Assembly: GCF_003287975.1 (NCBI RefSeq)
Contig: NZ_QMKQ01000026.1
Location: 1-52,916 of the forward strand
Source of the DNA: Arthrobacter sp. AQ5-05
Lineage (GTDB): Bacteria; Actinomycetota; Actinomycetes; Actinomycetales; Micrococcaceae
Direction of reading: 5' to 3'
DNA length: 52,916 bases
A program made the translations under genes and the position numbers. The notes beneath the pieces were generated by a model, which ran no database searches, was not told where the DNA came from, and was given only the letters and a program-made list of their open reading frames with translations. Of the stretch, positions 1 to 52,916 are shown piece after piece (position 1 is the stretch's first letter; each line of letters starts with the position of its first letter).

Positions 1-82
1 GCATCTACGAGATGCCCTTCATTTCAGGAATGTTGTTACTGTCGCAAGTTCAATTTTCCCTGATACGACGGGCATTTCGTGG

Positions 83-690
83 TTAAAACGCCGAGCAGCT
101 CCCAAATCTCATCGGTGGATCAAGGCTAAGCACGGCAGGAATTCGCGGCGGGCCCGGCACTGTCGGTGCGCACCAAATTCCTGTCCGCGGCCAGGTTTCC
201 GTTCTCGTCGCGCATGGACTCGGGCAGCTAGTCCAGTGCCTTGCCGAGCACCCGGGTATTGTCCTGGCAGAGTTGGCCGTCTTGTTTCCCGGCCGCCGCT
301 CGGCGACCAGGATCTCTCCGGTGCCGTTGCCCCTGCCGTAGTCGAGGTTGGTGACCGGCGGGGCGAGCCCGAACAGCCCTTGAAACTTCCGGCAGCCCAT
401 TCCTTGTCACTGTGTGAGGTGACGAGCGTGCCACCGAAGTCGATGATGAGCGGGTCTATCCGGGTGGCGTACCGGTGGGCGAAGGCCTCGGGTTGGCCCG
501 CGGCCCATTCCACGAACTTGGACATCGTCGAGTTCGAGGGAGCCACGCCGGAGAGGCCGAGGCTGGTAGGCAGCCCATCCATGTCCAAGACATGTTCTCC
601 GCCGCCGGTGAGCATCACCTCTAATTTTGGAGGCTCCGTCAACGTTCGGATGATGAAGTGATTGCCGTATGGTGGCTTTGACCGCACGGC
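83..690 (-). pseudogene. Decayed IS1380-family transposase fragment
   Basis: Read on the minus strand, three frames carry consecutive pieces of one IS1380-type DDE transposase. One frame has the typical block IDFGGTLVTSHSDKE. A second continues with FQGLFGLAPPVTNLDYGRGN and the ERRPGNKTANS block. A third picks up DNTRVLGKALD and then meets a stop. The order is right but at least two frameshifts and stops break it, and both termini are missing, so it cannot make an active enzyme. It marks an old insertion at the left border of the catabolic cluster. A hairpin with 6-bp arms (GCATCT/AGATGC) sits at positions 1-15; whether it belongs to the element is unknown. Family assignment is from remembered motif similarity. 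Confidence 0.75.
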
Positions 691-961
691 CGAGGTGGAC
701 CGGAAAATCAGCGTGAGGCAGGGTCATGTGCGTAATTTCGTCTTGCATGTACGCGAGGGCGAATAACCAATGATGAGTTGTCGGTGTTCTTCAGACGTTC
801 CAGTGAAACCAGCAGCGCTCCGGACTATTCACCGTTGTCAACGGGCTACAGGGTCTCTTGTGGACTCGCCCGAAAGGCACAATCATTGCCCCCGTCGGCA
901 GCAAGAACGGCATCGGAACACACCCCCAAGGCGAAGCGGGGTTGCCCCCGTTTCTCGCGAA
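691..961. other. Stretch without recognisable gene
   Basis: No convincing coding frame is visible between the transposase remnant and the IclR gene. Minus-strand frames here hold short readable pieces broken by stops, consistent with further remnant DNA. No strong hairpin or repeat was found. Confidence 0.4.
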
Positions 962-1750
962 CTACGCGTGAACCAGAAGAGCTTCGGAGACCTGGCGGGC
1001 GGCATCTAGCACTAGGGGAGCCATACGCTCAAGTGGATCTTGGGTCCGGCCCACCAGAGAGATACTGGCCAAGGGCTCCCTTCGCCCCCGAATGGCCGCA
1101 GCTACACAGGCAACACCATCGAAGCTCTCCCCCGACTCGTAAGCCAATCCACCGCGGCGCCGGATACGACCCAGCTCGGCATAGAGCATTTGCGTATCCT
1201 TTATGGTGTTACGGGTGGTCTGCGGCAGCCCGTCTTTATACAATTCATCGAGCTCCTCGGGATCTACCCAGGCAAGCATTGACTTGCCCAGGGCCGTTCC
1301 GTGCGCAGCGTTACTGCCACCGACACGCGAAGGAACGGTTACCGCCGCACGCCCACCGAGCTTATCGAGGTAGTGAATACTTGACCCGTCAAGGACCGCC
1401 AGATGCACCACCATCCCCGTGCGCATTTGCAGGTCATGCAGCAGGGGCGCCGCCTCGGCGCGGATCCGGCCGTTGATGGAGTCATGGCTGCGGTACTTCA
1501 TCGTTCGCCAGCCCATTCCATAACCTTCTGGGGTGTGCTCCACCCAGCCGAATTGGACAAGTTGATCCAGGATTCGGTGCGTTGTTGAGCGTGGCAGCTT
1601 GGTGCGTTCAGTGATTTCATCAAGCAAAAGTCTGGCGTTGAAGGGCTCGAAGGCCTCCATAATCAATGTCATTCGAGCCGCCATCGACGGGGGCCGGCTA
1701 CTTGCCGCCGCTGGAGACCAGTCAGTGGGGGTGCTGGTAGCAACACTCAT
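962..1750 (-). CDS. IclR-family transcriptional regulator
   Basis: 262-residue regulator of the usual IclR length. The N-terminal winged helix-turn-helix spans about residues 25-85 (helix pair around LLLDEITERTKLPRSTTHRIL). The C-terminal effector domain spans about 95-255, with the family pattern HGTALGKSMLAW, a RIRRRGGLAYE segment and CVAAAI. The ATG at 1750 is preferred over the TTG one codon upstream because GGAGG lies 8 bases before it. It is divergent from the hydratase-dehydrogenase-aldolase operon starting at 2004, the usual arrangement for a local aromatic or meta-cleavage pathway regulator. It probably controls that operon and itself in response to a pathway acid. A 19-bp inverted repeat at 1778-1796 is a candidate operator. 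The ligand cannot be told from sequence. Confidence 0.9.
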   Translation of the reverse strand: MSVATSTPTDWSPAAASSRPPSMAARMTLIMEAFEPFNARLLLDEITERTKLPRSTTHRILDQLVQFGWVEHTPEGYGMGWRTMKYRSHDSINGRIRAEAAPLLHDLQMRTGMVVHLAVLDGSSIHYLDKLGGRAAVTVPSRVGGSNAAHGTALGKSMLAWVDPEELDELYKDGLPQTTRNTIKDTQMLYAELGRIRRRGGLAYESGESFDGVACVAAAIRGRREPLASISLVGRTQDPLERMAPLVLDAARQVSEALLVHA

Positions 1751-1777
1751 CAAGAAACCTCCGGGAAAAATACTAAA

Positions 1778-1796
1778 CTCTCCGGCTTACGGAGAG
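1778..1796. promoter_or_regulatory. Candidate IclR operator (inverted repeat)
   Basis: CTCTCCG-gctta-CGGAGAG is a perfect 7-bp inverted repeat around a 5-bp spacer, lying 27 bp upstream of the IclR start codon in the divergent 250-bp region before the hydratase gene. Position and symmetry fit an IclR-type operator; binding is inference. Confidence 0.4.
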
Positions 1797-2003
1797 ATGA
1801 AACCTACAGTGACCAGATTCCCCAAGGCTCGAAAAACAATCTTTATGCACTGTGATGCGGAGCACTCGAGGTGACCTTCACTGTACACCTCACTACAGAG
1901 CTTGGGCTAGTGCTTCGGCTCACATTTCATCCCGCTCTCCGGGATCACCTCATCGAAGCTTTCTCGCTCCGCGACATACTGGGGCTTCACTCTGGGAGGA
2001 CGG

Positions 2004-2819
2004 ATGACTACATTCATCGAAACGGCACCCGCCAGCATGGCGGAGCTTGCTGACGTAGCTAAACGGCTACGTGAAGCCGAAGACAATAGCTTGGCAATTT
2101 GGCCAATCCGCGAAGAACTCGCCTTCGGCGGCATCGAAGCTGCCTACGCTGTGCAACAAATGAACGAAGACCACTGGACCGCACAGGGCCGCCGTGTCGT
2201 GGGACGCAAGATCGGCCTTACATCCAAGGCCGTGCAAGCCCAGATGGGCGTGGACCAACCCGACTTCGGGGTGCTATTCGCTGATATGTGTCTAGCCGAC
2301 GGTGAAAGTCTTACCGCGGGAGAAGTCCTTCAGCCGCGTGTCGAGGCGGAGGTGGCCTTGGTTCTCAAAAAGGACCTCCCCAATCCCGACACAACCATGA
2401 ACGAGCTCATGGCGGCGATCGACCACCTGCTTCCGTCCATCGAAGTCGTCGGCTCACGGATCAATAACTGGGATATTTCCATCCTGGACACTATTGCTGA
2501 CAATGCGTCCTGCGGCCGAATCGTCACCGGGACCGTGCCAGTACTTCCTTCGGCCTTGGATTTATTCGCCGCCGGAATGGTCATGGAAGTCAACGGGAAA
2601 GTGGCATCCGTCGGTTCTGGAGCAGCCTGTCTCGGGCACCCCTACCGTGCAGCTTTGTGGCTAGTACGACGCATGGCGGGGTTGGGCAGGCCGCTGCGCG
2701 CCGGAGAAATTCTAATGACCGGAGCGCTGGGACCCATGGTCGACTTCCCACCGGGATCAAACGCACTTGTAACCATTCAGGGCCTCGGCCAGGTCCGTAT
2801 CACGCACGAGGAGAAGTAG
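2004..2819 (+). CDS. hsaE: 2-hydroxypenta/hexadienoate hydratase (HsaE/MhpD type)
   Basis: 271 residues, fumarylacetoacetate hydrolase superfamily. It adds water to a 2-hydroxy-2,4-dienoate from meta-cleavage to give a 4-hydroxy-2-oxoacid; in steroid ring-A degradation the substrate is 2-hydroxyhexa-2,4-dienoate. Visible signatures are [16 protein letters not shown] (about 68-82), the metal-site PRVEAEVAL with Glu114/Glu116, and SIEVVGSRI near 145. GGGAGGA precedes the ATG. It is the first gene of an operon with acetaldehyde dehydrogenase and aldolase, in the same hydratase-dehydrogenase-aldolase order as mycobacterial hsaE-hsaG-hsaF. The same trio also serves catechol or phenylpropionate pathways, so the steroid assignment rests on the surrounding genes. 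Confidence 0.85.
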
Positions 2820-3799
2820 TGGAAAATCAAAAACGCTGGCCCGTGGCCATTATTGGCTCGGGTAACATCGGCACCGATCTCATGATCAAGGTACTACGTG
2901 GCTCCACACGCCTGGAGATGGGTGCCATGGTAGGCATCGATCCCGAGTCCGATGGCCTGCGTCGAGCCGCATCATTTGGAGTTCCGACTACCGCCGAAGG
3001 CATTGAAGGGCTGTTGAAACTGCCAAACTTCAAGGATATCAAGGTGGTCTTCGATGCCACCAGCGCCTCGGCCCACCGGGCGAACTGGGAGCTGCTCAAA
3101 GACACCGGAGTTCGCGTCCTTGACCTGACCCCCGCAGCCATCGGCCCTTCCTGCATCCCGGTCGTCAATATGGATGATCATTTAGAAGAGACCAACCTGA
3201 ATATGGTCACTTGTGGAGGTCAGGCAACGGTTCCCATCGTTGCAGCAATTTCCCAGGTCGCTCCGGTGCGCTATGCCGAGATCGTTTCCTCGGTATCTTC
3301 ACGCTCGGCCGGTCCCGGCACCCGCGCAAATATCGACGAGTTCACCGAAACCACCTCCGAAGCGCTGGTCAAGGTTGGGGGTGCTGCAGAGGGCAAGGCC
3401 ATCATGATCTTGAATCCTGCCGAGCCGCCCATGCTCATGCGCAACACGGTGTACTGCCTCGTCGAAGGCAACAACGACCTCGCAGCTCTAGAAGCTTCCA
3501 TCGGTTCGATGGTTGCGCAGGTTCAGCAATATGTTCCTGGTTACCAGCTCAAGCAGGCTGTACAGTTCGAAACCATTCGCGAAGAGGCACCGCTCTTCCT
3601 GCCCGGCTCCGGAAAATTCCATGGCACCCGTGTCACGGTCATGCTCGAGGTCACCGGAGCAGCGCACTATCTGCCGGCGTATGCGGGCAACCTGGACATT
3701 ATGACCTCCGCGGCCATGGCCGTTGCCGAACGCTGGGCCGAAAACGGCGGCGTTGAAGTACAACTCACCGAAGCTACTTTGCAGGAGGTAGGAGCATGA
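2819..3799 (+). CDS. hsaG: Acetaldehyde/propionaldehyde dehydrogenase, acylating (HsaG/MhpF type)
   Basis: 326 residues with the GTG start at 2819 sharing one base with the upstream stop (TAGTG). Converts the aldehyde released by the partner aldolase to acyl-CoA with NAD+ and CoA. The N-terminal nucleotide motif is [10 protein letters not shown] (11-20). The catalytic Cys is at residue 132 in [12 protein letters not shown] longer in-frame reading reaches back to 2657, but it would overlap the hydratase by over 150 bases and lacks the family's N-terminus, so GTG 2819 is chosen. It overlaps the aldolase gene by 4 bases. The dehydrogenase and aldolase of this family form a complex that channels the aldehyde; mycobacterial HsaG favours propionaldehyde. 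Confidence 0.92.
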
Positions 3800-4803
3800 G
3801 CAAGCTCTACATTTCCGACGTTACCCTACGCGATGGCATGCATGCCATCCGCCACCAGTACACGGTGGACCAGGCCGTCGCCATCGCCACGGAACTTGAC
3901 GCAGCAGGTGTTTCCTCGATTGAGGTGGCTCACGGGGATGGCATCAATGGCTCTTCCTGTGTCTACGGTTTCGGTGCGCACACCGACCTGGAATGGATCT
4001 CCGCAGTTGCCGGCGCGGTCAAGAATGCCAAGGTCGCCACGCTGGCGCTACCTGGCATCGCCACCATTCACCACCTCAAGGACGCACATAGCGCCGGTGC
4101 CTCGGTAGTACGCATCGCTACCCACTGCACCGAAGCCGATGTTTCCGCTCAGCACATTGCCGCGGCCCGCGAACTGGGCATGGACACCGTGGGCTTCTTG
4201 ATGATGTCCCATATGAGCCAGCCCGCAGAGCTAGCCAAACAAGCCAAACTGATGGAAAGCTATGGGGCCACCTGCGTCTACGTGGTTGATTCCGGCGGCG
4301 CGATGACTCCCAAGGGCGTGGCCGAACGCATCGATGCATTTCGCGACGTACTGGATCCGGCCACCGAGATCGGTATCCACGCCCACGAAAATCTCTCGTT
4401 GAGCATTGCCAACTCACTCACCGCGGTGGAGCACGGTGCCAATCGCGTCGATGCTTCTTTGGCTGGTATGGGCGCCGGAGCCGGAAATGCTCCACTCGAG
4501 GCCTTCATTGCCGCAGCCGATAAATACAACTTCGAACATGGTTGCTCGCTGCCCATCTTGATGGATGCCGCCGATGATCTGGTTCGTCCCCTGCAGGACC
4601 GCCCGGTACGGGTGGACCGTGAAACGCTTTCACTTGGCTACGCGGGTGTCTATTCCAGCTTCCTGCGCCATGCGGAAACCGCCAGCAAACGCTACGGAAT
4701 CCCCACCACAAAGATCCTGATGGAGCTGGGTAACCGGCGCATGGTTGGCGGTCAAGAAGACATGATCGTGGATGTAGCACTAGACCTATTGGACCAGAAG
4801 TAA
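3796..4803 (+). CDS. hsaF: 4-hydroxy-2-oxovalerate/hexanoate aldolase (HsaF/MhpE type)
   Basis: 335 residues, normal length for the class II pyruvate aldolase of meta-cleavage pathways (HMGL-like TIM barrel). Cleaves the 4-hydroxy-2-oxoacid to pyruvate plus an aldehyde that passes to the HsaG-like dehydrogenase. The N-terminal catalytic motif is [13 protein letters not shown] (about 8-20). The metal-binding HAHEN segment lies near 195. A C-terminal helical region that contacts the dehydrogenase follows. The ATGA overlap with the previous gene shows translational coupling. Products would be pyruvate and acetaldehyde or propionaldehyde depending on the substrate. Confidence 0.92.
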
Positions 4804-4851
4804 CCCACCTCTCGTATGACTAACCGGTACGACCGTCTGGAAGGAAAGACA

Positions 4852-6045
4852 ATGAACGCAGTCAGTTTGGGGGCGCAACTCCCAACCGTTGAAGATCCAA
4901 TGGCTTTCCGTAATGTTTTGGGACACTTCCCCACCGGGGTTGTTCTCATTACGGGCATTGCCGATGATGGTGAACCCGTTGGCATGATCGTGGGATCCTT
5001 CACGTCTGTTTCCCTAGATCCACCCCTGGTGGGGTTCCTGCCAACCGTCGGTTCATACACATTCAAACGGCTGCGTACGGCGAAGTCTTTCTGCGTCAAT
5101 GTTCTCGCTGGTGATCAAGAAGATATCTGCCGCCGTTTTGCCGGTCGAACCGAGAATAAATTCGATTCGGTCGATTGGACCCAGTCTCCATCCGGTGCCC
5201 CGGTGCTGGATGGCGTGGTGGCCTACATCGACTGCATCTTTGAATCCGTTTCCGACGCCGGCGACCACTACATCGTGGTGGGTGCCGTCCAAGAGCTTCA
5301 GGTGTGCCGGCCGGTAGCGCCATTGCTGTTCTTCCAGGGCGGCTATGGGCAATTCGCGCCGCTGTCACTGCATGCTCCGTTCGAAACGGATCTCATTGCC
5401 GGTGTGCGTTTGGCCGAACAAGGACGGGCCGAAATGGAGTGGCTGGCTTCGTCGTTGAATGCCGGATGCACGGCCATGGCGGTTGTCAACGATCAAATGG
5501 CCGTGATGGTCGCTGGGGCGGGTGTCCCGTGGGACACCACGGATCGACTGGGGGAACGCATTCCGCTCATGCCACCCATGGGTGAGCTCTGCTTGGCCTG
5601 GGAAGATGAAGAAGCCATTCAGCGTTGGCTGTCTCGCGCCCTGCCCAGTGATGAATGTTCCCCGCAGGAATACCGCGAACGCTTGCGGGCTGTCCGCAAG
5701 CGCGGCTGGTCGGTGACCATGAAAGGTGATTACCGGGACGAAGAGGTCTTTGCGGCCCTGCGCGAATACTCATCGGGCCGTTACACACCGGCTCAGGAAC
5801 GCCATATTCGTGAGATTATTTCCCGCACCTCTAGCAGTTACGCTCCAATCACGCTGCTGGATGGGGAACGGTACGAGGTTGACTCGTTGTTGGCTCCGGT
5901 ATGGGATTCAGCAGGTAAAGTGCGGCTGGTGTTGCGCATTACCCACTTGCCAAGCTCCGTCACCGCACGACAGATCACCGCTTGGGCAGACCAACTGATG
6001 CTTACCGCTACCGCAATGAGCATCGCACCCAAATCTCGTGGCTAG
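4852..6045 (+). CDS. Flavin reductase fused to an IclR-type effector domain
   Basis: 397 residues from the ATG at 4852, which has a GGAAGGAAAG ribosome site. An upstream in-frame ATG at 4816 lacks one. Residues about 15-175 are a flavin reductase domain of the HpaC/HsaB kind (FRNVLGHFPTGVVLITG, then SFTSVSLDPPLVGF). Residues about 190-395 read like an IclR ligand-binding domain: RIPLMPPMGELCLAW, YRERLRAVRKRGWSV, then LLAPVWDSAGKVRLVL. No DNA-binding domain is present. It is the fourth gene after the HsaE/G/F trio, where steroid degraders need HsaB to feed reduced flavin to HsaA, but HsaB itself is under 200 residues. I infer a ligand-gated reductase, by analogy with p-hydroxyphenylacetate hydroxylase reductase, which has a C-terminal MarR-like autoinhibitory domain. 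Confidence 0.75.
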   Translation: MNAVSLGAQLPTVEDPMAFRNVLGHFPTGVVLITGIADDGEPVGMIVGSFTSVSLDPPLVGFLPTVGSYTFKRLRTAKSFCVNVLAGDQEDICRRFAGRTENKFDSVDWTQSPSGAPVLDGVVAYIDCIFESVSDAGDHYIVVGAVQELQVCRPVAPLLFFQGGYGQFAPLSLHAPFETDLIAGVRLAEQGRAEMEWLASSLNAGCTAMAVVNDQMAVMVAGAGVPWDTTDRLGERIPLMPPMGELCLAWEDEEAIQRWLSRALPSDECSPQEYRERLRAVRKRGWSVTMKGDYRDEEVFAALREYSSGRYTPAQERHIREIISRTSSSYAPITLLDGERYEVDSLLAPVWDSAGKVRLVLRITHLPSSVTARQITAWADQLMLTATAMSIAPKSRG

Positions 6046-6057
6046 TCACTCAGTTAT

Positions 6058-7371
6058 TTATTGGTGCACAAGGTCCAGAACAGTAGTACCGTCCTGGACC
6101 TTGCCTGCGACCCGGTACAGCGCGGTGCTTATCAAATCCGCAAGTAAAGCCGGGTCCCACAGTTGATCCTCAACTTGCTTGCTCAGCAGGCTACTTTCCA
6201 GCAACCGGAAGAAGCATTCTGTAAAGTACCTGGCCAAATCCTCTTGTTTGGGCTCCTCCAGCATCGGTGAAAGCATCTCTCGGAACCACAGCACCGTGAC
6301 TTCAAAACCATCCTGCATGACAAGTTCTAGTTCTTTGCGGCCCGCATAGACCTGATCCGATCGTTGCAACAGAAGCAGAAGTCCCAGTGCCAGGACGCCG
6401 CCTCCGGCACTTCCATCCAAGGCGGGAAGAATGTGCCGACGGGCTAGAACAGACCAGTCACCATCGACCGGTCGAAGATGTGAGTTCTGCCGAATCGAAG
6501 CCCACCCTTGGCAGGCTTCCTCAATAACCGTAGCGATCAGCTCGTCCTTGTCTTTGAAGAACCAGTACAAGGAACTTGCCGGTAGTCCGGCCTTTTCACA
6601 GACCCGGACAATCGTCACACCGTCGTAGCCGAGCTCCATGATGACATCTTTGGTCGCACGGACAAATAGTTCCCGGCTTCCTTCCGAGGTGGTCTCAAAT
6701 GGTTGGTCCTTAACCACGGGATGGGTATCAAGTGGTCGCTCGGCTGCAATTTCGACGATTCGAACAGCAATCTCATCGAGGCACGCAGCAATCAGTTTGT
6801 TCAGAGGTTCGGCATCTAAACGCCTCAGCTCATAGAGGTTAAGTACCTCGCACTCCCTGATCCCCACGGTGAGCTGGCCCATTAAGATCGAAGCAAGATC
6901 CTTTTGTTCCATGTCTGCGGGTAGAGTGCGTCTCCACCACTGTGCCAACCATTCGACGCTTTCGCGTCGAATTTGCAAGAATCGGTCCCGAGCGAGGATT
7001 GGTTCATGGGGACGGGCAACAGCAAGCTGCAATCCCACACGCCAGTACTCCATATCTACCCCTGCCGCTGGAGAACGAATCAGCTCCGCGTACAAGTCAT
7101 CTCGACGCACTTGACTGGGCGGTGTATCAAGCCAGTTTGGCAGTCGCGAGGCTTGCGTCCGGTAGGCGTGCTCCAAGGCTGCCGCGATCAGGCTTTCTTT
7201 GTTGGCAAAGTGCCAGTAGATGGAACTTGCTGACACCCCCGTGGCCCGGCGCACCATAGCTAGAGTCGTGCCCGCATAGCCATGACTAATCATCAGCCGC
7301 ATTGCTTCTTCTAGGATTCGGACCCGGGTCTCTTCACCCTGCTGATTCTTGCGGTCCGTTTTGCGCTGCAA
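6058..7371 (-). CDS. Tandem TetR regulator (two TetR units in one chain)
   Basis: 437 residues, twice the usual TetR length. The first helix-turn-helix is at about 18-62 (ATGVSASSIYWHFANKESLI) and the second at about 232-278 (EKAGLPASSLYWFFKDKDELI). Each is followed by a helical ligand/dimerisation region. TTG 7371 is the only available start because a stop lies just upstream in frame. It converges on the flavin reductase with 12 bp between stops. TetR proteins act as homodimers, so a head-to-tail double unit may work as a single-chain pseudo-dimer or join two operators. It is the only TetR-type protein in the window, hence a candidate for the palindromes shared by the HIP operons, but no direct link is visible. 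Confidence 0.85.
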   Translation of the reverse strand: MQRKTDRKNQQGEETRVRILEEAMRLMISHGYAGTTLAMVRRATGVSASSIYWHFANKESLIAAALEHAYRTQASRLPNWLDTPPSQVRRDDLYAELIRSPAAGVDMEYWRVGLQLAVARPHEPILARDRFLQIRRESVEWLAQWWRRTLPADMEQKDLASILMGQLTVGIRECEVLNLYELRRLDAEPLNKLIAACLDEIAVRIVEIAAERPLDTHPVVKDQPFETTSEGSRELFVRATKDVIMELGYDGVTIVRVCEKAGLPASSLYWFFKDKDELIATVIEEACQGWASIRQNSHLRPVDGDWSVLARRHILPALDGSAGGGVLALGLLLLLQRSDQVYAGRKELELVMQDGFEVTVLWFREMLSPMLEEPKQEDLARYFTECFFRLLESSLLSKQVEDQLWDPALLADLISTALYRVAGKVQDGTTVLDLVHQ

Positions 7372-7458
7372 TTATGATCACCCATATCTTTCCGTCCGGA
7401 TGCCAGCTCACTTCCCAGCCTAAACCCTTAGCAACTGTGGTTTCGTCACTCAGCACCT

Positions 7459-7478
7459 CCGGGTGGCGCACCCACCGG
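7459..7478. promoter_or_regulatory. Possible autoregulatory site upstream of the tandem TetR gene
   Basis: The segment CCGGGTGGCGCACCCACCGG is an imperfect palindrome about 90 bp upstream of the regulator's start. Only symmetry and location support it. Confidence 0.2.
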
Positions 7479-7536
7479 CTCCTAGGACACATGCTTTAGG
7501 TCAAGAAAGGTACGGAAATACTTGGCGCTGCGCAAA

Positions 7537-7590
7537 CGCCGAAGCCCGCTGAATCCCATCATTTTCCAGGGGATTCCGCGGGCTTCGGCG
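7537..7590 (-). terminator. Terminator of the SDR-MaoC-ETF-cytochrome operon
   Basis: A strong stem with 21-bp arms and one mismatch (CGCCGAAGCCCGCTGAATCC... pairing with GGGATTCCGCGGGCTTCGGC...) lies 21 bases beyond the cytochrome b stop codon on the minus strand. Only a short T run follows. Confidence 0.75.
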
Positions 7591-7610
7591 TCGAGTTCTC
7601 TACTAACTTA

Positions 7611-8975
7611 CTAACGGCTCACCTTTCCAAAAAGCGAAGCGATGGGTGCAAGGATCAAGGGGCGAGCCGCAAACCAGCCACCCACAATGAGTAGCAGTGA
7701 GACAAGGAAAATCCAGAATCCATACCAGTTGACCGCGTCCTGACCGCCATACATGTGGTTCAGGTTCCGCAGCGCACCGGTTGAAAGCACCAGGGCCACG
7801 TGCACGATGATGAATCCAACGAAGTAGAACATCACCGGCAAGTGGACGGCACGGGCCACCTCCACCGGATAGATCCTGTTCAATCCCTGGGCCCTGTTTG
7901 GCCAAGCCTCGGACATCCTCAATCCGGTAAGCGCCGCCAGTGGAGCCGCAATAAAGATCGTGGCGAAGTAGGTCAGAACCTGCAGGCTGTTGTAGTTGAC
8001 CCAACCATTCTCGGTGGGCCAATCCAGGGATGCATATTGCAGTATTGCCGAAAGCGCATTGGGGAAGACCTCCCAGCTTGTCGGAACGACACGCATCCAT
8101 TGACCCGTGGCGATCAGCAACACCACAAAAACTGCCCCATTGACCAGCCAAAGGATGTCCAGGGACTGGTGCAGCCAGAGGTTGATGCTGATTTTCTTGG
8201 GGTTTTTGCCCCATCGAGGCGTCCAGCTTGCCGGAGGGCGACGTTGGGTACGGACCTGCCAACCCGAACGAATAATCAGCACCATGAGGAAGATATTGAA
8301 GAAGTGTTGCCAGGCAAGCCAGCCAGGGAGTCCCGTCGGTGCTCCGTGCGGCAGTTCGGTTTCCCCCGGATACCGCGCCACAAAACCCTGCACCGTTTCG
8401 GTGGTCATCAACCAGCGCGCGGCAAACACCACGACGGCCAGCAGGACCAGGAGACCAACGGCCCAAAGAATTGCGCGGCCAACGCGGCTGTCAGGCAGCT
8501 TTGCACGAGCCCCGGTTTCCCGCACCGGTGCGGTAGGGCTTGCCGGGCTTCTGTTGTCGATTCGCGTCTCCACCCGAGGCACAACGGCCAGGGGTTCAGC
8601 CGTGCCAACCACCGCTGCTTCGGGAGCTCCAACCCCACCGGTGTCGGTCTGCTGAGCTGTTCCAACGGCAGCGCCGGTGGTGCGTGGCAGTCCCCGGCGT
8701 CCGGTTGGCGGTGCGGGCACCGGAGTTTTGTCGACTTCGGTTTCCAAAGCGGGTGATGCCTTCGCCGGCTCCGAGATTCCGGTGGTGGCAGCTTCGGTGT
8801 CGGTTGGGCGTGGCAGGCCACGTCGCCTTGTCACGGCCGGCACCGCGGCGGCTTTTGCCACCGTGGATGCGATCGCAGTCGGCACCGGTTCTTGGGTTGG
8901 GAGTTGCTGAGCGGCCGGGGTCTCGGAACCTGCTGTCCCGGCGCCCGGAGTACGTGGGAGTCCCTGTCTGGCCAT
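7611..8975 (-). CDS. ETF-linked membrane cytochrome b with N-terminal RGLPR repeats
   Basis: 454 residues. About 165 residues of Pro/Ala/Thr-rich, presumably disordered N-terminus carry three copies of R[RQ]GLPR (3-8, 51-56, 93-98). The membrane part has about six segments (167-188, 221-237, 270-292, 331-353, 376-399, 415-437) and candidate haem-ligand His at 224, 269, 378 and 392, resembling the b561/formate dehydrogenase gamma-type cytochrome b fold. It is the last gene of the operon, 5 bp after ETF alpha, so I infer it passes electrons from ETF to the quinone pool or another membrane carrier in place of a classical ETF-quinone oxidoreductase. The RGLPR repeats may be docking sites. Family role is inference; gene reality is secure from coupling and codon use. 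Confidence 0.75.
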   Translation of the reverse strand: MARQGLPRTPGAGTAGSETPAAQQLPTQEPVPTAIASTVAKAAAVPAVTRRRGLPRPTDTEAATTGISEPAKASPALETEVDKTPVPAPPTGRRGLPRTTGAAVGTAQQTDTGGVGAPEAAVVGTAEPLAVVPRVETRIDNRSPASPTAPVRETGARAKLPDSRVGRAILWAVGLLVLLAVVVFAARWLMTTETVQGFVARYPGETELPHGAPTGLPGWLAWQHFFNIFLMVLIIRSGWQVRTQRRPPASWTPRWGKNPKKISINLWLHQSLDILWLVNGAVFVVLLIATGQWMRVVPTSWEVFPNALSAILQYASLDWPTENGWVNYNSLQVLTYFATIFIAAPLAALTGLRMSEAWPNRAQGLNRIYPVEVARAVHLPVMFYFVGFIIVHVALVLSTGALRNLNHMYGGQDAVNWYGFWIFLVSLLLIVGGWFAARPLILAPIASLFGKVSR

Positions 8976-8980
8976 TCGAT

Positions 8981-9967
8981 TTAGCCTCGCTTTGCTTCAA
9001 TTGCTGCGACCAATTGCGGTACCACGGTAAAGATGTCGCCAACCACGCCGAAGTCGGCGATGTCAAAGATTGGTGCGTCCGGGTCCTTGTTGATCGCGAT
9101 GATTGTCTTAGAGGTCTGCATGCCCGCTCGGTGCTGGATGGCACCGGAAATGCCCAAGGCGATGTAGAGCTGCGGGGCAACCGTGACACCGGTTTGGCCC
9201 ACCTGCATGGTCTGCGCGACGTATCCGGCATCGACGGCGGCGCGTGATGCCCCAATGGCACCACCCAGGGCGTCGGCGAGTCCCTCGACCAGCGAGAAAT
9301 TCTCCCCCGAACCCAGCCCTCGGCCACCGGAGACCACGATGTCGGCACCGCGCAGCTCGGGGCGCGAAGATGCCGCGGCGGTCTCCCGGTAAGCGGTAAT
9401 GGTTGCTTCAGGGGCTCCTGATGCCGCGACCGGCAACTGCTGAACATTTGAGGGCTGTGCTTCGGAGCGCAGATCCGAGGAACCTTGGCGCAGGGTAATG
9501 ACCAACGCACCGGTACTGGCCGCGGAATCGACCAGATAGGCGCCGCCATAAACCGAGTGATGGGCAATGATGCCCTCCTCGTCCCGGGAGATTCCTACCG
9601 CATCAAGGGCTAGGGCCGAACCGCTGCGTGCCGCAAAGCGGGCAGCGGCATCTCGTCCGCGGATGGAGTTTGCCGTGAGCACCGCCTCGGGTGCAACCAC
9701 CGCGGCAGCGGCTGCCAGCGCATCAACGGCGGGTACCACCACCGAGCTTGCATGTTCCTCGGTTTCGGAGATCAGCACCTGTGCGGCTCCGAGCGCTGCA
9801 AGTTCGGTGCCGAGCCGTTCGGCGTTTCCCGTCGGGGCGAGCGCCAAGGCCACGGCGCTGCCAACCGATGCCGCGGCGCCGATGAGCTCTGCCGCACCGG
9901 AACGGAGCTGGCCCGACGGGGAAACCTCGACGAGCACAAGAATTGAATTCGCTGGGTAGCCGATCAT
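8981..9967 (-). CDS. etfA: Electron transfer flavoprotein alpha subunit
   Basis: 328 residues, standard length. The C-terminal FAD-binding domain shows [14 protein letters not shown] (about 210-223), [20 protein letters not shown] and [13 protein letters not shown]. The N-terminal Rossmann-like half is Ala-rich, as usual. With EtfB it accepts electrons from acyl-CoA dehydrogenases. It overlaps etfB by 4 bases (ATGA) and is followed directly by the membrane cytochrome. Position in a HIP-type operon suggests an ETF dedicated to the FadE30-33 enzymes in this window. Confidence 0.95.
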
Positions 9968-10755
9968 GCTGAGCGTCCTTTGATGAGTTGGTTCTGGGCA
10001 AGGAATTCTGCGATTTGGTCTCCGGCGTCACCGGCATCCTCAATGCGGATACCGGCGTTGCGGGCCGGACGTTGCGCCGCCGAAATAACGATGGATCTAG
10101 CGGTTTCTTGGTCAATGACGATGCCTAGCTGGGCCAGGTCAAGGGTCTCAAACGGCTTCTTCTTGGCGGCCATGATGCCCTTGAAGTTCGGGAAACGTGC
10201 ATCGGGCAGGGCTTCGGTCACCGAGATCACGCCGGGCAGGTCAATACTCGCCTCATAGCTGTCGAACTCGGTGTTGCAGCTCCCGGAAACGGTCAGTTCA
10301 TCGATTGCCACGGTGCTCAGCGAGGCAAGTCCGGCTACTCCAAACAGCTCGGTGAGCATCGAGGGCAAGGCGCCGCCGCCGCCATCGGTCGAGGCATTGC
10401 CGGCGATGACCAGATCGAATCCGATGTGCTTGGCCGCTGCGGCAATCACCTGCGCGGTGAGGCTCAGATCCGCGCCCAAGAGCGCCGGATCCTGCACGTG
10501 CACCGCACGGTCCGCGCCCATGGCAAGGCCCTTGCGCAGGGTTGCCGGCAGGGTGCCGGCAGGGCCCACGGTGAGCAAGACGACCTCGGTGTTCGCATCC
10601 TTCTCCCGGTGGCTCAGGGCAACTTCAAGCGCGCGTTCGGTGATTTCATCGAGCACCGGTTCGCTTGCCGACCGGTTCAACAGACCGGTCTCCAGATCCA
10701 GGGTGCGTTCACCATAGGTATCCGGAACTTCCTTCATCAGTACGATGATTTTCAC
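9964..10755 (-). CDS. etfB: Electron transfer flavoprotein beta subunit
   Basis: 263 residues with a GTG start and a good AGGAAGGA ribosome site. Typical features are the N-terminal [12 protein letters not shown] and the AMP-binding region [21 protein letters not shown] (about 117-137). [14 protein letters not shown] segment near 195 corresponds to the recognition loop that contacts partner dehydrogenases. It lies 61 bp downstream of the MaoC-like gene and is coupled to etfA. Confidence 0.95.
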
Positions 10756-10816
10756 GATGTGTCCTTCCTAGACTTTGCAATGTCCAAGCCCTGCCGGGCT
10801 GCGATGCTTCGCATGG

Positions 10817-11632
10817 TCAGCTGAATACGGCCAGGCCCTCGGAGATCACCGTGCGTTCTCCCACGGCGGCCGCAAAGCGGCCGCCGTCCCAGACCGTGGC
10901 CTTGATCTTGTCTCCGGGGAAAACCACCCCGGAGAACCGTCCACCGAATTCCACGATGTCCGCCGGGTGTGCACCGGTCAGGGTTGCCAAGGGCAACGTG
11001 GTTGCTGCCAACGTTGCCAGCCCGTGCAGGATCGGGCGATCCTGTCCGATGCGCTTGGCGGCCTGCGGATCGATGTGGATGTGGTGTTTGTCCCCGAGCA
11101 GGCGGTATAGCGCGGCCTGGTTCGGTTGGGTCTGTACGCTTGCCGCTCCGAGTGGTTCCCCGTGGGGCGCTGCAGGCTTGCCCGGGCCGCGTTCCCCACC
11201 GAAACCGCCAAAGCCGGGAGCAAAAATCTGCCAGGTGGCCTGGAAGTAGTCGCATTCAACAATGATGTTGAAAACCGCTGCGCTGCCCTTGTCCCATACT
11301 TCGCCGACCCGTGCGCTGAGCCGCAGTTCGCCTGAGCGTGGCAATTCCTTGGCTACCAGCAATTCCTGGGAACCATGAACCGAGCGATTATCGAAGGCTC
11401 CTTGGTCGGCCATGAGGTCCGGGGCCCACTGGGCCAGGGTCAAACCGAAGGAAGGAAGTACACGTAACCGGTCCTCGAAGACCAGCTCCAGATCGTTGAC
11501 CGGGGCGCCGATGGCCAGCGCATAGAGAATTGCCTCGTCCTGTGTGTAACTTACGGTGCGCTCACCCAGATGCCGTCCGGCCCAGGCACCGGTTTCAAGA
11601 GCTGCCTCGGGCACTGTGGTTGCCGCGCTCAT
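10817..11632 (-). CDS. MaoC-like (R)-specific enoyl-CoA hydratase, double hotdog
   Basis: 271 residues, the length of double-hotdog hydratases. The hydratase-2 signature is in the C-terminal half: DKHHIHIDPQAAKRIG followed by PILHGLATLA, where Asp and His form the catalytic pair. The N-terminal half is a degenerate hotdog. It overlaps the SDR gene upstream by 4 bases; a neighbouring SDR plus hydratase is the split version of the peroxisomal multifunctional enzyme-2 (Hsd4A/Hsd4B type in steroid degraders). Likely role is hydration of a steroid side-chain or ring-derived enoyl-CoA. The exact substrate is not deducible. Confidence 0.85.
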   Translation of the reverse strand: MSAATTVPEAALETGAWAGRHLGERTVSYTQDEAILYALAIGAPVNDLELVFEDRLRVLPSFGLTLAQWAPDLMADQGAFDNRSVHGSQELLVAKELPRSGELRLSARVGEVWDKGSAAVFNIIVECDYFQATWQIFAPGFGGFGGERGPGKPAAPHGEPLGAASVQTQPNQAALYRLLGDKHHIHIDPQAAKRIGQDRPILHGLATLAATTLPLATLTGAHPADIVEFGGRFSGVVFPGDKIKATVWDGGRFAAAVGERTVISEGLAVFS

Positions 11633-12558
11633 GATGCTGCCACAGGGACCGGAGCGGCACCGTACACGGGTTCCGGGGTTGCCGAACGCGCCAGCAGTTC
11701 CTCAATTGCCGATCCTGCCGAGACCGCATCCCAGCGTTCTCCCGCATCGTGAGCCGGACCGTGGTTCCAGCCCTCCTCGATGCAGATCCTGCCACCCTCG
11801 ATTTCAATGACCCGGCCGGTGACATCTCCGGAGGTGCTTCCCGCCAGCCAGGCCACGATGGGTGAAACGTTTGCCGGGTGCATGGCATCAAATCCGCTCT
11901 CGGGTGCGGCCATGGCCTGGGCGAAGGCGCCCTCGGTCATGCGGGTTCGGGCCGCCGGCGCGATCGCATTGACGCGCACCCCGTAGCGGGCCAGTTCATG
12001 GGCGGCGACGAGCGTCAATCCGGCGATTCCGGCCTTGGCTGCAGAGTAGCTTGCCTGGCCTACACTGCCCTGCAGTCCGGCACCCGAGGAGGTGTTGATC
12101 ACCCTGGCGTCGGGTGTGCGGCCGGCCTTTGCCTCATTGCGCCAATACTCGCTGGCGTGGCGCAACGGGGCGAAGTGACCCTTGAGGTGCACGCGGATCA
12201 CCGCGTCCCACTCTTCTTCGGAGGTGTTTACCAGCATGCGGTCGCGCACGAATCCGGCGTTGTTCACCAGGATGTCGAGTCGCCCGAAGGTCTCGATGGC
12301 CTGGCGCACCATGGCACCGGCCTGTTCAAAGTCTGCGACGTCGGCGCCATTGGCAATAGCTTCTCCACCTGCTGCGCGGATCAGCTCAACCACTTCATGG
12401 GCCGGGCTTGAAGCCTCGACCACCCCGTCCAGAGTGGTGCTCAGATCGTTGACAACCACCTTGGCGCCTTGGCGCGCCAACTCCAAGGCGTGTTCCCGTC
12501 CCAGTCCGCGTCCGGCACCGGTCACGATGGCGACCCGGCCCTCACAAATGCCCGTCAT
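11629..12558 (-). CDS. Short-chain dehydrogenase, Hsd4A/MFE-2 type
   Basis: 309 residues from the ATG at 12558, which has GAGGAAGGAAA before it; a longer frame reaches 12618 but would run into the operator. NAD-binding TGAGRGLG sits near 13-20, then the NNAG motif and an SSGAG...YSAAK active site with Tyr and Lys. The C-terminal extension of about 50 residues is typical of the peroxisomal MFE-2/Hsd4A group. First gene of the minus-strand operon with the MaoC hydratase and ETF, and divergent from echA20, as Rv3548c is placed near echA20 in M. tuberculosis. Probably oxidises a 3-hydroxyacyl-CoA made by the neighbouring hydratase. Paired operator-like sites lie in the divergent promoter region. 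Confidence 0.88.
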   Translation of the reverse strand: MTGICEGRVAIVTGAGRGLGREHALELARQGAKVVVNDLSTTLDGVVEASSPAHEVVELIRAAGGEAIANGADVADFEQAGAMVRQAIETFGRLDILVNNAGFVRDRMLVNTSEEEWDAVIRVHLKGHFAPLRHASEYWRNEAKAGRTPDARVINTSSGAGLQGSVGQASYSAAKAGIAGLTLVAAHELARYGVRVNAIAPAARTRMTEGAFAQAMAAPESGFDAMHPANVSPIVAWLAGSTSGDVTGRVIEIEGGRICIEEGWNHGPAHDAGERWDAVSAGSAIEELLARSATPEPVYGAAPVPVAAS

Positions 12559-12609
12559 GTACTTTCCTTCCTCTGGATTTTGTTGCTCTGGATTGCCAGT
12601 GTACCTCGA

Positions 12610-12627
12610 ACCAAGCAAGTGCTAGGG
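12610..12627. promoter_or_regulatory. Shared palindromic operator, site A
   Basis: ACCAAGCAAGTGCTAGGG, part of the imperfect palindrome AACCAAGCAAGTGCTAGGGT, lies between the divergent SDR (12558) and echA20 (12663). It matches the sites at 22979, 28189 and elsewhere and resembles the KstR2-type motif. Regulator not identified. Confidence 0.65.
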
Positions 12628-12632
12628 TAAAA

Positions 12633-12650
12633 ATCAAGCAAACGTTAGGT
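12633..12650. promoter_or_regulatory. Shared palindromic operator, site B
   Basis: ATCAAGCAAACGTTAGGT starts 23 bp after site A, about two helical turns, and ends just upstream of the echA20 ribosome site. A protein bound here would block echA20 transcription. Same family as the other operator-like sites. Confidence 0.6.
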
Positions 12651-12662
12651 ACAGGAGTAAAA

Positions 12663-13409
12663 ATGGCCATCAAATCAGCAATGCACCACAACGGCATTCG
12701 CGTAGTCACCATGGATTACCCGCCGGTCAACGCACTTCCGGTAGCAGGATGGTTCGGCATCGGCGCGGCGATGGACGAAGCCAGCAAGGACCCAAACACC
12801 CGTGCGGTCATACTGCGCGCCGAAGGACGTGGCTTTAATGCGGGCGTTGACATCAAGGAAATGCAGTCAACGGATGACTTCAACGCCATTCTTGGCGCAA
12901 ACCGTGGCTGCTACGCGGCATTCAAATCAATCTACGAGTGCGCGGTCCCGGTCATTGCCGCTGTCCACGGGTTCTGCCTGGGTGGCGGAGTTGGCTTGGT
13001 TGGCAACTCCGACACCATCATCGCCAGTGACACCGCCTACTTCGGTGTCCCCGAAGTTGATCGCGGAGCGTTGGGTGCGGCAACCCACTTGGCTCGCCTG
13101 GTTCCCGCACACATGTTGCGCACCTTGTACTTCACCAGCCGCAATATCTCCGCACAGCGCTTGGCCGAACTTGGTTCCGTTGCTGAAATCGTGTCCCCGG
13201 ACAAACTCGACGAGACCGCGTTCGCCTACGCCGGCGAGATCGCGTCCAAGGATCCCCGGGTCATGCGCGCCGCCAAGGAGGCCTTGAACTGCATAGACCC
13301 GATCGACGTCAACAAGAGCTACCGCTTCGAGCAGGGATTCACCTTCGAGCTCAACCTCGGCGGTGTCGCCGATGAACTACGCGATGACTTCGTCGCCACC
13401 GGCGCCTAG
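12663..13409 (+). CDS. echA20: EchA20-type crotonase, HIP ring-D hydrolase
   Basis: 248 residues with an AGGAG ribosome site. Crotonase fold with the oxyanion-hole segments GFNAGVDIKEM and HGFCLGGGVGLVGNSD. The stretch YFGVPEVDRGALGAATHLARL closely resembles mycobacterial EchA20 (Rv3550, about 247 residues). Known role: opening of ring D of the HIP-derived CoA thioester, producing the cyclohexenone (COCHEA-CoA) substrate of IpdAB. Followed at 8 bp by ipdA and then ipdB and ipdC, the same order as Rv3550-Rv3553, which makes the assignment strong. Confidence 0.92.
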   Translation: MAIKSAMHHNGIRVVTMDYPPVNALPVAGWFGIGAAMDEASKDPNTRAVILRAEGRGFNAGVDIKEMQSTDDFNAILGANRGCYAAFKSIYECAVPVIAAVHGFCLGGGVGLVGNSDTIIASDTAYFGVPEVDRGALGAATHLARLVPAHMLRTLYFTSRNISAQRLAELGSVAEIVSPDKLDETAFAYAGEIASKDPRVMRAAKEALNCIDPIDVNKSYRFEQGFTFELNLGGVADELRDDFVATGA

Positions 13410-13417
13410 GAGCCACC

Positions 13418-14263
13418 ATGACCAGCAAAGTCATTGATTCGAGCACCCTGGCCGATCTCTTTGGTGACGGAATGACCATCGGCATTGGCGGCTGGGGCGC
13501 CCGACGCAAACCCATGGCCCTGGTCGCGGCACTCATCCGTTCCGGGGCCCGCGATCTGCGCATTGTCAGCTTCGGCGGACCGGATGTGGGCATGCTCTGT
13601 GCCACCGGCCAGGTCAAAGAGGTGGTTCACGGTTTTGTCACACTTGATTCGATTGCCGTGGAACCACACTTCGCCGCTGCCCGGCAAACCGGCAAAATCC
13701 AAACCACCGAGCTTGATGAGTCAATGCTGGTTTCCGGACTGCGCGCGGCGGGACGACGGCTTCCCTTTGAGGTCACGCGCACCGGGCTCGGCTCGGACAT
13801 ACTGACCGCCAATCCGCAGATTCGCACCATCGATTCCCCCTATGATGACGGCGAAACCCTTGTGGCCATGCCGGCCGTGGAATTGGATCTGGCCCTGATC
13901 CATCTAAACCGTGCCGACCACCTAGGCAACGGACAATGCCTGGGTCCGGATCCCTATGTTGACGATCTCTTTGCCCGCGCCGCCAAGCGCACCATCCTCA
14001 GTGCCGAATCGGTTGTCAGCACCCGCGAACTGACCCAGGGCCACCACCCCTCCACACTCCTGCTCAACCGCACCATGGTGGACCATGTTTTTGAGGCACC
14101 CGGCGGGGCGCATTTCACCACCTGCCTTCCCGATTACCCACGCAACGAAGAATGGCAACGCGCCTACGCGCACTCCGCCGGCAGTCCGGCGCTGTGGGAA
14201 GAATTTCGGACCCGGCATATCGACAATGAGCATGTCTGGGGCGCGGAGGCCGGCAATGACTGA
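13418..14263 (+). CDS. ipdA: COCHEA-CoA hydrolase subunit IpdA (first copy)
   Basis: 281 residues, CoA-transferase class I fold. IpdAB hydrolyses the last steroid ring (ring C) of COCHEA-CoA rather than transferring CoA. The N-terminal loop is GMTIGIGGWGARRKPM (18-33), followed by VSFGGPDVGML and GFVTLDSI. The acidic LDESM segment holds Glu101, near the Glu reported as essential in Rhodococcus IpdA (about 105; equivalence inferred). An AGGAG site precedes the ATG, and the end overlaps ipdB by 8 bases. A paralogous pair lies at 28239-29871. Confidence 0.92.
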   Translation: MTSKVIDSSTLADLFGDGMTIGIGGWGARRKPMALVAALIRSGARDLRIVSFGGPDVGMLCATGQVKEVVHGFVTLDSIAVEPHFAAARQTGKIQTTELDESMLVSGLRAAGRRLPFEVTRTGLGSDILTANPQIRTIDSPYDDGETLVAMPAVELDLALIHLNRADHLGNGQCLGPDPYVDDLFARAAKRTILSAESVVSTRELTQGHHPSTLLLNRTMVDHVFEAPGGAHFTTCLPDYPRNEEWQRAYAHSAGSPALWEEFRTRHIDNEHVWGAEAGND

Positions 14264-15023
14264 ACCAACGACGGACCACGTGACACGCGCGGAGATCGCG
14301 GTCACCGCCTGCAGCAATCTATTCCGCGGGCAACGCGACATATTGGCCAGCCCTGCCGGGACCATCCCCACCATCGGTGCACGGCTGGCAGCCCTCACGC
14401 ACGCTCCGGATCTCATGCTCAGCGACGGTGAATCCACGATCTACGCGGGCGTGCCGACGCTGGAACACCAAGGGGTTCGGGGCGGTTATCTGCCTTATCG
14501 GGAGCTCTTTGAACTGATTGCCGCCGGTAAACGCCATGTGGTGATGGGTGGTGCGCAGATCGACCGCGAGGGAAACCACAACTTCTCTGCCATCGGCGAG
14601 CACGCCAAGCCGCACCGGCAGCTTTTGGGCTCGCGTGCCGCGGCCACCAACACCATCAACCACAGAACAAGCTACTGGATCCCCAAGCACAGTCGGCGCT
14701 CCATGGTCCAACAGGTGGATTTTGTGACGGGCGTCGGGCGCACGCGCGCCGAAAAGGCAGGAAAGGGCGCCGCCCGCTTCCACCAAGTGCACCGGGTGGT
14801 CAGCAACCTTGGGGTCTTTGACTTCAACGGACCGGGACACACCATGTCCCTGCTATCCATCCACCCCGGGGTCACGGTCGAAGAAGTCATTGAGTCCACC
14901 GGATTCGCACTCGACATCCCGGCCGACGTGCAAACCACCCGCCTGCCCAATCGGCAGGAACTACAACTGATTCGCGAGGTCCTGGACCCGCTCCAACGCA
15001 GAGAACAAGAGGTTCGATCTTGA
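14256..15023 (+). CDS. ipdB: COCHEA-CoA hydrolase subunit IpdB (first copy)
   Basis: 255 residues from the ATG at 14256, overlapping ipdA by 8 bases and preceded by GGAGG; longer in-frame readings inside ipdA are not needed. CoA-transferase beta-type subunit with GTIPTIGARLAALTHAPDLM (about 30-49), the DGES segment, and the GGAQIDREGNHNFSAIG motif. It forms a heterotetramer with IpdA in known systems. Same length as the second-copy IpdB. Coupled to ipdC through a TTGA overlap. Confidence 0.92.
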   Translation: MTEPTTDHVTRAEIAVTACSNLFRGQRDILASPAGTIPTIGARLAALTHAPDLMLSDGESTIYAGVPTLEHQGVRGGYLPYRELFELIAAGKRHVVMGGAQIDREGNHNFSAIGEHAKPHRQLLGSRAAATNTINHRTSYWIPKHSRRSMVQQVDFVTGVGRTRAEKAGKGAARFHQVHRVVSNLGVFDFNGPGHTMSLLSIHPGVTVEEVIESTGFALDIPADVQTTRLPNRQELQLIREVLDPLQRREQEVRS

Positions 15024-16111
15024 GCACCACCAACCGCATTCGCACCGCACTGACCGAGCTGACCGGCGTTGACCATCCCATCGTGCAGACCGGGATGGGC
15101 TGGGTGGCCGGGCCGAAGCTGGTCACCGCCACGGCCGAGGCCGGCGGGCTGGGTATCCTCGCTTCGGCCACCATGACCTACGCGGAACTCGAAAAGGCAA
15201 TCATCGAGACCAAGAGCCGCACCGACAAGCCCTTCGGGGTGAACCTGCGTGCAGATGCCGCCGATGCCATGGATCGGGTGAAGCTGCTGGTCAAACACCG
15301 CGTCAAGGTGGCATCCTTTGCGCTGGCCCCCAAACGCGAGCTGATCGACAAGCTCAAGGAAAACGACGCAGTGGTCATCCCCTCGGTCGGGTTGCCCCGG
15401 CACGCGGAAAAGGTGGCTTCGTGGGGAGCCGACGCGGTCATGATCCAGGGCGGCGAGGGCGGCGGGCACACCGGCGCCACCCCCACCACCTTGTTGCTGC
15501 CCACCGTGTTGGATGCCGTGGATATCCCGGTCATAGCCGCCGGCGGTTTCTTCGACGGACGCGGCCTGGCCGCGGCGCTCTCTTACGGTGCCGCCGGCAT
15601 CGGCATGGGCACCCGCTTCCTGCTGACCAGCGACAGCGCGGTGCCCGAACACATCAAGCGCCGCTACCTGGAATTCGGGCTCGATGGAACCGTCGTCACG
15701 GCCAAGGCAGATGGCATGCCGCACCGCTTGCTACGCACAGAGTTCATTGATGGGTTGGAATCCGGGTCATCGATCGGCCGCCTGTTGGCCACCCTGCGAC
15801 GCACCACCCAGTTCAAGGAGCTCTCCGGGCAGTCCTGGGCTGCGCTAGTTCGTGACGGGTTCTCCATGAAGCGCAGCAGCGGACGTAGCTGGGGTCAGAT
15901 GATGCTTGCCGCCAACACCCCCATGCTGCTCAAGGCGGGACTGGTGGACGGCGACACCCAGGCCGGCATGTTGGCCGCCGGCCAGGTCGTTGGTGTCATT
16001 GACGATTTGCCAAGCTGCGAGCAACTGGTGGACCGGATCATTGATGAGGCGGTTGCGCGGCTTTCAGCGGTGGCAGGCGGAGCTCAAAACCGCAAAGGAG
16101 CGGTCGCTTAA
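15020..16111 (+). CDS. ipdC: IpdC, FMN-dependent NMO/2-nitropropane dioxygenase-like enzyme
   Basis: 363 residues with a TTG start whose TGA overlap couples it to ipdB; AGAGG lies upstream. FMN-binding TIM barrel of the nitronate monooxygenase family with QTGMGWVAGPKLVTATAEAG near the N-terminus, the phosphate-binding IQGGEGGGHTG (about 149-159) and IAAGGFFDGRGLAAALSYGA. Length and position match Rv3553. Reported to act on hydroxylated HIP-CoA intermediates before ring-D opening. It ends the echA20-ipdABC operon; the next 509 bases hold no clear gene. Confidence 0.9.
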   Translation: MSTTNRIRTALTELTGVDHPIVQTGMGWVAGPKLVTATAEAGGLGILASATMTYAELEKAIIETKSRTDKPFGVNLRADAADAMDRVKLLVKHRVKVASFALAPKRELIDKLKENDAVVIPSVGLPRHAEKVASWGADAVMIQGGEGGGHTGATPTTLLLPTVLDAVDIPVIAAGGFFDGRGLAAALSYGAAGIGMGTRFLLTSDSAVPEHIKRRYLEFGLDGTVVTAKADGMPHRLLRTEFIDGLESGSSIGRLLATLRRTTQFKELSGQSWAALVRDGFSMKRSSGRSWGQMMLAANTPMLLKAGLVDGDTQAGMLAAGQVVGVIDDLPSCEQLVDRIIDEAVARLSAVAGGAQNRKGAVA

Positions 16112-16620
16112 TCTTGCATGAGATTCATCAGTGACCAACCAGAATGGCCCTCGCCGCCCGCGCTGGTGAACGATGCTGCGAAATGGGAAGGAACCAAATG
16201 TGCAAAGAGCGAATACTGCCCGGAGCATTACCAGTCCGCCTGCACAGGGAATTTTCATTGCGTCCCATTCCTGCAAGCCCTGACGTCGGCAAGGACCTAT
16301 CAAAGTCGTTCAAGGCGATTGCATGTTCTTCCGATGCGCACAACCATGAGTTGCCAGCACGCGCACTTGCTGGCTGTATGTGAGGCGGCTTTTGATAGCA
16401 GGTATGGGACGTCCCGAAGCAGTGCGACAACCTGCCCACGAAGTGATGATACCTGGCGTCCACGACGCTGCGAGATTACACACATATGTGACTTGTCGAT
16501 TTTTGATCCGGTCACTTCACAGACCTTCCATCCACTGAACGAGACCTGGCCCGACAACGCCCGAGGTGCACTGCTAGCCTGCGAGACATTTGTGGTTCGT
16601 TTACGAGAGGCTGTTCTTCC
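16112..16620. other. Non-coding stretch before the FAD dehydrogenase
   Basis: No convincing gene. A plus-strand open frame covers most of it but matches no family and runs into the next gene out of frame. A perfect 10-bp palindrome CACATATGTG at 16481-16490 is the only notable motif. It looks like imported or decayed DNA between ipdC and the FAD gene, fitting an insertion boundary. Confidence 0.4.
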
Positions 16621-18144
16621 ATGTCCGATGCCAAAATTACCCAAATTTCAGCTAAAGATGTCAATGACTGGGATTTCGAAGCCGACGTTGTCGTGGCCGG
16701 CTACGGAATCGCCGGGGTGAGCGCGGCAATTGAAGCTGCGCGATCAGGGGCCGAGGTGCTGGTCCTTGAACGATCTGCAGGATGGGGCGGGGCCGCCTCG
16801 ATGGCGGGCGGGTTCATCTATCTCGGTGGCGGCACACCCTTGCAGAAAGCTTTGGGCTTCCACGACACCCCGGAAAACATGAAAGCTTTTATGAAAGCGG
16901 CTCTCGGTCCGGGAACTGACGAGGACAAGATTGACGTCTATTGCGACGAAAGCGTGGACCACTACAACTGGCTTCTCGACGCCGGCGTCTCCTTCAAAGA
17001 GTCCTACTGGGGGCAGCCGGGCTGGGAACCGCCGTACGACGACGGACTGATGTATTCCGGCGGCGAGAATGCGGCGCCTTTTTGCTCTCTGATTCCCCCT
17101 GCGCCGCGCGGGCATGTGCCGCAGATGTCAACAAAGAGAACCGGCGAGCAAGGCGGTGGCTATATGCTCATGAAGCCTCTCGTCGAGACTGCCGAAAAGT
17201 TAGGTGTCCACGCAGAATACGACCTTCGTGTTCAGAGCCTAGTCGTTGATGACGCTGGCCGAGTCGTGGGTGTCGCGTCCAGGCGGTACGGCAAGGACGT
17301 CTACGCCAAGGCACGAAGGGGCGTGGTTCTAGCGATGGGTAGCTTCGCCTACAACGAGGACATGGTCCGACAGAATGCTCCCCGAATCTTCGGGCACCCC
17401 GCCGCATCCATTGAGGCGCACGACGGCAGAGCCATCCAGATGGGTCAGGCGCTAGGCGCGGAGACTGCTCACATGGATGCAACCGAGGTCGCCTTCTTCT
17501 GCGATCCGCAATTATTGGTGCGTGGAATCCTGGTCAACGCCCGCGGTCAGCGCTACATCACCGAGGACACGTACCCCGGACGAATTGGACAGGCCACTTT
17601 GTTCCACCAAGACAACCAGGCTTTCCTGATCATCGACGAGGCAGCGTTCGACGAAGGTTTTGCGAGTGAATCTGCGACCCCGGAGTTACTGCTGCAACCG
17701 ACATGGGTTGGCGAGACGACCGGAGATCTGGAAGTTGAAATTGGGCTTCCAGCCGGCAGCCTGCAATCCACTGTCGAGTTGTACAACCGACACGCTGCCG
17801 AGGGCTCTGACCCACTGCTAGGCAAGAATCCGCGGTGGGTCAAACCGTTGGGAACTCCCATCGCCGCAATTGACTTGCGAGGTCGCACCGGAGGCTTCAC
17901 CCTCGGAGGGTTGAGGACGGATGTCGACTCCCGAGTGCTACATGTCTCCGGCAATCCCATTCCAGGACTATTTGCCGCGGGTCGTTGCACTTCGGGAGTA
18001 TGCGCCGGGGGCTACGCCAGCGGAACGAGCCTAGGTGACGGCAGTTTCTTCGGTCGTCGCGCAGGCGTGAGCGCGGCGCAGGAAACAAACGATCACCAGG
18101 TGACGGCATCCGCACGGAGAGCTAACCCAATGCCATTGGGTTAG
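16621..18144 (+). CDS. FAD-dependent dehydrogenase, fumarate reductase/ketosteroid dehydrogenase-like
   Basis: 507 residues. The N-terminal FAD Rossmann motif is VVVAGYGIAGVSAAIEAARSG near 24-44. GGAASMAGGFIYLGGG and the C-terminal GLFAAGRCTSGVCAGGYASG with SLGDGSFFGRRAG are typical of the fumarate reductase/3-ketosteroid dehydrogenase flavoproteins. It is not a close match to remembered KstD1 sequences, so the substrate (a steroid ring or side-chain double bond) is uncertain. The last residues and the stop codon lie inside the left terminal repeat of the IS4-type element at 18128, so the native C-terminus was probably replaced by IS sequence. All recognised domains are before that point, so it may be functional. 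It stands alone between the ipdC operon and IS remnants, suggesting separate acquisition. Confidence 0.8.
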   Translation: MSDAKITQISAKDVNDWDFEADVVVAGYGIAGVSAAIEAARSGAEVLVLERSAGWGGAASMAGGFIYLGGGTPLQKALGFHDTPENMKAFMKAALGPGTDEDKIDVYCDESVDHYNWLLDAGVSFKESYWGQPGWEPPYDDGLMYSGGENAAPFCSLIPPAPRGHVPQMSTKRTGEQGGGYMLMKPLVETAEKLGVHAEYDLRVQSLVVDDAGRVVGVASRRYGKDVYAKARRGVVLAMGSFAYNEDMVRQNAPRIFGHPAASIEAHDGRAIQMGQALGAETAHMDATEVAFFCDPQLLVRGILVNARGQRYITEDTYPGRIGQATLFHQDNQAFLIIDEAAFDEGFASESATPELLLQPTWVGETTGDLEVEIGLPAGSLQSTVELYNRHAAEGSDPLLGKNPRWVKPLGTPIAAIDLRGRTGGFTLGGLRTDVDSRVLHVSGNPIPGLFAAGRCTSGVCAGGYASGTSLGDGSFFGRRAGVSAAQETNDHQVTASARRANPMPLG

Positions 18145-19113
18145 CGGCCGGGGCATGGGGTCAAGAACCGTCGAATCGGCGTGACTTGAAGGGGAATTGG
18201 GTGTGGCTCCTGTTTGGGTAGTTCGGTCCACCAAGACTGATCCACCCCCACGGGAGCCACAATGTTAGATTGTTGCCATGAATCCTTCCGCGGGGGTATT
18301 CGATCCCGGGCATCTGGGCGAACTGACCCGCGTCGTCCCGGCCGAGATGGTCGATGCGGCGCTCTGGGACCGCAGCTTCGCCACCTATGACTTCTTCCGC
18401 GAGGTGGCCGCCACGGGCGCGGATTCCCTCTTCCGCGCCAAGACCGACGAAAAGGCCATGAAACTGCCGGTCCTTGCCGAGCTGGCCGATGGTTCCTACC
18501 TTTCGCCGCGGGCCAACGCGTCCGGGTCATCGATGCCGCACTGACTACCAGCACCGAGGCCAAGACCAGCACCACCGAGTACCGGCTGGTCACCACGATC
18601 CTTGACCTCCGCCAAGCACCCACCCAGAAGATAGTCAGCCGTTACCACGGGCGATGGGAGATCGAAACGGCATACTGCGAGCTGAAATCACGCATCCTGG
18701 GCGGCGGGGTGCTGCGGGGCGGCACCCCGCCGGGGCGGTCATCCCGGAAAGCTGGCCGCTGCTGACCTGCTGCCATATCCTGCGCACCGCGATGACCGAT
18801 ATGACACTGGAACACCCCGACATCGACCCCGACCGTTTGTCCTTCAGCATCGCCCTGAACACCGCGCGCGACGAGGTGATCCAGGCCCGCGGGATTCCCG
18901 CTGAAGCCTTGATCGACTTGGTCGGACGCATCGGGTCCGCGGTCCTGGCCGAGGTGATGCCCAAGCGTCGGATCCGCACCGGTGTCAGAGTGGTCAAACG
19001 GGCGGTCTCCAAATACCGCGCCAAGACCCGGGATGTCGGCCGCCGGACCTATCCCGCACCGCTCTCCACGACGATCTTGAGGACCGACCCCGCGCCCTAA
19101 CCGAATGGCATTG
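18128..19113 (+). mobile_element. Defective IS4-type insertion sequence
   Basis: Terminal inverted repeats are visible. The left end 18128-18144 (CAATGCCATTGGGTTAG) matches the reverse complement of 19097-19113 at 16 of 17 bases, and similarity continues inward to about 26 bp. The left end is part of a perfect palindrome, CTAACCCAATG-C-CATTGGGTTAG (18122-18144). The element is about 1 kb with a decayed transposase. A further inverted repeat (GTGGCTCC at 18203, GGAGCCAC at 18253) lies before the transposase start. No clear target duplication was found. Confidence 0.75.
18278..19100 (+). pseudogene. IS4-family transposase pseudogene
   Basis: The start is intact: residues 1-29 (from MNPSAGVFDPGHLGELTRVV) match the N-terminal domain of IS4-type transposases. 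The reading then jumps directly to the catalytic-core stretch LWDRSFATYDFFREVAATG, so roughly the first half of the catalytic domain is deleted. A stop or frame change follows near 18541. The sequence continues in another frame with IVSRYHGRWEIETAYCELKS, the usual C-terminal core. A further shift near 18725 leads to the tail ending at 19100. Inactive. Confidence 0.8.
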
Positions 19114-19119
19114 AAGCAA

Positions 19120-19610
19120 ACCCGCATTTTTGGGTCATGGCAGTAGCGGCTGTGTCGCCGCCGCGGCATCGATTCCGATACCGCGAAGTGCCCATGCCCC
19201 CAGTGCTAGCGGTGGGTTTTGGCCTAGTCGTTGAAGTATCGAAACTGCGCGTCGCGGTCCGGGCCCTGATCGCCCTCCCGGGTCTTGGCGTTGGACTGCA
19301 GGCTGAAACCCGCCCGGTGCAACAGCCCGACGACGGTGTCCGCCGCGAAGACGGCATCGCGTGCCCCACGTTCGTCCGGTCCGTCCAACGCGAGCAACTA
19401 CTGCAGCAGCCCGGTATCCATCTCGGATATCCGCTCGCGTCCCCCACCGGGCAGACGCGTACTGCCCAGCGGCGTTTCACCTGTATCCAGATCGTGGATT
19501 CCCCGCAAGGCGGTGTGCTCCGAGGCTCCCGCTGCCCGGCCCACCATCTTGACCCCGCCATGCCCAACACCCGGACCTCGACCCCATCGACAAACAACGC
19601 AGCCGCTCAT
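19120..19610 (-). pseudogene. ISAzo13-family transposase remnant
   Basis: Minus-strand reading gives GHGGVKMVGRAAGASEHTAL, then LDTGETPLGSTRLPGGGRER and an EMDTGLLQ stop, continuing across frames to FSLQSNAKTREGD and DRDAQFRYFND. This is the order of the helix-turn-helix and central region of ISAzo13 (Rhodopirellula-type DDE) transposases. Frameshifts and stops make it non-functional. With the IS4 element it forms a mobile-DNA scar between the FAD dehydrogenase and fadA6. About 170 bp further to fadA6 holds nothing recognisable. Confidence 0.65.
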
Positions 19611-19783
19611 CCCGATGCCGCCACCCCGGGAAGTAGCGCCAGTAGTTTAGCGACATCTCCTAACGGAACAACGTCGGGGCTAATGACTCCGCACAGCTTG
19701 ACATTTTTCGCTGGACGCCAAAAACCGGGACCTACAGATTCGCAAATGTGGATCCAGCAGATCCCGGTCAGCCATGAGTCTTT

Positions 19784-20935
19784 TTAGAGCCGTTCGATGA
19801 TGGTGACATTGGCCTGACCGCCGCCTTCACACATCACCTGCAGGCCGTAACGCCCACCGGTGCGCTCGAGTTCGTTCAGCAGCGTGGTCATTAAACGGGT
19901 GCCGGTGGCACCAATCGGGTGGCCCAGCGCGATGCCTCCACCGTTGACGTTGACCTTGCTGCGGTCAATGCCAAGCTCCTGCATCCAGGCCAGCACCACC
20001 GGGGCAAACGCCTCGTTGCATTCAAAAAGGTCGATCTCATCAACACCCATGCCGGCTCGTTCCAGCGCGTACTTGGTCGCGCGGATTGGACCGGTGAGCA
20101 TCCAGACCGGATCATCGGCACGCACCGAGATGTGGTGGATGCGGGCGCGCGGCTTCAGCCCGTGCTCGTCGACGGCTTTTTGCGAGGCGATCAGCATGGC
20201 GCTGGCACCGTCGCAAATCTGCGCGGCCACCGCAGCGGTCAACCGGCCGCCCTCCGAGAGCGGATCCAGCGACGCCATCTTCTCCAGGGTGGTCCCCCGG
20301 CGGATGGTTTCATCCTGCTCCAGTCCATTGAGCGGAACGATTTCTGCATCAAAACGGCCCTCGTCTGCAGCAGTTGCGGCACGCTGGTGGCTTTCGAGTG
20401 CAAACTGTTCCATGGTCTCGCGGGCAACGTCCCATTTTTCCGCGATCATTTCCGCGGCGCGGAACTGGGAGACTTCCTGGTCCCCATACCTGGCCACCCA
20501 GCCCGGGGACTCGGCAAACGGGGTGGTGAATCCGAAATCGGAACCGGCGATCATGGCGGCGGAAATCGGGATTGCGGACATGTTCTGCACGCCCCCGGCA
20601 ATGATCAGATCCGCTGTTCCGGACATGACGCCCTGCGCCGCGAAGTGCACCGACTGCTGGCTGGAACCGCACTGGCGGTCGATGGTCACCCCCGGAACAT
20701 GGTCCGGCAGGCCGGCGACCAGCCACGCGGTACGGGCAATGTCGCCCGCCTGCGACCCGAGGGTGTCGGTGCACCCGAAGATCACGTCGTCAACCGCACC
20801 AGGATCGACTCCGGTGCGTTCCATGAGCGCGGAAATCACGTGTGCGCCAAGGTCGGCGGAGTGGATCTGCGCCAGGGAGCCGCCGCGGCGTCCAACCGGG
20901 GTACGTACAGCATCAATAATGTAGGCTTCACTCAT
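19784..20935 (-). CDS. fadA6: FadA6-type thiolase of HIP degradation
   Basis: 383 residues. It resembles mycobacterial FadA6 (Rv3556c) along its whole length: AYIIDAVRTPVGRRGG at the start, active-site Cys89 in VTIDRQCGSSQQ, SGTADLIIAGGVQNMS, NEAFAPVVLAWM, the GHPIGATG His motif, and MCEGGGQANVTIIERL at the end. It carries out thiolytic cleavage of open-chain CoA thioesters formed after ring-C hydrolysis. Last gene of the fadE30-ipdF-fadA6 operon, 13 bp after ipdF. Its 3' side borders the mobile-element scar. Confidence 0.93.
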   Translation of the reverse strand: MSEAYIIDAVRTPVGRRGGSLAQIHSADLGAHVISALMERTGVDPGAVDDVIFGCTDTLGSQAGDIARTAWLVAGLPDHVPGVTIDRQCGSSQQSVHFAAQGVMSGTADLIIAGGVQNMSAIPISAAMIAGSDFGFTTPFAESPGWVARYGDQEVSQFRAAEMIAEKWDVARETMEQFALESHQRAATAADEGRFDAEIVPLNGLEQDETIRRGTTLEKMASLDPLSEGGRLTAAVAAQICDGASAMLIASQKAVDEHGLKPRARIHHISVRADDPVWMLTGPIRATKYALERAGMGVDEIDLFECNEAFAPVVLAWMQELGIDRSKVNVNGGGIALGHPIGATGTRLMTTLLNELERTGGRYGLQVMCEGGGQANVTIIERL

Positions 20936-20948
20936 TGTTCTTGCTCCT

Positions 20949-21752
20949 TTATGCCTGTTGGCTGCTCACCGGGACAACTTCACCGGTCATGTATGAGGAA
21001 TAGTCACTGGCCAAAAACACCATGACATTGGCGATTTCCCAGGGTTCGGCCGCCCGGCCAAAGGCCTCACGGGAGGTCAGCTGCTCAAGCAGCTCCTCGG
21101 AGGTGACCTTGGCCAGGAACGGGTGCATGGCCAAGGACGGAGCGACCGCGTTGATGCGGATGCCATGCGGTGCAACGTCCATGGCCGCGGAACGGGTCAG
21201 AGCCATGACGCCGGCCTTGGCCGCGGCGTAGTGGGCCTGGCCTTCCTGGGCACGCCAACCAATGACCGAAGCGTTGTTGATGATCACGCCCTTGGTGTTG
21301 TTCTTGACCATGCGCTGGCTTGCAGCACGCACCGAGCGGAAGGTCCCGGTCAGCGTGACGTTCAGGACCTTGTCCCACTGCTCGTCTTCCATCTCCAGGA
21401 TGGAGGCGGTGCCGCCCAGCCCGGCATTGTTGATCATGACATCAACCCCGCCGGCTTCCTCCGCGACGTCCAAGAGCGCCTGGACCTGGGCTTCGTCGGT
21501 GACATCGCATACTGCGAAACGCACCCGCTCGGCACCGAATTCCGCACCCAGCTCGGTGGCAGAGGCCTCGAGACGTCCAGCGTGGGTGTCACCCAAAACC
21601 ACCAGTGCGGCGCCTTCTTCGAGGCAGCGGCGCGCGGCGGCGGCGCCGATTCCGGCACCCGCGGCGGCGGTGATCACCACGCGGCGGCCGGCGAGCAGGC
21701 CATGGGCCTTGACGTAGTCGGGAGCTGGTTGTGCAATGCGTGTCACGGTCAT
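20949..21752 (-). CDS. ipdF: IpdF-type SDR, hydroxy-HIP-CoA dehydrogenase
   Basis: 267 residues. Short-chain dehydrogenase with the cofactor motif TAAAGAGIGAA (about 28-38), the NNAG motif and a YAAAK catalytic pair (about 175-179). In Mycobacterium and Rhodococcus the SDR beside fadE30 (Rv3559c) is IpdF, which oxidises the 5-hydroxyl of the HIP-CoA intermediate. The ATGA overlap with fadE30 and the 13-bp gap to fadA6 support one transcript. The assignment is mainly by neighbourhood plus overall resemblance. Confidence 0.87.
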   Translation of the reverse strand: MTVTRIAQPAPDYVKAHGLLAGRRVVITAAAGAGIGAAAARRCLEEGAALVVLGDTHAGRLEASATELGAEFGAERVRFAVCDVTDEAQVQALLDVAEEAGGVDVMINNAGLGGTASILEMEDEQWDKVLNVTLTGTFRSVRAASQRMVKNNTKGVIINNASVIGWRAQEGQAHYAAAKAGVMALTRSAAMDVAPHGIRINAVAPSLAMHPFLAKVTSEELLEQLTSREAFGRAAEPWEIANVMVFLASDYSSYMTGEVVPVSSQQA

Positions 21753-22918
21753 ACTCGTGCCTCCTTGGGCAAGCCGAGCACACGCTCGGCAATCACGTTT
21801 CGTTGGATTTCGTCCGAGCCGCCGTAGAGGGTGTCGGCTCGGCTAAAGAGATAGAGCGACTGAAGCTCATCGAGTCGGTACGGGGCTTCGGCGACCGTCA
21901 GGCCACCGGAACCGGCAACAGCCATGGCCAATTCGCCCAGTGAACGATGCCACGGCGCCCACAACAACTTGGTGATCGAGGCTTCGATGCCCTGCTCGCC
22001 GCTCAGCGTGCGCAGCCCGTGCATGCGCAGCATGTCCAGGCCCATGTGGGCTTGGACAATCCTGTCTTGGATCAGCGGGTCGTTAATGGCTCCGTTGCTG
22101 CGGGCCAGATCGATAATGACCTGCAGCTCGCCCTGGAACGCGATCTGTTGGGCCAGCGTGGAGACTCCGCGTTCAAATCCGAGGGTTCCCATGGCCACCG
22201 ACCAGCCGGCACCCGGTTCACCGACCACAAGGTCCTGATCGGTTGTGGCACCGTCAAAGAACACTTCGCTGAATTCCGAGGTTCCGGTCAACTGGAGGAT
22301 CGGCCGGATTTCCACGCCGTCCTGATCCATCGGAACCAGCAGGTAGGACAGCCCCCGGTGCTTTTGTGACCCGGCTTCGGTGCGGGCAATAACAAAGCAC
22401 CAATTGGCGGTGTGCGCCAGCGAGGTCCACACCTTCTGCCCGTCAATGACCCATTTGCCGTCTTCCAGCCTGGCCTTGGTGGAGACCGAGGCCAGGTCGG
22501 AGCCCGCACCGGGTTCCGAATATCCCTGGCACCAGAGCTCCTCAACGGCAATGATGCGCGGCAAAAAGCGGGCTTGTTGTTCCGGCGTCCCAAAGGCGAT
22601 CAGCGTGGGCCCCAGCAATTCCTCGCCGAGGTGGTTTACACGCGCCGGCGCGTTGGCCCGGGCATATTCCTCGTGGAAAATGACCTGCTGTTGCAGGCTC
22701 AGCCCTCGTCCACCGTGTTCCTTGGGCCAGCTGACACAGCTCCAGCCGTGTGCAGCCAGATGACGGTTCCATTCCAGGCGTTCCGCAAAGGCCTCATGTT
22801 CTCGGCCCGAACCGCCCAGCCCGCGCAGACGGGCAAATCGGCTGACAAGATTTGATTCGAGCCATTGGCGGATCTCTTGCCGAAACTCGTTGTCTTGAAC
22901 CGAATAGTTCAAATCCAC
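21749..22918 (-). CDS. fadE30: FadE30-type acyl-CoA dehydrogenase
   Basis: 389 residues with a GTG start behind GAGGTG. Acyl-CoA dehydrogenase with W-C-QGYSEPGAGSDLAS (substrate/flavin loop, near 135), and the C-terminal GGSDEIQRNVIAERVLGLP that binds FAD in the dimer. Same position in the operon as Rv3560c next to ipdF and fadA6. Known role: introduction of a double bond into the propionyl side chain of the HIP-CoA family. First gene of its operon; the operator-like site at 22979 lies 60 bp upstream and is shared with the divergent hydratase operon. Confidence 0.92.
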   Translation of the reverse strand: MDLNYSVQDNEFRQEIRQWLESNLVSRFARLRGLGGSGREHEAFAERLEWNRHLAAHGWSCVSWPKEHGGRGLSLQQQVIFHEEYARANAPARVNHLGEELLGPTLIAFGTPEQQARFLPRIIAVEELWCQGYSEPGAGSDLASVSTKARLEDGKWVIDGQKVWTSLAHTANWCFVIARTEAGSQKHRGLSYLLVPMDQDGVEIRPILQLTGTSEFSEVFFDGATTDQDLVVGEPGAGWSVAMGTLGFERGVSTLAQQIAFQGELQVIIDLARSNGAINDPLIQDRIVQAHMGLDMLRMHGLRTLSGEQGIEASITKLLWAPWHRSLGELAMAVAGSGGLTVAEAPYRLDELQSLYLFSRADTLYGGSDEIQRNVIAERVLGLPKEARV

Positions 22919-22978
22919 GGCTACACCTCACTCTCGATATCCATTGGTCACATGTTCAAACTTCGCTTATGCTAGCAA

Positions 22979-22996
22979 ACCAAGCACTTGTTTGGT
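22979..22996. promoter_or_regulatory. Shared palindromic operator, site C (exact KstR2-type match)
   Basis: ACCAAGCACTTGTTTGGT. The first 14 bases, ACCAAGCACTTGTT, fit the published KstR2 consensus AnCAAGnnCTTGnT exactly. The whole forms a near-perfect 20-bp palindrome with its flanking bases. Located between divergent fadE30 and the enoyl-CoA hydratase-fadE31/32/33 operon, both of which belong to the KstR2 regulon in M. tuberculosis. Confidence 0.75.
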
Positions 22997-23055
22997 TAGT
23001 CTAGTCCCAGGCAAGTTTTCCAGTTGACCAAGTGAGGCAGGAAGGGAGCGAAACG

Positions 23056-23913
23056 ATGAGTGAGAGCAACATTCAAGACGTCATCACCTACGAGGTGCGC
23101 GGATCCACGGCAATCGTGAGGCTAAACCGGCCCGATTACCGCAACGCGCAGAACTCGAAAATGACCTATGCGCTGGACGCCGCATTCACCAGGGCAGTCA
23201 ACGACGACGCGGTGAAGGTCATCGTGCTGGCCGGGAACGGCAAGCACTTCAGCGCCGGACACGACATCGGCACCCCGGAGCGGGATGCCGACCAGAGCTT
23301 CGAACGCAAGGCGGTCATGTGGTGGGACCATGTGGGAGCCGAGGGCGTCGACTCGCGCTTTGCCCGGGAGTCCGAGGTCTATCTGGGGATGTGCCGACGC
23401 TGGCGCGAACTCCCCAAGCCCATGATTGCCATGGTCCAGGGCGCGTGCATTGCCGGCGGACTGATGCTGGCCTGGTCTTGTGACTTCATCGTCGCCAGCG
23501 AGGATGCGTTCTTCTCCGATCCGGTGGTTCGCATGGGAATTCCGGGGGTGGAGTACTTCGCCCATCCGTGGGTCATGAACCCGCGCGCCGCCAAGGAATT
23601 CCTCTTCACCGGGGACCGTTTCAGCGCTCGGCGGGCCCACGATCTGGGCATGGTGAACCACGTGGTTCCGGTCGCCGAGCTTGAGAAGACAGTCCTCGAC
23701 ATGGCCGAGCGCATTGGCGCCATGCCACGCCTGGGACTCGCCCTGGCCAAAAAAGCAGTAAACCAGGTCGAGGACCTGCAGGGCATGCGTGCCGGCATGG
23801 ACTCGGTTTTTGGGTTGCATCATGCGGCCCATGCACACAACGCAGAGGTCGGCAAGGATTCGCTGGCCGGAATGGGAGCCAAGAGCATGCGTGAGGCGGC
23901 CGCACAATCATGA
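23056..23913 (+). CDS. Enoyl-CoA hydratase of the HIP operon
   Basis: 285 residues from the ATG at 23056 with GGAAGGGAG upstream; an in-frame GTG at 23032 is less likely. Crotonase fold with KHFSAGHDIGTPE (about 70-82) and the oxyanion-hole stretch MVQGACIAGGLMLAWSCD (about 132-149). The catalytic acidic position lies in the SDPVVRMGIPGVEY segment. First gene of an operon with three acyl-CoA dehydrogenases; ATGA overlap with the next gene. Likely hydrates an unsaturated CoA thioester from the FadE enzymes. No unique orthologue name is justified. Confidence 0.88.
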   Translation: MSESNIQDVITYEVRGSTAIVRLNRPDYRNAQNSKMTYALDAAFTRAVNDDAVKVIVLAGNGKHFSAGHDIGTPERDADQSFERKAVMWWDHVGAEGVDSRFARESEVYLGMCRRWRELPKPMIAMVQGACIAGGLMLAWSCDFIVASEDAFFSDPVVRMGIPGVEYFAHPWVMNPRAAKEFLFTGDRFSARRAHDLGMVNHVVPVAELEKTVLDMAERIGAMPRLGLALAKKAVNQVEDLQGMRAGMDSVFGLHHAAHAHNAEVGKDSLAGMGAKSMREAAAQS

Positions 23914-25103
23914 ACACCGACACAATGAACCTTGACCTGAGCGAGGAACAGCTCGCATTTGCTGCCGAGGCACGCGCCTGGCTCGCCGAGCATGTTCCCG
24001 CAACGCCGTTGCCCTCAATGGACACCGCCGAAGGCTTTGCCGCCCACCGTGCGTGGGAGGCCGAGCTTGCCCGCGGCGGCTGGTCCGTGGTCTCCTGGCC
24101 CGAAGAATTCGGTGGCCGCGGAGCCGGCCTCATCGAATGGGTGCTCTTCGAGGAAGAGTACTACCGCGCCGGCGCACCGACCCGCGCCGCACAAAACGGT
24201 ATTTCACTGCTTGCACCAATCCTTTTCGGGCATGGCACCGACGCCCAGCGCGAACGTTTCCTGCGCCCCATGACCGATGGCTCACTGATCTGGGCGCAGG
24301 CCTGGTCGGAGCCGGAATCCGGCAGCGACCTGGCCTCCATCCGCAGCACCGCGCGGCGCGACGAGGAACGCGGCGGCTGGATTCTCAACGGCCAAAAAAC
24401 CTGGAGCTCCCGTGCCCCCTGGGCGGATCGCGGCTTTGGGCTGTTCCGCTCGGACCCCGCGGCCCAGCGCCACCGCGGTTTGACCTATTTCCTGTTCCCG
24501 CTGGACGCCGAGGGCATCACCATCCGCCCGATTGCACAGCTGGATGGCACCACCGGTTTTGCCGAAATTTTCCTTGACGACGTGTTCGTTGCCGATGAGG
24601 ATGTGCTTGGCGAGCCGGGCGACGGCTGGCGGGTTGCCATGAGCACCGCCGGCAACGAACGCGGACTGTCGCTGCGCTCCCCCGGACGCTTCTGCGCCGC
24701 CACCGATCGACTGATCGATCTCTGGCACACCCACCAGGAACAGGAACCATTGGCCCAGGACGCGGTCGTGGATGCATGGATCAAGTCCGAGGCCTACCGC
24801 CTCTACACCTGGGGCACCGTCAGCACCCTGCAGGACGGCGGCGACGTGGGTGCCGAAGGCAGCGTCAACAAGGTGTTCTGGTCCGAACTGGACATTGCAC
24901 TGCATGGCACCGCCCTGGCGCTGCTGGGCCCCGAGGCCGAGCTTCGCGGTCCCTCGGCAGTCTCCAATGGCCGCTGGATCGAGGACTACGTCTTCTCGCT
25001 GGGCGGTCCCATCTATGCGGGAACCAACGAAATCCAACGCAACATCATCGCAGAACGTCTACTTGGCCTGCCCCGCGGCGGCGACGGAAGGAAAACGTCA
25101 TGA
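23910..25103 (+). CDS. fadE31: FadE31-type acyl-CoA dehydrogenase subunit
   Basis: 397 residues; the start overlaps the hydratase stop (a second ATG at 23925 is possible). It has the loop QAWSEPESGSDLASIRSTA and the C-terminal FAD-dimer motif YAGTNEIQRNIIAERLLGLP, but not the G-x-x-x-T-x-E-H acidic site seen in the two following subunits. Such complementary halves are the mark of the alpha2beta2 acyl-CoA dehydrogenases of steroid degraders (FadE31/32/33), where each active site uses residues from two gene products. Coupled to the next gene by an ATGA overlap. Confidence 0.87.
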   Translation: MNTDTMNLDLSEEQLAFAAEARAWLAEHVPATPLPSMDTAEGFAAHRAWEAELARGGWSVVSWPEEFGGRGAGLIEWVLFEEEYYRAGAPTRAAQNGISLLAPILFGHGTDAQRERFLRPMTDGSLIWAQAWSEPESGSDLASIRSTARRDEERGGWILNGQKTWSSRAPWADRGFGLFRSDPAAQRHRGLTYFLFPLDAEGITIRPIAQLDGTTGFAEIFLDDVFVADEDVLGEPGDGWRVAMSTAGNERGLSLRSPGRFCAATDRLIDLWHTHQEQEPLAQDAVVDAWIKSEAYRLYTWGTVSTLQDGGDVGAEGSVNKVFWSELDIALHGTALALLGPEAELRGPSAVSNGRWIEDYVFSLGGPIYAGTNEIQRNIIAERLLGLPRGGDGRKTS

Positions 25104-26086
25104 AATTCGTGATCAGCGACGAACAACGAGCCCTGGCAGAGGCCCTCGAACAGATTATTGAGGGGGCCGGCGGAACCGGTGTTGCCCGCGCCTGGGCAGC
25201 CGGCGATCGGGCCCCGGGCCAGGAACTTTGGGCACATCTCGCCGAGCTGGGAATGCTCGGACTGTGCATCGACGAGGCCGACGGCGGCATGGGCGGCACA
25301 CCGGTCGACCTCGTGGTGGCCTTTGAACAATTGGGGTATCACGCGGTCCCCGGACCGTACCTGGAATCCGCGGCACTGCTCCCGGACTTGGTGAACCCCG
25401 CCATTCGCGAGGGACTGATAGACGGCTCGGTCATCGCCACCGCCGCCATCCCCGGACTTCTCACCTATGCGCTCGATTCGGCCTCCAGCACCCACAGCTT
25501 CATTGTGAACCCGGATTCCATCTCCTTGGCCAAGGCCGGTGAACCAATAGGTTCCATCGACGAGACCCGCACACTGAGCGAATTGCAGGCAACGGAAAGC
25601 GCAACGACACTCGATGAACAGCTGGTGGCAACCGCCATCGACCGGGCCACGCTTGGCTGCGCAGCGGTCCTGTTGGGCGCCGGGGAACGCTTGCTCCATG
25701 AGGCCGTCGAATACGCGAAAATCCGTCGCCAATTTGGCCGTGCCATCGGCGAGTACCAAGCGCTCAAGCATCAACTGGCCGACGTTCGGGTGGCACTGAC
25801 CTTCGCGCGCCCCTTGATCAACGGCGCAGCCTTGGACCTGGGCAGCCCGGCGGGTCCGCGCAGCGTCTCTGCCGCGAAGGTTGCCGCGGGCGATGCGGCG
25901 CTGCTCGCCGCTCGTGTGGCACTGCAGGTTCACGGGGCCATCGGTTATACCCAGGAACACGACCTGAGCCTGTGGATCACCCGAGTGCATGCCCTGCTGG
26001 GCGCATGGGGCACCGCCAGGTATCACCGCAACCGCGTGGCGTCCTTCATCCTGTCCCCCGTCTCCCAGCTGGCGCCGGTTGCGTGA
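25100..26086 (+). CDS. fadE32: FadE32-type acyl-CoA dehydrogenase subunit
   Basis: 328 residues, shorter than a homomeric acyl-CoA dehydrogenase, as expected for FadE32 (about 320 in M. tuberculosis). It starts MKFVISDEQRALAEALE and ends with the HGAIGYTQEHDLSLWITR region containing the acidic residue. It lacks the GTNEIQRN motif, which FadE31 supplies. Overlaps fadE31 by 4 bases and lies 7 bp before fadE33. Acts as a subunit in oxidation of ring-derived CoA thioesters; the exact substrate is not fixed by sequence. Confidence 0.85.
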   Translation: MKFVISDEQRALAEALEQIIEGAGGTGVARAWAAGDRAPGQELWAHLAELGMLGLCIDEADGGMGGTPVDLVVAFEQLGYHAVPGPYLESAALLPDLVNPAIREGLIDGSVIATAAIPGLLTYALDSASSTHSFIVNPDSISLAKAGEPIGSIDETRTLSELQATESATTLDEQLVATAIDRATLGCAAVLLGAGERLLHEAVEYAKIRRQFGRAIGEYQALKHQLADVRVALTFARPLINGAALDLGSPAGPRSVSAAKVAAGDAALLAARVALQVHGAIGYTQEHDLSLWITRVHALLGAWGTARYHRNRVASFILSPVSQLAPVA

Positions 26087-26093
26087 GAGCGGC

Positions 26094-27206
26094 ATGGACT
26101 TCTCACTGACCGACGAGCAAAACGAGCTGGCCAAGACCCTTCATGCAGTGTTGGAACGCCACGCGGATTCCGCCGCCGTGCGCCAGGGAGCAGAGTCGGA
26201 GCTCGGTTATGACAAAGATCTGTGGCGCATACTCGCCCAGGAGGTCGGGGTCGCCTCGCTGGCGATCCCGGAGGAATATGGCGGTGCGGGCTGCAACTGG
26301 ATTGAAACCGGGCTGGCCTTGGAAGTGCTCGGCTACCATCTGGCCCCCAGTCCCCTGCTGGCCTCCGGCGTGCTGGCAACCGCAGCGTTGCTGGAAGCCG
26401 CGGATGCAGACGCCTGCGAACGGATACTGCCGGAAATCGCCGAGGGAAGCAGCATCGCAACGCTGGCCTGGGCAACTGCGCAGGGACAGTGGGAAACCAC
26501 GCGCAGCGACATCACCGCCACGCACCATGGCCAATGGGTGCTTAACGGAACCGCAAGCCTGGTGCTTGACGGGCAATCCGCGGACATCATCCTGGCTGTT
26601 GCTTCCACCCCGGCCGGCATCGGGCTCTTTGAAGTGCTTGATGCCCAGAATGTTGCCCGGGTGCAGACTCCTGCCATGGACACCACGCTGAGCTTTGCGA
26701 CGCTGGATTTTTCACATGTCGAGGCACGGCCGCTCTTGCTGGATGCCGGCAAGGCACTGGAAAAGATCCGGGACATCGCCTTGGTTGCGCGCGCTTGCCT
26801 GCAGGCCGGGACCGCGCGGCGCGGGCTGGACATGACGGTTGAATATTCCACGCAGCGGGTCCAGTTTGGCCGGCAGATTGGTTCTTTCCAGGCGCTCAAG
26901 CACCGCATGGCGGACATGCTGGTGCAGGTGGAAACCGCGCGCACCGCGGCCTGGACGGCTGCCTGGTCCGCCGGTACCGACGCCCCGGATCTGCCCGAAC
27001 GGGCGGCCATGGCCGCGGCGTGGTGTTCGGATGCCCTGGAACACATCGCCTCGGAATGCGTGCAACTGCATGGGGGCATTGCCATCACCTGGGAACATGA
27101 TGCTCAGCTGCTGTTCAAACGGGCCCACGCAACGGCGCAGCTCTTTGGGCAGGCCCGCTCGCATCGGCAACGCCTGGCTGCCCTGCTGGGAATTGGCGCG
27201 GTCTAG
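26094..27206 (+). CDS. fadE33: FadE33-type acyl-CoA dehydrogenase subunit
   Basis: 370 residues from the ATG at 26094 (7 bases after the fadE32 stop). N-terminal MDFSLTDEQNELAKTLH, EEYGGAGCNWIETG, and the C-terminal LHGGIAITWEHDAQLLFKRA acidic site, again without the GTNEIQRN dimer motif. Longer than mycobacterial FadE33 (about 318) by some 50 residues, mainly in the middle domain. It can pair with FadE31 in place of FadE32, giving two heterotetramers with different substrates. Last gene of the operon, closed by the hairpin at 27222. Confidence 0.83.
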   Translation: MDFSLTDEQNELAKTLHAVLERHADSAAVRQGAESELGYDKDLWRILAQEVGVASLAIPEEYGGAGCNWIETGLALEVLGYHLAPSPLLASGVLATAALLEAADADACERILPEIAEGSSIATLAWATAQGQWETTRSDITATHHGQWVLNGTASLVLDGQSADIILAVASTPAGIGLFEVLDAQNVARVQTPAMDTTLSFATLDFSHVEARPLLLDAGKALEKIRDIALVARACLQAGTARRGLDMTVEYSTQRVQFGRQIGSFQALKHRMADMLVQVETARTAAWTAAWSAGTDAPDLPERAAMAAAWCSDALEHIASECVQLHGGIAITWEHDAQLLFKRAHATAQLFGQARSHRQRLAALLGIGAV

Positions 27207-27221
27207 GAGCCACAAGCCTCC

Positions 27222-27267
27222 CGGTGCGGTGTTGCTCCTGGCTTGGACAAGGAGCAACACCGCACCG
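27222..27267. terminator. Bidirectional terminator between convergent genes
   Basis: Perfect 17-bp arms (CGGTGCGGTGTTGCTCC and its complement) around a 12-base loop, between fadE33 and the convergent SDR. Confidence 0.85.
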
Positions 27268-27277
27268 AAATGACAAG

Positions 27278-28021
27278 CTAAGCCGTCGAGCCCCCGTCGA
27301 CCACGAAGTCCTGGCCGGTGCAATAGCTACTTGCCTCACTGGCCAGGAACGCGACCATGGTGGAGATTTCACGTGGTTGGCCCGCCCGCGGAATCGGATT
27401 TTGGGTGATCATGCCGACGCCCGCTCGGGTATCGGGATCGCTCATGACGGTGTCGACAGCGCCCGGGCAGATGGTGTTGACCCGGATTCCAAATTGCGCG
27501 TATTCCCGCGCCACGGATTTCCCTACCCCGCGCAAACCCCATTTCGAGGCAACATAGGGTGCCCGCCCCGGGTAACCCACCAAGGCCGCGGTCGAGGCGA
27601 TATTGATGATTGAGCCGCCGTTCTCGCGCATGGCCGGCAATACCGCCTGCATGCCAAGCATCGGCCCCACGAGATTGATATCCAGGGTTTTGCGTAGCTG
27701 TGCTTCGCTGGTTTCCGCGAGCTCTCCCACCGGGGCGATCCCCGCGTTGTTGATCAATACATCGATGCCTCCAAAATGCGCCACCGCAGTTTCCACTGTC
27801 GCATGCCAGTCCGTTAGCGAACTGACGTCATGGCCCAGGGCAATGACGTCGCTTCCCAAAGATTCGGCCACCGCTGCCATCGCGGCTTCCTCAAGATCGG
27901 TAAGCACCAGCTTGGCGCCCAACCCGTGCAGCATTCGGGCGTGCGATACTCCTTGCCCTCCGGCGGCACCGGTGAGCACCACGACCTTGTCTTTCAGGTC
28001 GATAATCGGGTCGTTTTCCAT
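27278..28021 (-). CDS. SDR of the 3α/20β-hydroxysteroid dehydrogenase type
   Basis: 247 residues from the ATG at 28021, which has CTGGAG before it; an in-frame extension to 28093 is less likely. SDR with TGAAGGQGVSHARM (about 18-31), NNAGIAP, the IASTAALVGYPG strand, the YVASK active site and a C-terminal FVVDGGSTA. It resembles the actinomycete 3α,20β-hydroxysteroid dehydrogenase group by overall look, so a hydroxysteroid or hydroxylated HIP intermediate is a likely substrate. Divergent from the second ipdAB pair; the shared operator-like site D at 28189 sits between them, suggesting joint control. Confidence 0.82.
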   Translation of the reverse strand: MENDPIIDLKDKVVVLTGAAGGQGVSHARMLHGLGAKLVLTDLEEAAMAAVAESLGSDVIALGHDVSSLTDWHATVETAVAHFGGIDVLINNAGIAPVGELAETSEAQLRKTLDINLVGPMLGMQAVLPAMRENGGSIINIASTAALVGYPGRAPYVASKWGLRGVGKSVAREYAQFGIRVNTICPGAVDTVMSDPDTRAGVGMITQNPIPRAGQPREISTMVAFLASEASSYCTGQDFVVDGGSTA

Positions 28022-28188
28022 GTTTTCTCCAGTGCTTTGGTTCTTGAATGTGCCGGGCAGGACTTCGGCCAAATTGTTTTCCGGAACCGGCAACCCCCGA
28101 AACGTCCTAGTGAAAGCGGTTTGCCTGAGGGCAATCCTGATGGCTGGTATGACCCCGACAGTCCCCTTCCGAACATGCTAGCCTTACA

Positions 28189-28206
28189 ACCAAGCGAGCG
28201 CTAGGT
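28189..28206. promoter_or_regulatory. Shared palindromic operator, site D
   Basis: ACCAAGCGAGCGCTAGGT is centred in the 20-bp imperfect palindrome AACCAAGCGAGCGCTAGGTT. A possible -10 (TATTAT, 28208-28213) of the ipdA2 promoter begins 2 bp after it, a repressor-like position. It serves the divergent SDR and ipdAB second copy. Confidence 0.7.
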
Positions 28207-28238
28207 TTATTATTTTTCCAAGAAATGAGGGACACCAC

Positions 28239-29111
28239 ATGCCTGACAAACGAATAGAACTCAGTGATGCGGTTGCGTCGATTGAGTCCGGAATGACCAT
28301 CGGCATCGGTGGCTGGGGATCACGGCGCAAGCCCATGGCAATCGTTCGCGAATTGCTGCGCAGCGACGTCAAGGACCTCACCGTGGTATCGCTTGGTGGC
28401 CCGGATGTGGGGCTGCTGGTGGCTGCGGGCAAGGTACGCAAGCTGATTTACGGCTTCGTCACACTGGACAGCATCCCGCTGGATCCGCTGTTCACGGCAG
28501 CCCGCGAACGCGGCGAGCTTGAGCTGCAGGAATACGACGAGGGTATGTTTGTCACCGGGCTGCGTGCCGCAGCAAACCGGCTTTCCTTCCTTCCCACCCT
28601 GGCAGGAATCGGGTCGGATGTGCTTGCCGCAAATCCGCATCTCAAGACCATCAAGTCCCCGTACTCGGACGATGAATACGTGGCGGTCCCGGCCATCACC
28701 ATGGATGTTGCCTTGATCCACGCCAACCGTTCCGACACAGCCGGGAACATCCAGTTCCTGGGACCGGACCCGTACTTCGACGACCTGTACGCGATGGCCG
28801 CAACCCGGACCTTTGTCAGCACCGAAAAGATCGTTCCCACCGAGAACCTGCTCGACGAAGGATCCTTCCACACCCTGATGCTCAGCCGCATGTACGTCAC
28901 CGGGGTCATCGAGACCCCAAAGGGCGCGCATTTCACCACCTGCGAGCCCGATTACGGTCGCGACGAGCTCTTCCAGAAGCACTATGCGGCCTCGGCCAAG
29001 GACCCGGCGGCCTGGGAGGCTTTCACCGCGCAGTTCCTCACGGGCGATGAAGCAGCCTTCCAAGCAGCAGTTGAACGTTTCCACGCAGAACAGGAGAAAT
29101 CCCTTGTCTAA
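28239..29111 (+). CDS. IpdA paralogue (second copy)
   Basis: 290 residues, CoA-transferase class I fold. It shares with the first IpdA the GMTIGIGGWGSRRKPM loop, SLGGPDVGLL, YGFVTLDSI, and the YDEGM segment with Glu101, plus PKGAHFTTCEPDYGRDE near the end. It has a longer C-terminal tail. The differences across the middle are too many for a recent duplication. The partner IpdB-like subunit follows with an 8-base overlap, exactly as in the first pair. It could hydrolyse a variant ring (another methylation or hydroxylation state, such as bile acid-derived HIP analogues), or be the main enzyme. Substrate cannot be read from sequence. Confidence 0.88.
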   Translation: MPDKRIELSDAVASIESGMTIGIGGWGSRRKPMAIVRELLRSDVKDLTVVSLGGPDVGLLVAAGKVRKLIYGFVTLDSIPLDPLFTAARERGELELQEYDEGMFVTGLRAAANRLSFLPTLAGIGSDVLAANPHLKTIKSPYSDDEYVAVPAITMDVALIHANRSDTAGNIQFLGPDPYFDDLYAMAATRTFVSTEKIVPTENLLDEGSFHTLMLSRMYVTGVIETPKGAHFTTCEPDYGRDELFQKHYAASAKDPAAWEAFTAQFLTGDEAAFQAAVERFHAEQEKSLV

Positions 29112-29871
29112 CGACGTCACCATTGCCGAGATCTGCGTTGCAGCATGCTCGGACATCTACCGCGAGTCCGGTGAGTTGCTGGCCCATGCCGTGGGCATTG
29201 TCCCAACCATTGGCGCACGCCTGGCCAAGCTCACCCACTCGCCGGACATCATCCTCAGCGACGGAGAGGCCTTCATGATGAGCGAACCGCCGGCACTGGG
29301 CAAGTCCGCGGCGCACGGTGGAACCATCGAAGGCTGGGCGCCTTTTAGCCGCATCTTTGACATCGTTGCCACGGGCCGCCGCCAGAGCATCATGGGCGCC
29401 AGCCAGATCGACCAGTACGGAAACCAGAACATCTCGTTGATCGGCGACTGGAAGAAGCCCAAGCGCCAGCTCATCGGAGTGCGCGGGGCACCCGGAAACA
29501 CCGCCAACCACCGCGTGGACTACTGGATAGCCCGACACGGCGCACGCTTGTTTGTTGAGTCGGTGGACATGGTTTCCGGCGTGGGCAACGACCGGGCCAA
29601 GGCAGCAGGTCTCAAACACCACCACCTGGGTGTCATCATCACCAACCTTGCGGTGCTGGGTTACGACGAAAGCGGCCGAATCAAGGTCCTTTCGGTACAC
29701 CCGGGCGTAGACCCGCAGGAAGTCACCGACAACACCGGCTTCCCCCTGGAGGCCTCAAAGGCGCCGGAGACCCGCATCCCAAGCGACGAGGAACTGCGCC
29801 TCATCCGTGAGGTCATCGATCCACGCGCGGCCCGCAACCGCGAAGTGCCGATACCACAGCCGGTCGGCTAG
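29104..29871 (+). CDS. IpdB paralogue (second copy)
   Basis: 255 residues from a TTG at 29104 preceded by AGGAG, overlapping the ipdA paralogue by 8 bases. It has GIVPTIGARLAKLTHSPDII, SDGEAFMM, MGASQIDQYGNQNISLIG and the C-terminal VHPGVDPQEVTDNTGFPLE segment. Same length as the first IpdB. A strong terminator at 29885 closes the operon, so the pair forms a complete two-gene unit under operator D. Confidence 0.88.
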   Translation: MSNDVTIAEICVAACSDIYRESGELLAHAVGIVPTIGARLAKLTHSPDIILSDGEAFMMSEPPALGKSAAHGGTIEGWAPFSRIFDIVATGRRQSIMGASQIDQYGNQNISLIGDWKKPKRQLIGVRGAPGNTANHRVDYWIARHGARLFVESVDMVSGVGNDRAKAAGLKHHHLGVIITNLAVLGYDESGRIKVLSVHPGVDPQEVTDNTGFPLEASKAPETRIPSDEELRLIREVIDPRAARNREVPIPQPVG

Positions 29872-29884
29872 AAAAAACGCATAT

Positions 29885-29927
29885 GGCTCGGGTCGGAAAG
29901 CTGCAGTGCAGCTTTCCGACCCGAGCC
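29885..29927 (+). terminator. Terminator of the second ipdAB operon
   Basis: Perfect 20-bp arms (GGCTCGGGTCGGAAAGCTGC and complement), 3-base loop, followed by TTTT; starts 14 bases after the stop codon. Confidence 0.92.
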
Positions 29928-29995
29928 TTTTGCGTGCGCTGTCCATACGGCCAGAGCCATGTCCTGCCATTTAGCACAACACCGTCTTGAGCAAA

Positions 29996-30030
29996 AAGCG
30001 CGTGCCATGGGACTCCCATGACACGCGCTT
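29996..30030 (-). terminator. Terminator of the thiolase operon
   Basis: Stem AAGCGCGTGCCATGGG with CCCATGACACGCGCTT (one mismatch), then a T run (TTTTTGC) on the minus strand. It closes the SDR-thiolase operon. Confidence 0.85.
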
Positions 30031-30069
30031 ATCCTTGTGACTGAGGGCTTTCGCCTCGGCCCGCAGCCG

Positions 30070-31290
30070 CTAGTTCAAGCGCTCCAGCACCAATGCCATG
30101 CCTTGGCCGCCGGCCACGCACATGGTTTCAACTGCGAACTGTTCGTCGCGTTCCCGCAGGGCATTGATTGCGGTGGTGGTCATGCGTGCGCCGGTCATGC
30201 CAAACGGGTGGCCCAGTGCGATCGCGCCGCCATTCACGTTGACCTTCTCCGGATCGATCCCGATTTCGTCGATCGAGGGCAACACCTGGGCCGCAAAGGC
30301 CTCGTTGAGTTCCATGATGTCCATGTCCTTGATCGACATCCTTGCGTTGGAAAGCGCGCGACGCACCGCCTCCACGGGGCCCAGGCCCATCAGCTCCGGT
30401 GTCATCGCCGCCACTCCGGTGGAAACGATGCGGGCCAAGGGCTTGAGCCCCAGTTCGTTGGCCTTGGTGTCGCTCATGATCACCAGTGCCGCCGCGCCGT
30501 CGTTCAACGGGCAGCAGTTGGCTGCGGTCACGGTTCCGTGTTCGCGGAACACCGGCTGCATTCCCGCCAGCTTCTCCAACTGCACTCCGGCACGTGGCCC
30601 GTCATCGGTTGATACAACGCTTCCATCGGCAAGCGTGACCGGGGTGATGTCCTTGGCCCAGAACCCGCGGGCCGCCGCGGCCTCCGCTTTGTGGTGGCTG
30701 TGCACCGCCCACTCGTCCTGTGCCGCACGTGAAACGTTGCGCAACTGTGCAACGTTCTCGGCGGTATCCCCCATGGCGATGTAGATATCCGACAGTTCCC
30801 CCTTGAGCCGGGGATCGTTCCAGCTCAAGGTGGGATCGGCGGCCAGCGCTGCGGTGCGTTCCATCGCTGCCGTGAATGCCGGGTTTTTGGTGTCCGGCAT
30901 GCCGTCGGACTTGCCCGCGCCGAAGCGAGAAACGGTTTCCACGCCCGCGGAAATGAAGGCGTCTCCCTCGCCGGCCTTGATGGCGTGGAACGCCATGCGG
31001 GTGGTCTGCAGGGACGATGAGCAATAGCGGTGCACGGTAGTTCCCGGCACCGAATCGAGCCCGAGCTGCATGGCCACCATGCGAGCAATGTTGTAGCCCT
31101 GCTCGCCGGCGGGCTGGGCGCAGCCCATCATCAAGTCGTCAATGGTGCTGGCATCAAGTTCAGGTACCGCGGCAAGTGCCGCCTGCACCATCTGTGCCGC
31201 CAGGTCGTCGCCGCGCATTTCACGCAAGGACCCCTTGAATGCTCGTCCGATCGGCGAACGAGCCGTGGAAACGATTACTGCCTCAGCCAT
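30070..31290 (-). CDS. Acetyl-CoA acyltransferase (thiolase)
   Basis: 406 residues. Standard thiolase with STARSPIGRAFKG at the start, Cys90 in HRYCSSSLQTTRMAF, NEAFAAQVLPSID, GHPFGMTGAR and CVAGGQGMALVLERL. The nucleophile context CSSS replaces the usual CGSG/CGSS. It differs from FadA6 at 19784 and does not look like FadA5, so it is a third type acting on another CoA ester. It overlaps the SDR gene by one base (TGATG). Being co-transcribed with an SDR suggests successive beta-oxidation steps, dehydrogenase then thiolase. Confidence 0.88.
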   Translation of the reverse strand: MAEAVIVSTARSPIGRAFKGSLREMRGDDLAAQMVQAALAAVPELDASTIDDLMMGCAQPAGEQGYNIARMVAMQLGLDSVPGTTVHRYCSSSLQTTRMAFHAIKAGEGDAFISAGVETVSRFGAGKSDGMPDTKNPAFTAAMERTAALAADPTLSWNDPRLKGELSDIYIAMGDTAENVAQLRNVSRAAQDEWAVHSHHKAEAAAARGFWAKDITPVTLADGSVVSTDDGPRAGVQLEKLAGMQPVFREHGTVTAANCCPLNDGAAALVIMSDTKANELGLKPLARIVSTGVAAMTPELMGLGPVEAVRRALSNARMSIKDMDIMELNEAFAAQVLPSIDEIGIDPEKVNVNGGAIALGHPFGMTGARMTTTAINALRERDEQFAVETMCVAGGQGMALVLERLN

Positions 31291-32105
31291 CAGTGTGCTC
31301 CTTCTACTGCTAGTTCAAGTGGTTTCAAAACTTCGGCGTTGGGAGTGTGGGCCAGGAACGCCGGCCATTCGCCGCCGCCATCGACGTCAAGCACTGCGCC
31401 GGTGATATGTGCTGACAGATCCGAGGCGAGCATGACGCAGGCTGCCCCGATATCACTCGGGGTGGCCAATTGGCCGCGCGGGATGGTTGCCGCAACATTG
31501 GCGTAGCTTTCCTCATCGCCGTAGTGGTCCACGGCGCCCTCTGTCGCAACCAATCCACAGCTCACGGCATTCACCCGAATATGTGGCGCCCATTCAACGG
31601 CGAGGCTGGCCGTGAGGCTCTCCAAGGCTGCCTTGGCCGCACCGTAAACCGCCGTCCCGGGGCTGGGCCGGCGGGCGCTGATGGAGGTGATGTTCACGAT
31701 CGAGCCCTTGTCCGGCTGTCGCAGCATGATCGGCTGCACAGCGTTGGCCACATGGGCGGCCGACAAGAAGTTCAATTCCGTGATTGCCTGGTGGTAGCGG
31801 GCCGAGCCTTCTTCAAAGCGGCCGAACGGCGAACCTCCGGCGTTGTTCACCACTACGTCAATACGGCCCCGGCGCTGCTCGATATCCGCCACCCAGGCTT
31901 GGACCTGTTCGGCTTTGCGCACGTCCACAACGCTGAAATGCACGGAGTCGCTTCCGGCGGGGTGCTCCTTTTCGGGAAAACTGCGCCCGCAGATCTCCAC
32001 CACTGCGCCGGCGTCAAGGAACGCCTGGACAATCCCCGCGCCCACGCCGCGGGCGCCGCCTGTCACGAGCACTACGCGCTCCTTGAAATCAATAACGATC
32101 GACAT
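31290..32105 (-). CDS. Short-chain dehydrogenase coupled to thiolase
   Basis: 271 residues, SDR with TGGARGVGAGI (about 15-25), VNNAGGSPFG, ITSISARRPSPGTAVYGAAK (Tyr-x-x-x-Lys near 154-158) and VDGGGEWPAF. Possible counterpart of Rv3549c-like SDRs of the mycobacterial HIP region, by neighbourhood only. Probably oxidises a 3-hydroxyacyl-CoA that is then cleaved by the coupled thiolase. An AGGAAGGA site lies before the ATG; operator-like site E is 40 bp upstream. Confidence 0.82.
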   Translation of the reverse strand: MSIVIDFKERVVLVTGGARGVGAGIVQAFLDAGAVVEICGRSFPEKEHPAGSDSVHFSVVDVRKAEQVQAWVADIEQRRGRIDVVVNNAGGSPFGRFEEGSARYHQAITELNFLSAAHVANAVQPIMLRQPDKGSIVNITSISARRPSPGTAVYGAAKAALESLTASLAVEWAPHIRVNAVSCGLVATEGAVDHYGDEESYANVAATIPRGQLATPSDIGAACVMLASDLSAHITGAVLDVDGGGEWPAFLAHTPNAEVLKPLELAVEGAH

Positions 32106-32144
32106 CGTTTACCTATCCTTCCTCACCGCGATACTGTTGGCTTT

Positions 32145-32162
32145 ACCAAACAAACGCTTGTT
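32145..32162. promoter_or_regulatory. Shared palindromic operator, site E
   Basis: ACCAAACAAACGCTTGTT, a weaker member of the operator family, also contains the inner palindrome AAACAAACGCTTGTTT. It lies 40 bp before the SDR-thiolase operon. Confidence 0.5.
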
Positions 32163-32197
32163 TTATTTTGGTTGTGGTTTCGTGCGGATGAAAACCG

Positions 32198-32242
32198 TGC
32201 CTAGGTGGGGCCGCCGCAATCGGCGGTTACCCTACCTAGGCA
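32198..32242 (-). terminator. Terminator of the ABC importer operon
   Basis: A compound stem (TGCCTAGGTGGGGCCGCCG pairing with CGGCGGTTACCCTACCTAGG...) begins 6 bases after the LivF-like stop codon on the minus strand, insulating the transporter from the SDR-thiolase promoter. Confidence 0.8.
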
Positions 32243-32248
32243 GGAAAG

Positions 32249-32983
32249 CTACGAAGCCGTGCCTACACCAAAGTAGGCATCTTGAAGCTGGTCAAGGCTG
32301 ATCGTAGATGCGGGCCCCGCGAGAATTGTTCGCCCCATGTCAACAACCGAGACTTCATCCGAAATTTCCAGTGATTCCTGTACAGCTTGCTCCACAAGAA
32401 GGATGCCAAGGCCCATGGCTTTAAGCGCGTGCACGCGTTCCATCACCTCTTTGACAATCGATGGGGCCAAACCCTGGCTTGGTTCATCAAGAATAAGCAG
32501 CTGCGGCTTAGCCATTAGCGCTTGGCCGATGGCCAACATTTGTTGTTGACCACCAGACATGCTGGCGGCAGGTAACGCACGCTTGTCCCCCAAAATCGGG
32601 AAGAATTCGTAGATCTCACTTACTGCCTCCAGCAGTGCCCGTTTCTTCAAACGCGTCGAGAACCCACCCAGAAGCAAGTTCTGTTCAATGGTGAGTTCAT
32701 GAAACACTCGCTTGCCTTCCTGCACATACGACATTCCCCGAGCTACTCTTCGGTGAGCCGGAACTTCACCAAGCTTTGCACCAAGGTAACGGACTTCGCC
32801 ACCATATGTTTTGTTCAATCCCGTTATGGCACGCAGCGTTGTGGTCTTGCCTGCACCATTGCGGCCAAGCAAAACTGTAATTTCGCCACGGCGAACCGTC
32901 AGAGATACATCCCTCACGACTTTCAGATCACCATAACCGGTCTGCAAATGTTCAACTTCAAGCAATAGCTCGCCGCTAGTCAT
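32249..32983 (-). CDS. LivF-type ABC transporter ATPase
   Basis: 244 residues. Walker A GRNGAGKTT (about 40-48), signature MSGGQQQMLAIGQAL (about 137-151), Walker B LLILDEPSQGLAP, as in LivF of the branched-chain amino acid (HAAT) importer family. Works with the fused permease-ATPase. It overlaps that gene by 8 bases. Last gene of livK-livH-livMG-livF, followed by the hairpin at 32198. Confidence 0.93.
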   Translation of the reverse strand: MTSGELLLEVEHLQTGYGDLKVVRDVSLTVRRGEITVLLGRNGAGKTTTLRAITGLNKTYGGEVRYLGAKLGEVPAHRRVARGMSYVQEGKRVFHELTIEQNLLLGGFSTRLKKRALLEAVSEIYEFFPILGDKRALPAASMSGGQQQMLAIGQALMAKPQLLILDEPSQGLAPSIVKEVMERVHALKAMGLGILLVEQAVQESLEISDEVSVVDMGRTILAGPASTISLDQLQDAYFGVGTAS

Positions 32984-34799
32984 TACCCGCTCCTATCAAA
33001 TTCGAGCCATCCGCGTCATTGATCACACCGAGGTATTCCTCCATCACGCGAGGGTTCCTCTCAATCTCAGCTGGCGTCCCGTGTGCCATGACGGTGCCCT
33101 GCGCCAACACGTAGATCTCGTCTGCGAGGCGGAGAACCAACTGGAAATTATGCTCGACAATGACAACAGTCAGTCCTGCATCGCGAAGTCGATTCACTAG
33201 ATCTGCCAAAACATCGAGTTCGTCTTCGTCCAACCCGGAAGCCACCTCATCAAGCAAGATCACTTTAGGGGCTCCGATTAGGCTGCGGGCCACTTCAAGC
33301 AAGCGGCGATTGCCCAGTGGTAACGCGTCAGCGTCTGAATCGCGTTGCTCTCCAAGGCCCACGAGATTTAGCACTCTTTCGGCTTCCAACCGGTCCTCAC
33401 GTCGGATGCGCTTAAACTTCGGCGTGCGAAGTATTGCTTGCAGAATCGACACACGTTCCGTGGCGTAGCGTCCGGCTTCCACCGCCTCGATAACACTTAG
33501 CTTCTCAGGAATATTGGGCGTTTGGAACGTACGAGAAACCCCAGCACGAGCAACACGATACGACGACAGTCCGTGAATTTCCTCAGTATCAAGAGCGATG
33601 CTGCCCTCGTCCGTAGAGTAGTAGCCGGAGATCATATTCAAGAGTGTCGTTTTGCCTGAACCATTCGGACCAATGATTGCCGTTACAGCTCCTGGCTTTG
33701 CTTCAACACTGACCTGCGAGAGTGCCTGGTTACCACCAAATGATTTCGAAATCGATTCAACCATTAGTCGTGCACCCTGAATAGGAGCGACTTCGGCCGT
33801 AGCTGCGGGAACCAGTTGAGAACCGACACGTTCCCGGGCCAGCTTGTCAAGCTTCCTGACCAGATTCTGCCCCAATCCAGCGATGCCTCCGCTGAAAAGC
33901 ACTCCCCCGGACAATAGAAACAGGCCAGTAATGATTAGACCGTATTCCTGGAAATTGGTCGCCTGATTCATTCCGAACTGCAGAACGGCGGCTCCAATCA
34001 ATGCACCATAGATGCTGGCTGATCCTCCGAAAACGGATGCTGCAAGCACCGTCATCGCGACTGTGAACGTAAACGCCTCCGGGGATATGTACATATCAAG
34101 GTTGGCGAAAAGGACACCAGCTAAGCCCGCGGGCAACGACCCAAGCGCATAAGCAGTAAGTTTCATCCGGAATACCGAGATACCCACCGAAGAAGCAAGT
34201 ACCGGGCTCTGCTTGAGCACACGTAGAGCAGTTCCATGGCGTGACACAACGATGTTTCTCATGCAAGCGAACCAGACGATCGTTACAACGACTACCAAAA
34301 GGTAATACTGTTTTTCGCTCATGAGCTGCCCAAAGAGCGTTGGGGGAACGATTCCCGTTAGTCCATTACGCCCGCCCGTTGATTCCTTGAAAATCGATAG
34401 GATATCGGGCACCAAAAGGATCAAGAAGAACGACGTCATGGCCAACGACCAGCCGCCTAGCCGCAGACCAGGAATTCCGGAGATGAGTCCGACTCCAAGT
34501 GCTACGAGAGCCCCGGCAAGAAGCTGGATCCAAATTTCAGTGACACCAGCTTTGCTAATGAGACCCGCAGTGTAAGCACCCGCTGCATACATGGCGATGT
34601 GCCCCATTGCCAGTTCACCGGCGTAGCCTAAATTGAGGTTCAATCCCGAAACAATCAAAGCGAGCATGAGTGAGAGCATCACCTGTCGCGTCATACCGTA
34701 CGACATACCCAAGAAAGGCATGAATAGAAGTACCACGCCCACGCCCACTGGCAAGATCCATGTGGGTAGCGCACGAGCTTTCAGCCACAGCGATAACAC
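32976..34799 (-). CDS. Fused LivM permease-LivG ATPase
   Basis: 607 residues from a GTG start. Residues about 1-310 are a polytopic LivM-type permease (Gly/Ala-rich membrane segments, GLNLNLGYAGELAMGHIAMY near 53-72). Residues about 345-600 are a LivG-type ATPase: Walker A GPNGSGKTT, signature LPLGNRRLLEVARSL, Walker B VILLDEVASGLDEDE. Separate genes are usual; fusion is known in some actinobacteria but not the standard. It imports an organic acid with LivH, LivF and the binding lipoprotein. The context (HIP genes and operator F) favours a steroid-derived acid. Confidence 0.9.
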   Translation of the reverse strand: MLSLWLKARALPTWILPVGVGVVLLFMPFLGMSYGMTRQVMLSLMLALIVSGLNLNLGYAGELAMGHIAMYAAGAYTAGLISKAGVTEIWIQLLAGALVALGVGLISGIPGLRLGGWSLAMTSFFLILLVPDILSIFKESTGGRNGLTGIVPPTLFGQLMSEKQYYLLVVVVTIVWFACMRNIVVSRHGTALRVLKQSPVLASSVGISVFRMKLTAYALGSLPAGLAGVLFANLDMYISPEAFTFTVAMTVLAASVFGGSASIYGALIGAAVLQFGMNQATNFQEYGLIITGLFLLSGGVLFSGGIAGLGQNLVRKLDKLARERVGSQLVPAATAEVAPIQGARLMVESISKSFGGNQALSQVSVEAKPGAVTAIIGPNGSGKTTLLNMISGYYSTDEGSIALDTEEIHGLSSYRVARAGVSRTFQTPNIPEKLSVIEAVEAGRYATERVSILQAILRTPKFKRIRREDRLEAERVLNLVGLGEQRDSDADALPLGNRRLLEVARSLIGAPKVILLDEVASGLDEDELDVLADLVNRLRDAGLTVVIVEHNFQLVLRLADEIYVLAQGTVMAHGTPAEIERNPRVMEEYLGVINDADGSNLIGAGND

Positions 34800-34801
34800 T
34801 A

Positions 34802-35659
34802 TTACACCGTCCGTTCTTTGCGACGGGTAAAGAGACCCGTCGGTTTCGCCATGAGGATGACGACCAGAATGATAAACACGCTCAAATTTGCGAAATCCGC
34901 ACCAATGTAACGGCTGGCAAGCGCTTCGGCGAGTCCGACAATGAGTCCGCCGGCCAGGGTTCCCGAAAGCGAGCCAAAGCCGCCGATTGCCAGGACCACG
35001 AAGCCTTTCAGCGCCAATGAGGCACCGAGTGTGGCCACCGCATATGTTTTTGGCCCTACGAACAACCCCATGGCTCCGGCCAGAACACCGGTAAAGGCGA
35101 AAGCCAGGAAGGCGAAACGGCGTACGTCAACGCCACGCAGCTGTGCCGCCTCGCGGTTCTCGCTCATTCCCATGAGAGCGATCCCAACCAAACTGTGCTT
35201 TGCAAACTGGGTGAGCGCAACGACCAACAAGATAACAACTAGAACTAAAGCGATTTCTACTGGATAGACATTTCCACCGAGTACCTCGACAACCCCATCG
35301 CCAGCAAAGAACGGAACTCGGTAGGGCTCGCCACCCCAGATCAATTGAGCGACACCTTGAAGGATGATCGAGGCTCCGAGGGTTGTGACCAAAAGATTAT
35401 GCATATCCTTTACCGGCCGGATAGCGATTCGTTCTTCCAGGGCTGCGATTGCACCAATAATTATGGCCGCACCAATCCCCACCAGCCACCAGTGCAGACC
35501 TAGGACGACGATACCCAGATAGGTAATGAATGCACCCAACATCATGAGAGAGGCTTGCGCGAAGTTGAATGTTTTTTGCGAGAGAAACACGATGTTGTAG
35601 CCGATGGCAACAAGAGCGTAGACCGCACCGATAGCCATGCCAGACCAGATAATCGTCAT
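34802..35659 (-). CDS. LivH-type ABC permease
   Basis: 285 residues from the ATG at 35659; an in-frame extension upstream is not supported by a ribosome site. Integral membrane protein of about eight segments with GMAIGAVYALVAIGYNIVF at the start and GSLSGTLAGGLIVGLAEAL near the C-terminus, both hallmarks of LivH. The second transmembrane subunit of the importer, 2 bp before the livMG fusion. Confidence 0.92.
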   Translation of the reverse strand: MTIIWSGMAIGAVYALVAIGYNIVFLSQKTFNFAQASLMMLGAFITYLGIVVLGLHWWLVGIGAAIIIGAIAALEERIAIRPVKDMHNLLVTTLGASIILQGVAQLIWGGEPYRVPFFAGDGVVEVLGGNVYPVEIALVLVVILLVVALTQFAKHSLVGIALMGMSENREAAQLRGVDVRRFAFLAFAFTGVLAGAMGLFVGPKTYAVATLGASLALKGFVVLAIGGFGSLSGTLAGGLIVGLAEALASRYIGADFANLSVFIILVVILMAKPTGLFTRRKERTV

Positions 35660-35695
35660 CGAATGTCCTGTTCTAGTGTCATTTTTGGGTGTCAA

Positions 35696-35730
35696 CCGCA
35701 TCGTGGGTGCCGAAGCCACCCACGATGCGG
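35696..35730 (-). terminator. Intercistronic hairpin after the binding-protein gene
   Basis: Perfect 14-bp arms (CCGCATCGTGGGTG and complement) around 7 bases, between the lipoprotein gene and livH, with no T run. Likely a partial terminator or RNA-stabilising stem giving more binding protein than permease, common in ABC operons. Confidence 0.65.
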
Positions 35731-35736
35731 CATCGA

Positions 35737-36954
35737 TTACTGGAACTGTCCGTTGACCAGTTTCGACGGCGAGATAAAGACGAAGTGCTCAGGTGCCATG
35801 TGTGGTGCATGTGCGTCCTTGGCAAATGAGTACTTTGGAATCATCTGCGTGTTGGCGGCTTCCTGCACCTTATTGTCGACGAGTGCGGCCGACAAGGACT
35901 CGGCGTCCAGCGAGTTCGCCGACTCTGCTGCAGCCTTCAAGAGCCACATGGAGTCATAGTTGTAGGCAAGAATGAGCGATGAACCGATCGTTCCGGTCTC
36001 TGCCATCAGCTTGACCGCGGCGTTTAGTTTCTCGTTCTTCGGATCGTACTTCGTGCTTTGGAAGACCTGCATCGTGAGATTCTCGACTTGGCTCGTACCG
36101 AGGACTCCCGTCGGAGGCTCGGTGGCAATCAGGCTGGTCGCCGCCACCGAATTGTTGCCGATTACCGGGATATCCCACCCGAGCTTTTCGATTCCCTGCA
36201 ATACATATGCCAGTGGTGCCCCGTAAGAATCCAACACGAGGACATCGGGATTTCCGCTCTTGAGCCGCTCCAGCTGCGGCGTCATGTCGAGCGACGCGTT
36301 GTCATATCCTTGATTTCCGCTAACGGTCAGCCCAGAGGCCGCGAACGTAGATTCCGTTAGCTTGCCAAAGAGTTCTCCGGTTGCACTGGAACCATGGAGC
36401 ACTGCAACATTCTGGTGCTTTTGATCCTTTATCTGCGGCACGAATCCATCGATGTAGTCCTGAACGCTGGGTGAAAGATCGAAGTTGTACGGACTCACGC
36501 CCGGGTCTGCGGAGGTGGCCGTTGGCCCAATGTTGAATGACAGGATTTTATTCTGGGTCAAGATTGGCAAAATAGCTTCGGCAACCGTCGAAGGCCCGGA
36601 GTTCATGACAGCTACAGGCTTGTTTCCGGCGGACAGCTTTTCGCGCAGTTTTGTGACGGCAACCGTTGGATCCGCCCGGTCATCGATAACTTCGATTTCA
36701 ATTTGCTTGCCCAGGATTCCACCGTCTGCATTTACAGCTGCCACCGATGCCTGTGCGGCAGTAACCGACGTTGCCGCATTGTTGGCCAGAACTCCCTCAG
36801 CACCAATGCCGCCGAGAACGATTACCTTAAGCGGACCATCCGGGTTGTTCTCGCCAGCAGCGGACGACGTGCTGCCTGCACATCCAGTCAGGGCCATGCC
36901 GGCTACTGCCAATGAAGCGACTACCAATTTTGCCTTTGTGCGACGCATGTACAC
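35737..36954 (-). CDS. LivK-type substrate-binding lipoprotein
   Basis: 405 residues (start ATG 36954, or the second Met at 36948). Lipoprotein signal: basic MRRTKAK, hydrophobic VVASLAVAGMA and lipobox LTGC, with the lipid-modified Cys near residue 25. The mature part is a type I periplasmic-binding fold (leucine-binding-protein family) with VIDDRADPTVAVTKLREKL and DVLVLDSYGAPLAYVLQG. It is anchored outside the membrane and delivers ligand to the permeases. First gene of the importer operon, with operator-like site F 26 bp upstream. Ligand unknown; neighbours suggest steroid-derived carboxylates, as recalled for CamABCD in Rhodococcus jostii. Confidence 0.9.
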   Translation of the reverse strand: MYMRRTKAKLVVASLAVAGMALTGCAGSTSSAAGENNPDGPLKVIVLGGIGAEGVLANNAATSVTAAQASVAAVNADGGILGKQIEIEVIDDRADPTVAVTKLREKLSAGNKPVAVMNSGPSTVAEAILPILTQNKILSFNIGPTATSADPGVSPYNFDLSPSVQDYIDGFVPQIKDQKHQNVAVLHGSSATGELFGKLTESTFAASGLTVSGNQGYDNASLDMTPQLERLKSGNPDVLVLDSYGAPLAYVLQGIEKLGWDIPVIGNNSVAATSLIATEPPTGVLGTSQVENLTMQVFQSTKYDPKNEKLNAAVKLMAETGTIGSSLILAYNYDSMWLLKAAAESANSLDAESLSAALVDNKVQEAANTQMIPKYSFAKDAHAPHMAPEHFVFISPSKLVNGQFQ

Positions 36955-36979
36955 ACCTTTCAGTGTCCAGGAATTAGCA

Positions 36980-36997
36980 ACCTAACGCTTGCTACAT
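36980..36997. promoter_or_regulatory. Shared palindromic operator, site F
   Basis: ACCTAACGCTTGCTACAT; its reverse complement ATGTAGCAAGCGTTAGGT aligns with site B (ATCAAGCAAACGTTAGGT). It lies upstream of the ABC importer operon. Confidence 0.55.
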
Positions 36998-37023
36998 CGA
37001 GCATAAGGCCTACTCGTTCAGAT

Positions 37024-37044
37024 ACCAAGCATGCGTTTGCTTGG
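37024..37044. promoter_or_regulatory. Shared palindromic operator, site G
   Basis: Contains ACCAAGCATGCGTTTGCT and a 20-bp palindrome CCAAGCATGCGTTTGCTTGG. It lies 32 bp before the Tyr-less SDR and 27 bp from site F in the same divergent promoter region. Confidence 0.6.
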
Positions 37045-37075
37045 AATCAATGAAGGTGGGTGATAGCTTGCCTTT

Positions 37076-37843
37076 ATGACACACAGACCCGACAAATCTG
37101 GAGAATCCCGTGGAATAGCACTAGTCACCGGAGGTTCTGGCGGGATCGGTTCTGCAGTCGTGCGGCGCCTCGTGGCCGACGGGCAGAAAGTTGCTTTCAC
37201 ATACAGAAACAACGCGCCTAGTGAACTCTTGACAGATCTGGGCGAGCAGGTCGAAGCCCATCAACTTACATTGAGCGATTTAGTTGCCGCAGAAAAACTG
37301 ATTGGAGGCTTACTCGATCGCCACGGTTCAATCCACACACTTATTCATGCTGCGGGACCACACGTTCCCATGGTCCATCTTTCCCACGTTACGCCCGATC
37401 AATTCGCGGAACAGGTCAATGCTGATCTCGTAGGGTTCTTTAACATCGTTCATGCAGCACTGCCCGCTTTGCGATCATCGACTGGGTCAATAGTCGCTGT
37501 CACCTCTGCCGCAACATCGAGATATCCAAAACGAGACGGACTCTCGGCTATCCCCAAGGGCGGTGTTGAAGCAATGGTCCGGGCACTTGCCGTAGAAGAA
37601 GGTCGCTACGGCGTACGCGCCAACTGCGTGGGTCCCGGAATGTTAAACGACGGCATGGCAGCACGTCTCATCGCCGCGGGTGACCTTGATGAACGTTCCT
37701 TGGCAATCACTAGCAGCAACATACCCTTGGGTCGTTTTGGCACATCCCACGATATTGCTGAGGCGGTTGCCTTTCTGGCTTCTGATCGAGCTGATTTCAT
37801 CTCCGGTCAGAACCTCAATGTGGATGGGGGCTATAGCGTCTAG
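37076..37843 (+). CDS. SDR-fold protein lacking the catalytic Tyr
   Basis: 255 residues. It has an intact cofactor loop TGGSGGIGSAVVRR (about 19-32), a Ser in the VAVTSAATS strand and a C-terminal NLNVDGGYSV. However, the Tyr-x-x-x-Lys motif reads SAIPK in DGLSAIPKGGVEAM, so Ser stands four residues before the Lys. HAAGPH replaces the usual NNAG. The residues after the Lys align well with functional SDRs, so this is a real family variation rather than a sequencing slip. It may be an altered-chemistry dehydrogenase/isomerase or a binding protein. Divergent from the ABC importer, sharing operator-like sites F and G. Confidence 0.82.
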   Translation: MTHRPDKSGESRGIALVTGGSGGIGSAVVRRLVADGQKVAFTYRNNAPSELLTDLGEQVEAHQLTLSDLVAAEKLIGGLLDRHGSIHTLIHAAGPHVPMVHLSHVTPDQFAEQVNADLVGFFNIVHAALPALRSSTGSIVAVTSAATSRYPKRDGLSAIPKGGVEAMVRALAVEEGRYGVRANCVGPGMLNDGMAARLIAAGDLDERSLAITSSNIPLGRFGTSHDIAEAVAFLASDRADFISGQNLNVDGGYSV

Positions 37844-37953
37844 GCCGAGCAATCGGTGTCCGTTTGATTGCTCAATGGGACATGGGGTTCTGAGATCGAA
37901 GAATTGACTTAGCCTGTTGGATCAATCGGAGTCCACAACACCCGGGAGCCAAT

Positions 37954-38481
37954 ATGAACGTCACTACCCCTCTCTCAAGGCAAGCCCCTGTCCACCAGCA
38001 CACGCAAAGACTGAGCTACGCAGACACCGACCCTGCCGGAATTCTCTATTACGCAACGTGGTTCCCCCGCATGGAGGCATTACAAACCGAATGGCTGTTT
38101 CTCAAGGGGTTCCGGCAAGACACACTGCTCGATCGCTTTGGGTGGTGGACAGTGTCACGGGCTACGCATTGCGATTACCTGCAAGCCGCGCGGTTGTTTG
38201 AAGAAATCACGATGGAACTGCGCATCGGGGAAATCGGAATCTCCTCGGTGCGCTTCGACTTTGAAATGTGGCGCCGCGCAGACGAAACTCTCGTGGCTAC
38301 CGCATCAAACTGGCTGGTTACGGTGTCACCGGATCAACGGCCAATCAGGATCCCGGAGAACTTCCGTGAGGTTCTCACTTCCGGTTCCAACTGTTTCACC
38401 AGGAATCCAGACAGCCCTCCGGCAGAGAACCCGGCGAGCGCAGGCCTTGACCACCACTTAGCGATCGGACCGGACCACTAG
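37954..38481 (+). CDS. 4HBT-type acyl-CoA thioesterase (hotdog)
   Basis: 175 residues. Single hotdog domain with YADTDPAGILYYATWFPRME (about 27-46), the 4-hydroxybenzoyl-CoA thioesterase signature with the Asp. It hydrolyses a CoA thioester, perhaps to recover CoA from dead-end steroid-derived acyl-CoAs. The last 40 or so residues are Pro-rich and unusual. GGGAGCC precedes the ATG. The MFS gene starts directly at the next base after its stop, suggesting hydrolysis then export of the free acid. Confidence 0.82.
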   Translation: MNVTTPLSRQAPVHQHTQRLSYADTDPAGILYYATWFPRMEALQTEWLFLKGFRQDTLLDRFGWWTVSRATHCDYLQAARLFEEITMELRIGEIGISSVRFDFEMWRRADETLVATASNWLVTVSPDQRPIRIPENFREVLTSGSNCFTRNPDSPPAENPASAGLDHHLAIGPDH

Positions 38482-39897
38482 ATGCATCAAAGCAAAGCCA
38501 CGGGTATTCAACGGCTCACCGTGGCAATCCTCGCGGCAAGCGGAATGCTCGCGTCATTGCAATTCACGCTGTTTGTGCCTTCGCTTCCAGACATCGCCGG
38601 AGCACTGGAAGTTTCAGCCAATGATGCCACCTGGGTTGTCACCATTACGCTGCTCAGTGGAACGGTTGCGACACCAGTGTTGGCACGCATGGCAGATATG
38701 TATGGTCGCCGCCGGTTACTGCTGGTTGCCCTTGCCCTTCTGGTTTTGGGGGCATTCATCGCCGCTTGCGGCATGACCTTTGCCGTCGTCTTGGCTGGAC
38801 GGGCCCTCCAGGGATTCGCCAGCTCAATCATTCCGATCGGCATGAGCCTGTTGCGCGACATCCTGCCCCCGCAACGGGCCGGATCCGCGGTGGGATTGAT
38901 GAGCGGGACCGTCGGTGTTGGCTCCGCCGGGGGTCTCCTGCTTTCCGGAACGTTGACCGAGTGGTTGGGTGTGGGGGCCCTCTTCTGGTTCACGGTCATT
39001 GCCGGAACACTCATTGGGCTGCTCCTTCTTTTCGTTGTTTCCGAAAGCACCGAATATGCCGGAGGCAGGTTCGACTTCATTGGCGCATTCTTGCTTGCCG
39101 CAATCCTGTCTCCCGTCCTGTTGATAGTCTCCAAGGGCAGCGAACTGGGCTGGACGAGTCCCGCGGTCCTCTCGATGCTCCTCCTGGGCTCGGTGGCGTT
39201 GCTACTGTGGGTACCCCAACAGCTACGTCGCAGCAATGCCGTGATTGATCTGCGCACCGCTTTCAAGCGGCCGGTTTTCCAAACCAACCTTGCAACCTTC
39301 TTCGCCTCAATCGGCATGTTCGGCAACCATCTGCTCACGGTCCATGAGGTCCAAGCGCCTGAAGGCATCGGAGCAGGCCTGGCGATGGGCCCGGCAAGCG
39401 CCGGATTGACCATGGTGCCCGCGGCCATAGCCATGGCAACGCTGTCACCGGTCGCGGGGCTTCTGCTGAACCGGCTTGACGGACGATTTCTGTTGGCAAT
39501 TGGTACGGCAACAATGTCTTTGGCCTTCGTCTTCCGGCTCATGGTCAATGGCAGTTTGGTGACAATCGTTATTGGAGCAACCCTTGTGGGCGTCGGAACC
39601 GCATTAAGCTACGCCGCCCTGCCCACGCTGATCATGGGCTACGTACCGCGGTCTGAGGCGGCTGCAGCCAATGGTATAAATTCCCTGCTTCGCACCCTGT
39701 CCGGTGCCGTGGCCAGCGCAATGTTCGGCCTTCTGCTCTCCAGCTCCGCGATCGCATCCGGAGGTGTCGAATACCTTACCCAGACAGGTCTTTCCATGGC
39801 ATTTGCGGCAATCGCGGCCAGTTGCGCTTTCGCTGCGGTGCTGGCGCTCTGGCTCCCCGCGCACCAGCCATCCACCATGAAAGTATCCGTTCCATGA
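38482..39897 (+). CDS. MFS transporter (multidrug/DHA-like)
   Basis: 471 residues, major facilitator protein with many hydrophobic segments (12-14 estimated). It begins with VPSLPDIAGALEVSANDATWVVT and has the loop DMYGRRRLLL between segments 2 and 3. Segment 5 carries the GLMSGTVGVGSAGGLLLSGTL antiporter-like motif. Start codon directly abuts the thioesterase stop. Most likely a proton-coupled exporter of an acid made by the thioesterase, or drug efflux. Direction and substrate are inference. Confidence 0.85.
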   Translation: MHQSKATGIQRLTVAILAASGMLASLQFTLFVPSLPDIAGALEVSANDATWVVTITLLSGTVATPVLARMADMYGRRRLLLVALALLVLGAFIAACGMTFAVVLAGRALQGFASSIIPIGMSLLRDILPPQRAGSAVGLMSGTVGVGSAGGLLLSGTLTEWLGVGALFWFTVIAGTLIGLLLLFVVSESTEYAGGRFDFIGAFLLAAILSPVLLIVSKGSELGWTSPAVLSMLLLGSVALLLWVPQQLRRSNAVIDLRTAFKRPVFQTNLATFFASIGMFGNHLLTVHEVQAPEGIGAGLAMGPASAGLTMVPAAIAMATLSPVAGLLLNRLDGRFLLAIGTATMSLAFVFRLMVNGSLVTIVIGATLVGVGTALSYAALPTLIMGYVPRSEAAAANGINSLLRTLSGAVASAMFGLLLSSSAIASGGVEYLTQTGLSMAFAAIAASCAFAAVLALWLPAHQPSTMKVSVP

Positions 39898-39985
39898 AAT
39901 TGGTCGTGAATGCCCGTGGCGCCGGCCCATCCCACCCACCGGGCCTGCCCGAACAAGAATTCTTGGTGATTCGTACAGTGTCATC

Positions 39986-41200
39986 ATGAACAATGACGTG
40001 GACTCCGTAGACCCCCGTGCCCGGGCGCTCTTTGCGCCACTGACAATTCGTGGCACCACCCTTCCGCTGCGTGCAGGGGTCTCACCCATGTGCATGTATG
40101 GTTCCGTTGACGGAATGGTCTCCGACTTCCATCTGGCGCATCTGGGACGTTTTGCCTTGGGCGGGGCCGGACTGGTGATCGTCGAGGCCACCGCCATCGA
40201 GCCACGAGGACGCATCTCGCATCATGATGTGGGGTTGTGGAAGGACGAACAACTTGAGGGCATGAGCAGAATTGCGGCCCTCCTCGAAGCGAATGGATCG
40301 GTCCCGGGAATCCAGCTCAGCCATGCGGGGCGTCGCGCTGCCGTGCGCGAGCCGTGGTTCGCCGGCGCTCCCCTGGACGATACGGATGCGGCGCTTGGAC
40401 TGCCGCCTTGGCCGATCATCGGGCCTTCCGCGGTGCCGGCGGGTCCTGAGGGATGGCAGACACCTCATGAACTCACCGTCGATGAGATCGACCACTCCAT
40501 CGAACAATGGGCCGCTGCCGCACGGCGCGCCCGCAGCGCGGGGTTCCGGTTTATCGAGCTGCACGGTGCCCACGGTTACCTGCTGCATTCCTTCCTTTCT
40601 CCGGTTTCCAACCAACGGACCGATGGCTATGGCGGGGATGCGGTAAAGCGCATGCGTTATCCCTTGGAAGTCATTCGTGCCGTGCGTGAGGCACTGGGAG
40701 ACGACGCGATTCTTGCCTATCGGGTTTCCGCCGTTGACGGAGCGCCCGAGGGCGGCATGGGACTGCACGACGTGGTCGAATTTGCGCGGCATGCGGTGGA
40801 AGCCGGCGTTGATGTCATTGACACCTCCTCCGGGGGGATCAGCGCGGACCGTTCAACCGATACCCGTGTGCGTCGGGGGTTCTCCTTCCATGCCGATTTT
40901 GCGCACGAGCTCAAGAGCCAAACCGGTGCGCTGGTGGCCTGCGTGGGATTCATTGTCGACCCGGAACAGGCCAGCTTGCTGATCGAGGAAGGCTACACCG
41001 ATATCGTGCTGCTCGGTCGGGAAATGCTTGACAACCCCAATTGGGTGCATCATGCGCGCCGCAGCCTCGGCACCGACGAATTCGACCACTGGCACCAACG
41101 CTATGGCAGTGCGTTGGGCCCGCGGTTGAGTTCCCTAAAGAAGCTTGCAGAATCCGGCGAGACCCCGCTGAGCCGTTTCAACCAGTATTCGGGCATCTAG
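39986..41200 (+). CDS. Old Yellow Enzyme family oxidoreductase (NamA/YqjM-like)
   Basis: 404 residues, FMN-dependent TIM barrel. N-terminal GVSPMCMYGSVDGMVSDFHL carries the Cys typical of the thermophilic-like/YqjM class that tunes FMN potential. QLSHAGRRAAV, ELHGAHGYLLHSFLSPVSN and RTDGYGGD are the substrate/FMN signatures. Reduces or oxidises activated C=C bonds such as enones with NAD(P)H; in this context a steroid or cyclohexenone intermediate is likely. It lies 88 bp after the MFS gene and has its own terminator at 41230. Confidence 0.9.
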   Translation: MNNDVDSVDPRARALFAPLTIRGTTLPLRAGVSPMCMYGSVDGMVSDFHLAHLGRFALGGAGLVIVEATAIEPRGRISHHDVGLWKDEQLEGMSRIAALLEANGSVPGIQLSHAGRRAAVREPWFAGAPLDDTDAALGLPPWPIIGPSAVPAGPEGWQTPHELTVDEIDHSIEQWAAAARRARSAGFRFIELHGAHGYLLHSFLSPVSNQRTDGYGGDAVKRMRYPLEVIRAVREALGDDAILAYRVSAVDGAPEGGMGLHDVVEFARHAVEAGVDVIDTSSGGISADRSTDTRVRRGFSFHADFAHELKSQTGALVACVGFIVDPEQASLLIEEGYTDIVLLGREMLDNPNWVHHARRSLGTDEFDHWHQRYGSALGPRLSSLKKLAESGETPLSRFNQYSGI

Positions 41201-41229
41201 CGGCGAGAACTTCCCCGCTACCAAAAAAT

Positions 41230-41269
41230 GATGGGTCGCTTCCTGCCTAACGGTGGGAGGCGACCCATC
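41230..41269 (+). terminator. Terminator after the Old Yellow Enzyme gene
   Basis: Stem GATGGGTCGCTTCC with GGAGGCGACCCATC (one mismatch) and a 12-base loop, 29 bases after the stop codon. Confidence 0.75.
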
Positions 41270-41328
41270 GGTCGTTTGCCGATTCCGACCCTTGGGATCG
41301 ACTCGGGACCCCTTTCAAGGGCCGGCTG

Positions 41329-41775
41329 CTACCTGGAGAAAAGTTCCCAGGCTTGTGGATTTCCGGTCAATAACCGGTTCTCACGTTTTGCGACCCGCCA
41401 ACCTGCCTCGGTGCGAACCAGGTGCCAGCGATTCGAACTGACGCGCTCGGCAAGCCACGGCTCCTCGCGGTTCACGAAGACCAACGAATAGTTGATCGCC
41501 ACCGCGCAATCCCCGTCAATTCGCACCGTGGGTGGAGTGAGGATGTGGGCGCATCCCGCGGCCATGTAGTTTTGGTGCGTTTCAAACTCAACCAGCCCGG
41601 CAAGCTGCGAATGTTCAAGCGTGGTGGTGTCAAAGCTGTAGGTACCCTGCGCATCCCACATCTCTTCAATTGCCCGGCCGTTTCCGGAGTCCGCATGTGG
41701 CCCGTAGCTGGCAATCAAGTCAACGATTTCGGCGCGGTCTTCCAACGCCTGCAGGCGTTCTTCAACGCTTTTCAC
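41329..41775 (-). CDS. SnoaL/NTF2-like small protein
   Basis: 148 residues, single NTF2-like (ketosteroid isomerase-fold) domain of the SnoaL_4 type. It starts VEERLQALEDRAEIVDLIASYGPHAD (helix 1), the usual entry of this family, and ends with RWHLVRTEAGWRVAKRENR. Such proteins are isomerases, dehydratases or ligand binders; the fold is shared with steroid Δ5-isomerase but no catalytic pair can be confirmed. The start overlaps the upstream EthD-like gene by 4 bases, so the two are coupled. Confidence 0.78.
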   Translation of the reverse strand: MKSVEERLQALEDRAEIVDLIASYGPHADSGNGRAIEEMWDAQGTYSFDTTTLEHSQLAGLVEFETHQNYMAAGCAHILTPPTVRIDGDCAVAINYSLVFVNREEPWLAERVSSNRWHLVRTEAGWRVAKRENRLLTGNPQAWELFSR

Positions 41776-42536
41776 CAGTCCCTCCAGGGAGTGATTGTGC
41801 TCAGCGTCGAGGCAAAGAGCACCTCGCCTGCCTGGGATGGCGCATCGGCTTCCGCGGCCATCCGTTGTTCGGCTTCCCGTATTGCCGCACCGGTTACTTC
41901 GGGTTCACCGTCCAGGTACAGCAAGCGGATGCGCAGCTCACCGGGCTGGTGCGTAACTGTTTCGGCAAACGGCAAAGTGGTGTGCTGCTGCGTGTGGCTG
42001 AAAGAGAAGGTCCATCCGCCGGCAACCCCGGCAACCTCAAGCAACCCGGGCATCACTCGGCGGTCCTCCCAGCCAAAGCACTCATGGGCATGCAATCCGT
42101 GTGGCTCCGCATGACGGGTCAGGGTCATATGTATTCCACGATTGGGCCGGTAGGGAAGAACATCCGGATCCACCAATACCCGCGGCGCCGCATAGCCCTT
42201 CACCGGCCGGAAAAACGCCAGCAGGCGACGTTCAACCCCAGGAATGATCGGCCCCCTGCCCCACTGGAACGAGGCCTCCCCCAGTTTGTCCCACTGCGCA
42301 ACGCTTTCCGCTACCGGGGACCGGAACCAGTACATTGCCACGAAGTCCGTATCGGCAAAGGCCGGGTCCTGGCCCTGGCCCGGCTCTTGCACACGTTGCC
42401 AACGATCCCCCCATGAGACCCCTGGCAGGGCAAGGTTTTCCGGGCGGTGGTCAAGTTGATGCCAGCGGTTGTATGCCCCGTGCAGGGACGCGTCGGCAAG
42501 CTCGACAAATGAGAAAAAGGCAAGTTCAGAAAGCAT
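41772..42536 (-). CDS. EthD-like (dimeric α/β-barrel) protein of unknown function
   Basis: 254 residues from the ATG at 42536 (GGACCG-like weak ribosome site); an in-frame extension to 42578 has none. The start, FFSFVELADASLHGAYNRWHQLDH, resembles the EthD/dimeric ferredoxin-like barrel family, and a second similar half begins near residue 120 (TLTRHAEPHGLHAHECFGW). Two such halves would make one pseudo-dimer. Coupled to the SnoaL-like gene, placing an unknown enzymatic or ligand-handling step between an Old Yellow Enzyme and a thiolase. No known enzyme recognised. Confidence 0.68.
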   Translation of the reverse strand: MLSELAFFSFVELADASLHGAYNRWHQLDHRPENLALPGVSWGDRWQRVQEPGQGQDPAFADTDFVAMYWFRSPVAESVAQWDKLGEASFQWGRGPIIPGVERRLLAFFRPVKGYAAPRVLVDPDVLPYRPNRGIHMTLTRHAEPHGLHAHECFGWEDRRVMPGLLEVAGVAGGWTFSFSHTQQHTTLPFAETVTHQPGELRIRLLYLDGEPEVTGAAIREAEQRMAAEADAPSQAGEVLFASTLSTITPWRDW

Positions 42537-42789
42537 GTGGTTCCGGTCTTTTCTAATGCCCTTGCTGGGCAATGGCATCTACTGATGTTTAGTTTCAATA
42601 GTCGCCGGACAAGGCCGCCCGCGGGGTAAAGAATCCCAAACAGCGGGATCATCCGCACATCAATCCTTGCCGGTTTCGTAGCGTGCCCAGATAGGAAGAG
42701 GGTCTGCCACTCAAACGGCAGCGCCCCGGACCCTGCCATCAGTCAGTCCATGTCTAAACCCCAAAACCAGCTAGCCAAAGGAAAGCTCC

Positions 42790-43974
42790 TTGCCTAAAGA
42801 AAAAATTGTCATAGTCGGTGGAGCACGAACACCTGTCGGACGCTACGGCGGAAGCCTCAAATCGGTTCCCGCCCATGAGCTGGGTGCCTTCGCAGCTCGC
42901 GAAGCAATGGCCCGTAGCGGTGTTGGCCCCAAGAGCATTGATGAAGTGGTGATGGGGTGTGTCGGCCAGGTTGGCGCCGATGCCTACGTGGCCCGCCGAG
43001 TCGCCTTGGGGGCGGGCTTGTCCGTGTCGACGCCCGCATTCACGGTAAACCGACTCTGCGGCAGCGGATTGCAGGCAATCTGGTCCGGCGCCCAACAGCT
43101 GGCCTGGGGCTCAGCCCAGGCAATCGTTGCCGGCGGCACCGAATCGATGTCTCGCATGCCTTTCCTGGATTTCAATGCCCGAGACAACTCCCGTTTAGGT
43201 GACAGGAAGCTGCTCGATGGCACCCTTGCGATGTTGACCGATCCCTTTAGCGGCCAGCACATGGGCATTACCGCAGAAAACGTGGCCGCAAAGTACGGTG
43301 TTTCACGCCGGGACCAAGACGAATTTGCCGCCGAAAGCCAACGACGGGCCGCTGCTCCTGAGGCAAAATCCGCATTCTCCGAGGAGATTGCGCAGTTCAC
43401 CATTGAGGGCCGCACACCGGTTACCGTGGGCATAGACGAGCACCCCCGGGCCGAGACGACCCTTGAAAGCCTCTCGTCGCTGCGCCCGGCATTTCAGGCC
43501 GACGGCACGGTCACCGCTGGCAACGCTTCGGGGATCAACGACGGAGCTGCCGCAGTAGTCCTGATGCCCCGGAAACAAGTACGCGAACAGGGCCTGACCG
43601 GCTTGGCCACCCTGGAGCATGTCACCACGGCCGCGTTGGACCCCGGCCTCATGGGATTTGCCCCGGCCTTGGCCCTGCACAGGCTTTTTGCCGAAACCGG
43701 GTTGAATCCCCAGGACATCGGCACCATCGAACTCAACGAGGCCTTCGCGTCCCAAGCGCTTGCGGTGATCCGTGATGCACGGTTGGATCCCGAACGCACC
43801 AACCCCTACGGTGGCGCCATTGCCTTGGGCCATCCGATTGGGGCCACCGGCGCCATCTTGCTGTTACGCGCAGCAATGGACCTCAAACGCCGAAACCTTG
43901 AATATGGGGTGGTCACGATGTGCATCGGAGGCGGGCAAGCACTGGCCGCACTGATCAAACGCTTTGACGGTTAA
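42790..43974 (+). CDS. Acetyl-CoA acetyltransferase (thiolase)
   Basis: 394 residues with a TTG start; AAAGGAAAG lies upstream. Typical biosynthetic/degradative thiolase with VGGARTPVGRYGG, Cys90 in NRLCGSGLQAIWSG, NEAFASQALAVI, ALGHPIGATGA and MCIGGGQALAALI. Differs from both other thiolases in the window. Probably finishes degradation to acetyl-CoA or handles acetoacetyl-CoA. It is a stand-alone gene followed by a terminator. Confidence 0.9.
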   Translation: MPKEKIVIVGGARTPVGRYGGSLKSVPAHELGAFAAREAMARSGVGPKSIDEVVMGCVGQVGADAYVARRVALGAGLSVSTPAFTVNRLCGSGLQAIWSGAQQLAWGSAQAIVAGGTESMSRMPFLDFNARDNSRLGDRKLLDGTLAMLTDPFSGQHMGITAENVAAKYGVSRRDQDEFAAESQRRAAAPEAKSAFSEEIAQFTIEGRTPVTVGIDEHPRAETTLESLSSLRPAFQADGTVTAGNASGINDGAAAVVLMPRKQVREQGLTGLATLEHVTTAALDPGLMGFAPALALHRLFAETGLNPQDIGTIELNEAFASQALAVIRDARLDPERTNPYGGAIALGHPIGATGAILLLRAAMDLKRRNLEYGVVTMCIGGGQALAALIKRFDG

Positions 43975-44015
43975 CCGTCCGAATCATGAAAAATTGGCAT
44001 GTGATACGCCACAAG

Positions 44016-44046
44016 GGAGGGCTCTTGCGCAATGCAAGAGCCCTCC
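44016..44046 (+). terminator. Terminator after the thiolase gene
   Basis: Perfect 13-bp arms (GGAGGGCTCTTGC and complement) with a 5-base loop, 42 bases after the stop. Confidence 0.85.
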
Positions 44047-44178
44047 TTGTTGCATTTCGGCTGTTGCCCACCAGAATGCGGATTCCAAAGGCAAAACCAT
44101 GAAGACCCGGTGTTCCGCTTCGTCAGCATTCCACAAGCGGACCGGAGCTTCCTGGCCGGTATCTTTTTTCGCCGCCCT

Positions 44179-45645
44179 TTATCCTTCTCGTGAAGCTACC
44201 AGATCCTGGTTTTCCGATCCCGGAGCTGCTGCTTTCTTGTCCTTGATCAGCAGCGCCAGGAAGAAGCTGACAACACACGTGCCAAGGATGATCGTGTAAG
44301 CCAACCCGAAGGCCGCCTCGGTGGGAACCTGGCTCTCGGGAACGGTCGATGAGGCCAGGGCCATCGTGGTGACCGTGGTGCCCACGGCCATGAAGATGGT
44401 TCGGGTTACGGTGTTGATGCCCATTCCTTCACTGGTGTTTTCCATGGGCACCGATTCTGCGACCAGGTTGGGGAAAGCGGTGTACGCGAACATCGCGCCA
44501 ATGAAGATGATGGTCGCGGCGATGATGAAGGTGACGAGGCCGTGCTGGGCCCAGAAGAGGAAAATAAACCCGACGGTAATGGTTACGATGCCAATCAGGA
44601 GTGCCTGACGTGCACCCAACACTGCGGCGATCTTTCCGCTGATCGGCGAGGTGATAAAGGCGATTGAAGACGCACCGAAGATAATGAGACCACCCATGGT
44701 GGCGGTGAGTCCCAGACCTACGGGTGAACCAACCGGTGAGAGCATGATCATTGGACCGATGATAGATGCCGCAACCAGCGGGCCCATGCCCAAGATTGCC
44801 GTACACAGCTGGGTCAGGGCCATCTTGTTTGACTTCAAGAGACGCAAATTGATCATCGGGTTTTCGACACGCAGTTCCCACCAGCACCAGATTGCGGCTA
44901 CCGCGAGTCCACCGAATATGAACTGAAGAGTGCGGCTGTCGGTAATGCCCCAGGCCGAGGAGTTCGTCAGTCCGTAGAGGATCAAGGCGATGGCCGGAGC
45001 AAACAGCACCCCGCCGATGTAGTCGATCTTCTTACGTGCTTCGGGCAGCCCGGTCGAGGGGCGCAGCATAAACACTGCCATGACCGTGGCAATCAGCGCC
45101 AAGATACCCGACACCAGGAAGAGCGCTTTCCAGTTGCCAAGGTCAAGCAGGATTCCGGCGGCTAAGGCGCCACCGGCACCGGCGATAAAGGATACTGCTG
45201 CTACCAGAGCAATCGCTCCGGGAACCTTTTCCTTCGGCAACGACTCGCGTGCGATGCCCAGGCCCAGTGGAAGTGTTGCGCCGGCCGCCCCTTGGAAGGC
45301 GCGTCCGATGATAACGCCTGCCAAAGTGCCGGAAGAGAAGCTGATGATCGATCCGACAATCGAGATGGACATGACGATGATCAGCATGCGCTTGCGCCCA
45401 TACACGTCACCGAGGCGGCCGCAAATGGCCGCCGAGGCCGCGGCAACTAGCAGGAACGAGGTGGCAGCCCATCCGGCCGTTGCGGCATCGGCATTGAATT
45501 CGGCCATGAGGCTGGGAATCGCAATGAAAATCATGGCCGATTCAAAGGTGCCCACAAGCTCGGTAGCGATGAGGACGGTGATGATGGTGGCATAGCTTGC
45601 AGCCGTGACCGCCGTCGGTTTTTGTTTCTGGAGAAACGACGCCAT
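44179..45645 (-). CDS. MFS transporter, first of a tandem pair
   Basis: 488 residues, drug/proton antiporter-2-like MFS with probably 14 segments. LVGTFESAMIFIAIPSLMAEF begins the transmembrane core; the loop GRLGDVYGRKRML joins segments 2 and 3, and SFIAGAGGALAAGILLDL contains motif C. The gene at 46041 is the same length, orientation and largely the same sequence. Probably moves an acidic steroid metabolite; CamM of Rhodococcus is an MFS with such a role, though equivalence is not established. Confidence 0.85.
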   Translation of the reverse strand: MASFLQKQKPTAVTAASYATIITVLIATELVGTFESAMIFIAIPSLMAEFNADAATAGWAATSFLLVAAASAAICGRLGDVYGRKRMLIIVMSISIVGSIISFSSGTLAGVIIGRAFQGAAGATLPLGLGIARESLPKEKVPGAIALVAAVSFIAGAGGALAAGILLDLGNWKALFLVSGILALIATVMAVFMLRPSTGLPEARKKIDYIGGVLFAPAIALILYGLTNSSAWGITDSRTLQFIFGGLAVAAIWCWWELRVENPMINLRLLKSNKMALTQLCTAILGMGPLVAASIIGPMIMLSPVGSPVGLGLTATMGGLIIFGASSIAFITSPISGKIAAVLGARQALLIGIVTITVGFIFLFWAQHGLVTFIIAATIIFIGAMFAYTAFPNLVAESVPMENTSEGMGINTVTRTIFMAVGTTVTTMALASSTVPESQVPTEAAFGLAYTIILGTCVVSFFLALLIKDKKAAAPGSENQDLVASREG

Positions 45646-46040
45646 TGTGTTTCCAATCTGTTATTGGTGCATGAGTGAAAAGCAGTCCCCAAAATGCAGG
45701 TGCTGATTTGATGCGTACAGAAGAAGCAGTCCGAATCGGATTCGCGCGTTCACAGCGCCTCCGCAATCGGAGAACACCGGCGACGTAGGCATCCCCGCAA
45801 AGTCGGGACACCATACGCGTCGGTGCTTTCTAGCCCAAGTCACGGGGCAAGCCCACCGGTCGGATGGCCCAGTAACGTGGTGGCGCGAGGGATGGCTCTA
45901 AACCTCGCGTCCCAGAAGCCCAGCTACGGATTTCTCCGTGCTGTGCTTTGTTCGAGGGAACCCCAAAGCACCAATGCGAGGTGGCTCCCTACCCGCCAAG
46001 ACCGACGGCAACTACGTTCACCAAGGTCTTGGCAAATCTC
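45646..46040. other. Intergenic stretch between the paralogous MFS genes
   Basis: 395 bases with no convincing gene, hairpin or operator-like site. It probably holds the promoter of the first MFS gene. Confidence 0.4.
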
Positions 46041-47507
46041 TTAATCCAGCACAGCGATTTTCTCTGCAGCCTCAGTGGATTTGGATGAATCCGCGGGCTC
46101 GTCCTTGATACGAAGGGCCAGGAAGAAGCTCACCACACAGGTCGAGGCGATGATGATGTAGGCCAGAAGGAACGAAGACCCTGTTGGAACGGTGCTATCG
46201 GCAACGGTCGATGAGGCCAGCGCCATGGTGATGACGGTGGTGCCAACCGCCATGAAAATGGTTCGGGTCACCGTGTTGATGCCCATTCCCTCGCTGGTGT
46301 TTTCCACCGGAACGGCCTCGGCGACAAGGTTCGGGAACGCCGTGTAGGCAAACATCGTTCCGATCGAGATCACGTATGTGGCAATGACAAACGTAATGAC
46401 GTTGTGCTGTGCCCAGAACATGACAGCATAGCCAACAAGGCTAATCACGATGCCCGTAAGCAGGGCCCGGCGGGCACCCACCGCGGCTGCAACTCGGCCA
46501 CTAAACGGGGAACCGATGAAGCATAGGGCGGCGGCACTGAAAATAATCATGCCTCCAACCGAAGGGGAGACCCCCAGACCCACCGGATCCGTCCCTGGCG
46601 AAAGCAAGATGATTGGTGTCAACACACCCACGGCAACAAGTGGGCCGATGCCGAGAACTGCCGTGCACATCTGTGTGAGGGCCATTTTGTTTGAGCGCAT
46701 CAAACGCAGGTTGATCATCGGGTTGGTAACGCGCAGTTCCCACCAGCACCACAGCGCCGCCACGGCAAGCCCACCGAATACAAATGCCAGGGTTCGGCCG
46801 CTGAAAAGTCCCCACGCGGTGGAGTTGGTCAAGCCGTAGAGGACCAACGCGATGGCCGGGGCGAACAAAACACCCCCGATGTAATCAATTCTTTGGTTTG
46901 TGCCGTGGGAAACGTGAGAGTTTTTGAGCAGGAACAGCACCAGAGCAGCGGCAATGATGCCCATGGTTCCGGAAACCAGGAACAGCGCCTGCCAGTTTCC
47001 GACTTCAAGCAAAATACCTGCAATGAGATTTCCGCCGGCGCCGGCAAGGAACGACGAACCGGCAATAAGCGCAATGACACCCGGGACTTTCGCTTTCGGG
47101 AGGGATTCCCGAGCCAACCCCAAGCACAACGGCAGCGTGGCACCGGCAGCACCCTGCAAGGCACGTCCAATAATGACGCCCTCCAAGGAGCCGAAGCTGA
47201 AACTGACAATCGACCCAACCACCGAGATCAGCAGGACAATGACCAGGAGCTTCTTGCGGCCATAGATATCACCGAGGCGGCCACAGATCGCTGCCGAGGC
47301 TGCGGCAACCAAAAGGAAGGCGGTTACGGCCCACCCAACCGCTGCCGCATCGGCCTGAAAATCATGCATCAGGCTTGGAAGGGCAATGAAGATCATCGCC
47401 GATTCAAAGGTGCCAACGAACTCCGCAACAAGTAAAACGGCAATGATTTTGGCATAGCCAGGCATACTCGCCTTCGGTGATTCTCGTTGTTGACGAGTCA
47501 ACGCCAT
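46041..47507 (-). CDS. MFS transporter, second of a tandem pair
   Basis: 488 residues, clear paralogue of the gene at 44179 (FVGTFESAMIFIALPSLMHDF, GRLGDIYGRKKLL, GLARESLPKAKVPG). The longest runs of identity are in segments 2-6, while the N-terminal 20 and C-terminal 30 residues differ. This suggests an old tandem duplication with drift at the ends. A divergent 404-bp promoter region separates it from the SDR-KshA genes. Confidence 0.85.
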   Translation of the reverse strand: MALTRQQRESPKASMPGYAKIIAVLLVAEFVGTFESAMIFIALPSLMHDFQADAAAVGWAVTAFLLVAAASAAICGRLGDIYGRKKLLVIVLLISVVGSIVSFSFGSLEGVIIGRALQGAAGATLPLCLGLARESLPKAKVPGVIALIAGSSFLAGAGGNLIAGILLEVGNWQALFLVSGTMGIIAAALVLFLLKNSHVSHGTNQRIDYIGGVLFAPAIALVLYGLTNSTAWGLFSGRTLAFVFGGLAVAALWCWWELRVTNPMINLRLMRSNKMALTQMCTAVLGIGPLVAVGVLTPIILLSPGTDPVGLGVSPSVGGMIIFSAAALCFIGSPFSGRVAAAVGARRALLTGIVISLVGYAVMFWAQHNVITFVIATYVISIGTMFAYTAFPNLVAEAVPVENTSEGMGINTVTRTIFMAVGTTVITMALASSTVADSTVPTGSSFLLAYIIIASTCVVSFFLALRIKDEPADSSKSTEAAEKIAVLD

Positions 47508-47911
47508 GGTGTGTCCTATCTGTTAACAATCAACGAATCCAAGATTTTCTTCGATACCAGTGGAAGATCCCTGGTCTTTCAAGAATGTGTATTTGAACCC
47601 CTTACGCACGGTTCGGTTTTCATACCCAGATGCCCAAGTCCTGGACACGATCCGCTCGAAGCGGTCATTGTCAGACTTATTGTTCTTAGGGGTTTCCCGG
47701 CTTGCCGGATCACGAAAAACAAGCCGTCATACCGGCTTGCCGACGGTGCCCGCAAAGGAGTGTATTTCCCCGCCAAACGGCCCGAAAATAGTATGTTGCG
47801 GATCACATCCAGCGTGGCGTGGGAGTCCCGGAGAGTGGGATAGGCAAAGATTTTGCCCATCGTTGCTGTGCAAACTGTGTGCTGATACCTTGACGAAAGG
47901 GAGCACTAGAC
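47508..47911. promoter_or_regulatory. Divergent promoter region with repeat CCGGCTTGCCG
   Basis: No gene in 404 bases. It holds the perfect palindrome CCGGCTTGCCGG (47698-47709) and a near copy CCGGCTTGCCGA (47732-47743), 34 bp apart, plus CCGCT-CGA-AGCGG near 47652. These are candidate operators for the MFS and SDR-KshA genes and are unrelated to the ACCAAGC-type sites. Confidence 0.35.
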
Positions 47912-48667
47912 ATGGGTGTACTAACAGGCCGCGTGGCGCTGGTAACCGGCGCCGGCCAAGGAGTTGGACGTGGCATTGCCCGTGCACTCGCCGCCGAGGG
48001 AGCCCGTTTGGCCATAGTCGGCCGGACCACGCAAAAAGTCGAAGACGTCGCAGCGGAAATCCGCAATGAAGGCGGCGACGCACACGCATTCACATGCGAC
48101 ATCCTGAACCCCGAACAGATTGAACAGCTCATTGCCGGGGTTGTCGATCATTTCGGCAGCCTCTCAATCCTGGTCAATAATGCGCAGAGCACGGTTCATG
48201 GTGAACTGCTGGACCTTCCGGAAGAAGACTACTTCCGCGGCATGGAATCCGGACCGTTGGCCACCTGGCGGCTGATGCGTGCCTCCCACCCGCACCTGCG
48301 CGGTCATGGCAGCATCGTCAATCTCGGTTCGGCTGCCGGCGTGCGTTGGAATCCAACCGGATACGGCGGCTACGCGGCGGCAAAGGAAGCCATTCGCGTA
48401 CTGACCCGAACCGCAGCCTGCGAATGGGCTTCCCACGGCATCCGCGTCAACGCCATTCTTCCACTGGCAAATTCTCCGGCGCTCGACGACTGGTCCAAGA
48501 TCAATCCCGAAGAATCCGCCGAGTACATGACCACCATTCCGCTCGGCCGGCTTGGGGACAGCGAAACGGACATCGGGCCAGCCGTGGTATTCCTCTGCTC
48601 GGAAAGCTCGCGCTACATCACCGGGCATTCGCTGCCGGTCGATGGCGGACAAGTGCTGATGCGCTAA
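47912..48667 (+). CDS. Short-chain dehydrogenase upstream of KshA
   Basis: 251 residues. SDR with TGAGQGVGRGIARAL (about 13-27), NNAQSTVHGEL (NNAG variant), the YAAAKEAIRVLTRTA active site and a C-terminal PVDGGQVLMR. Substrate unknown; a 3-, 7-, 12- or 17-hydroxysteroid is plausible because kshA follows at 146 bp. GAAAGGGAG precedes the ATG. Confidence 0.82.
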   Translation: MGVLTGRVALVTGAGQGVGRGIARALAAEGARLAIVGRTTQKVEDVAAEIRNEGGDAHAFTCDILNPEQIEQLIAGVVDHFGSLSILVNNAQSTVHGELLDLPEEDYFRGMESGPLATWRLMRASHPHLRGHGSIVNLGSAAGVRWNPTGYGGYAAAKEAIRVLTRTAACEWASHGIRVNAILPLANSPALDDWSKINPEESAEYMTTIPLGRLGDSETDIGPAVVFLCSESSRYITGHSLPVDGGQVLMR

Positions 48668-48813
48668 ACACAACCTTGGAATCTTTCGGCACCTCTACGT
48701 GACCTTCAACGGGAACACCTTTCCTGAATCCGCTGAAAACACTTGCTGGAACCAAAACATTCACTCGCACCAAAACAACGAAAAGTAAAAAAACACCATA
48801 GATTGGAGAAGTC

Positions 48814-49995
48814 ATGACAACTGAAATGACTGCCCAGAAGGACGTTGTTGAGATCGACCTTGATGATTCCGACGAAGTACGTCTGATCGAATCGGGCAAG
48901 AACCCCACGCGTTACGCGCGTGGCTGGCACTGCTTGGGCCTGGCCAAGACATTCCGCGACGGCAAGCCGCACTCGATTGAGGTTTTTGGCACCAAGATCG
49001 TCGTGTGGGCAGATACCACGGGCAAGCTCAACGCGCTTGATGCATACTGCCGTCACATGGGTGGAGACCTCTCGCAGGGCCTCGTCAAGGGCGACGAGAT
49101 CTCCTGCCCGTTCCACGACTGGCGTTGGGGCGGCGATGGCAAGTGCAAGGCCGTGCCATACGCGCAGCGTGTGCCAATGCGTGCCCGCACCGCACGCTGG
49201 GAAACCATGGAACAGAACGATCTGTTCTTCATCTGGAACGACCCGCAGGGCAACCCGCCACCGGCCGACATCACGATCCCGGAAATCCCAGGCTACGGCA
49301 CCGATCAGTGGAGCGAATGGACCTGGAACACCTTTGTGGTGGAGGGTTCAAACTGCCGCGAGATCGTCGACAACGTTGTCGACATGGCGCACTTCTTCTA
49401 CGTGCACTACCAGATGCCACAGTTCTTCAAGAACATTTTTGAAGGCCACGTAGCGGCCCAGCACATGCGTTCAACCGGTCGTGAAGACATCAAGACCGGC
49501 GTTCAGTTTGACCTGCCGGATTCCGAGACCATCTCCGATGCTGCCTACTACGGCCCGTCCTTCATGCTCGATACCGTCTACACCGTTGCCGGTGACACCA
49601 CGGTTGAAACCAAGCTGGTCAACTGCCACTACCCGATCTCCCCGGACTCCTTCGTGCTCCAGTTCGGCACCAGCGTCAAAACCGTTGACGGTGTGACACC
49701 GGAAAAGGCAGCCGAAATGGCCGCTTTGTTCACCGAGGGCGTGGAGACCCAGTTCAAGCAGGACGTGGCTATCTGGAAGCACAAGACCCGCATCGAGAAC
49801 CCGCTGCTGACAGCCGAAGACGGCCCGGTTTACCAGCTTCGCCGCTGGTACGAGCAGTTCTACGTTGACGTCGAAGACATCACCGAGGACATGGTCGCAC
49901 GCTTCGAGTTCGAGGTGGACACCACCAAGGCCCTGGAAAGCTGGGCCGTCGAGGTTCAGGAAAACATGGAAAAGGCTGCCGCGGCGGCCGAGTAA
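48814..49995 (+). CDS. kshA: 3-ketosteroid 9α-hydroxylase oxygenase, KshA
   Basis: 393 residues. Rieske non-haem iron oxygenase closely resembling KshA. The Rieske cluster is C79-x-H81 (YCRHMGGDL) and C98-x-x-H101 (CPFHDWRWGG). The mononuclear iron site is H193 and H198 in DMAHFFYVH, with D317 in FKQDVAIWKHKTRI; N187 also matches the mycobacterial position (N175). Hydroxylates C9 of 3-ketosteroids, which opens ring B when combined with Δ1-dehydrogenation. Needs the reductase KshB, which is not in this window. An A-rich leader with GGAGAAG precedes the ATG. Confidence 0.95.
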   Translation: MTTEMTAQKDVVEIDLDDSDEVRLIESGKNPTRYARGWHCLGLAKTFRDGKPHSIEVFGTKIVVWADTTGKLNALDAYCRHMGGDLSQGLVKGDEISCPFHDWRWGGDGKCKAVPYAQRVPMRARTARWETMEQNDLFFIWNDPQGNPPPADITIPEIPGYGTDQWSEWTWNTFVVEGSNCREIVDNVVDMAHFFYVHYQMPQFFKNIFEGHVAAQHMRSTGREDIKTGVQFDLPDSETISDAAYYGPSFMLDTVYTVAGDTTVETKLVNCHYPISPDSFVLQFGTSVKTVDGVTPEKAAEMAALFTEGVETQFKQDVAIWKHKTRIENPLLTAEDGPVYQLRRWYEQFYVDVEDITEDMVARFEFEVDTTKALESWAVEVQENMEKAAAAAE

Positions 49996-50038
49996 CCACC
50001 AATCCCGGCCCCCCGCCACCGGGGTCCGCGACGACCTG

Positions 50039-50086
50039 GCCGGTGCTCCCCTGAGAATTCTTTGAAAACTCTTGGGGAGCACCGGC
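50039..50086 (+). terminator. Hairpin after kshA
   Basis: Perfect 13-bp arms (GCCGGTGCTCCCC and complement) with a 22-base loop, 43 bases after the kshA stop; no T run, so possibly partial termination or RNA stability before the small Cys-rich gene. Confidence 0.6.
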
Positions 50087-50214
50087 GTACCGGTAGTCAC
50101 ACACCAAACCCGTCCGGGACCTGACGGATCAACAAACGCAACAGCTACACATTCCCTGCGCTGCTTTCCCAACTTTTCCGCGGCAGCCGGGTTCAAGAAC
50201 TTCTAGGAGCAAGC

Positions 50215-50478
50215 ATGCAACCGATCGATTGCCACGAGTGTGGCACCGCCGTCTTGGTAGAGAAATTCTCAGTTCCACACACCAGCATTCAGTGGCTGGG
50301 CGATTCGACGTCTGCATGCCCGCGAATCGCCCAGGCCAACGCCAACGGCGAAGGTGGATTGTGCGGCACCACCGGACTGTCTTGCTCCTCCCTACGCGAC
50401 ACCATTGATGAAGCGGTCCGTCAGGGGCGCATCGAAATCGACGGACGCATGGAACCGGTCATCGGCCAGCTTGGCTAA
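50215..50478 (+). CDS. Small Cys-rich protein next to KshA
   Basis: 87 residues with a strong TAGGAGCAAGC site before the ATG. Five Cys: a CHEC pair at 7/10, then 35, 50 and 57, plus His8. The CxxC pair near the N-terminus and spaced later Cys suggest a metal (zinc or Fe-S) site or a redox disulphide. HTSIQWLGDSTSACPRIA and RDTIDEAVRQGRIEIDGRM look like a folded domain rather than chance. It sits between kshA and a flavin enzyme with its own Cys cluster, so an electron carrier or assembly role is possible. I do not recognise the family with certainty. Confidence 0.7.
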   Translation: MQPIDCHECGTAVLVEKFSVPHTSIQWLGDSTSACPRIAQANANGEGGLCGTTGLSCSSLRDTIDEAVRQGRIEIDGRMEPVIGQLG

Positions 50479-50772
50479 ATCTTCGCGGCTTCCAACGGAT
50501 CACTGTCCCTCGGCCAAATCCAACAGAAGAACCGCCACCGAGGGATCCACGTCATCACAGCCACATGCCGACGTGGGCCCCTCGGGTTTTTCCCGCAACA
50601 CCGATTGAACGGCACACAAAACGCTGGTCAGGCTGGCAAAGAACAGACTGCAGCGCTTCCATTTTTGCGCCCCGCACCCCGTTCCCCCCCATACGGATTC
50701 AAACCCCAGATAAGCCGTCCGAACACGAAGACCCGTATCTTCGCTGCGGCCCCTCTTCGTGAAAGGCACTCC

Positions 50773-52056
50773 ATGTCCCTGACAAGTACCCAGCCTCAGG
50801 CACTACAGCCGCATCCGGACCTGTTTGCACCGATAACCCTGGGACCGGTGCAGCTGCGCAACCGCATTATCAAGGCCGCCACTTCCGAGGGCCGTTCTCC
50901 CCAGGGACTGGTCACCGACGATCTCATCGACTTCCACCTCGACTATGTTCGTGGCGGCGCGGGCCTGACCACCGTTGCGTACTGCTGTGTCTCCCAGGAA
51001 GGGGCTTCCGCGCCAGGCCAGATCCTGATGAGCGAAAAAGCCTTGCCAGGGTTGCGCCGGCTCACCGATGCGGTGCATGCCGAAGGCGGAGCCGTTTCCG
51101 CCCAACTCGGCCACGCGGGAATGGTCGCCTCAAAGAAAATCACCGGGGTCACCTCCATGGGCCCCAGCCGCTTCGTCAACCCTTCCTCCATGGAATACTG
51201 CCGCGCCATGCGACGCGAGGAGATTCCCATGGTCATCGACCAATTTGGCGAAGCCGCCAAGATCGCCGTCGAGGCGGGGTTCGATGCGGTGGAGCTGCAT
51301 TTTGGCCACAACTACCTACCGAGCTCGTTCCTCAGCCCGCTGCTCAACCGCCGCAAGGACGAGTACGGCGGAAACATCGAGAACCGTTCACGTTTCGTGC
51401 GTGAAATTGCCCAACGGGTGCGCGAAGTCGTGGGCAACAAGGTCGCCGTCATTGCCAAGATCAGCATGGATGACGGGCTGCCGGGCAGCATTTGGCTTAC
51501 CGAATCCATCCGCACCGCCCAGCTCCTGGATCAGGACCGCACGCTCGATGCCCTCGAGCTGACCCAGGGTTCCTCGATCATTCGCCAGATGTACCTGTTC
51601 CGTGGGGATGTCCCCGTCTCGGATTTCGCCGCGGTCGTGAAGGAACCCATGAAGACCGGTGTTCGGCTGTTTGGCAAGTTCGCGCTGGGCAGCTTCCCCT
51701 ATAAAGACCTGTACATGCTTGAGGCCGCCCGGCAATTTGTTCCGGTCATGAAAAACACCAAATTGATCCTGCTGGGCGGTATCAACAATCTCGAACACAT
51801 GAACACGGGCATGCAGGAAGGTTTTGATTTCATTGCCATGGGCCGTAGCTTGCTTCGTGAACCGGACTTGATCAACCGAATCAAGGAAGACGGAAACGTA
51901 ACCAGCCGTTGCGTTCATTGCAACAAGTGCATGTACACCGTCTACTCACGCACTCACTGCGTGCTGGAACCCGACAGCCATTTCTCGCCGCTTGACGACT
52001 CGGTCTCCGGCTATTCGGTCCCGGAGGAACACCGGCTTTCCGTCACCCCCGTCTAA
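50773..52056 (+). CDS. FMN oxidoreductase with C-terminal Cys cluster (dienoyl reductase-like)
   Basis: 427 residues from the ATG at 50773; an in-frame upstream reading to 50605 is Pro/Arg-rich and unlike the family. Old Yellow Enzyme TIM barrel: RNRIIKAATSEGRSPQGLVT, QLGHAGMVAS, ELHFGHNYLPSSFLSPLLN, RRKDEYGGNIENRSRF, then MGRSLLREPDL. The tail carries CVHCNKCMYTVYSRTHC (Cys 380, 383, 386, 396), spaced C-x2-C-x2-C-x9-C rather than the C-x2-C-x3-C-x11/12-C 4Fe-4S site of 2,4-dienoyl-CoA reductase. The NAD(P)H domain of that enzyme is absent, so electrons must come from elsewhere. Likely reduces a conjugated steroid intermediate. Confidence 0.85.
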   Translation: MSLTSTQPQALQPHPDLFAPITLGPVQLRNRIIKAATSEGRSPQGLVTDDLIDFHLDYVRGGAGLTTVAYCCVSQEGASAPGQILMSEKALPGLRRLTDAVHAEGGAVSAQLGHAGMVASKKITGVTSMGPSRFVNPSSMEYCRAMRREEIPMVIDQFGEAAKIAVEAGFDAVELHFGHNYLPSSFLSPLLNRRKDEYGGNIENRSRFVREIAQRVREVVGNKVAVIAKISMDDGLPGSIWLTESIRTAQLLDQDRTLDALELTQGSSIIRQMYLFRGDVPVSDFAAVVKEPMKTGVRLFGKFALGSFPYKDLYMLEAARQFVPVMKNTKLILLGGINNLEHMNTGMQEGFDFIAMGRSLLREPDLINRIKEDGNVTSRCVHCNKCMYTVYSRTHCVLEPDSHFSPLDDSVSGYSVPEEHRLSVTPV

Positions 52057-52149
52057 ACCCGGGACGGACCGCGGGAACACGCCTTTACCGGCGTTGCCTC
52101 ATTCCCGCTTTATCGGGGTCTCAAACTTTATAGGGGCATGCCAATGTAG

Positions 52150-52196
52150 CCGGTGTCCTCGCTTCCTTCGGCTTTGAAGGAGCGAATCGACACCGG
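52150..52196 (+). terminator. Terminator after the FMN oxidoreductase
   Basis: Imperfect stem (CCGGTGTCctCGCTTCCTTC with GAAGGAGCGaatCGACACCGG) between convergent genes. Confidence 0.6.
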
Positions 52197-52224
52197 TTAC
52201 GTCATTGACCGGGCCAGGACCGAC

Positions 52225-52839
52225 TTATCGTGCAGTGACCGAGGCAAGCCCCGGGGTCCCTGCCGGATGTGTCGAATCAAGCTCGCGCAAGAACTCGATG
52301 AAGGTTTCGCTGACTTCCCTGGCCCGTTCCATTGCCAGCAGGTAACCGCCGCCCTGAATCGTGCGCAACGCGCGTACATCGGCATGGCTTTGGGCAAGCT
52401 GTGCACCAAGCCGCGCACCGTGCTGTTCGGCCAGCTGGACGTCGGCCTCCGAGGCGGTGAAATACAGGGGAACGGCCGTCACGTTCGTGCCGCGCCGTCG
52501 ACGGTATTCCCAATTGCTGTCGGCTGCCAGGTACCAGTTGATCCCGCCGTGAAAACCGCTGCGTGAGTAGTCCGAAACATAGGATTCGATTTCCCATTCA
52601 TCGATCCACGACCAGGGAAGCCGCGGCGGCTCCGGTAGCGCATCACGGTAAGCGGTACCCGTTGCGTGGGCGTACAGCAGGGAAAAATCCCCGGACGAGG
52701 AGAGCATATTGAAGATTTTGGTGATGATGTCCCGTGGATGCGCTTCATAATCTGCACGTGCGCCCGCGGGATCCTGCGCGTAGTAGGACTGGGCTGCTCT
52801 GGATATTTCGGACAGTGGTGCCCCATGAAATGATGGGGT
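52225..52839 (-). pseudogene. 5'-truncated α/β hydrolase (epoxide hydrolase-like)
   Basis: Minus-strand open frame without a proper start. A stop lies directly upstream at 52840-52842 and the first Met is at 52707. The readable part (DPAGARADYEAHPRDIITKIFN, then a YRDALPEPPRLPWSW cap-like stretch, and the C-terminal GGGYLLAMERAREVSETFIEFLREL) is the C-terminal half of epoxide hydrolase-type α/β hydrolases. The G-G-x-x-L-A-M-E-R segment holds a Gly where a catalytic His would be expected. The nucleophile-elbow half is missing or in another frame beyond the stop. Most likely a decayed hydrolase. Confidence 0.55.
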
Positions 52840-52916
52840 TCACCGGAATGAGGAATCACCGAAATGTCACCAACACGACGCAGGTTCAGCCAGGAATTCA
52901 AGGATGAACTGTGCCG

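Follow-up and report, generated by a model that had tools for sequence, protein, structure and literature searches.

Predicted KstR2-type operators precede the HIP operons and an ABC importer–SDR pair in an Arthrobacter steroid-degradation cluster

Seven related palindromes between positions 12,610 and 37,041 of the window (the whole stretch analysed, 52,916 nucleotides of Arthrobacter sp. AQ5-05) are real, intergenic and conserved. They very probably serve as operators of the host's own KstR2, which would repress the ring-C/D (HIP) operons, the kstR2–fadD3 genes and a divergent ABC importer/SDR4 pair until released by HIP-CoA, the importer probably serving a HIP-type acid. The evidence comprises their match to published KstR2 sites, their conservation, a KstR2 gene with a site in its promoter, the linkage of that gene to the cluster, and the palindromes that precede the importer in related loci. 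A whole Micrococcaceae steroid-ring cluster thereby gains a predicted regulator with predicted operators, and a wrong lead, a tandem TetR protein, is replaced.

Seven palindromes and the genes behind them

A preliminary description of this DNA had listed the seven sites, and each was recovered with the same coordinates and orientation. As it also noted, none lies within a gene: the called genes leave 12.9% of the window uncovered, and all seven sites fall there, with the nearest start codon 13–40 bp away (gene starts were set by tblastn, family matches and open frames rather than by a gene finder). Ranks below refer to the 24-bp matrix described after the lists, and genome counts to a comparison set of 11 genomes with the cluster, the host among them.

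12610..12627, + strand: predicted KstR2-type operator, distal copy, SDR1/enoyl-CoA hydratase divergent promoter; rank 5; 11/11 genomes
12633..12650, + strand: predicted KstR2-type operator, second copy, same divergent promoter; rank 7; 11/11 genomes
22979..22996, − strand: predicted KstR2-type operator, fadE30/echA divergent promoter, with exact AnCAAGnnCTTGnT inside; rank 1; 11/11 genomes
28189..28206, + strand: predicted KstR2-type operator, SDR2/second ipdA divergent promoter; rank 4; 11/11 genomes
32145..32162, + strand: predicted KstR2-type operator, upstream of the SDR3–thiolase operon; rank 2; at most 60 bp from SDR3 in 8/11 genomes
36980..36997, − strand: predicted KstR2-type operator, 26 bp before the importer binding-protein gene; rank 6; 6/11 genomes
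37024..37041, + strand: predicted KstR2-type operator, 35 bp before SDR4; rank 3; 6/11 genomes

The genes around these sites are as follows.

6058..7371, − strand: tandem TetR, Mce3R-like in plan, with two TetR_N domains
7611..12558, − strand: operon-like run of SDR1, MaoC-like protein, EtfB, EtfA and cytochrome b561-type protein
12663..16111, + strand: enoyl-CoA hydratase, CoA-transferase pair (ipdAB-type) and FabK-like protein (ipdC-type), the ipd names being given by analogy with Rv3550–Rv3553
19784..22918, − strand: thiolase (fadA6-type), SDR (ipdF-type) and acyl-CoA dehydrogenase (fadE30-type)
23032..27206, + strand: enoyl-CoA hydratase and three acyl-CoA dehydrogenases (fadE31-33/IpdE2-type)
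28239..29871, + strand: second CoA-transferase pair
30070..32105, − strand: thiolase and SDR3
32249..36954, − strand: ABC importer of the branched-chain amino acid type (ATPase, permease–ATPase fusion, permease, substrate-binding protein)
37076..37843, + strand: SDR4, with Ser replacing the catalytic Tyr

Judged by gene family, HIP genes stand behind the operators. This agrees with the earlier suggestion of a HIP regulon under one TetR-type repressor, and the positions of the operators support the wider membership it predicted, in which a second ipdAB, SDRs and a thiolase are joined by an ABC importer and a Tyr-less SDR.

The matrix was derived from seven distinct published KstR2 sites of 24 bp and from none of the window's own, with the background fixed at 60% GC, also for the genomes of group f35 (f35 and g53 being labels of genome groups). 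Its seven best places in the window were exactly the seven palindromes, site 12633 coming narrowly seventh (9.6, versus 9.3 for the next place, which is in a gene). Across 200 random first-order Markov windows, the seventh-best place never exceeded 8.3, versus 9.6 in the real window. A matrix narrowed to 20 bp placed the sites at ranks 1–6 and 8, and one of 14 bp at ranks 1–5, 8 and 15. Site 12610 is close to ACCAAGCAAGTGCTTG, which is contained in the published M. tuberculosis KstR2 site between Rv3549c and Rv3550. The description of site C as an exact fit and the others as poorer ones applies to the 14-letter consensus but not to the published 24-bp matrix, by which all seven rank highest (12633 narrowly).

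Sites 12610, 12633, 22979 and 28189, together with a site in the kstR2 promoter, were retained in all 11 genomes, and 41 of the 43 matches with at most two mismatches in the ten relatives fell inside the HIP locus. The queries ipdB1, fadE33 and ipdB2, which are stop-containing frames, were left out of the gene-identity comparisons.

The ABC importer and SDR4

The importer has a binding protein, BPD_transp_2 permeases and Liv-type ATPases, as expected of its type. Of 395 family genomes, three had its binding protein in family searches that scored some candidates per genome at strict E-values, and in three genera of Micrococcaceae the importer–SDR4 cassette occupies the same promoter. A KstR2-like palindrome, recognised by eye where the matrix scored highest, precedes the binding-protein gene in 10 of 12 related loci from two families (f35 binding-protein starts being match starts). 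In one of these loci, which belongs to another family, SDR4 and the importer form a divergent pair accompanied by two palindromes, and the neighbourhood has no HIP genes. Within a distant family, HIP genes and a KstR2 homologue adjoin the importer in four of nine loci. Of the seven site-bearing loci from outside Micrococcaceae, five have importer sites with low scores (6.1–9.4). G983 and G990 belong to one genus and have the same site, and the G871 locus, with a score of 1.0, would pass a block-rank test yet has no palindrome.

An alternative that we consider unlikely accepts the KstR2 operators as genuine but leaves the importer and SDR4 outside the regulon, so that 36980 and 37024 would serve older neighbours (SDR3 and a thioesterase) and the cassette would merely happen to be there. 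Such a history would fit the persistence of this operator pair in G005, G013, G001 and G036, all of which lack both the importer and SDR4. It is harder to reconcile with the short distances of the operators from the two start codons, with the recurrence of the cassette at one promoter in three genera, and with palindromes before the binding protein in most related loci, including the divergent pair far from HIP genes.

We therefore favour inclusion of both units: the importer and SDR4 may be new members of the KstR2 gene set, and the importer probably brings in HIP or a related acid, as its context suggests. KstR2-type operators in front of a branched-chain-amino-acid-type ABC importer and a divergent Ser-for-Tyr SDR are apparently new; the parts of the open-licence literature consulted contained no description that we recognised of a KstR2-controlled importer of this type. 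The arrangement offers a testable candidate for hydrindane-acid uptake midway through steroid breakdown. More tentatively, KstR2 could control a conserved, dedicated importer of hydrindane acids (HIP, its lactone or kin) and a new SDR subfamily with Ser for Tyr. These bacteria would then scavenge ring-C/D intermediates that other steroid degraders excrete. On this view the three Micrococcaceae genera have retained the cassette, or exchanged it, at one and the same KstR2 promoter, and a distant actinobacterial family has it again as a divergent pair accompanied by KstR2-like palindromes.

SDR4 belongs to the SDR fold family (superfamily match adh_short_C2, 162 bits) and lacks the catalytic Tyr of the classical YxxxK motif. 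Ser occupies this position in all five relatives, one of them a fragment, and at 1e-30 SDR4 had no match among PDB chains.

The nearest described counterpart is CamABCD of R. jostii RHA1, an ABC transporter for uptake of cholate-degradation intermediates; according to the sections of PMC8399759 consulted, CamABCD takes metabolites with an aromatised A ring and the MFS protein CamM takes perhydroindane ones. Both CamABCD and the window's importer are ABC transporters, a likeness drawn by description, and those sections make no mention of KstR2 control of CamABCD or CamM.

KstR2 on another contig and the tandem TetR protein

The earlier statement that the window holds no ordinary KstR2 is literally true, because the contig ends at the window's right edge (52916), but the gene is present in the host on contig C54 (6303–6887). 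Its best PDB matches were 2ibd (R. jostii KstR2) and the KstR2 entries 4w97 and 4w1u (3e-46 to 3e-43), with the next at 9e-18. Downstream lies a FadD3-like acyl-CoA ligase, for which the FadD3 family was the top match. Synteny with relatives places kstR2 about 0.7 kb past the window's right edge, with an eighth site before it. No place on C54 scores higher than this site in the kstR2 promoter (19.1 by the published matrix), and the position of the site suggests autoregulation. It was found in 11/11 genomes with a window-derived matrix, whereas the published matrix gave at least 13 in only 4/11 and low scores in the g53 genomes G245 and G300 (3.8 and 5.5). The kstR2 gene lies within the same cluster in G005, G013, G001, G036 and G085; in each of the five g53 genomes it is part of the HIP locus that carries the sites. 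KstR was rejected as the binder, the best genome match reaching 30.2 bits of a 280-bit family cut-off.

The preliminary description had instead suspected the tandem TetR protein. That it represses the seven promoters, alone or by sharing sites with KstR2, now seems very unlikely. The protein is encoded within the window, is linked to the cluster in 6/11 genomes and co-occurs with the sites in all 11. The 18-bp sites are, moreover, asymmetric about a 14-bp palindrome, and Mce3R, the double TetR repressor of M. tuberculosis, binds 25-bp non-palindromic sites, as the parts of PMC11667970 consulted report; Mce3R and the tandem protein share two TetR domains per chain and a steroid context. Their sequence similarity is weak (1.9e-07, N-terminal domain only). 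Linkage between gene and sites also fails: in five of five g53 genomes the tandem TetR locus (38.6–60 kb) has no site scoring at least 13, and the sites lie elsewhere, beside a KstR2 homologue. Because these five genomes keep the tandem TetR at a site-free locus, the suspected regulator falls while the shared regulon holds. G650 carries KstR2 together with KstR2-like sites, yet nothing in it matches the tandem protein over its full length (best over residues 3–207, in a 226-aa frame), and published KstR2 sites alone suffice to find all seven palindromes. The residues that presumably form the recognition helix differ as well, GVSASSIYWHF and GLPASSLYWFF in the tandem TetR versus LSGSLYHHF in the KstR2 proteins. 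When the sequences preceding the tandem TetR gene in 11 genomes were aligned, no clear conserved palindrome emerged that could serve as its own operator.

With KstR2 as the single TetR-type repressor, encoded beside the FadD3-like ligase on C54 and adjoining the window's right end in relatives, a KstR2 dimer would occupy each operator, 13–40 bp from the nearest start codon, and would keep the HIP operons, kstR2–fadD3 and the importer/SDR4 pair from being transcribed. The importer would take up HIP or a related hydrindane carboxylic acid, and FadD3 would make HIP-CoA, releasing KstR2. Import, CoA activation and derepression would then form a feed-forward loop.

As far as the consulted parts of Kendall et al. 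2010 (PMC3068626) go, the KstR2 regulon of Mycobacterium and Rhodococcus has in common with this one the operator sequence, its placement in few divergent promoters, a site in both the SDR/echA20-ipdAB-ipdC and the fadE30 promoters, a site before kstR2, and a kstR2 gene near the cluster. It has three operators per genome, versus seven plus that of kstR2 here. Also distinctive here are two promoters with two copies each, the second CoA-transferase pair, the ABC importer and Tyr-less SDR behind operators, and fadD3 after kstR2.

Consensus scans and the form of the site

With up to three mismatches, the 18-letter consensus gave 10 hits in the window versus 0.12 expected from shuffles. Eight were the seven palindromes (22979 reads on both strands) and two were three-mismatch matches in genes (10095 and 32466). 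Across the 4.65-Mb genome the same scan returned 15 hits; five had at most two mismatches and every one was in the window. The other ten, at three mismatches, comprised three from the seven sites, one before kstR2 on C54 and six others, of which the four outside the window lie inside open frames of at least 200 codons. A control pattern read backwards gave 14 hits, indicating that the total at three mismatches is not enriched genome-wide; the enrichment resides in the close matches and in their position.

The 14-letter consensus alone proved too loose a search pattern (45 window matches at two mismatches versus 16.8 expected, many within genes). These figures and the near-equal control speak for an origin by chance or as generic promoter sequence, but we regard that origin as refuted by the window's excess of 18-letter hits, the confinement of close matches, the four sites kept in all 11 genomes and the concentration of relatives' matches in the HIP locus. 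The exact 18-letter consensus occurred in none of 119 loci searched, which means that mismatches or a matrix are needed to find the sites. Each is more aptly viewed as a 14-bp KstR2 palindrome with a 4-nt ACCA extension.

Probable KstR2 operators in the window

The preliminary description had proposed that seven palindromes define a shared HIP regulon, with a tandem TetR protein as the suspected regulator. All seven were found, and they and the principal genes lie as follows.

12610, 12633, 22979, 28189, 32145, 36980 and 37024: palindromic sites
6058-7371 (-): tandem TetR, a protein with two TetR domains
32249-36954 (-): ABC importer
37076-37843 (+): SDR4, with Ser for the catalytic Tyr

Kendall et al. 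(PMC3068626) describe nine KstR2 sites, comprising seven distinct 24-mers, from M. smegmatis, M. tuberculosis and R. jostii, and report the three M. tuberculosis sites as EMSA-positive. A symmetric matrix built from the seven distinct 24-mers (the published matrix) was scanned over the window and placed the seven sites at ranks 1 to 7, with scores of 27.4, 23.6, 22.0, 21.1, 15.9, 15.4 and 9.6; the place at rank 8 was in-gene and scored 9.3. In 200 random windows, the seventh best place scored 8.3 or less, and the best place averaged 11.2, with an extreme of 23.3. The best place elsewhere in the host genome, in 84.7 kb around TetR genes, scored 14.7. Narrower matrices performed less well: the seven sites ranked 1-6 and 8 at 20 bp, and 1-5, 8 and 15 with a 14-bp matrix. 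Across 30 chosen sites from the window and relatives, conserved columns 1 to 19 read ACCAARCAARYGYTWGGTT, with the 14-bp KstR2 palindrome occupying columns 5-18; the ACCA preceding it also occurs in published KstR2 sites (PMC3068626). On this correspondence, the 18-mer originally described is a predicted KstR2 operator plus one arm of extension.

Searching with the originally described consensus at up to three mismatches returned 10 window rows where 0.12 were expected: eight from the seven sites and two in-gene matches (10095 and 32466). The whole genome (4.65 Mb) gave 15 rows, and all five with at most two mismatches lay inside the window. The ten rows with three mismatches comprised three from the seven sites (22979 on the other strand, 32145 and 36980), one on contig C54 of the same genome, and six others: the two in-gene window rows, plus four from elsewhere in the genome that each fall within an open frame at least 200 codons long. 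A backward-read control pattern gave 14 rows genome-wide, so the three-mismatch total is not above chance. The ten relatives presented a mixed picture (rows/control: G001 9/16, G005 21/13, G013 10/13, G036 9/12, G085 14/11, G245 12/4, G300 8/1, G321 9/1, G327 7/3, G349 8/5). What distinguishes the motif is its close matches and their location: the HIP locus holds 41 of the 43 rows with at most two mismatches in these relatives. The outcome that had been named as speaking against a shared regulon, a motif equally common within genes, did not occur among the close matches.

Conservation was scanned with a matrix of the seven sites at a threshold of 14 in 11 genomes, including the host. Sites 12610, 12633, 22979 and 28189 were each present in 11/11; 32145 lay within 60 bp of SDR3 in eight of the 11, and 36980 and 37024 were each found in six. 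In G001, of the same genus as the host, a further strong site (scoring 22.4 on the published matrix; oriented stretch 35082, L113) separates MFS1 from the old yellow enzyme gene; this site has no counterpart in the window. In the HIP locus of G349 (L164), the matches to SDR1 and to etfB are both split in two, which may reflect sequencing errors or frameshifts.

KstR2 and the tandem TetR protein

The window is the entire contig C26, which ends at 52916. A TetR gene encoding a 195-aa protein (P0001) is closely preceded by an extra site, at C54:6963. The protein's PDB matches were 2ibd, 4w97 and 4w1u at 3e-46 to 3e-43, the latter two carrying the name KstR2, with the remaining chains at 9e-18 or worse. 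The protein reads MLSGSLYHHF where these three read ILSGSLYHHF. For the following gene, the top NCBIfam match was the FadD3 family (631 bits, slightly below the cut-off of 657). In G005, G013, G001, G036 and G085, kstR2 belongs to the same cluster and comes after the old yellow enzyme gene, the last gene of the window, and in the alignment to G005 the window tail is followed by C54. Extrapolating from this synteny, the gap would be about 0.28 kb and kstR2 would start about 0.7 kb past the window end.

The kstR2 promoter site was found in 11/11 genomes, in some barely over the threshold of 14. On the published matrix it was strong in G005 (24.9), G327 (22.4) and C54 (19.1), middling (13.4 to 10.5) in G001, G036, G085, G349, G321 and G013, and weak in G300 (5.5) and G245 (3.8).

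Among 395 family genomes, KstR2 was detected at 1e-40 in six and the tandem TetR in 11, namely those six and five of one genus group (G245, G300, G321, G327 and G349). These five carry a KstR2 homologue with 37-38% identity to host KstR2, inside the site-bearing HIP locus; the one checked had 2ibd and KstR2 as best PDB matches. Both proteins are thus present in all 11 genomes. In the five, the tandem TetR occupies another locus, where 38.6-60 kb contained no place that reached 13 by the published matrix (5/5). The sites are therefore always linked to KstR2, whereas they are linked to the tandem TetR in only 6/11 genomes; the role of binder and regulator first given to the tandem TetR was reassigned to KstR2. 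The shared HIP regulon itself is supported. Operators in the five are nearly identical to those of the host despite the low KstR2 identity; the repressor may have diverged or been replaced while the operators were kept. In their HIP loci (L158-L171), the KstR2 homologue adjoins the second CoA-transferase pair, not the far cluster end.

G650, from another family, has a KstR2 homologue (38%) amid KstR2-like sites; these are weaker (12.8, 10.6, 10.5 and 9.1), yet they are the top four places of 37 kb, all intergenic. The best tandem TetR match there covers residues 3-207 only, in a 226-aa frame. The closest named relatives of the tandem TetR are from Arthrobacter sp. MYb227 (87%) and Paeniglutamicibacter gangotriensis (77%). 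Mce3R, a known double TetR, is reported to bind 25-bp, non-palindromic sites (PMC11667970).

Importer and SDR4 at the operators

The operators lie 13-40 bp from the nearest start codons, where KstR2 dimers would repress transcription. HIP-CoA is the reported KstR2 effector (PMC7807495, PMC8399759). Since kstR2-fadD3 lies behind the same operator type and the importer would feed the route, HIP uptake by the importer and CoA activation would switch the system on. We infer KstR2 binding, the inducer, the sign of regulation and the importer substrate in this scheme.

The importer's binding protein was found at 1e-60 in 3/395 family genomes from three genera (host, G085 and G321), each time within the HIP cluster and oriented divergently to SDR4, with at least one site between. 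A 1e-50 search of 345 genomes in the class added one, G650, and a 1e-80 search of its family gave nine loci in 8/341 genomes, G650 among them. HIP genes and a KstR2 homologue lay within the fetched stretch at four of the nine (G650, G983, G990 and G1047b).

That the importer-SDR4 cassette merely sits at the operators without belonging to the regulon is improbable; the main point in its favour is that G005, G013, G001 and G036 lack both genes and still keep the site pair, between SDR3 and the thioesterase. Bearing on the same question, the 250 bp that precede the binding-protein gene contain a KstR2-like palindrome in 10/12 loci (three Micrococcaceae and seven of the nine from G650's family), 49-60 bp from the gene in G650, G983, G990, G1047b and G763, with scores from 23.6 (G085) down to 6.1 (G821). 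None was found within 250 bp in G1021 and G871, whose binding proteins are the most diverged (40-41%). A second binding-protein copy in G1047 (L205-L206) is preceded by a strong KstR2-like palindrome (18.9); no other importer gene was matched in that stretch.

SDR4 adjoins the importer in 4/12 loci (host, G085, G321 and G821), is a fragment at another place in G1047b, and was absent at 1e-40 from 19 of 24 stretches scanned. Two palindromes separate the pair in G821, in whose stretch no HIP genes were found. Ser stands four residues before Lys in 5/5 SDR4 sequences. The regulon itself is of a known kind (KstR2); the proposed membership of the importer and the Tyr-less SDR appears new in searches of open-licence papers.

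Cluster content and further elements

Gene families in the window include hsaE/G/F-type genes, a flavin-reductase/IclR-like fusion, the tandem TetR, Etf proteins, a MaoC-like protein, SDRs, CoA-transferase pairs, a FabK-like protein, thiolases and pimeloyl-CoA/IpdE2-type dehydrogenases; analogy to the published cluster marks this as a ring-C/D (HIP) cluster. In one survey (PMC4810484), two complete genomes had no reciprocal hits to the greater part of any reference steroid cluster, and one of these is Arthrobacter gangotriensis.

The fusion (4816-6045, +) joins an HsaB-like flavin reductase to an IclR-effector-like stretch (26 bits, cut-off 24); the family search gave no IclR HTH match in it, and it adjoins the tandem TetR in relatives too. 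At about 18140-19100, between the FAD-binding protein and a thiolase, broken transposase-like frames were seen by eye; the frames tried gave no Pfam match.

The IclR/hsaE divergent promoter contains two elements, TTCACTGTACACCTCACTACAG (1877-1898) and ATCCCGCTCTCCGGGA (1929-1944), both conserved in the alignment of 11/11 genomes. Either IclR or the tandem TetR may use them as operators. A near-copy of ATCCCGCTCTCCGGGA with one mismatch lies at 47826-47841 (-), between MFS3 and SDR5.
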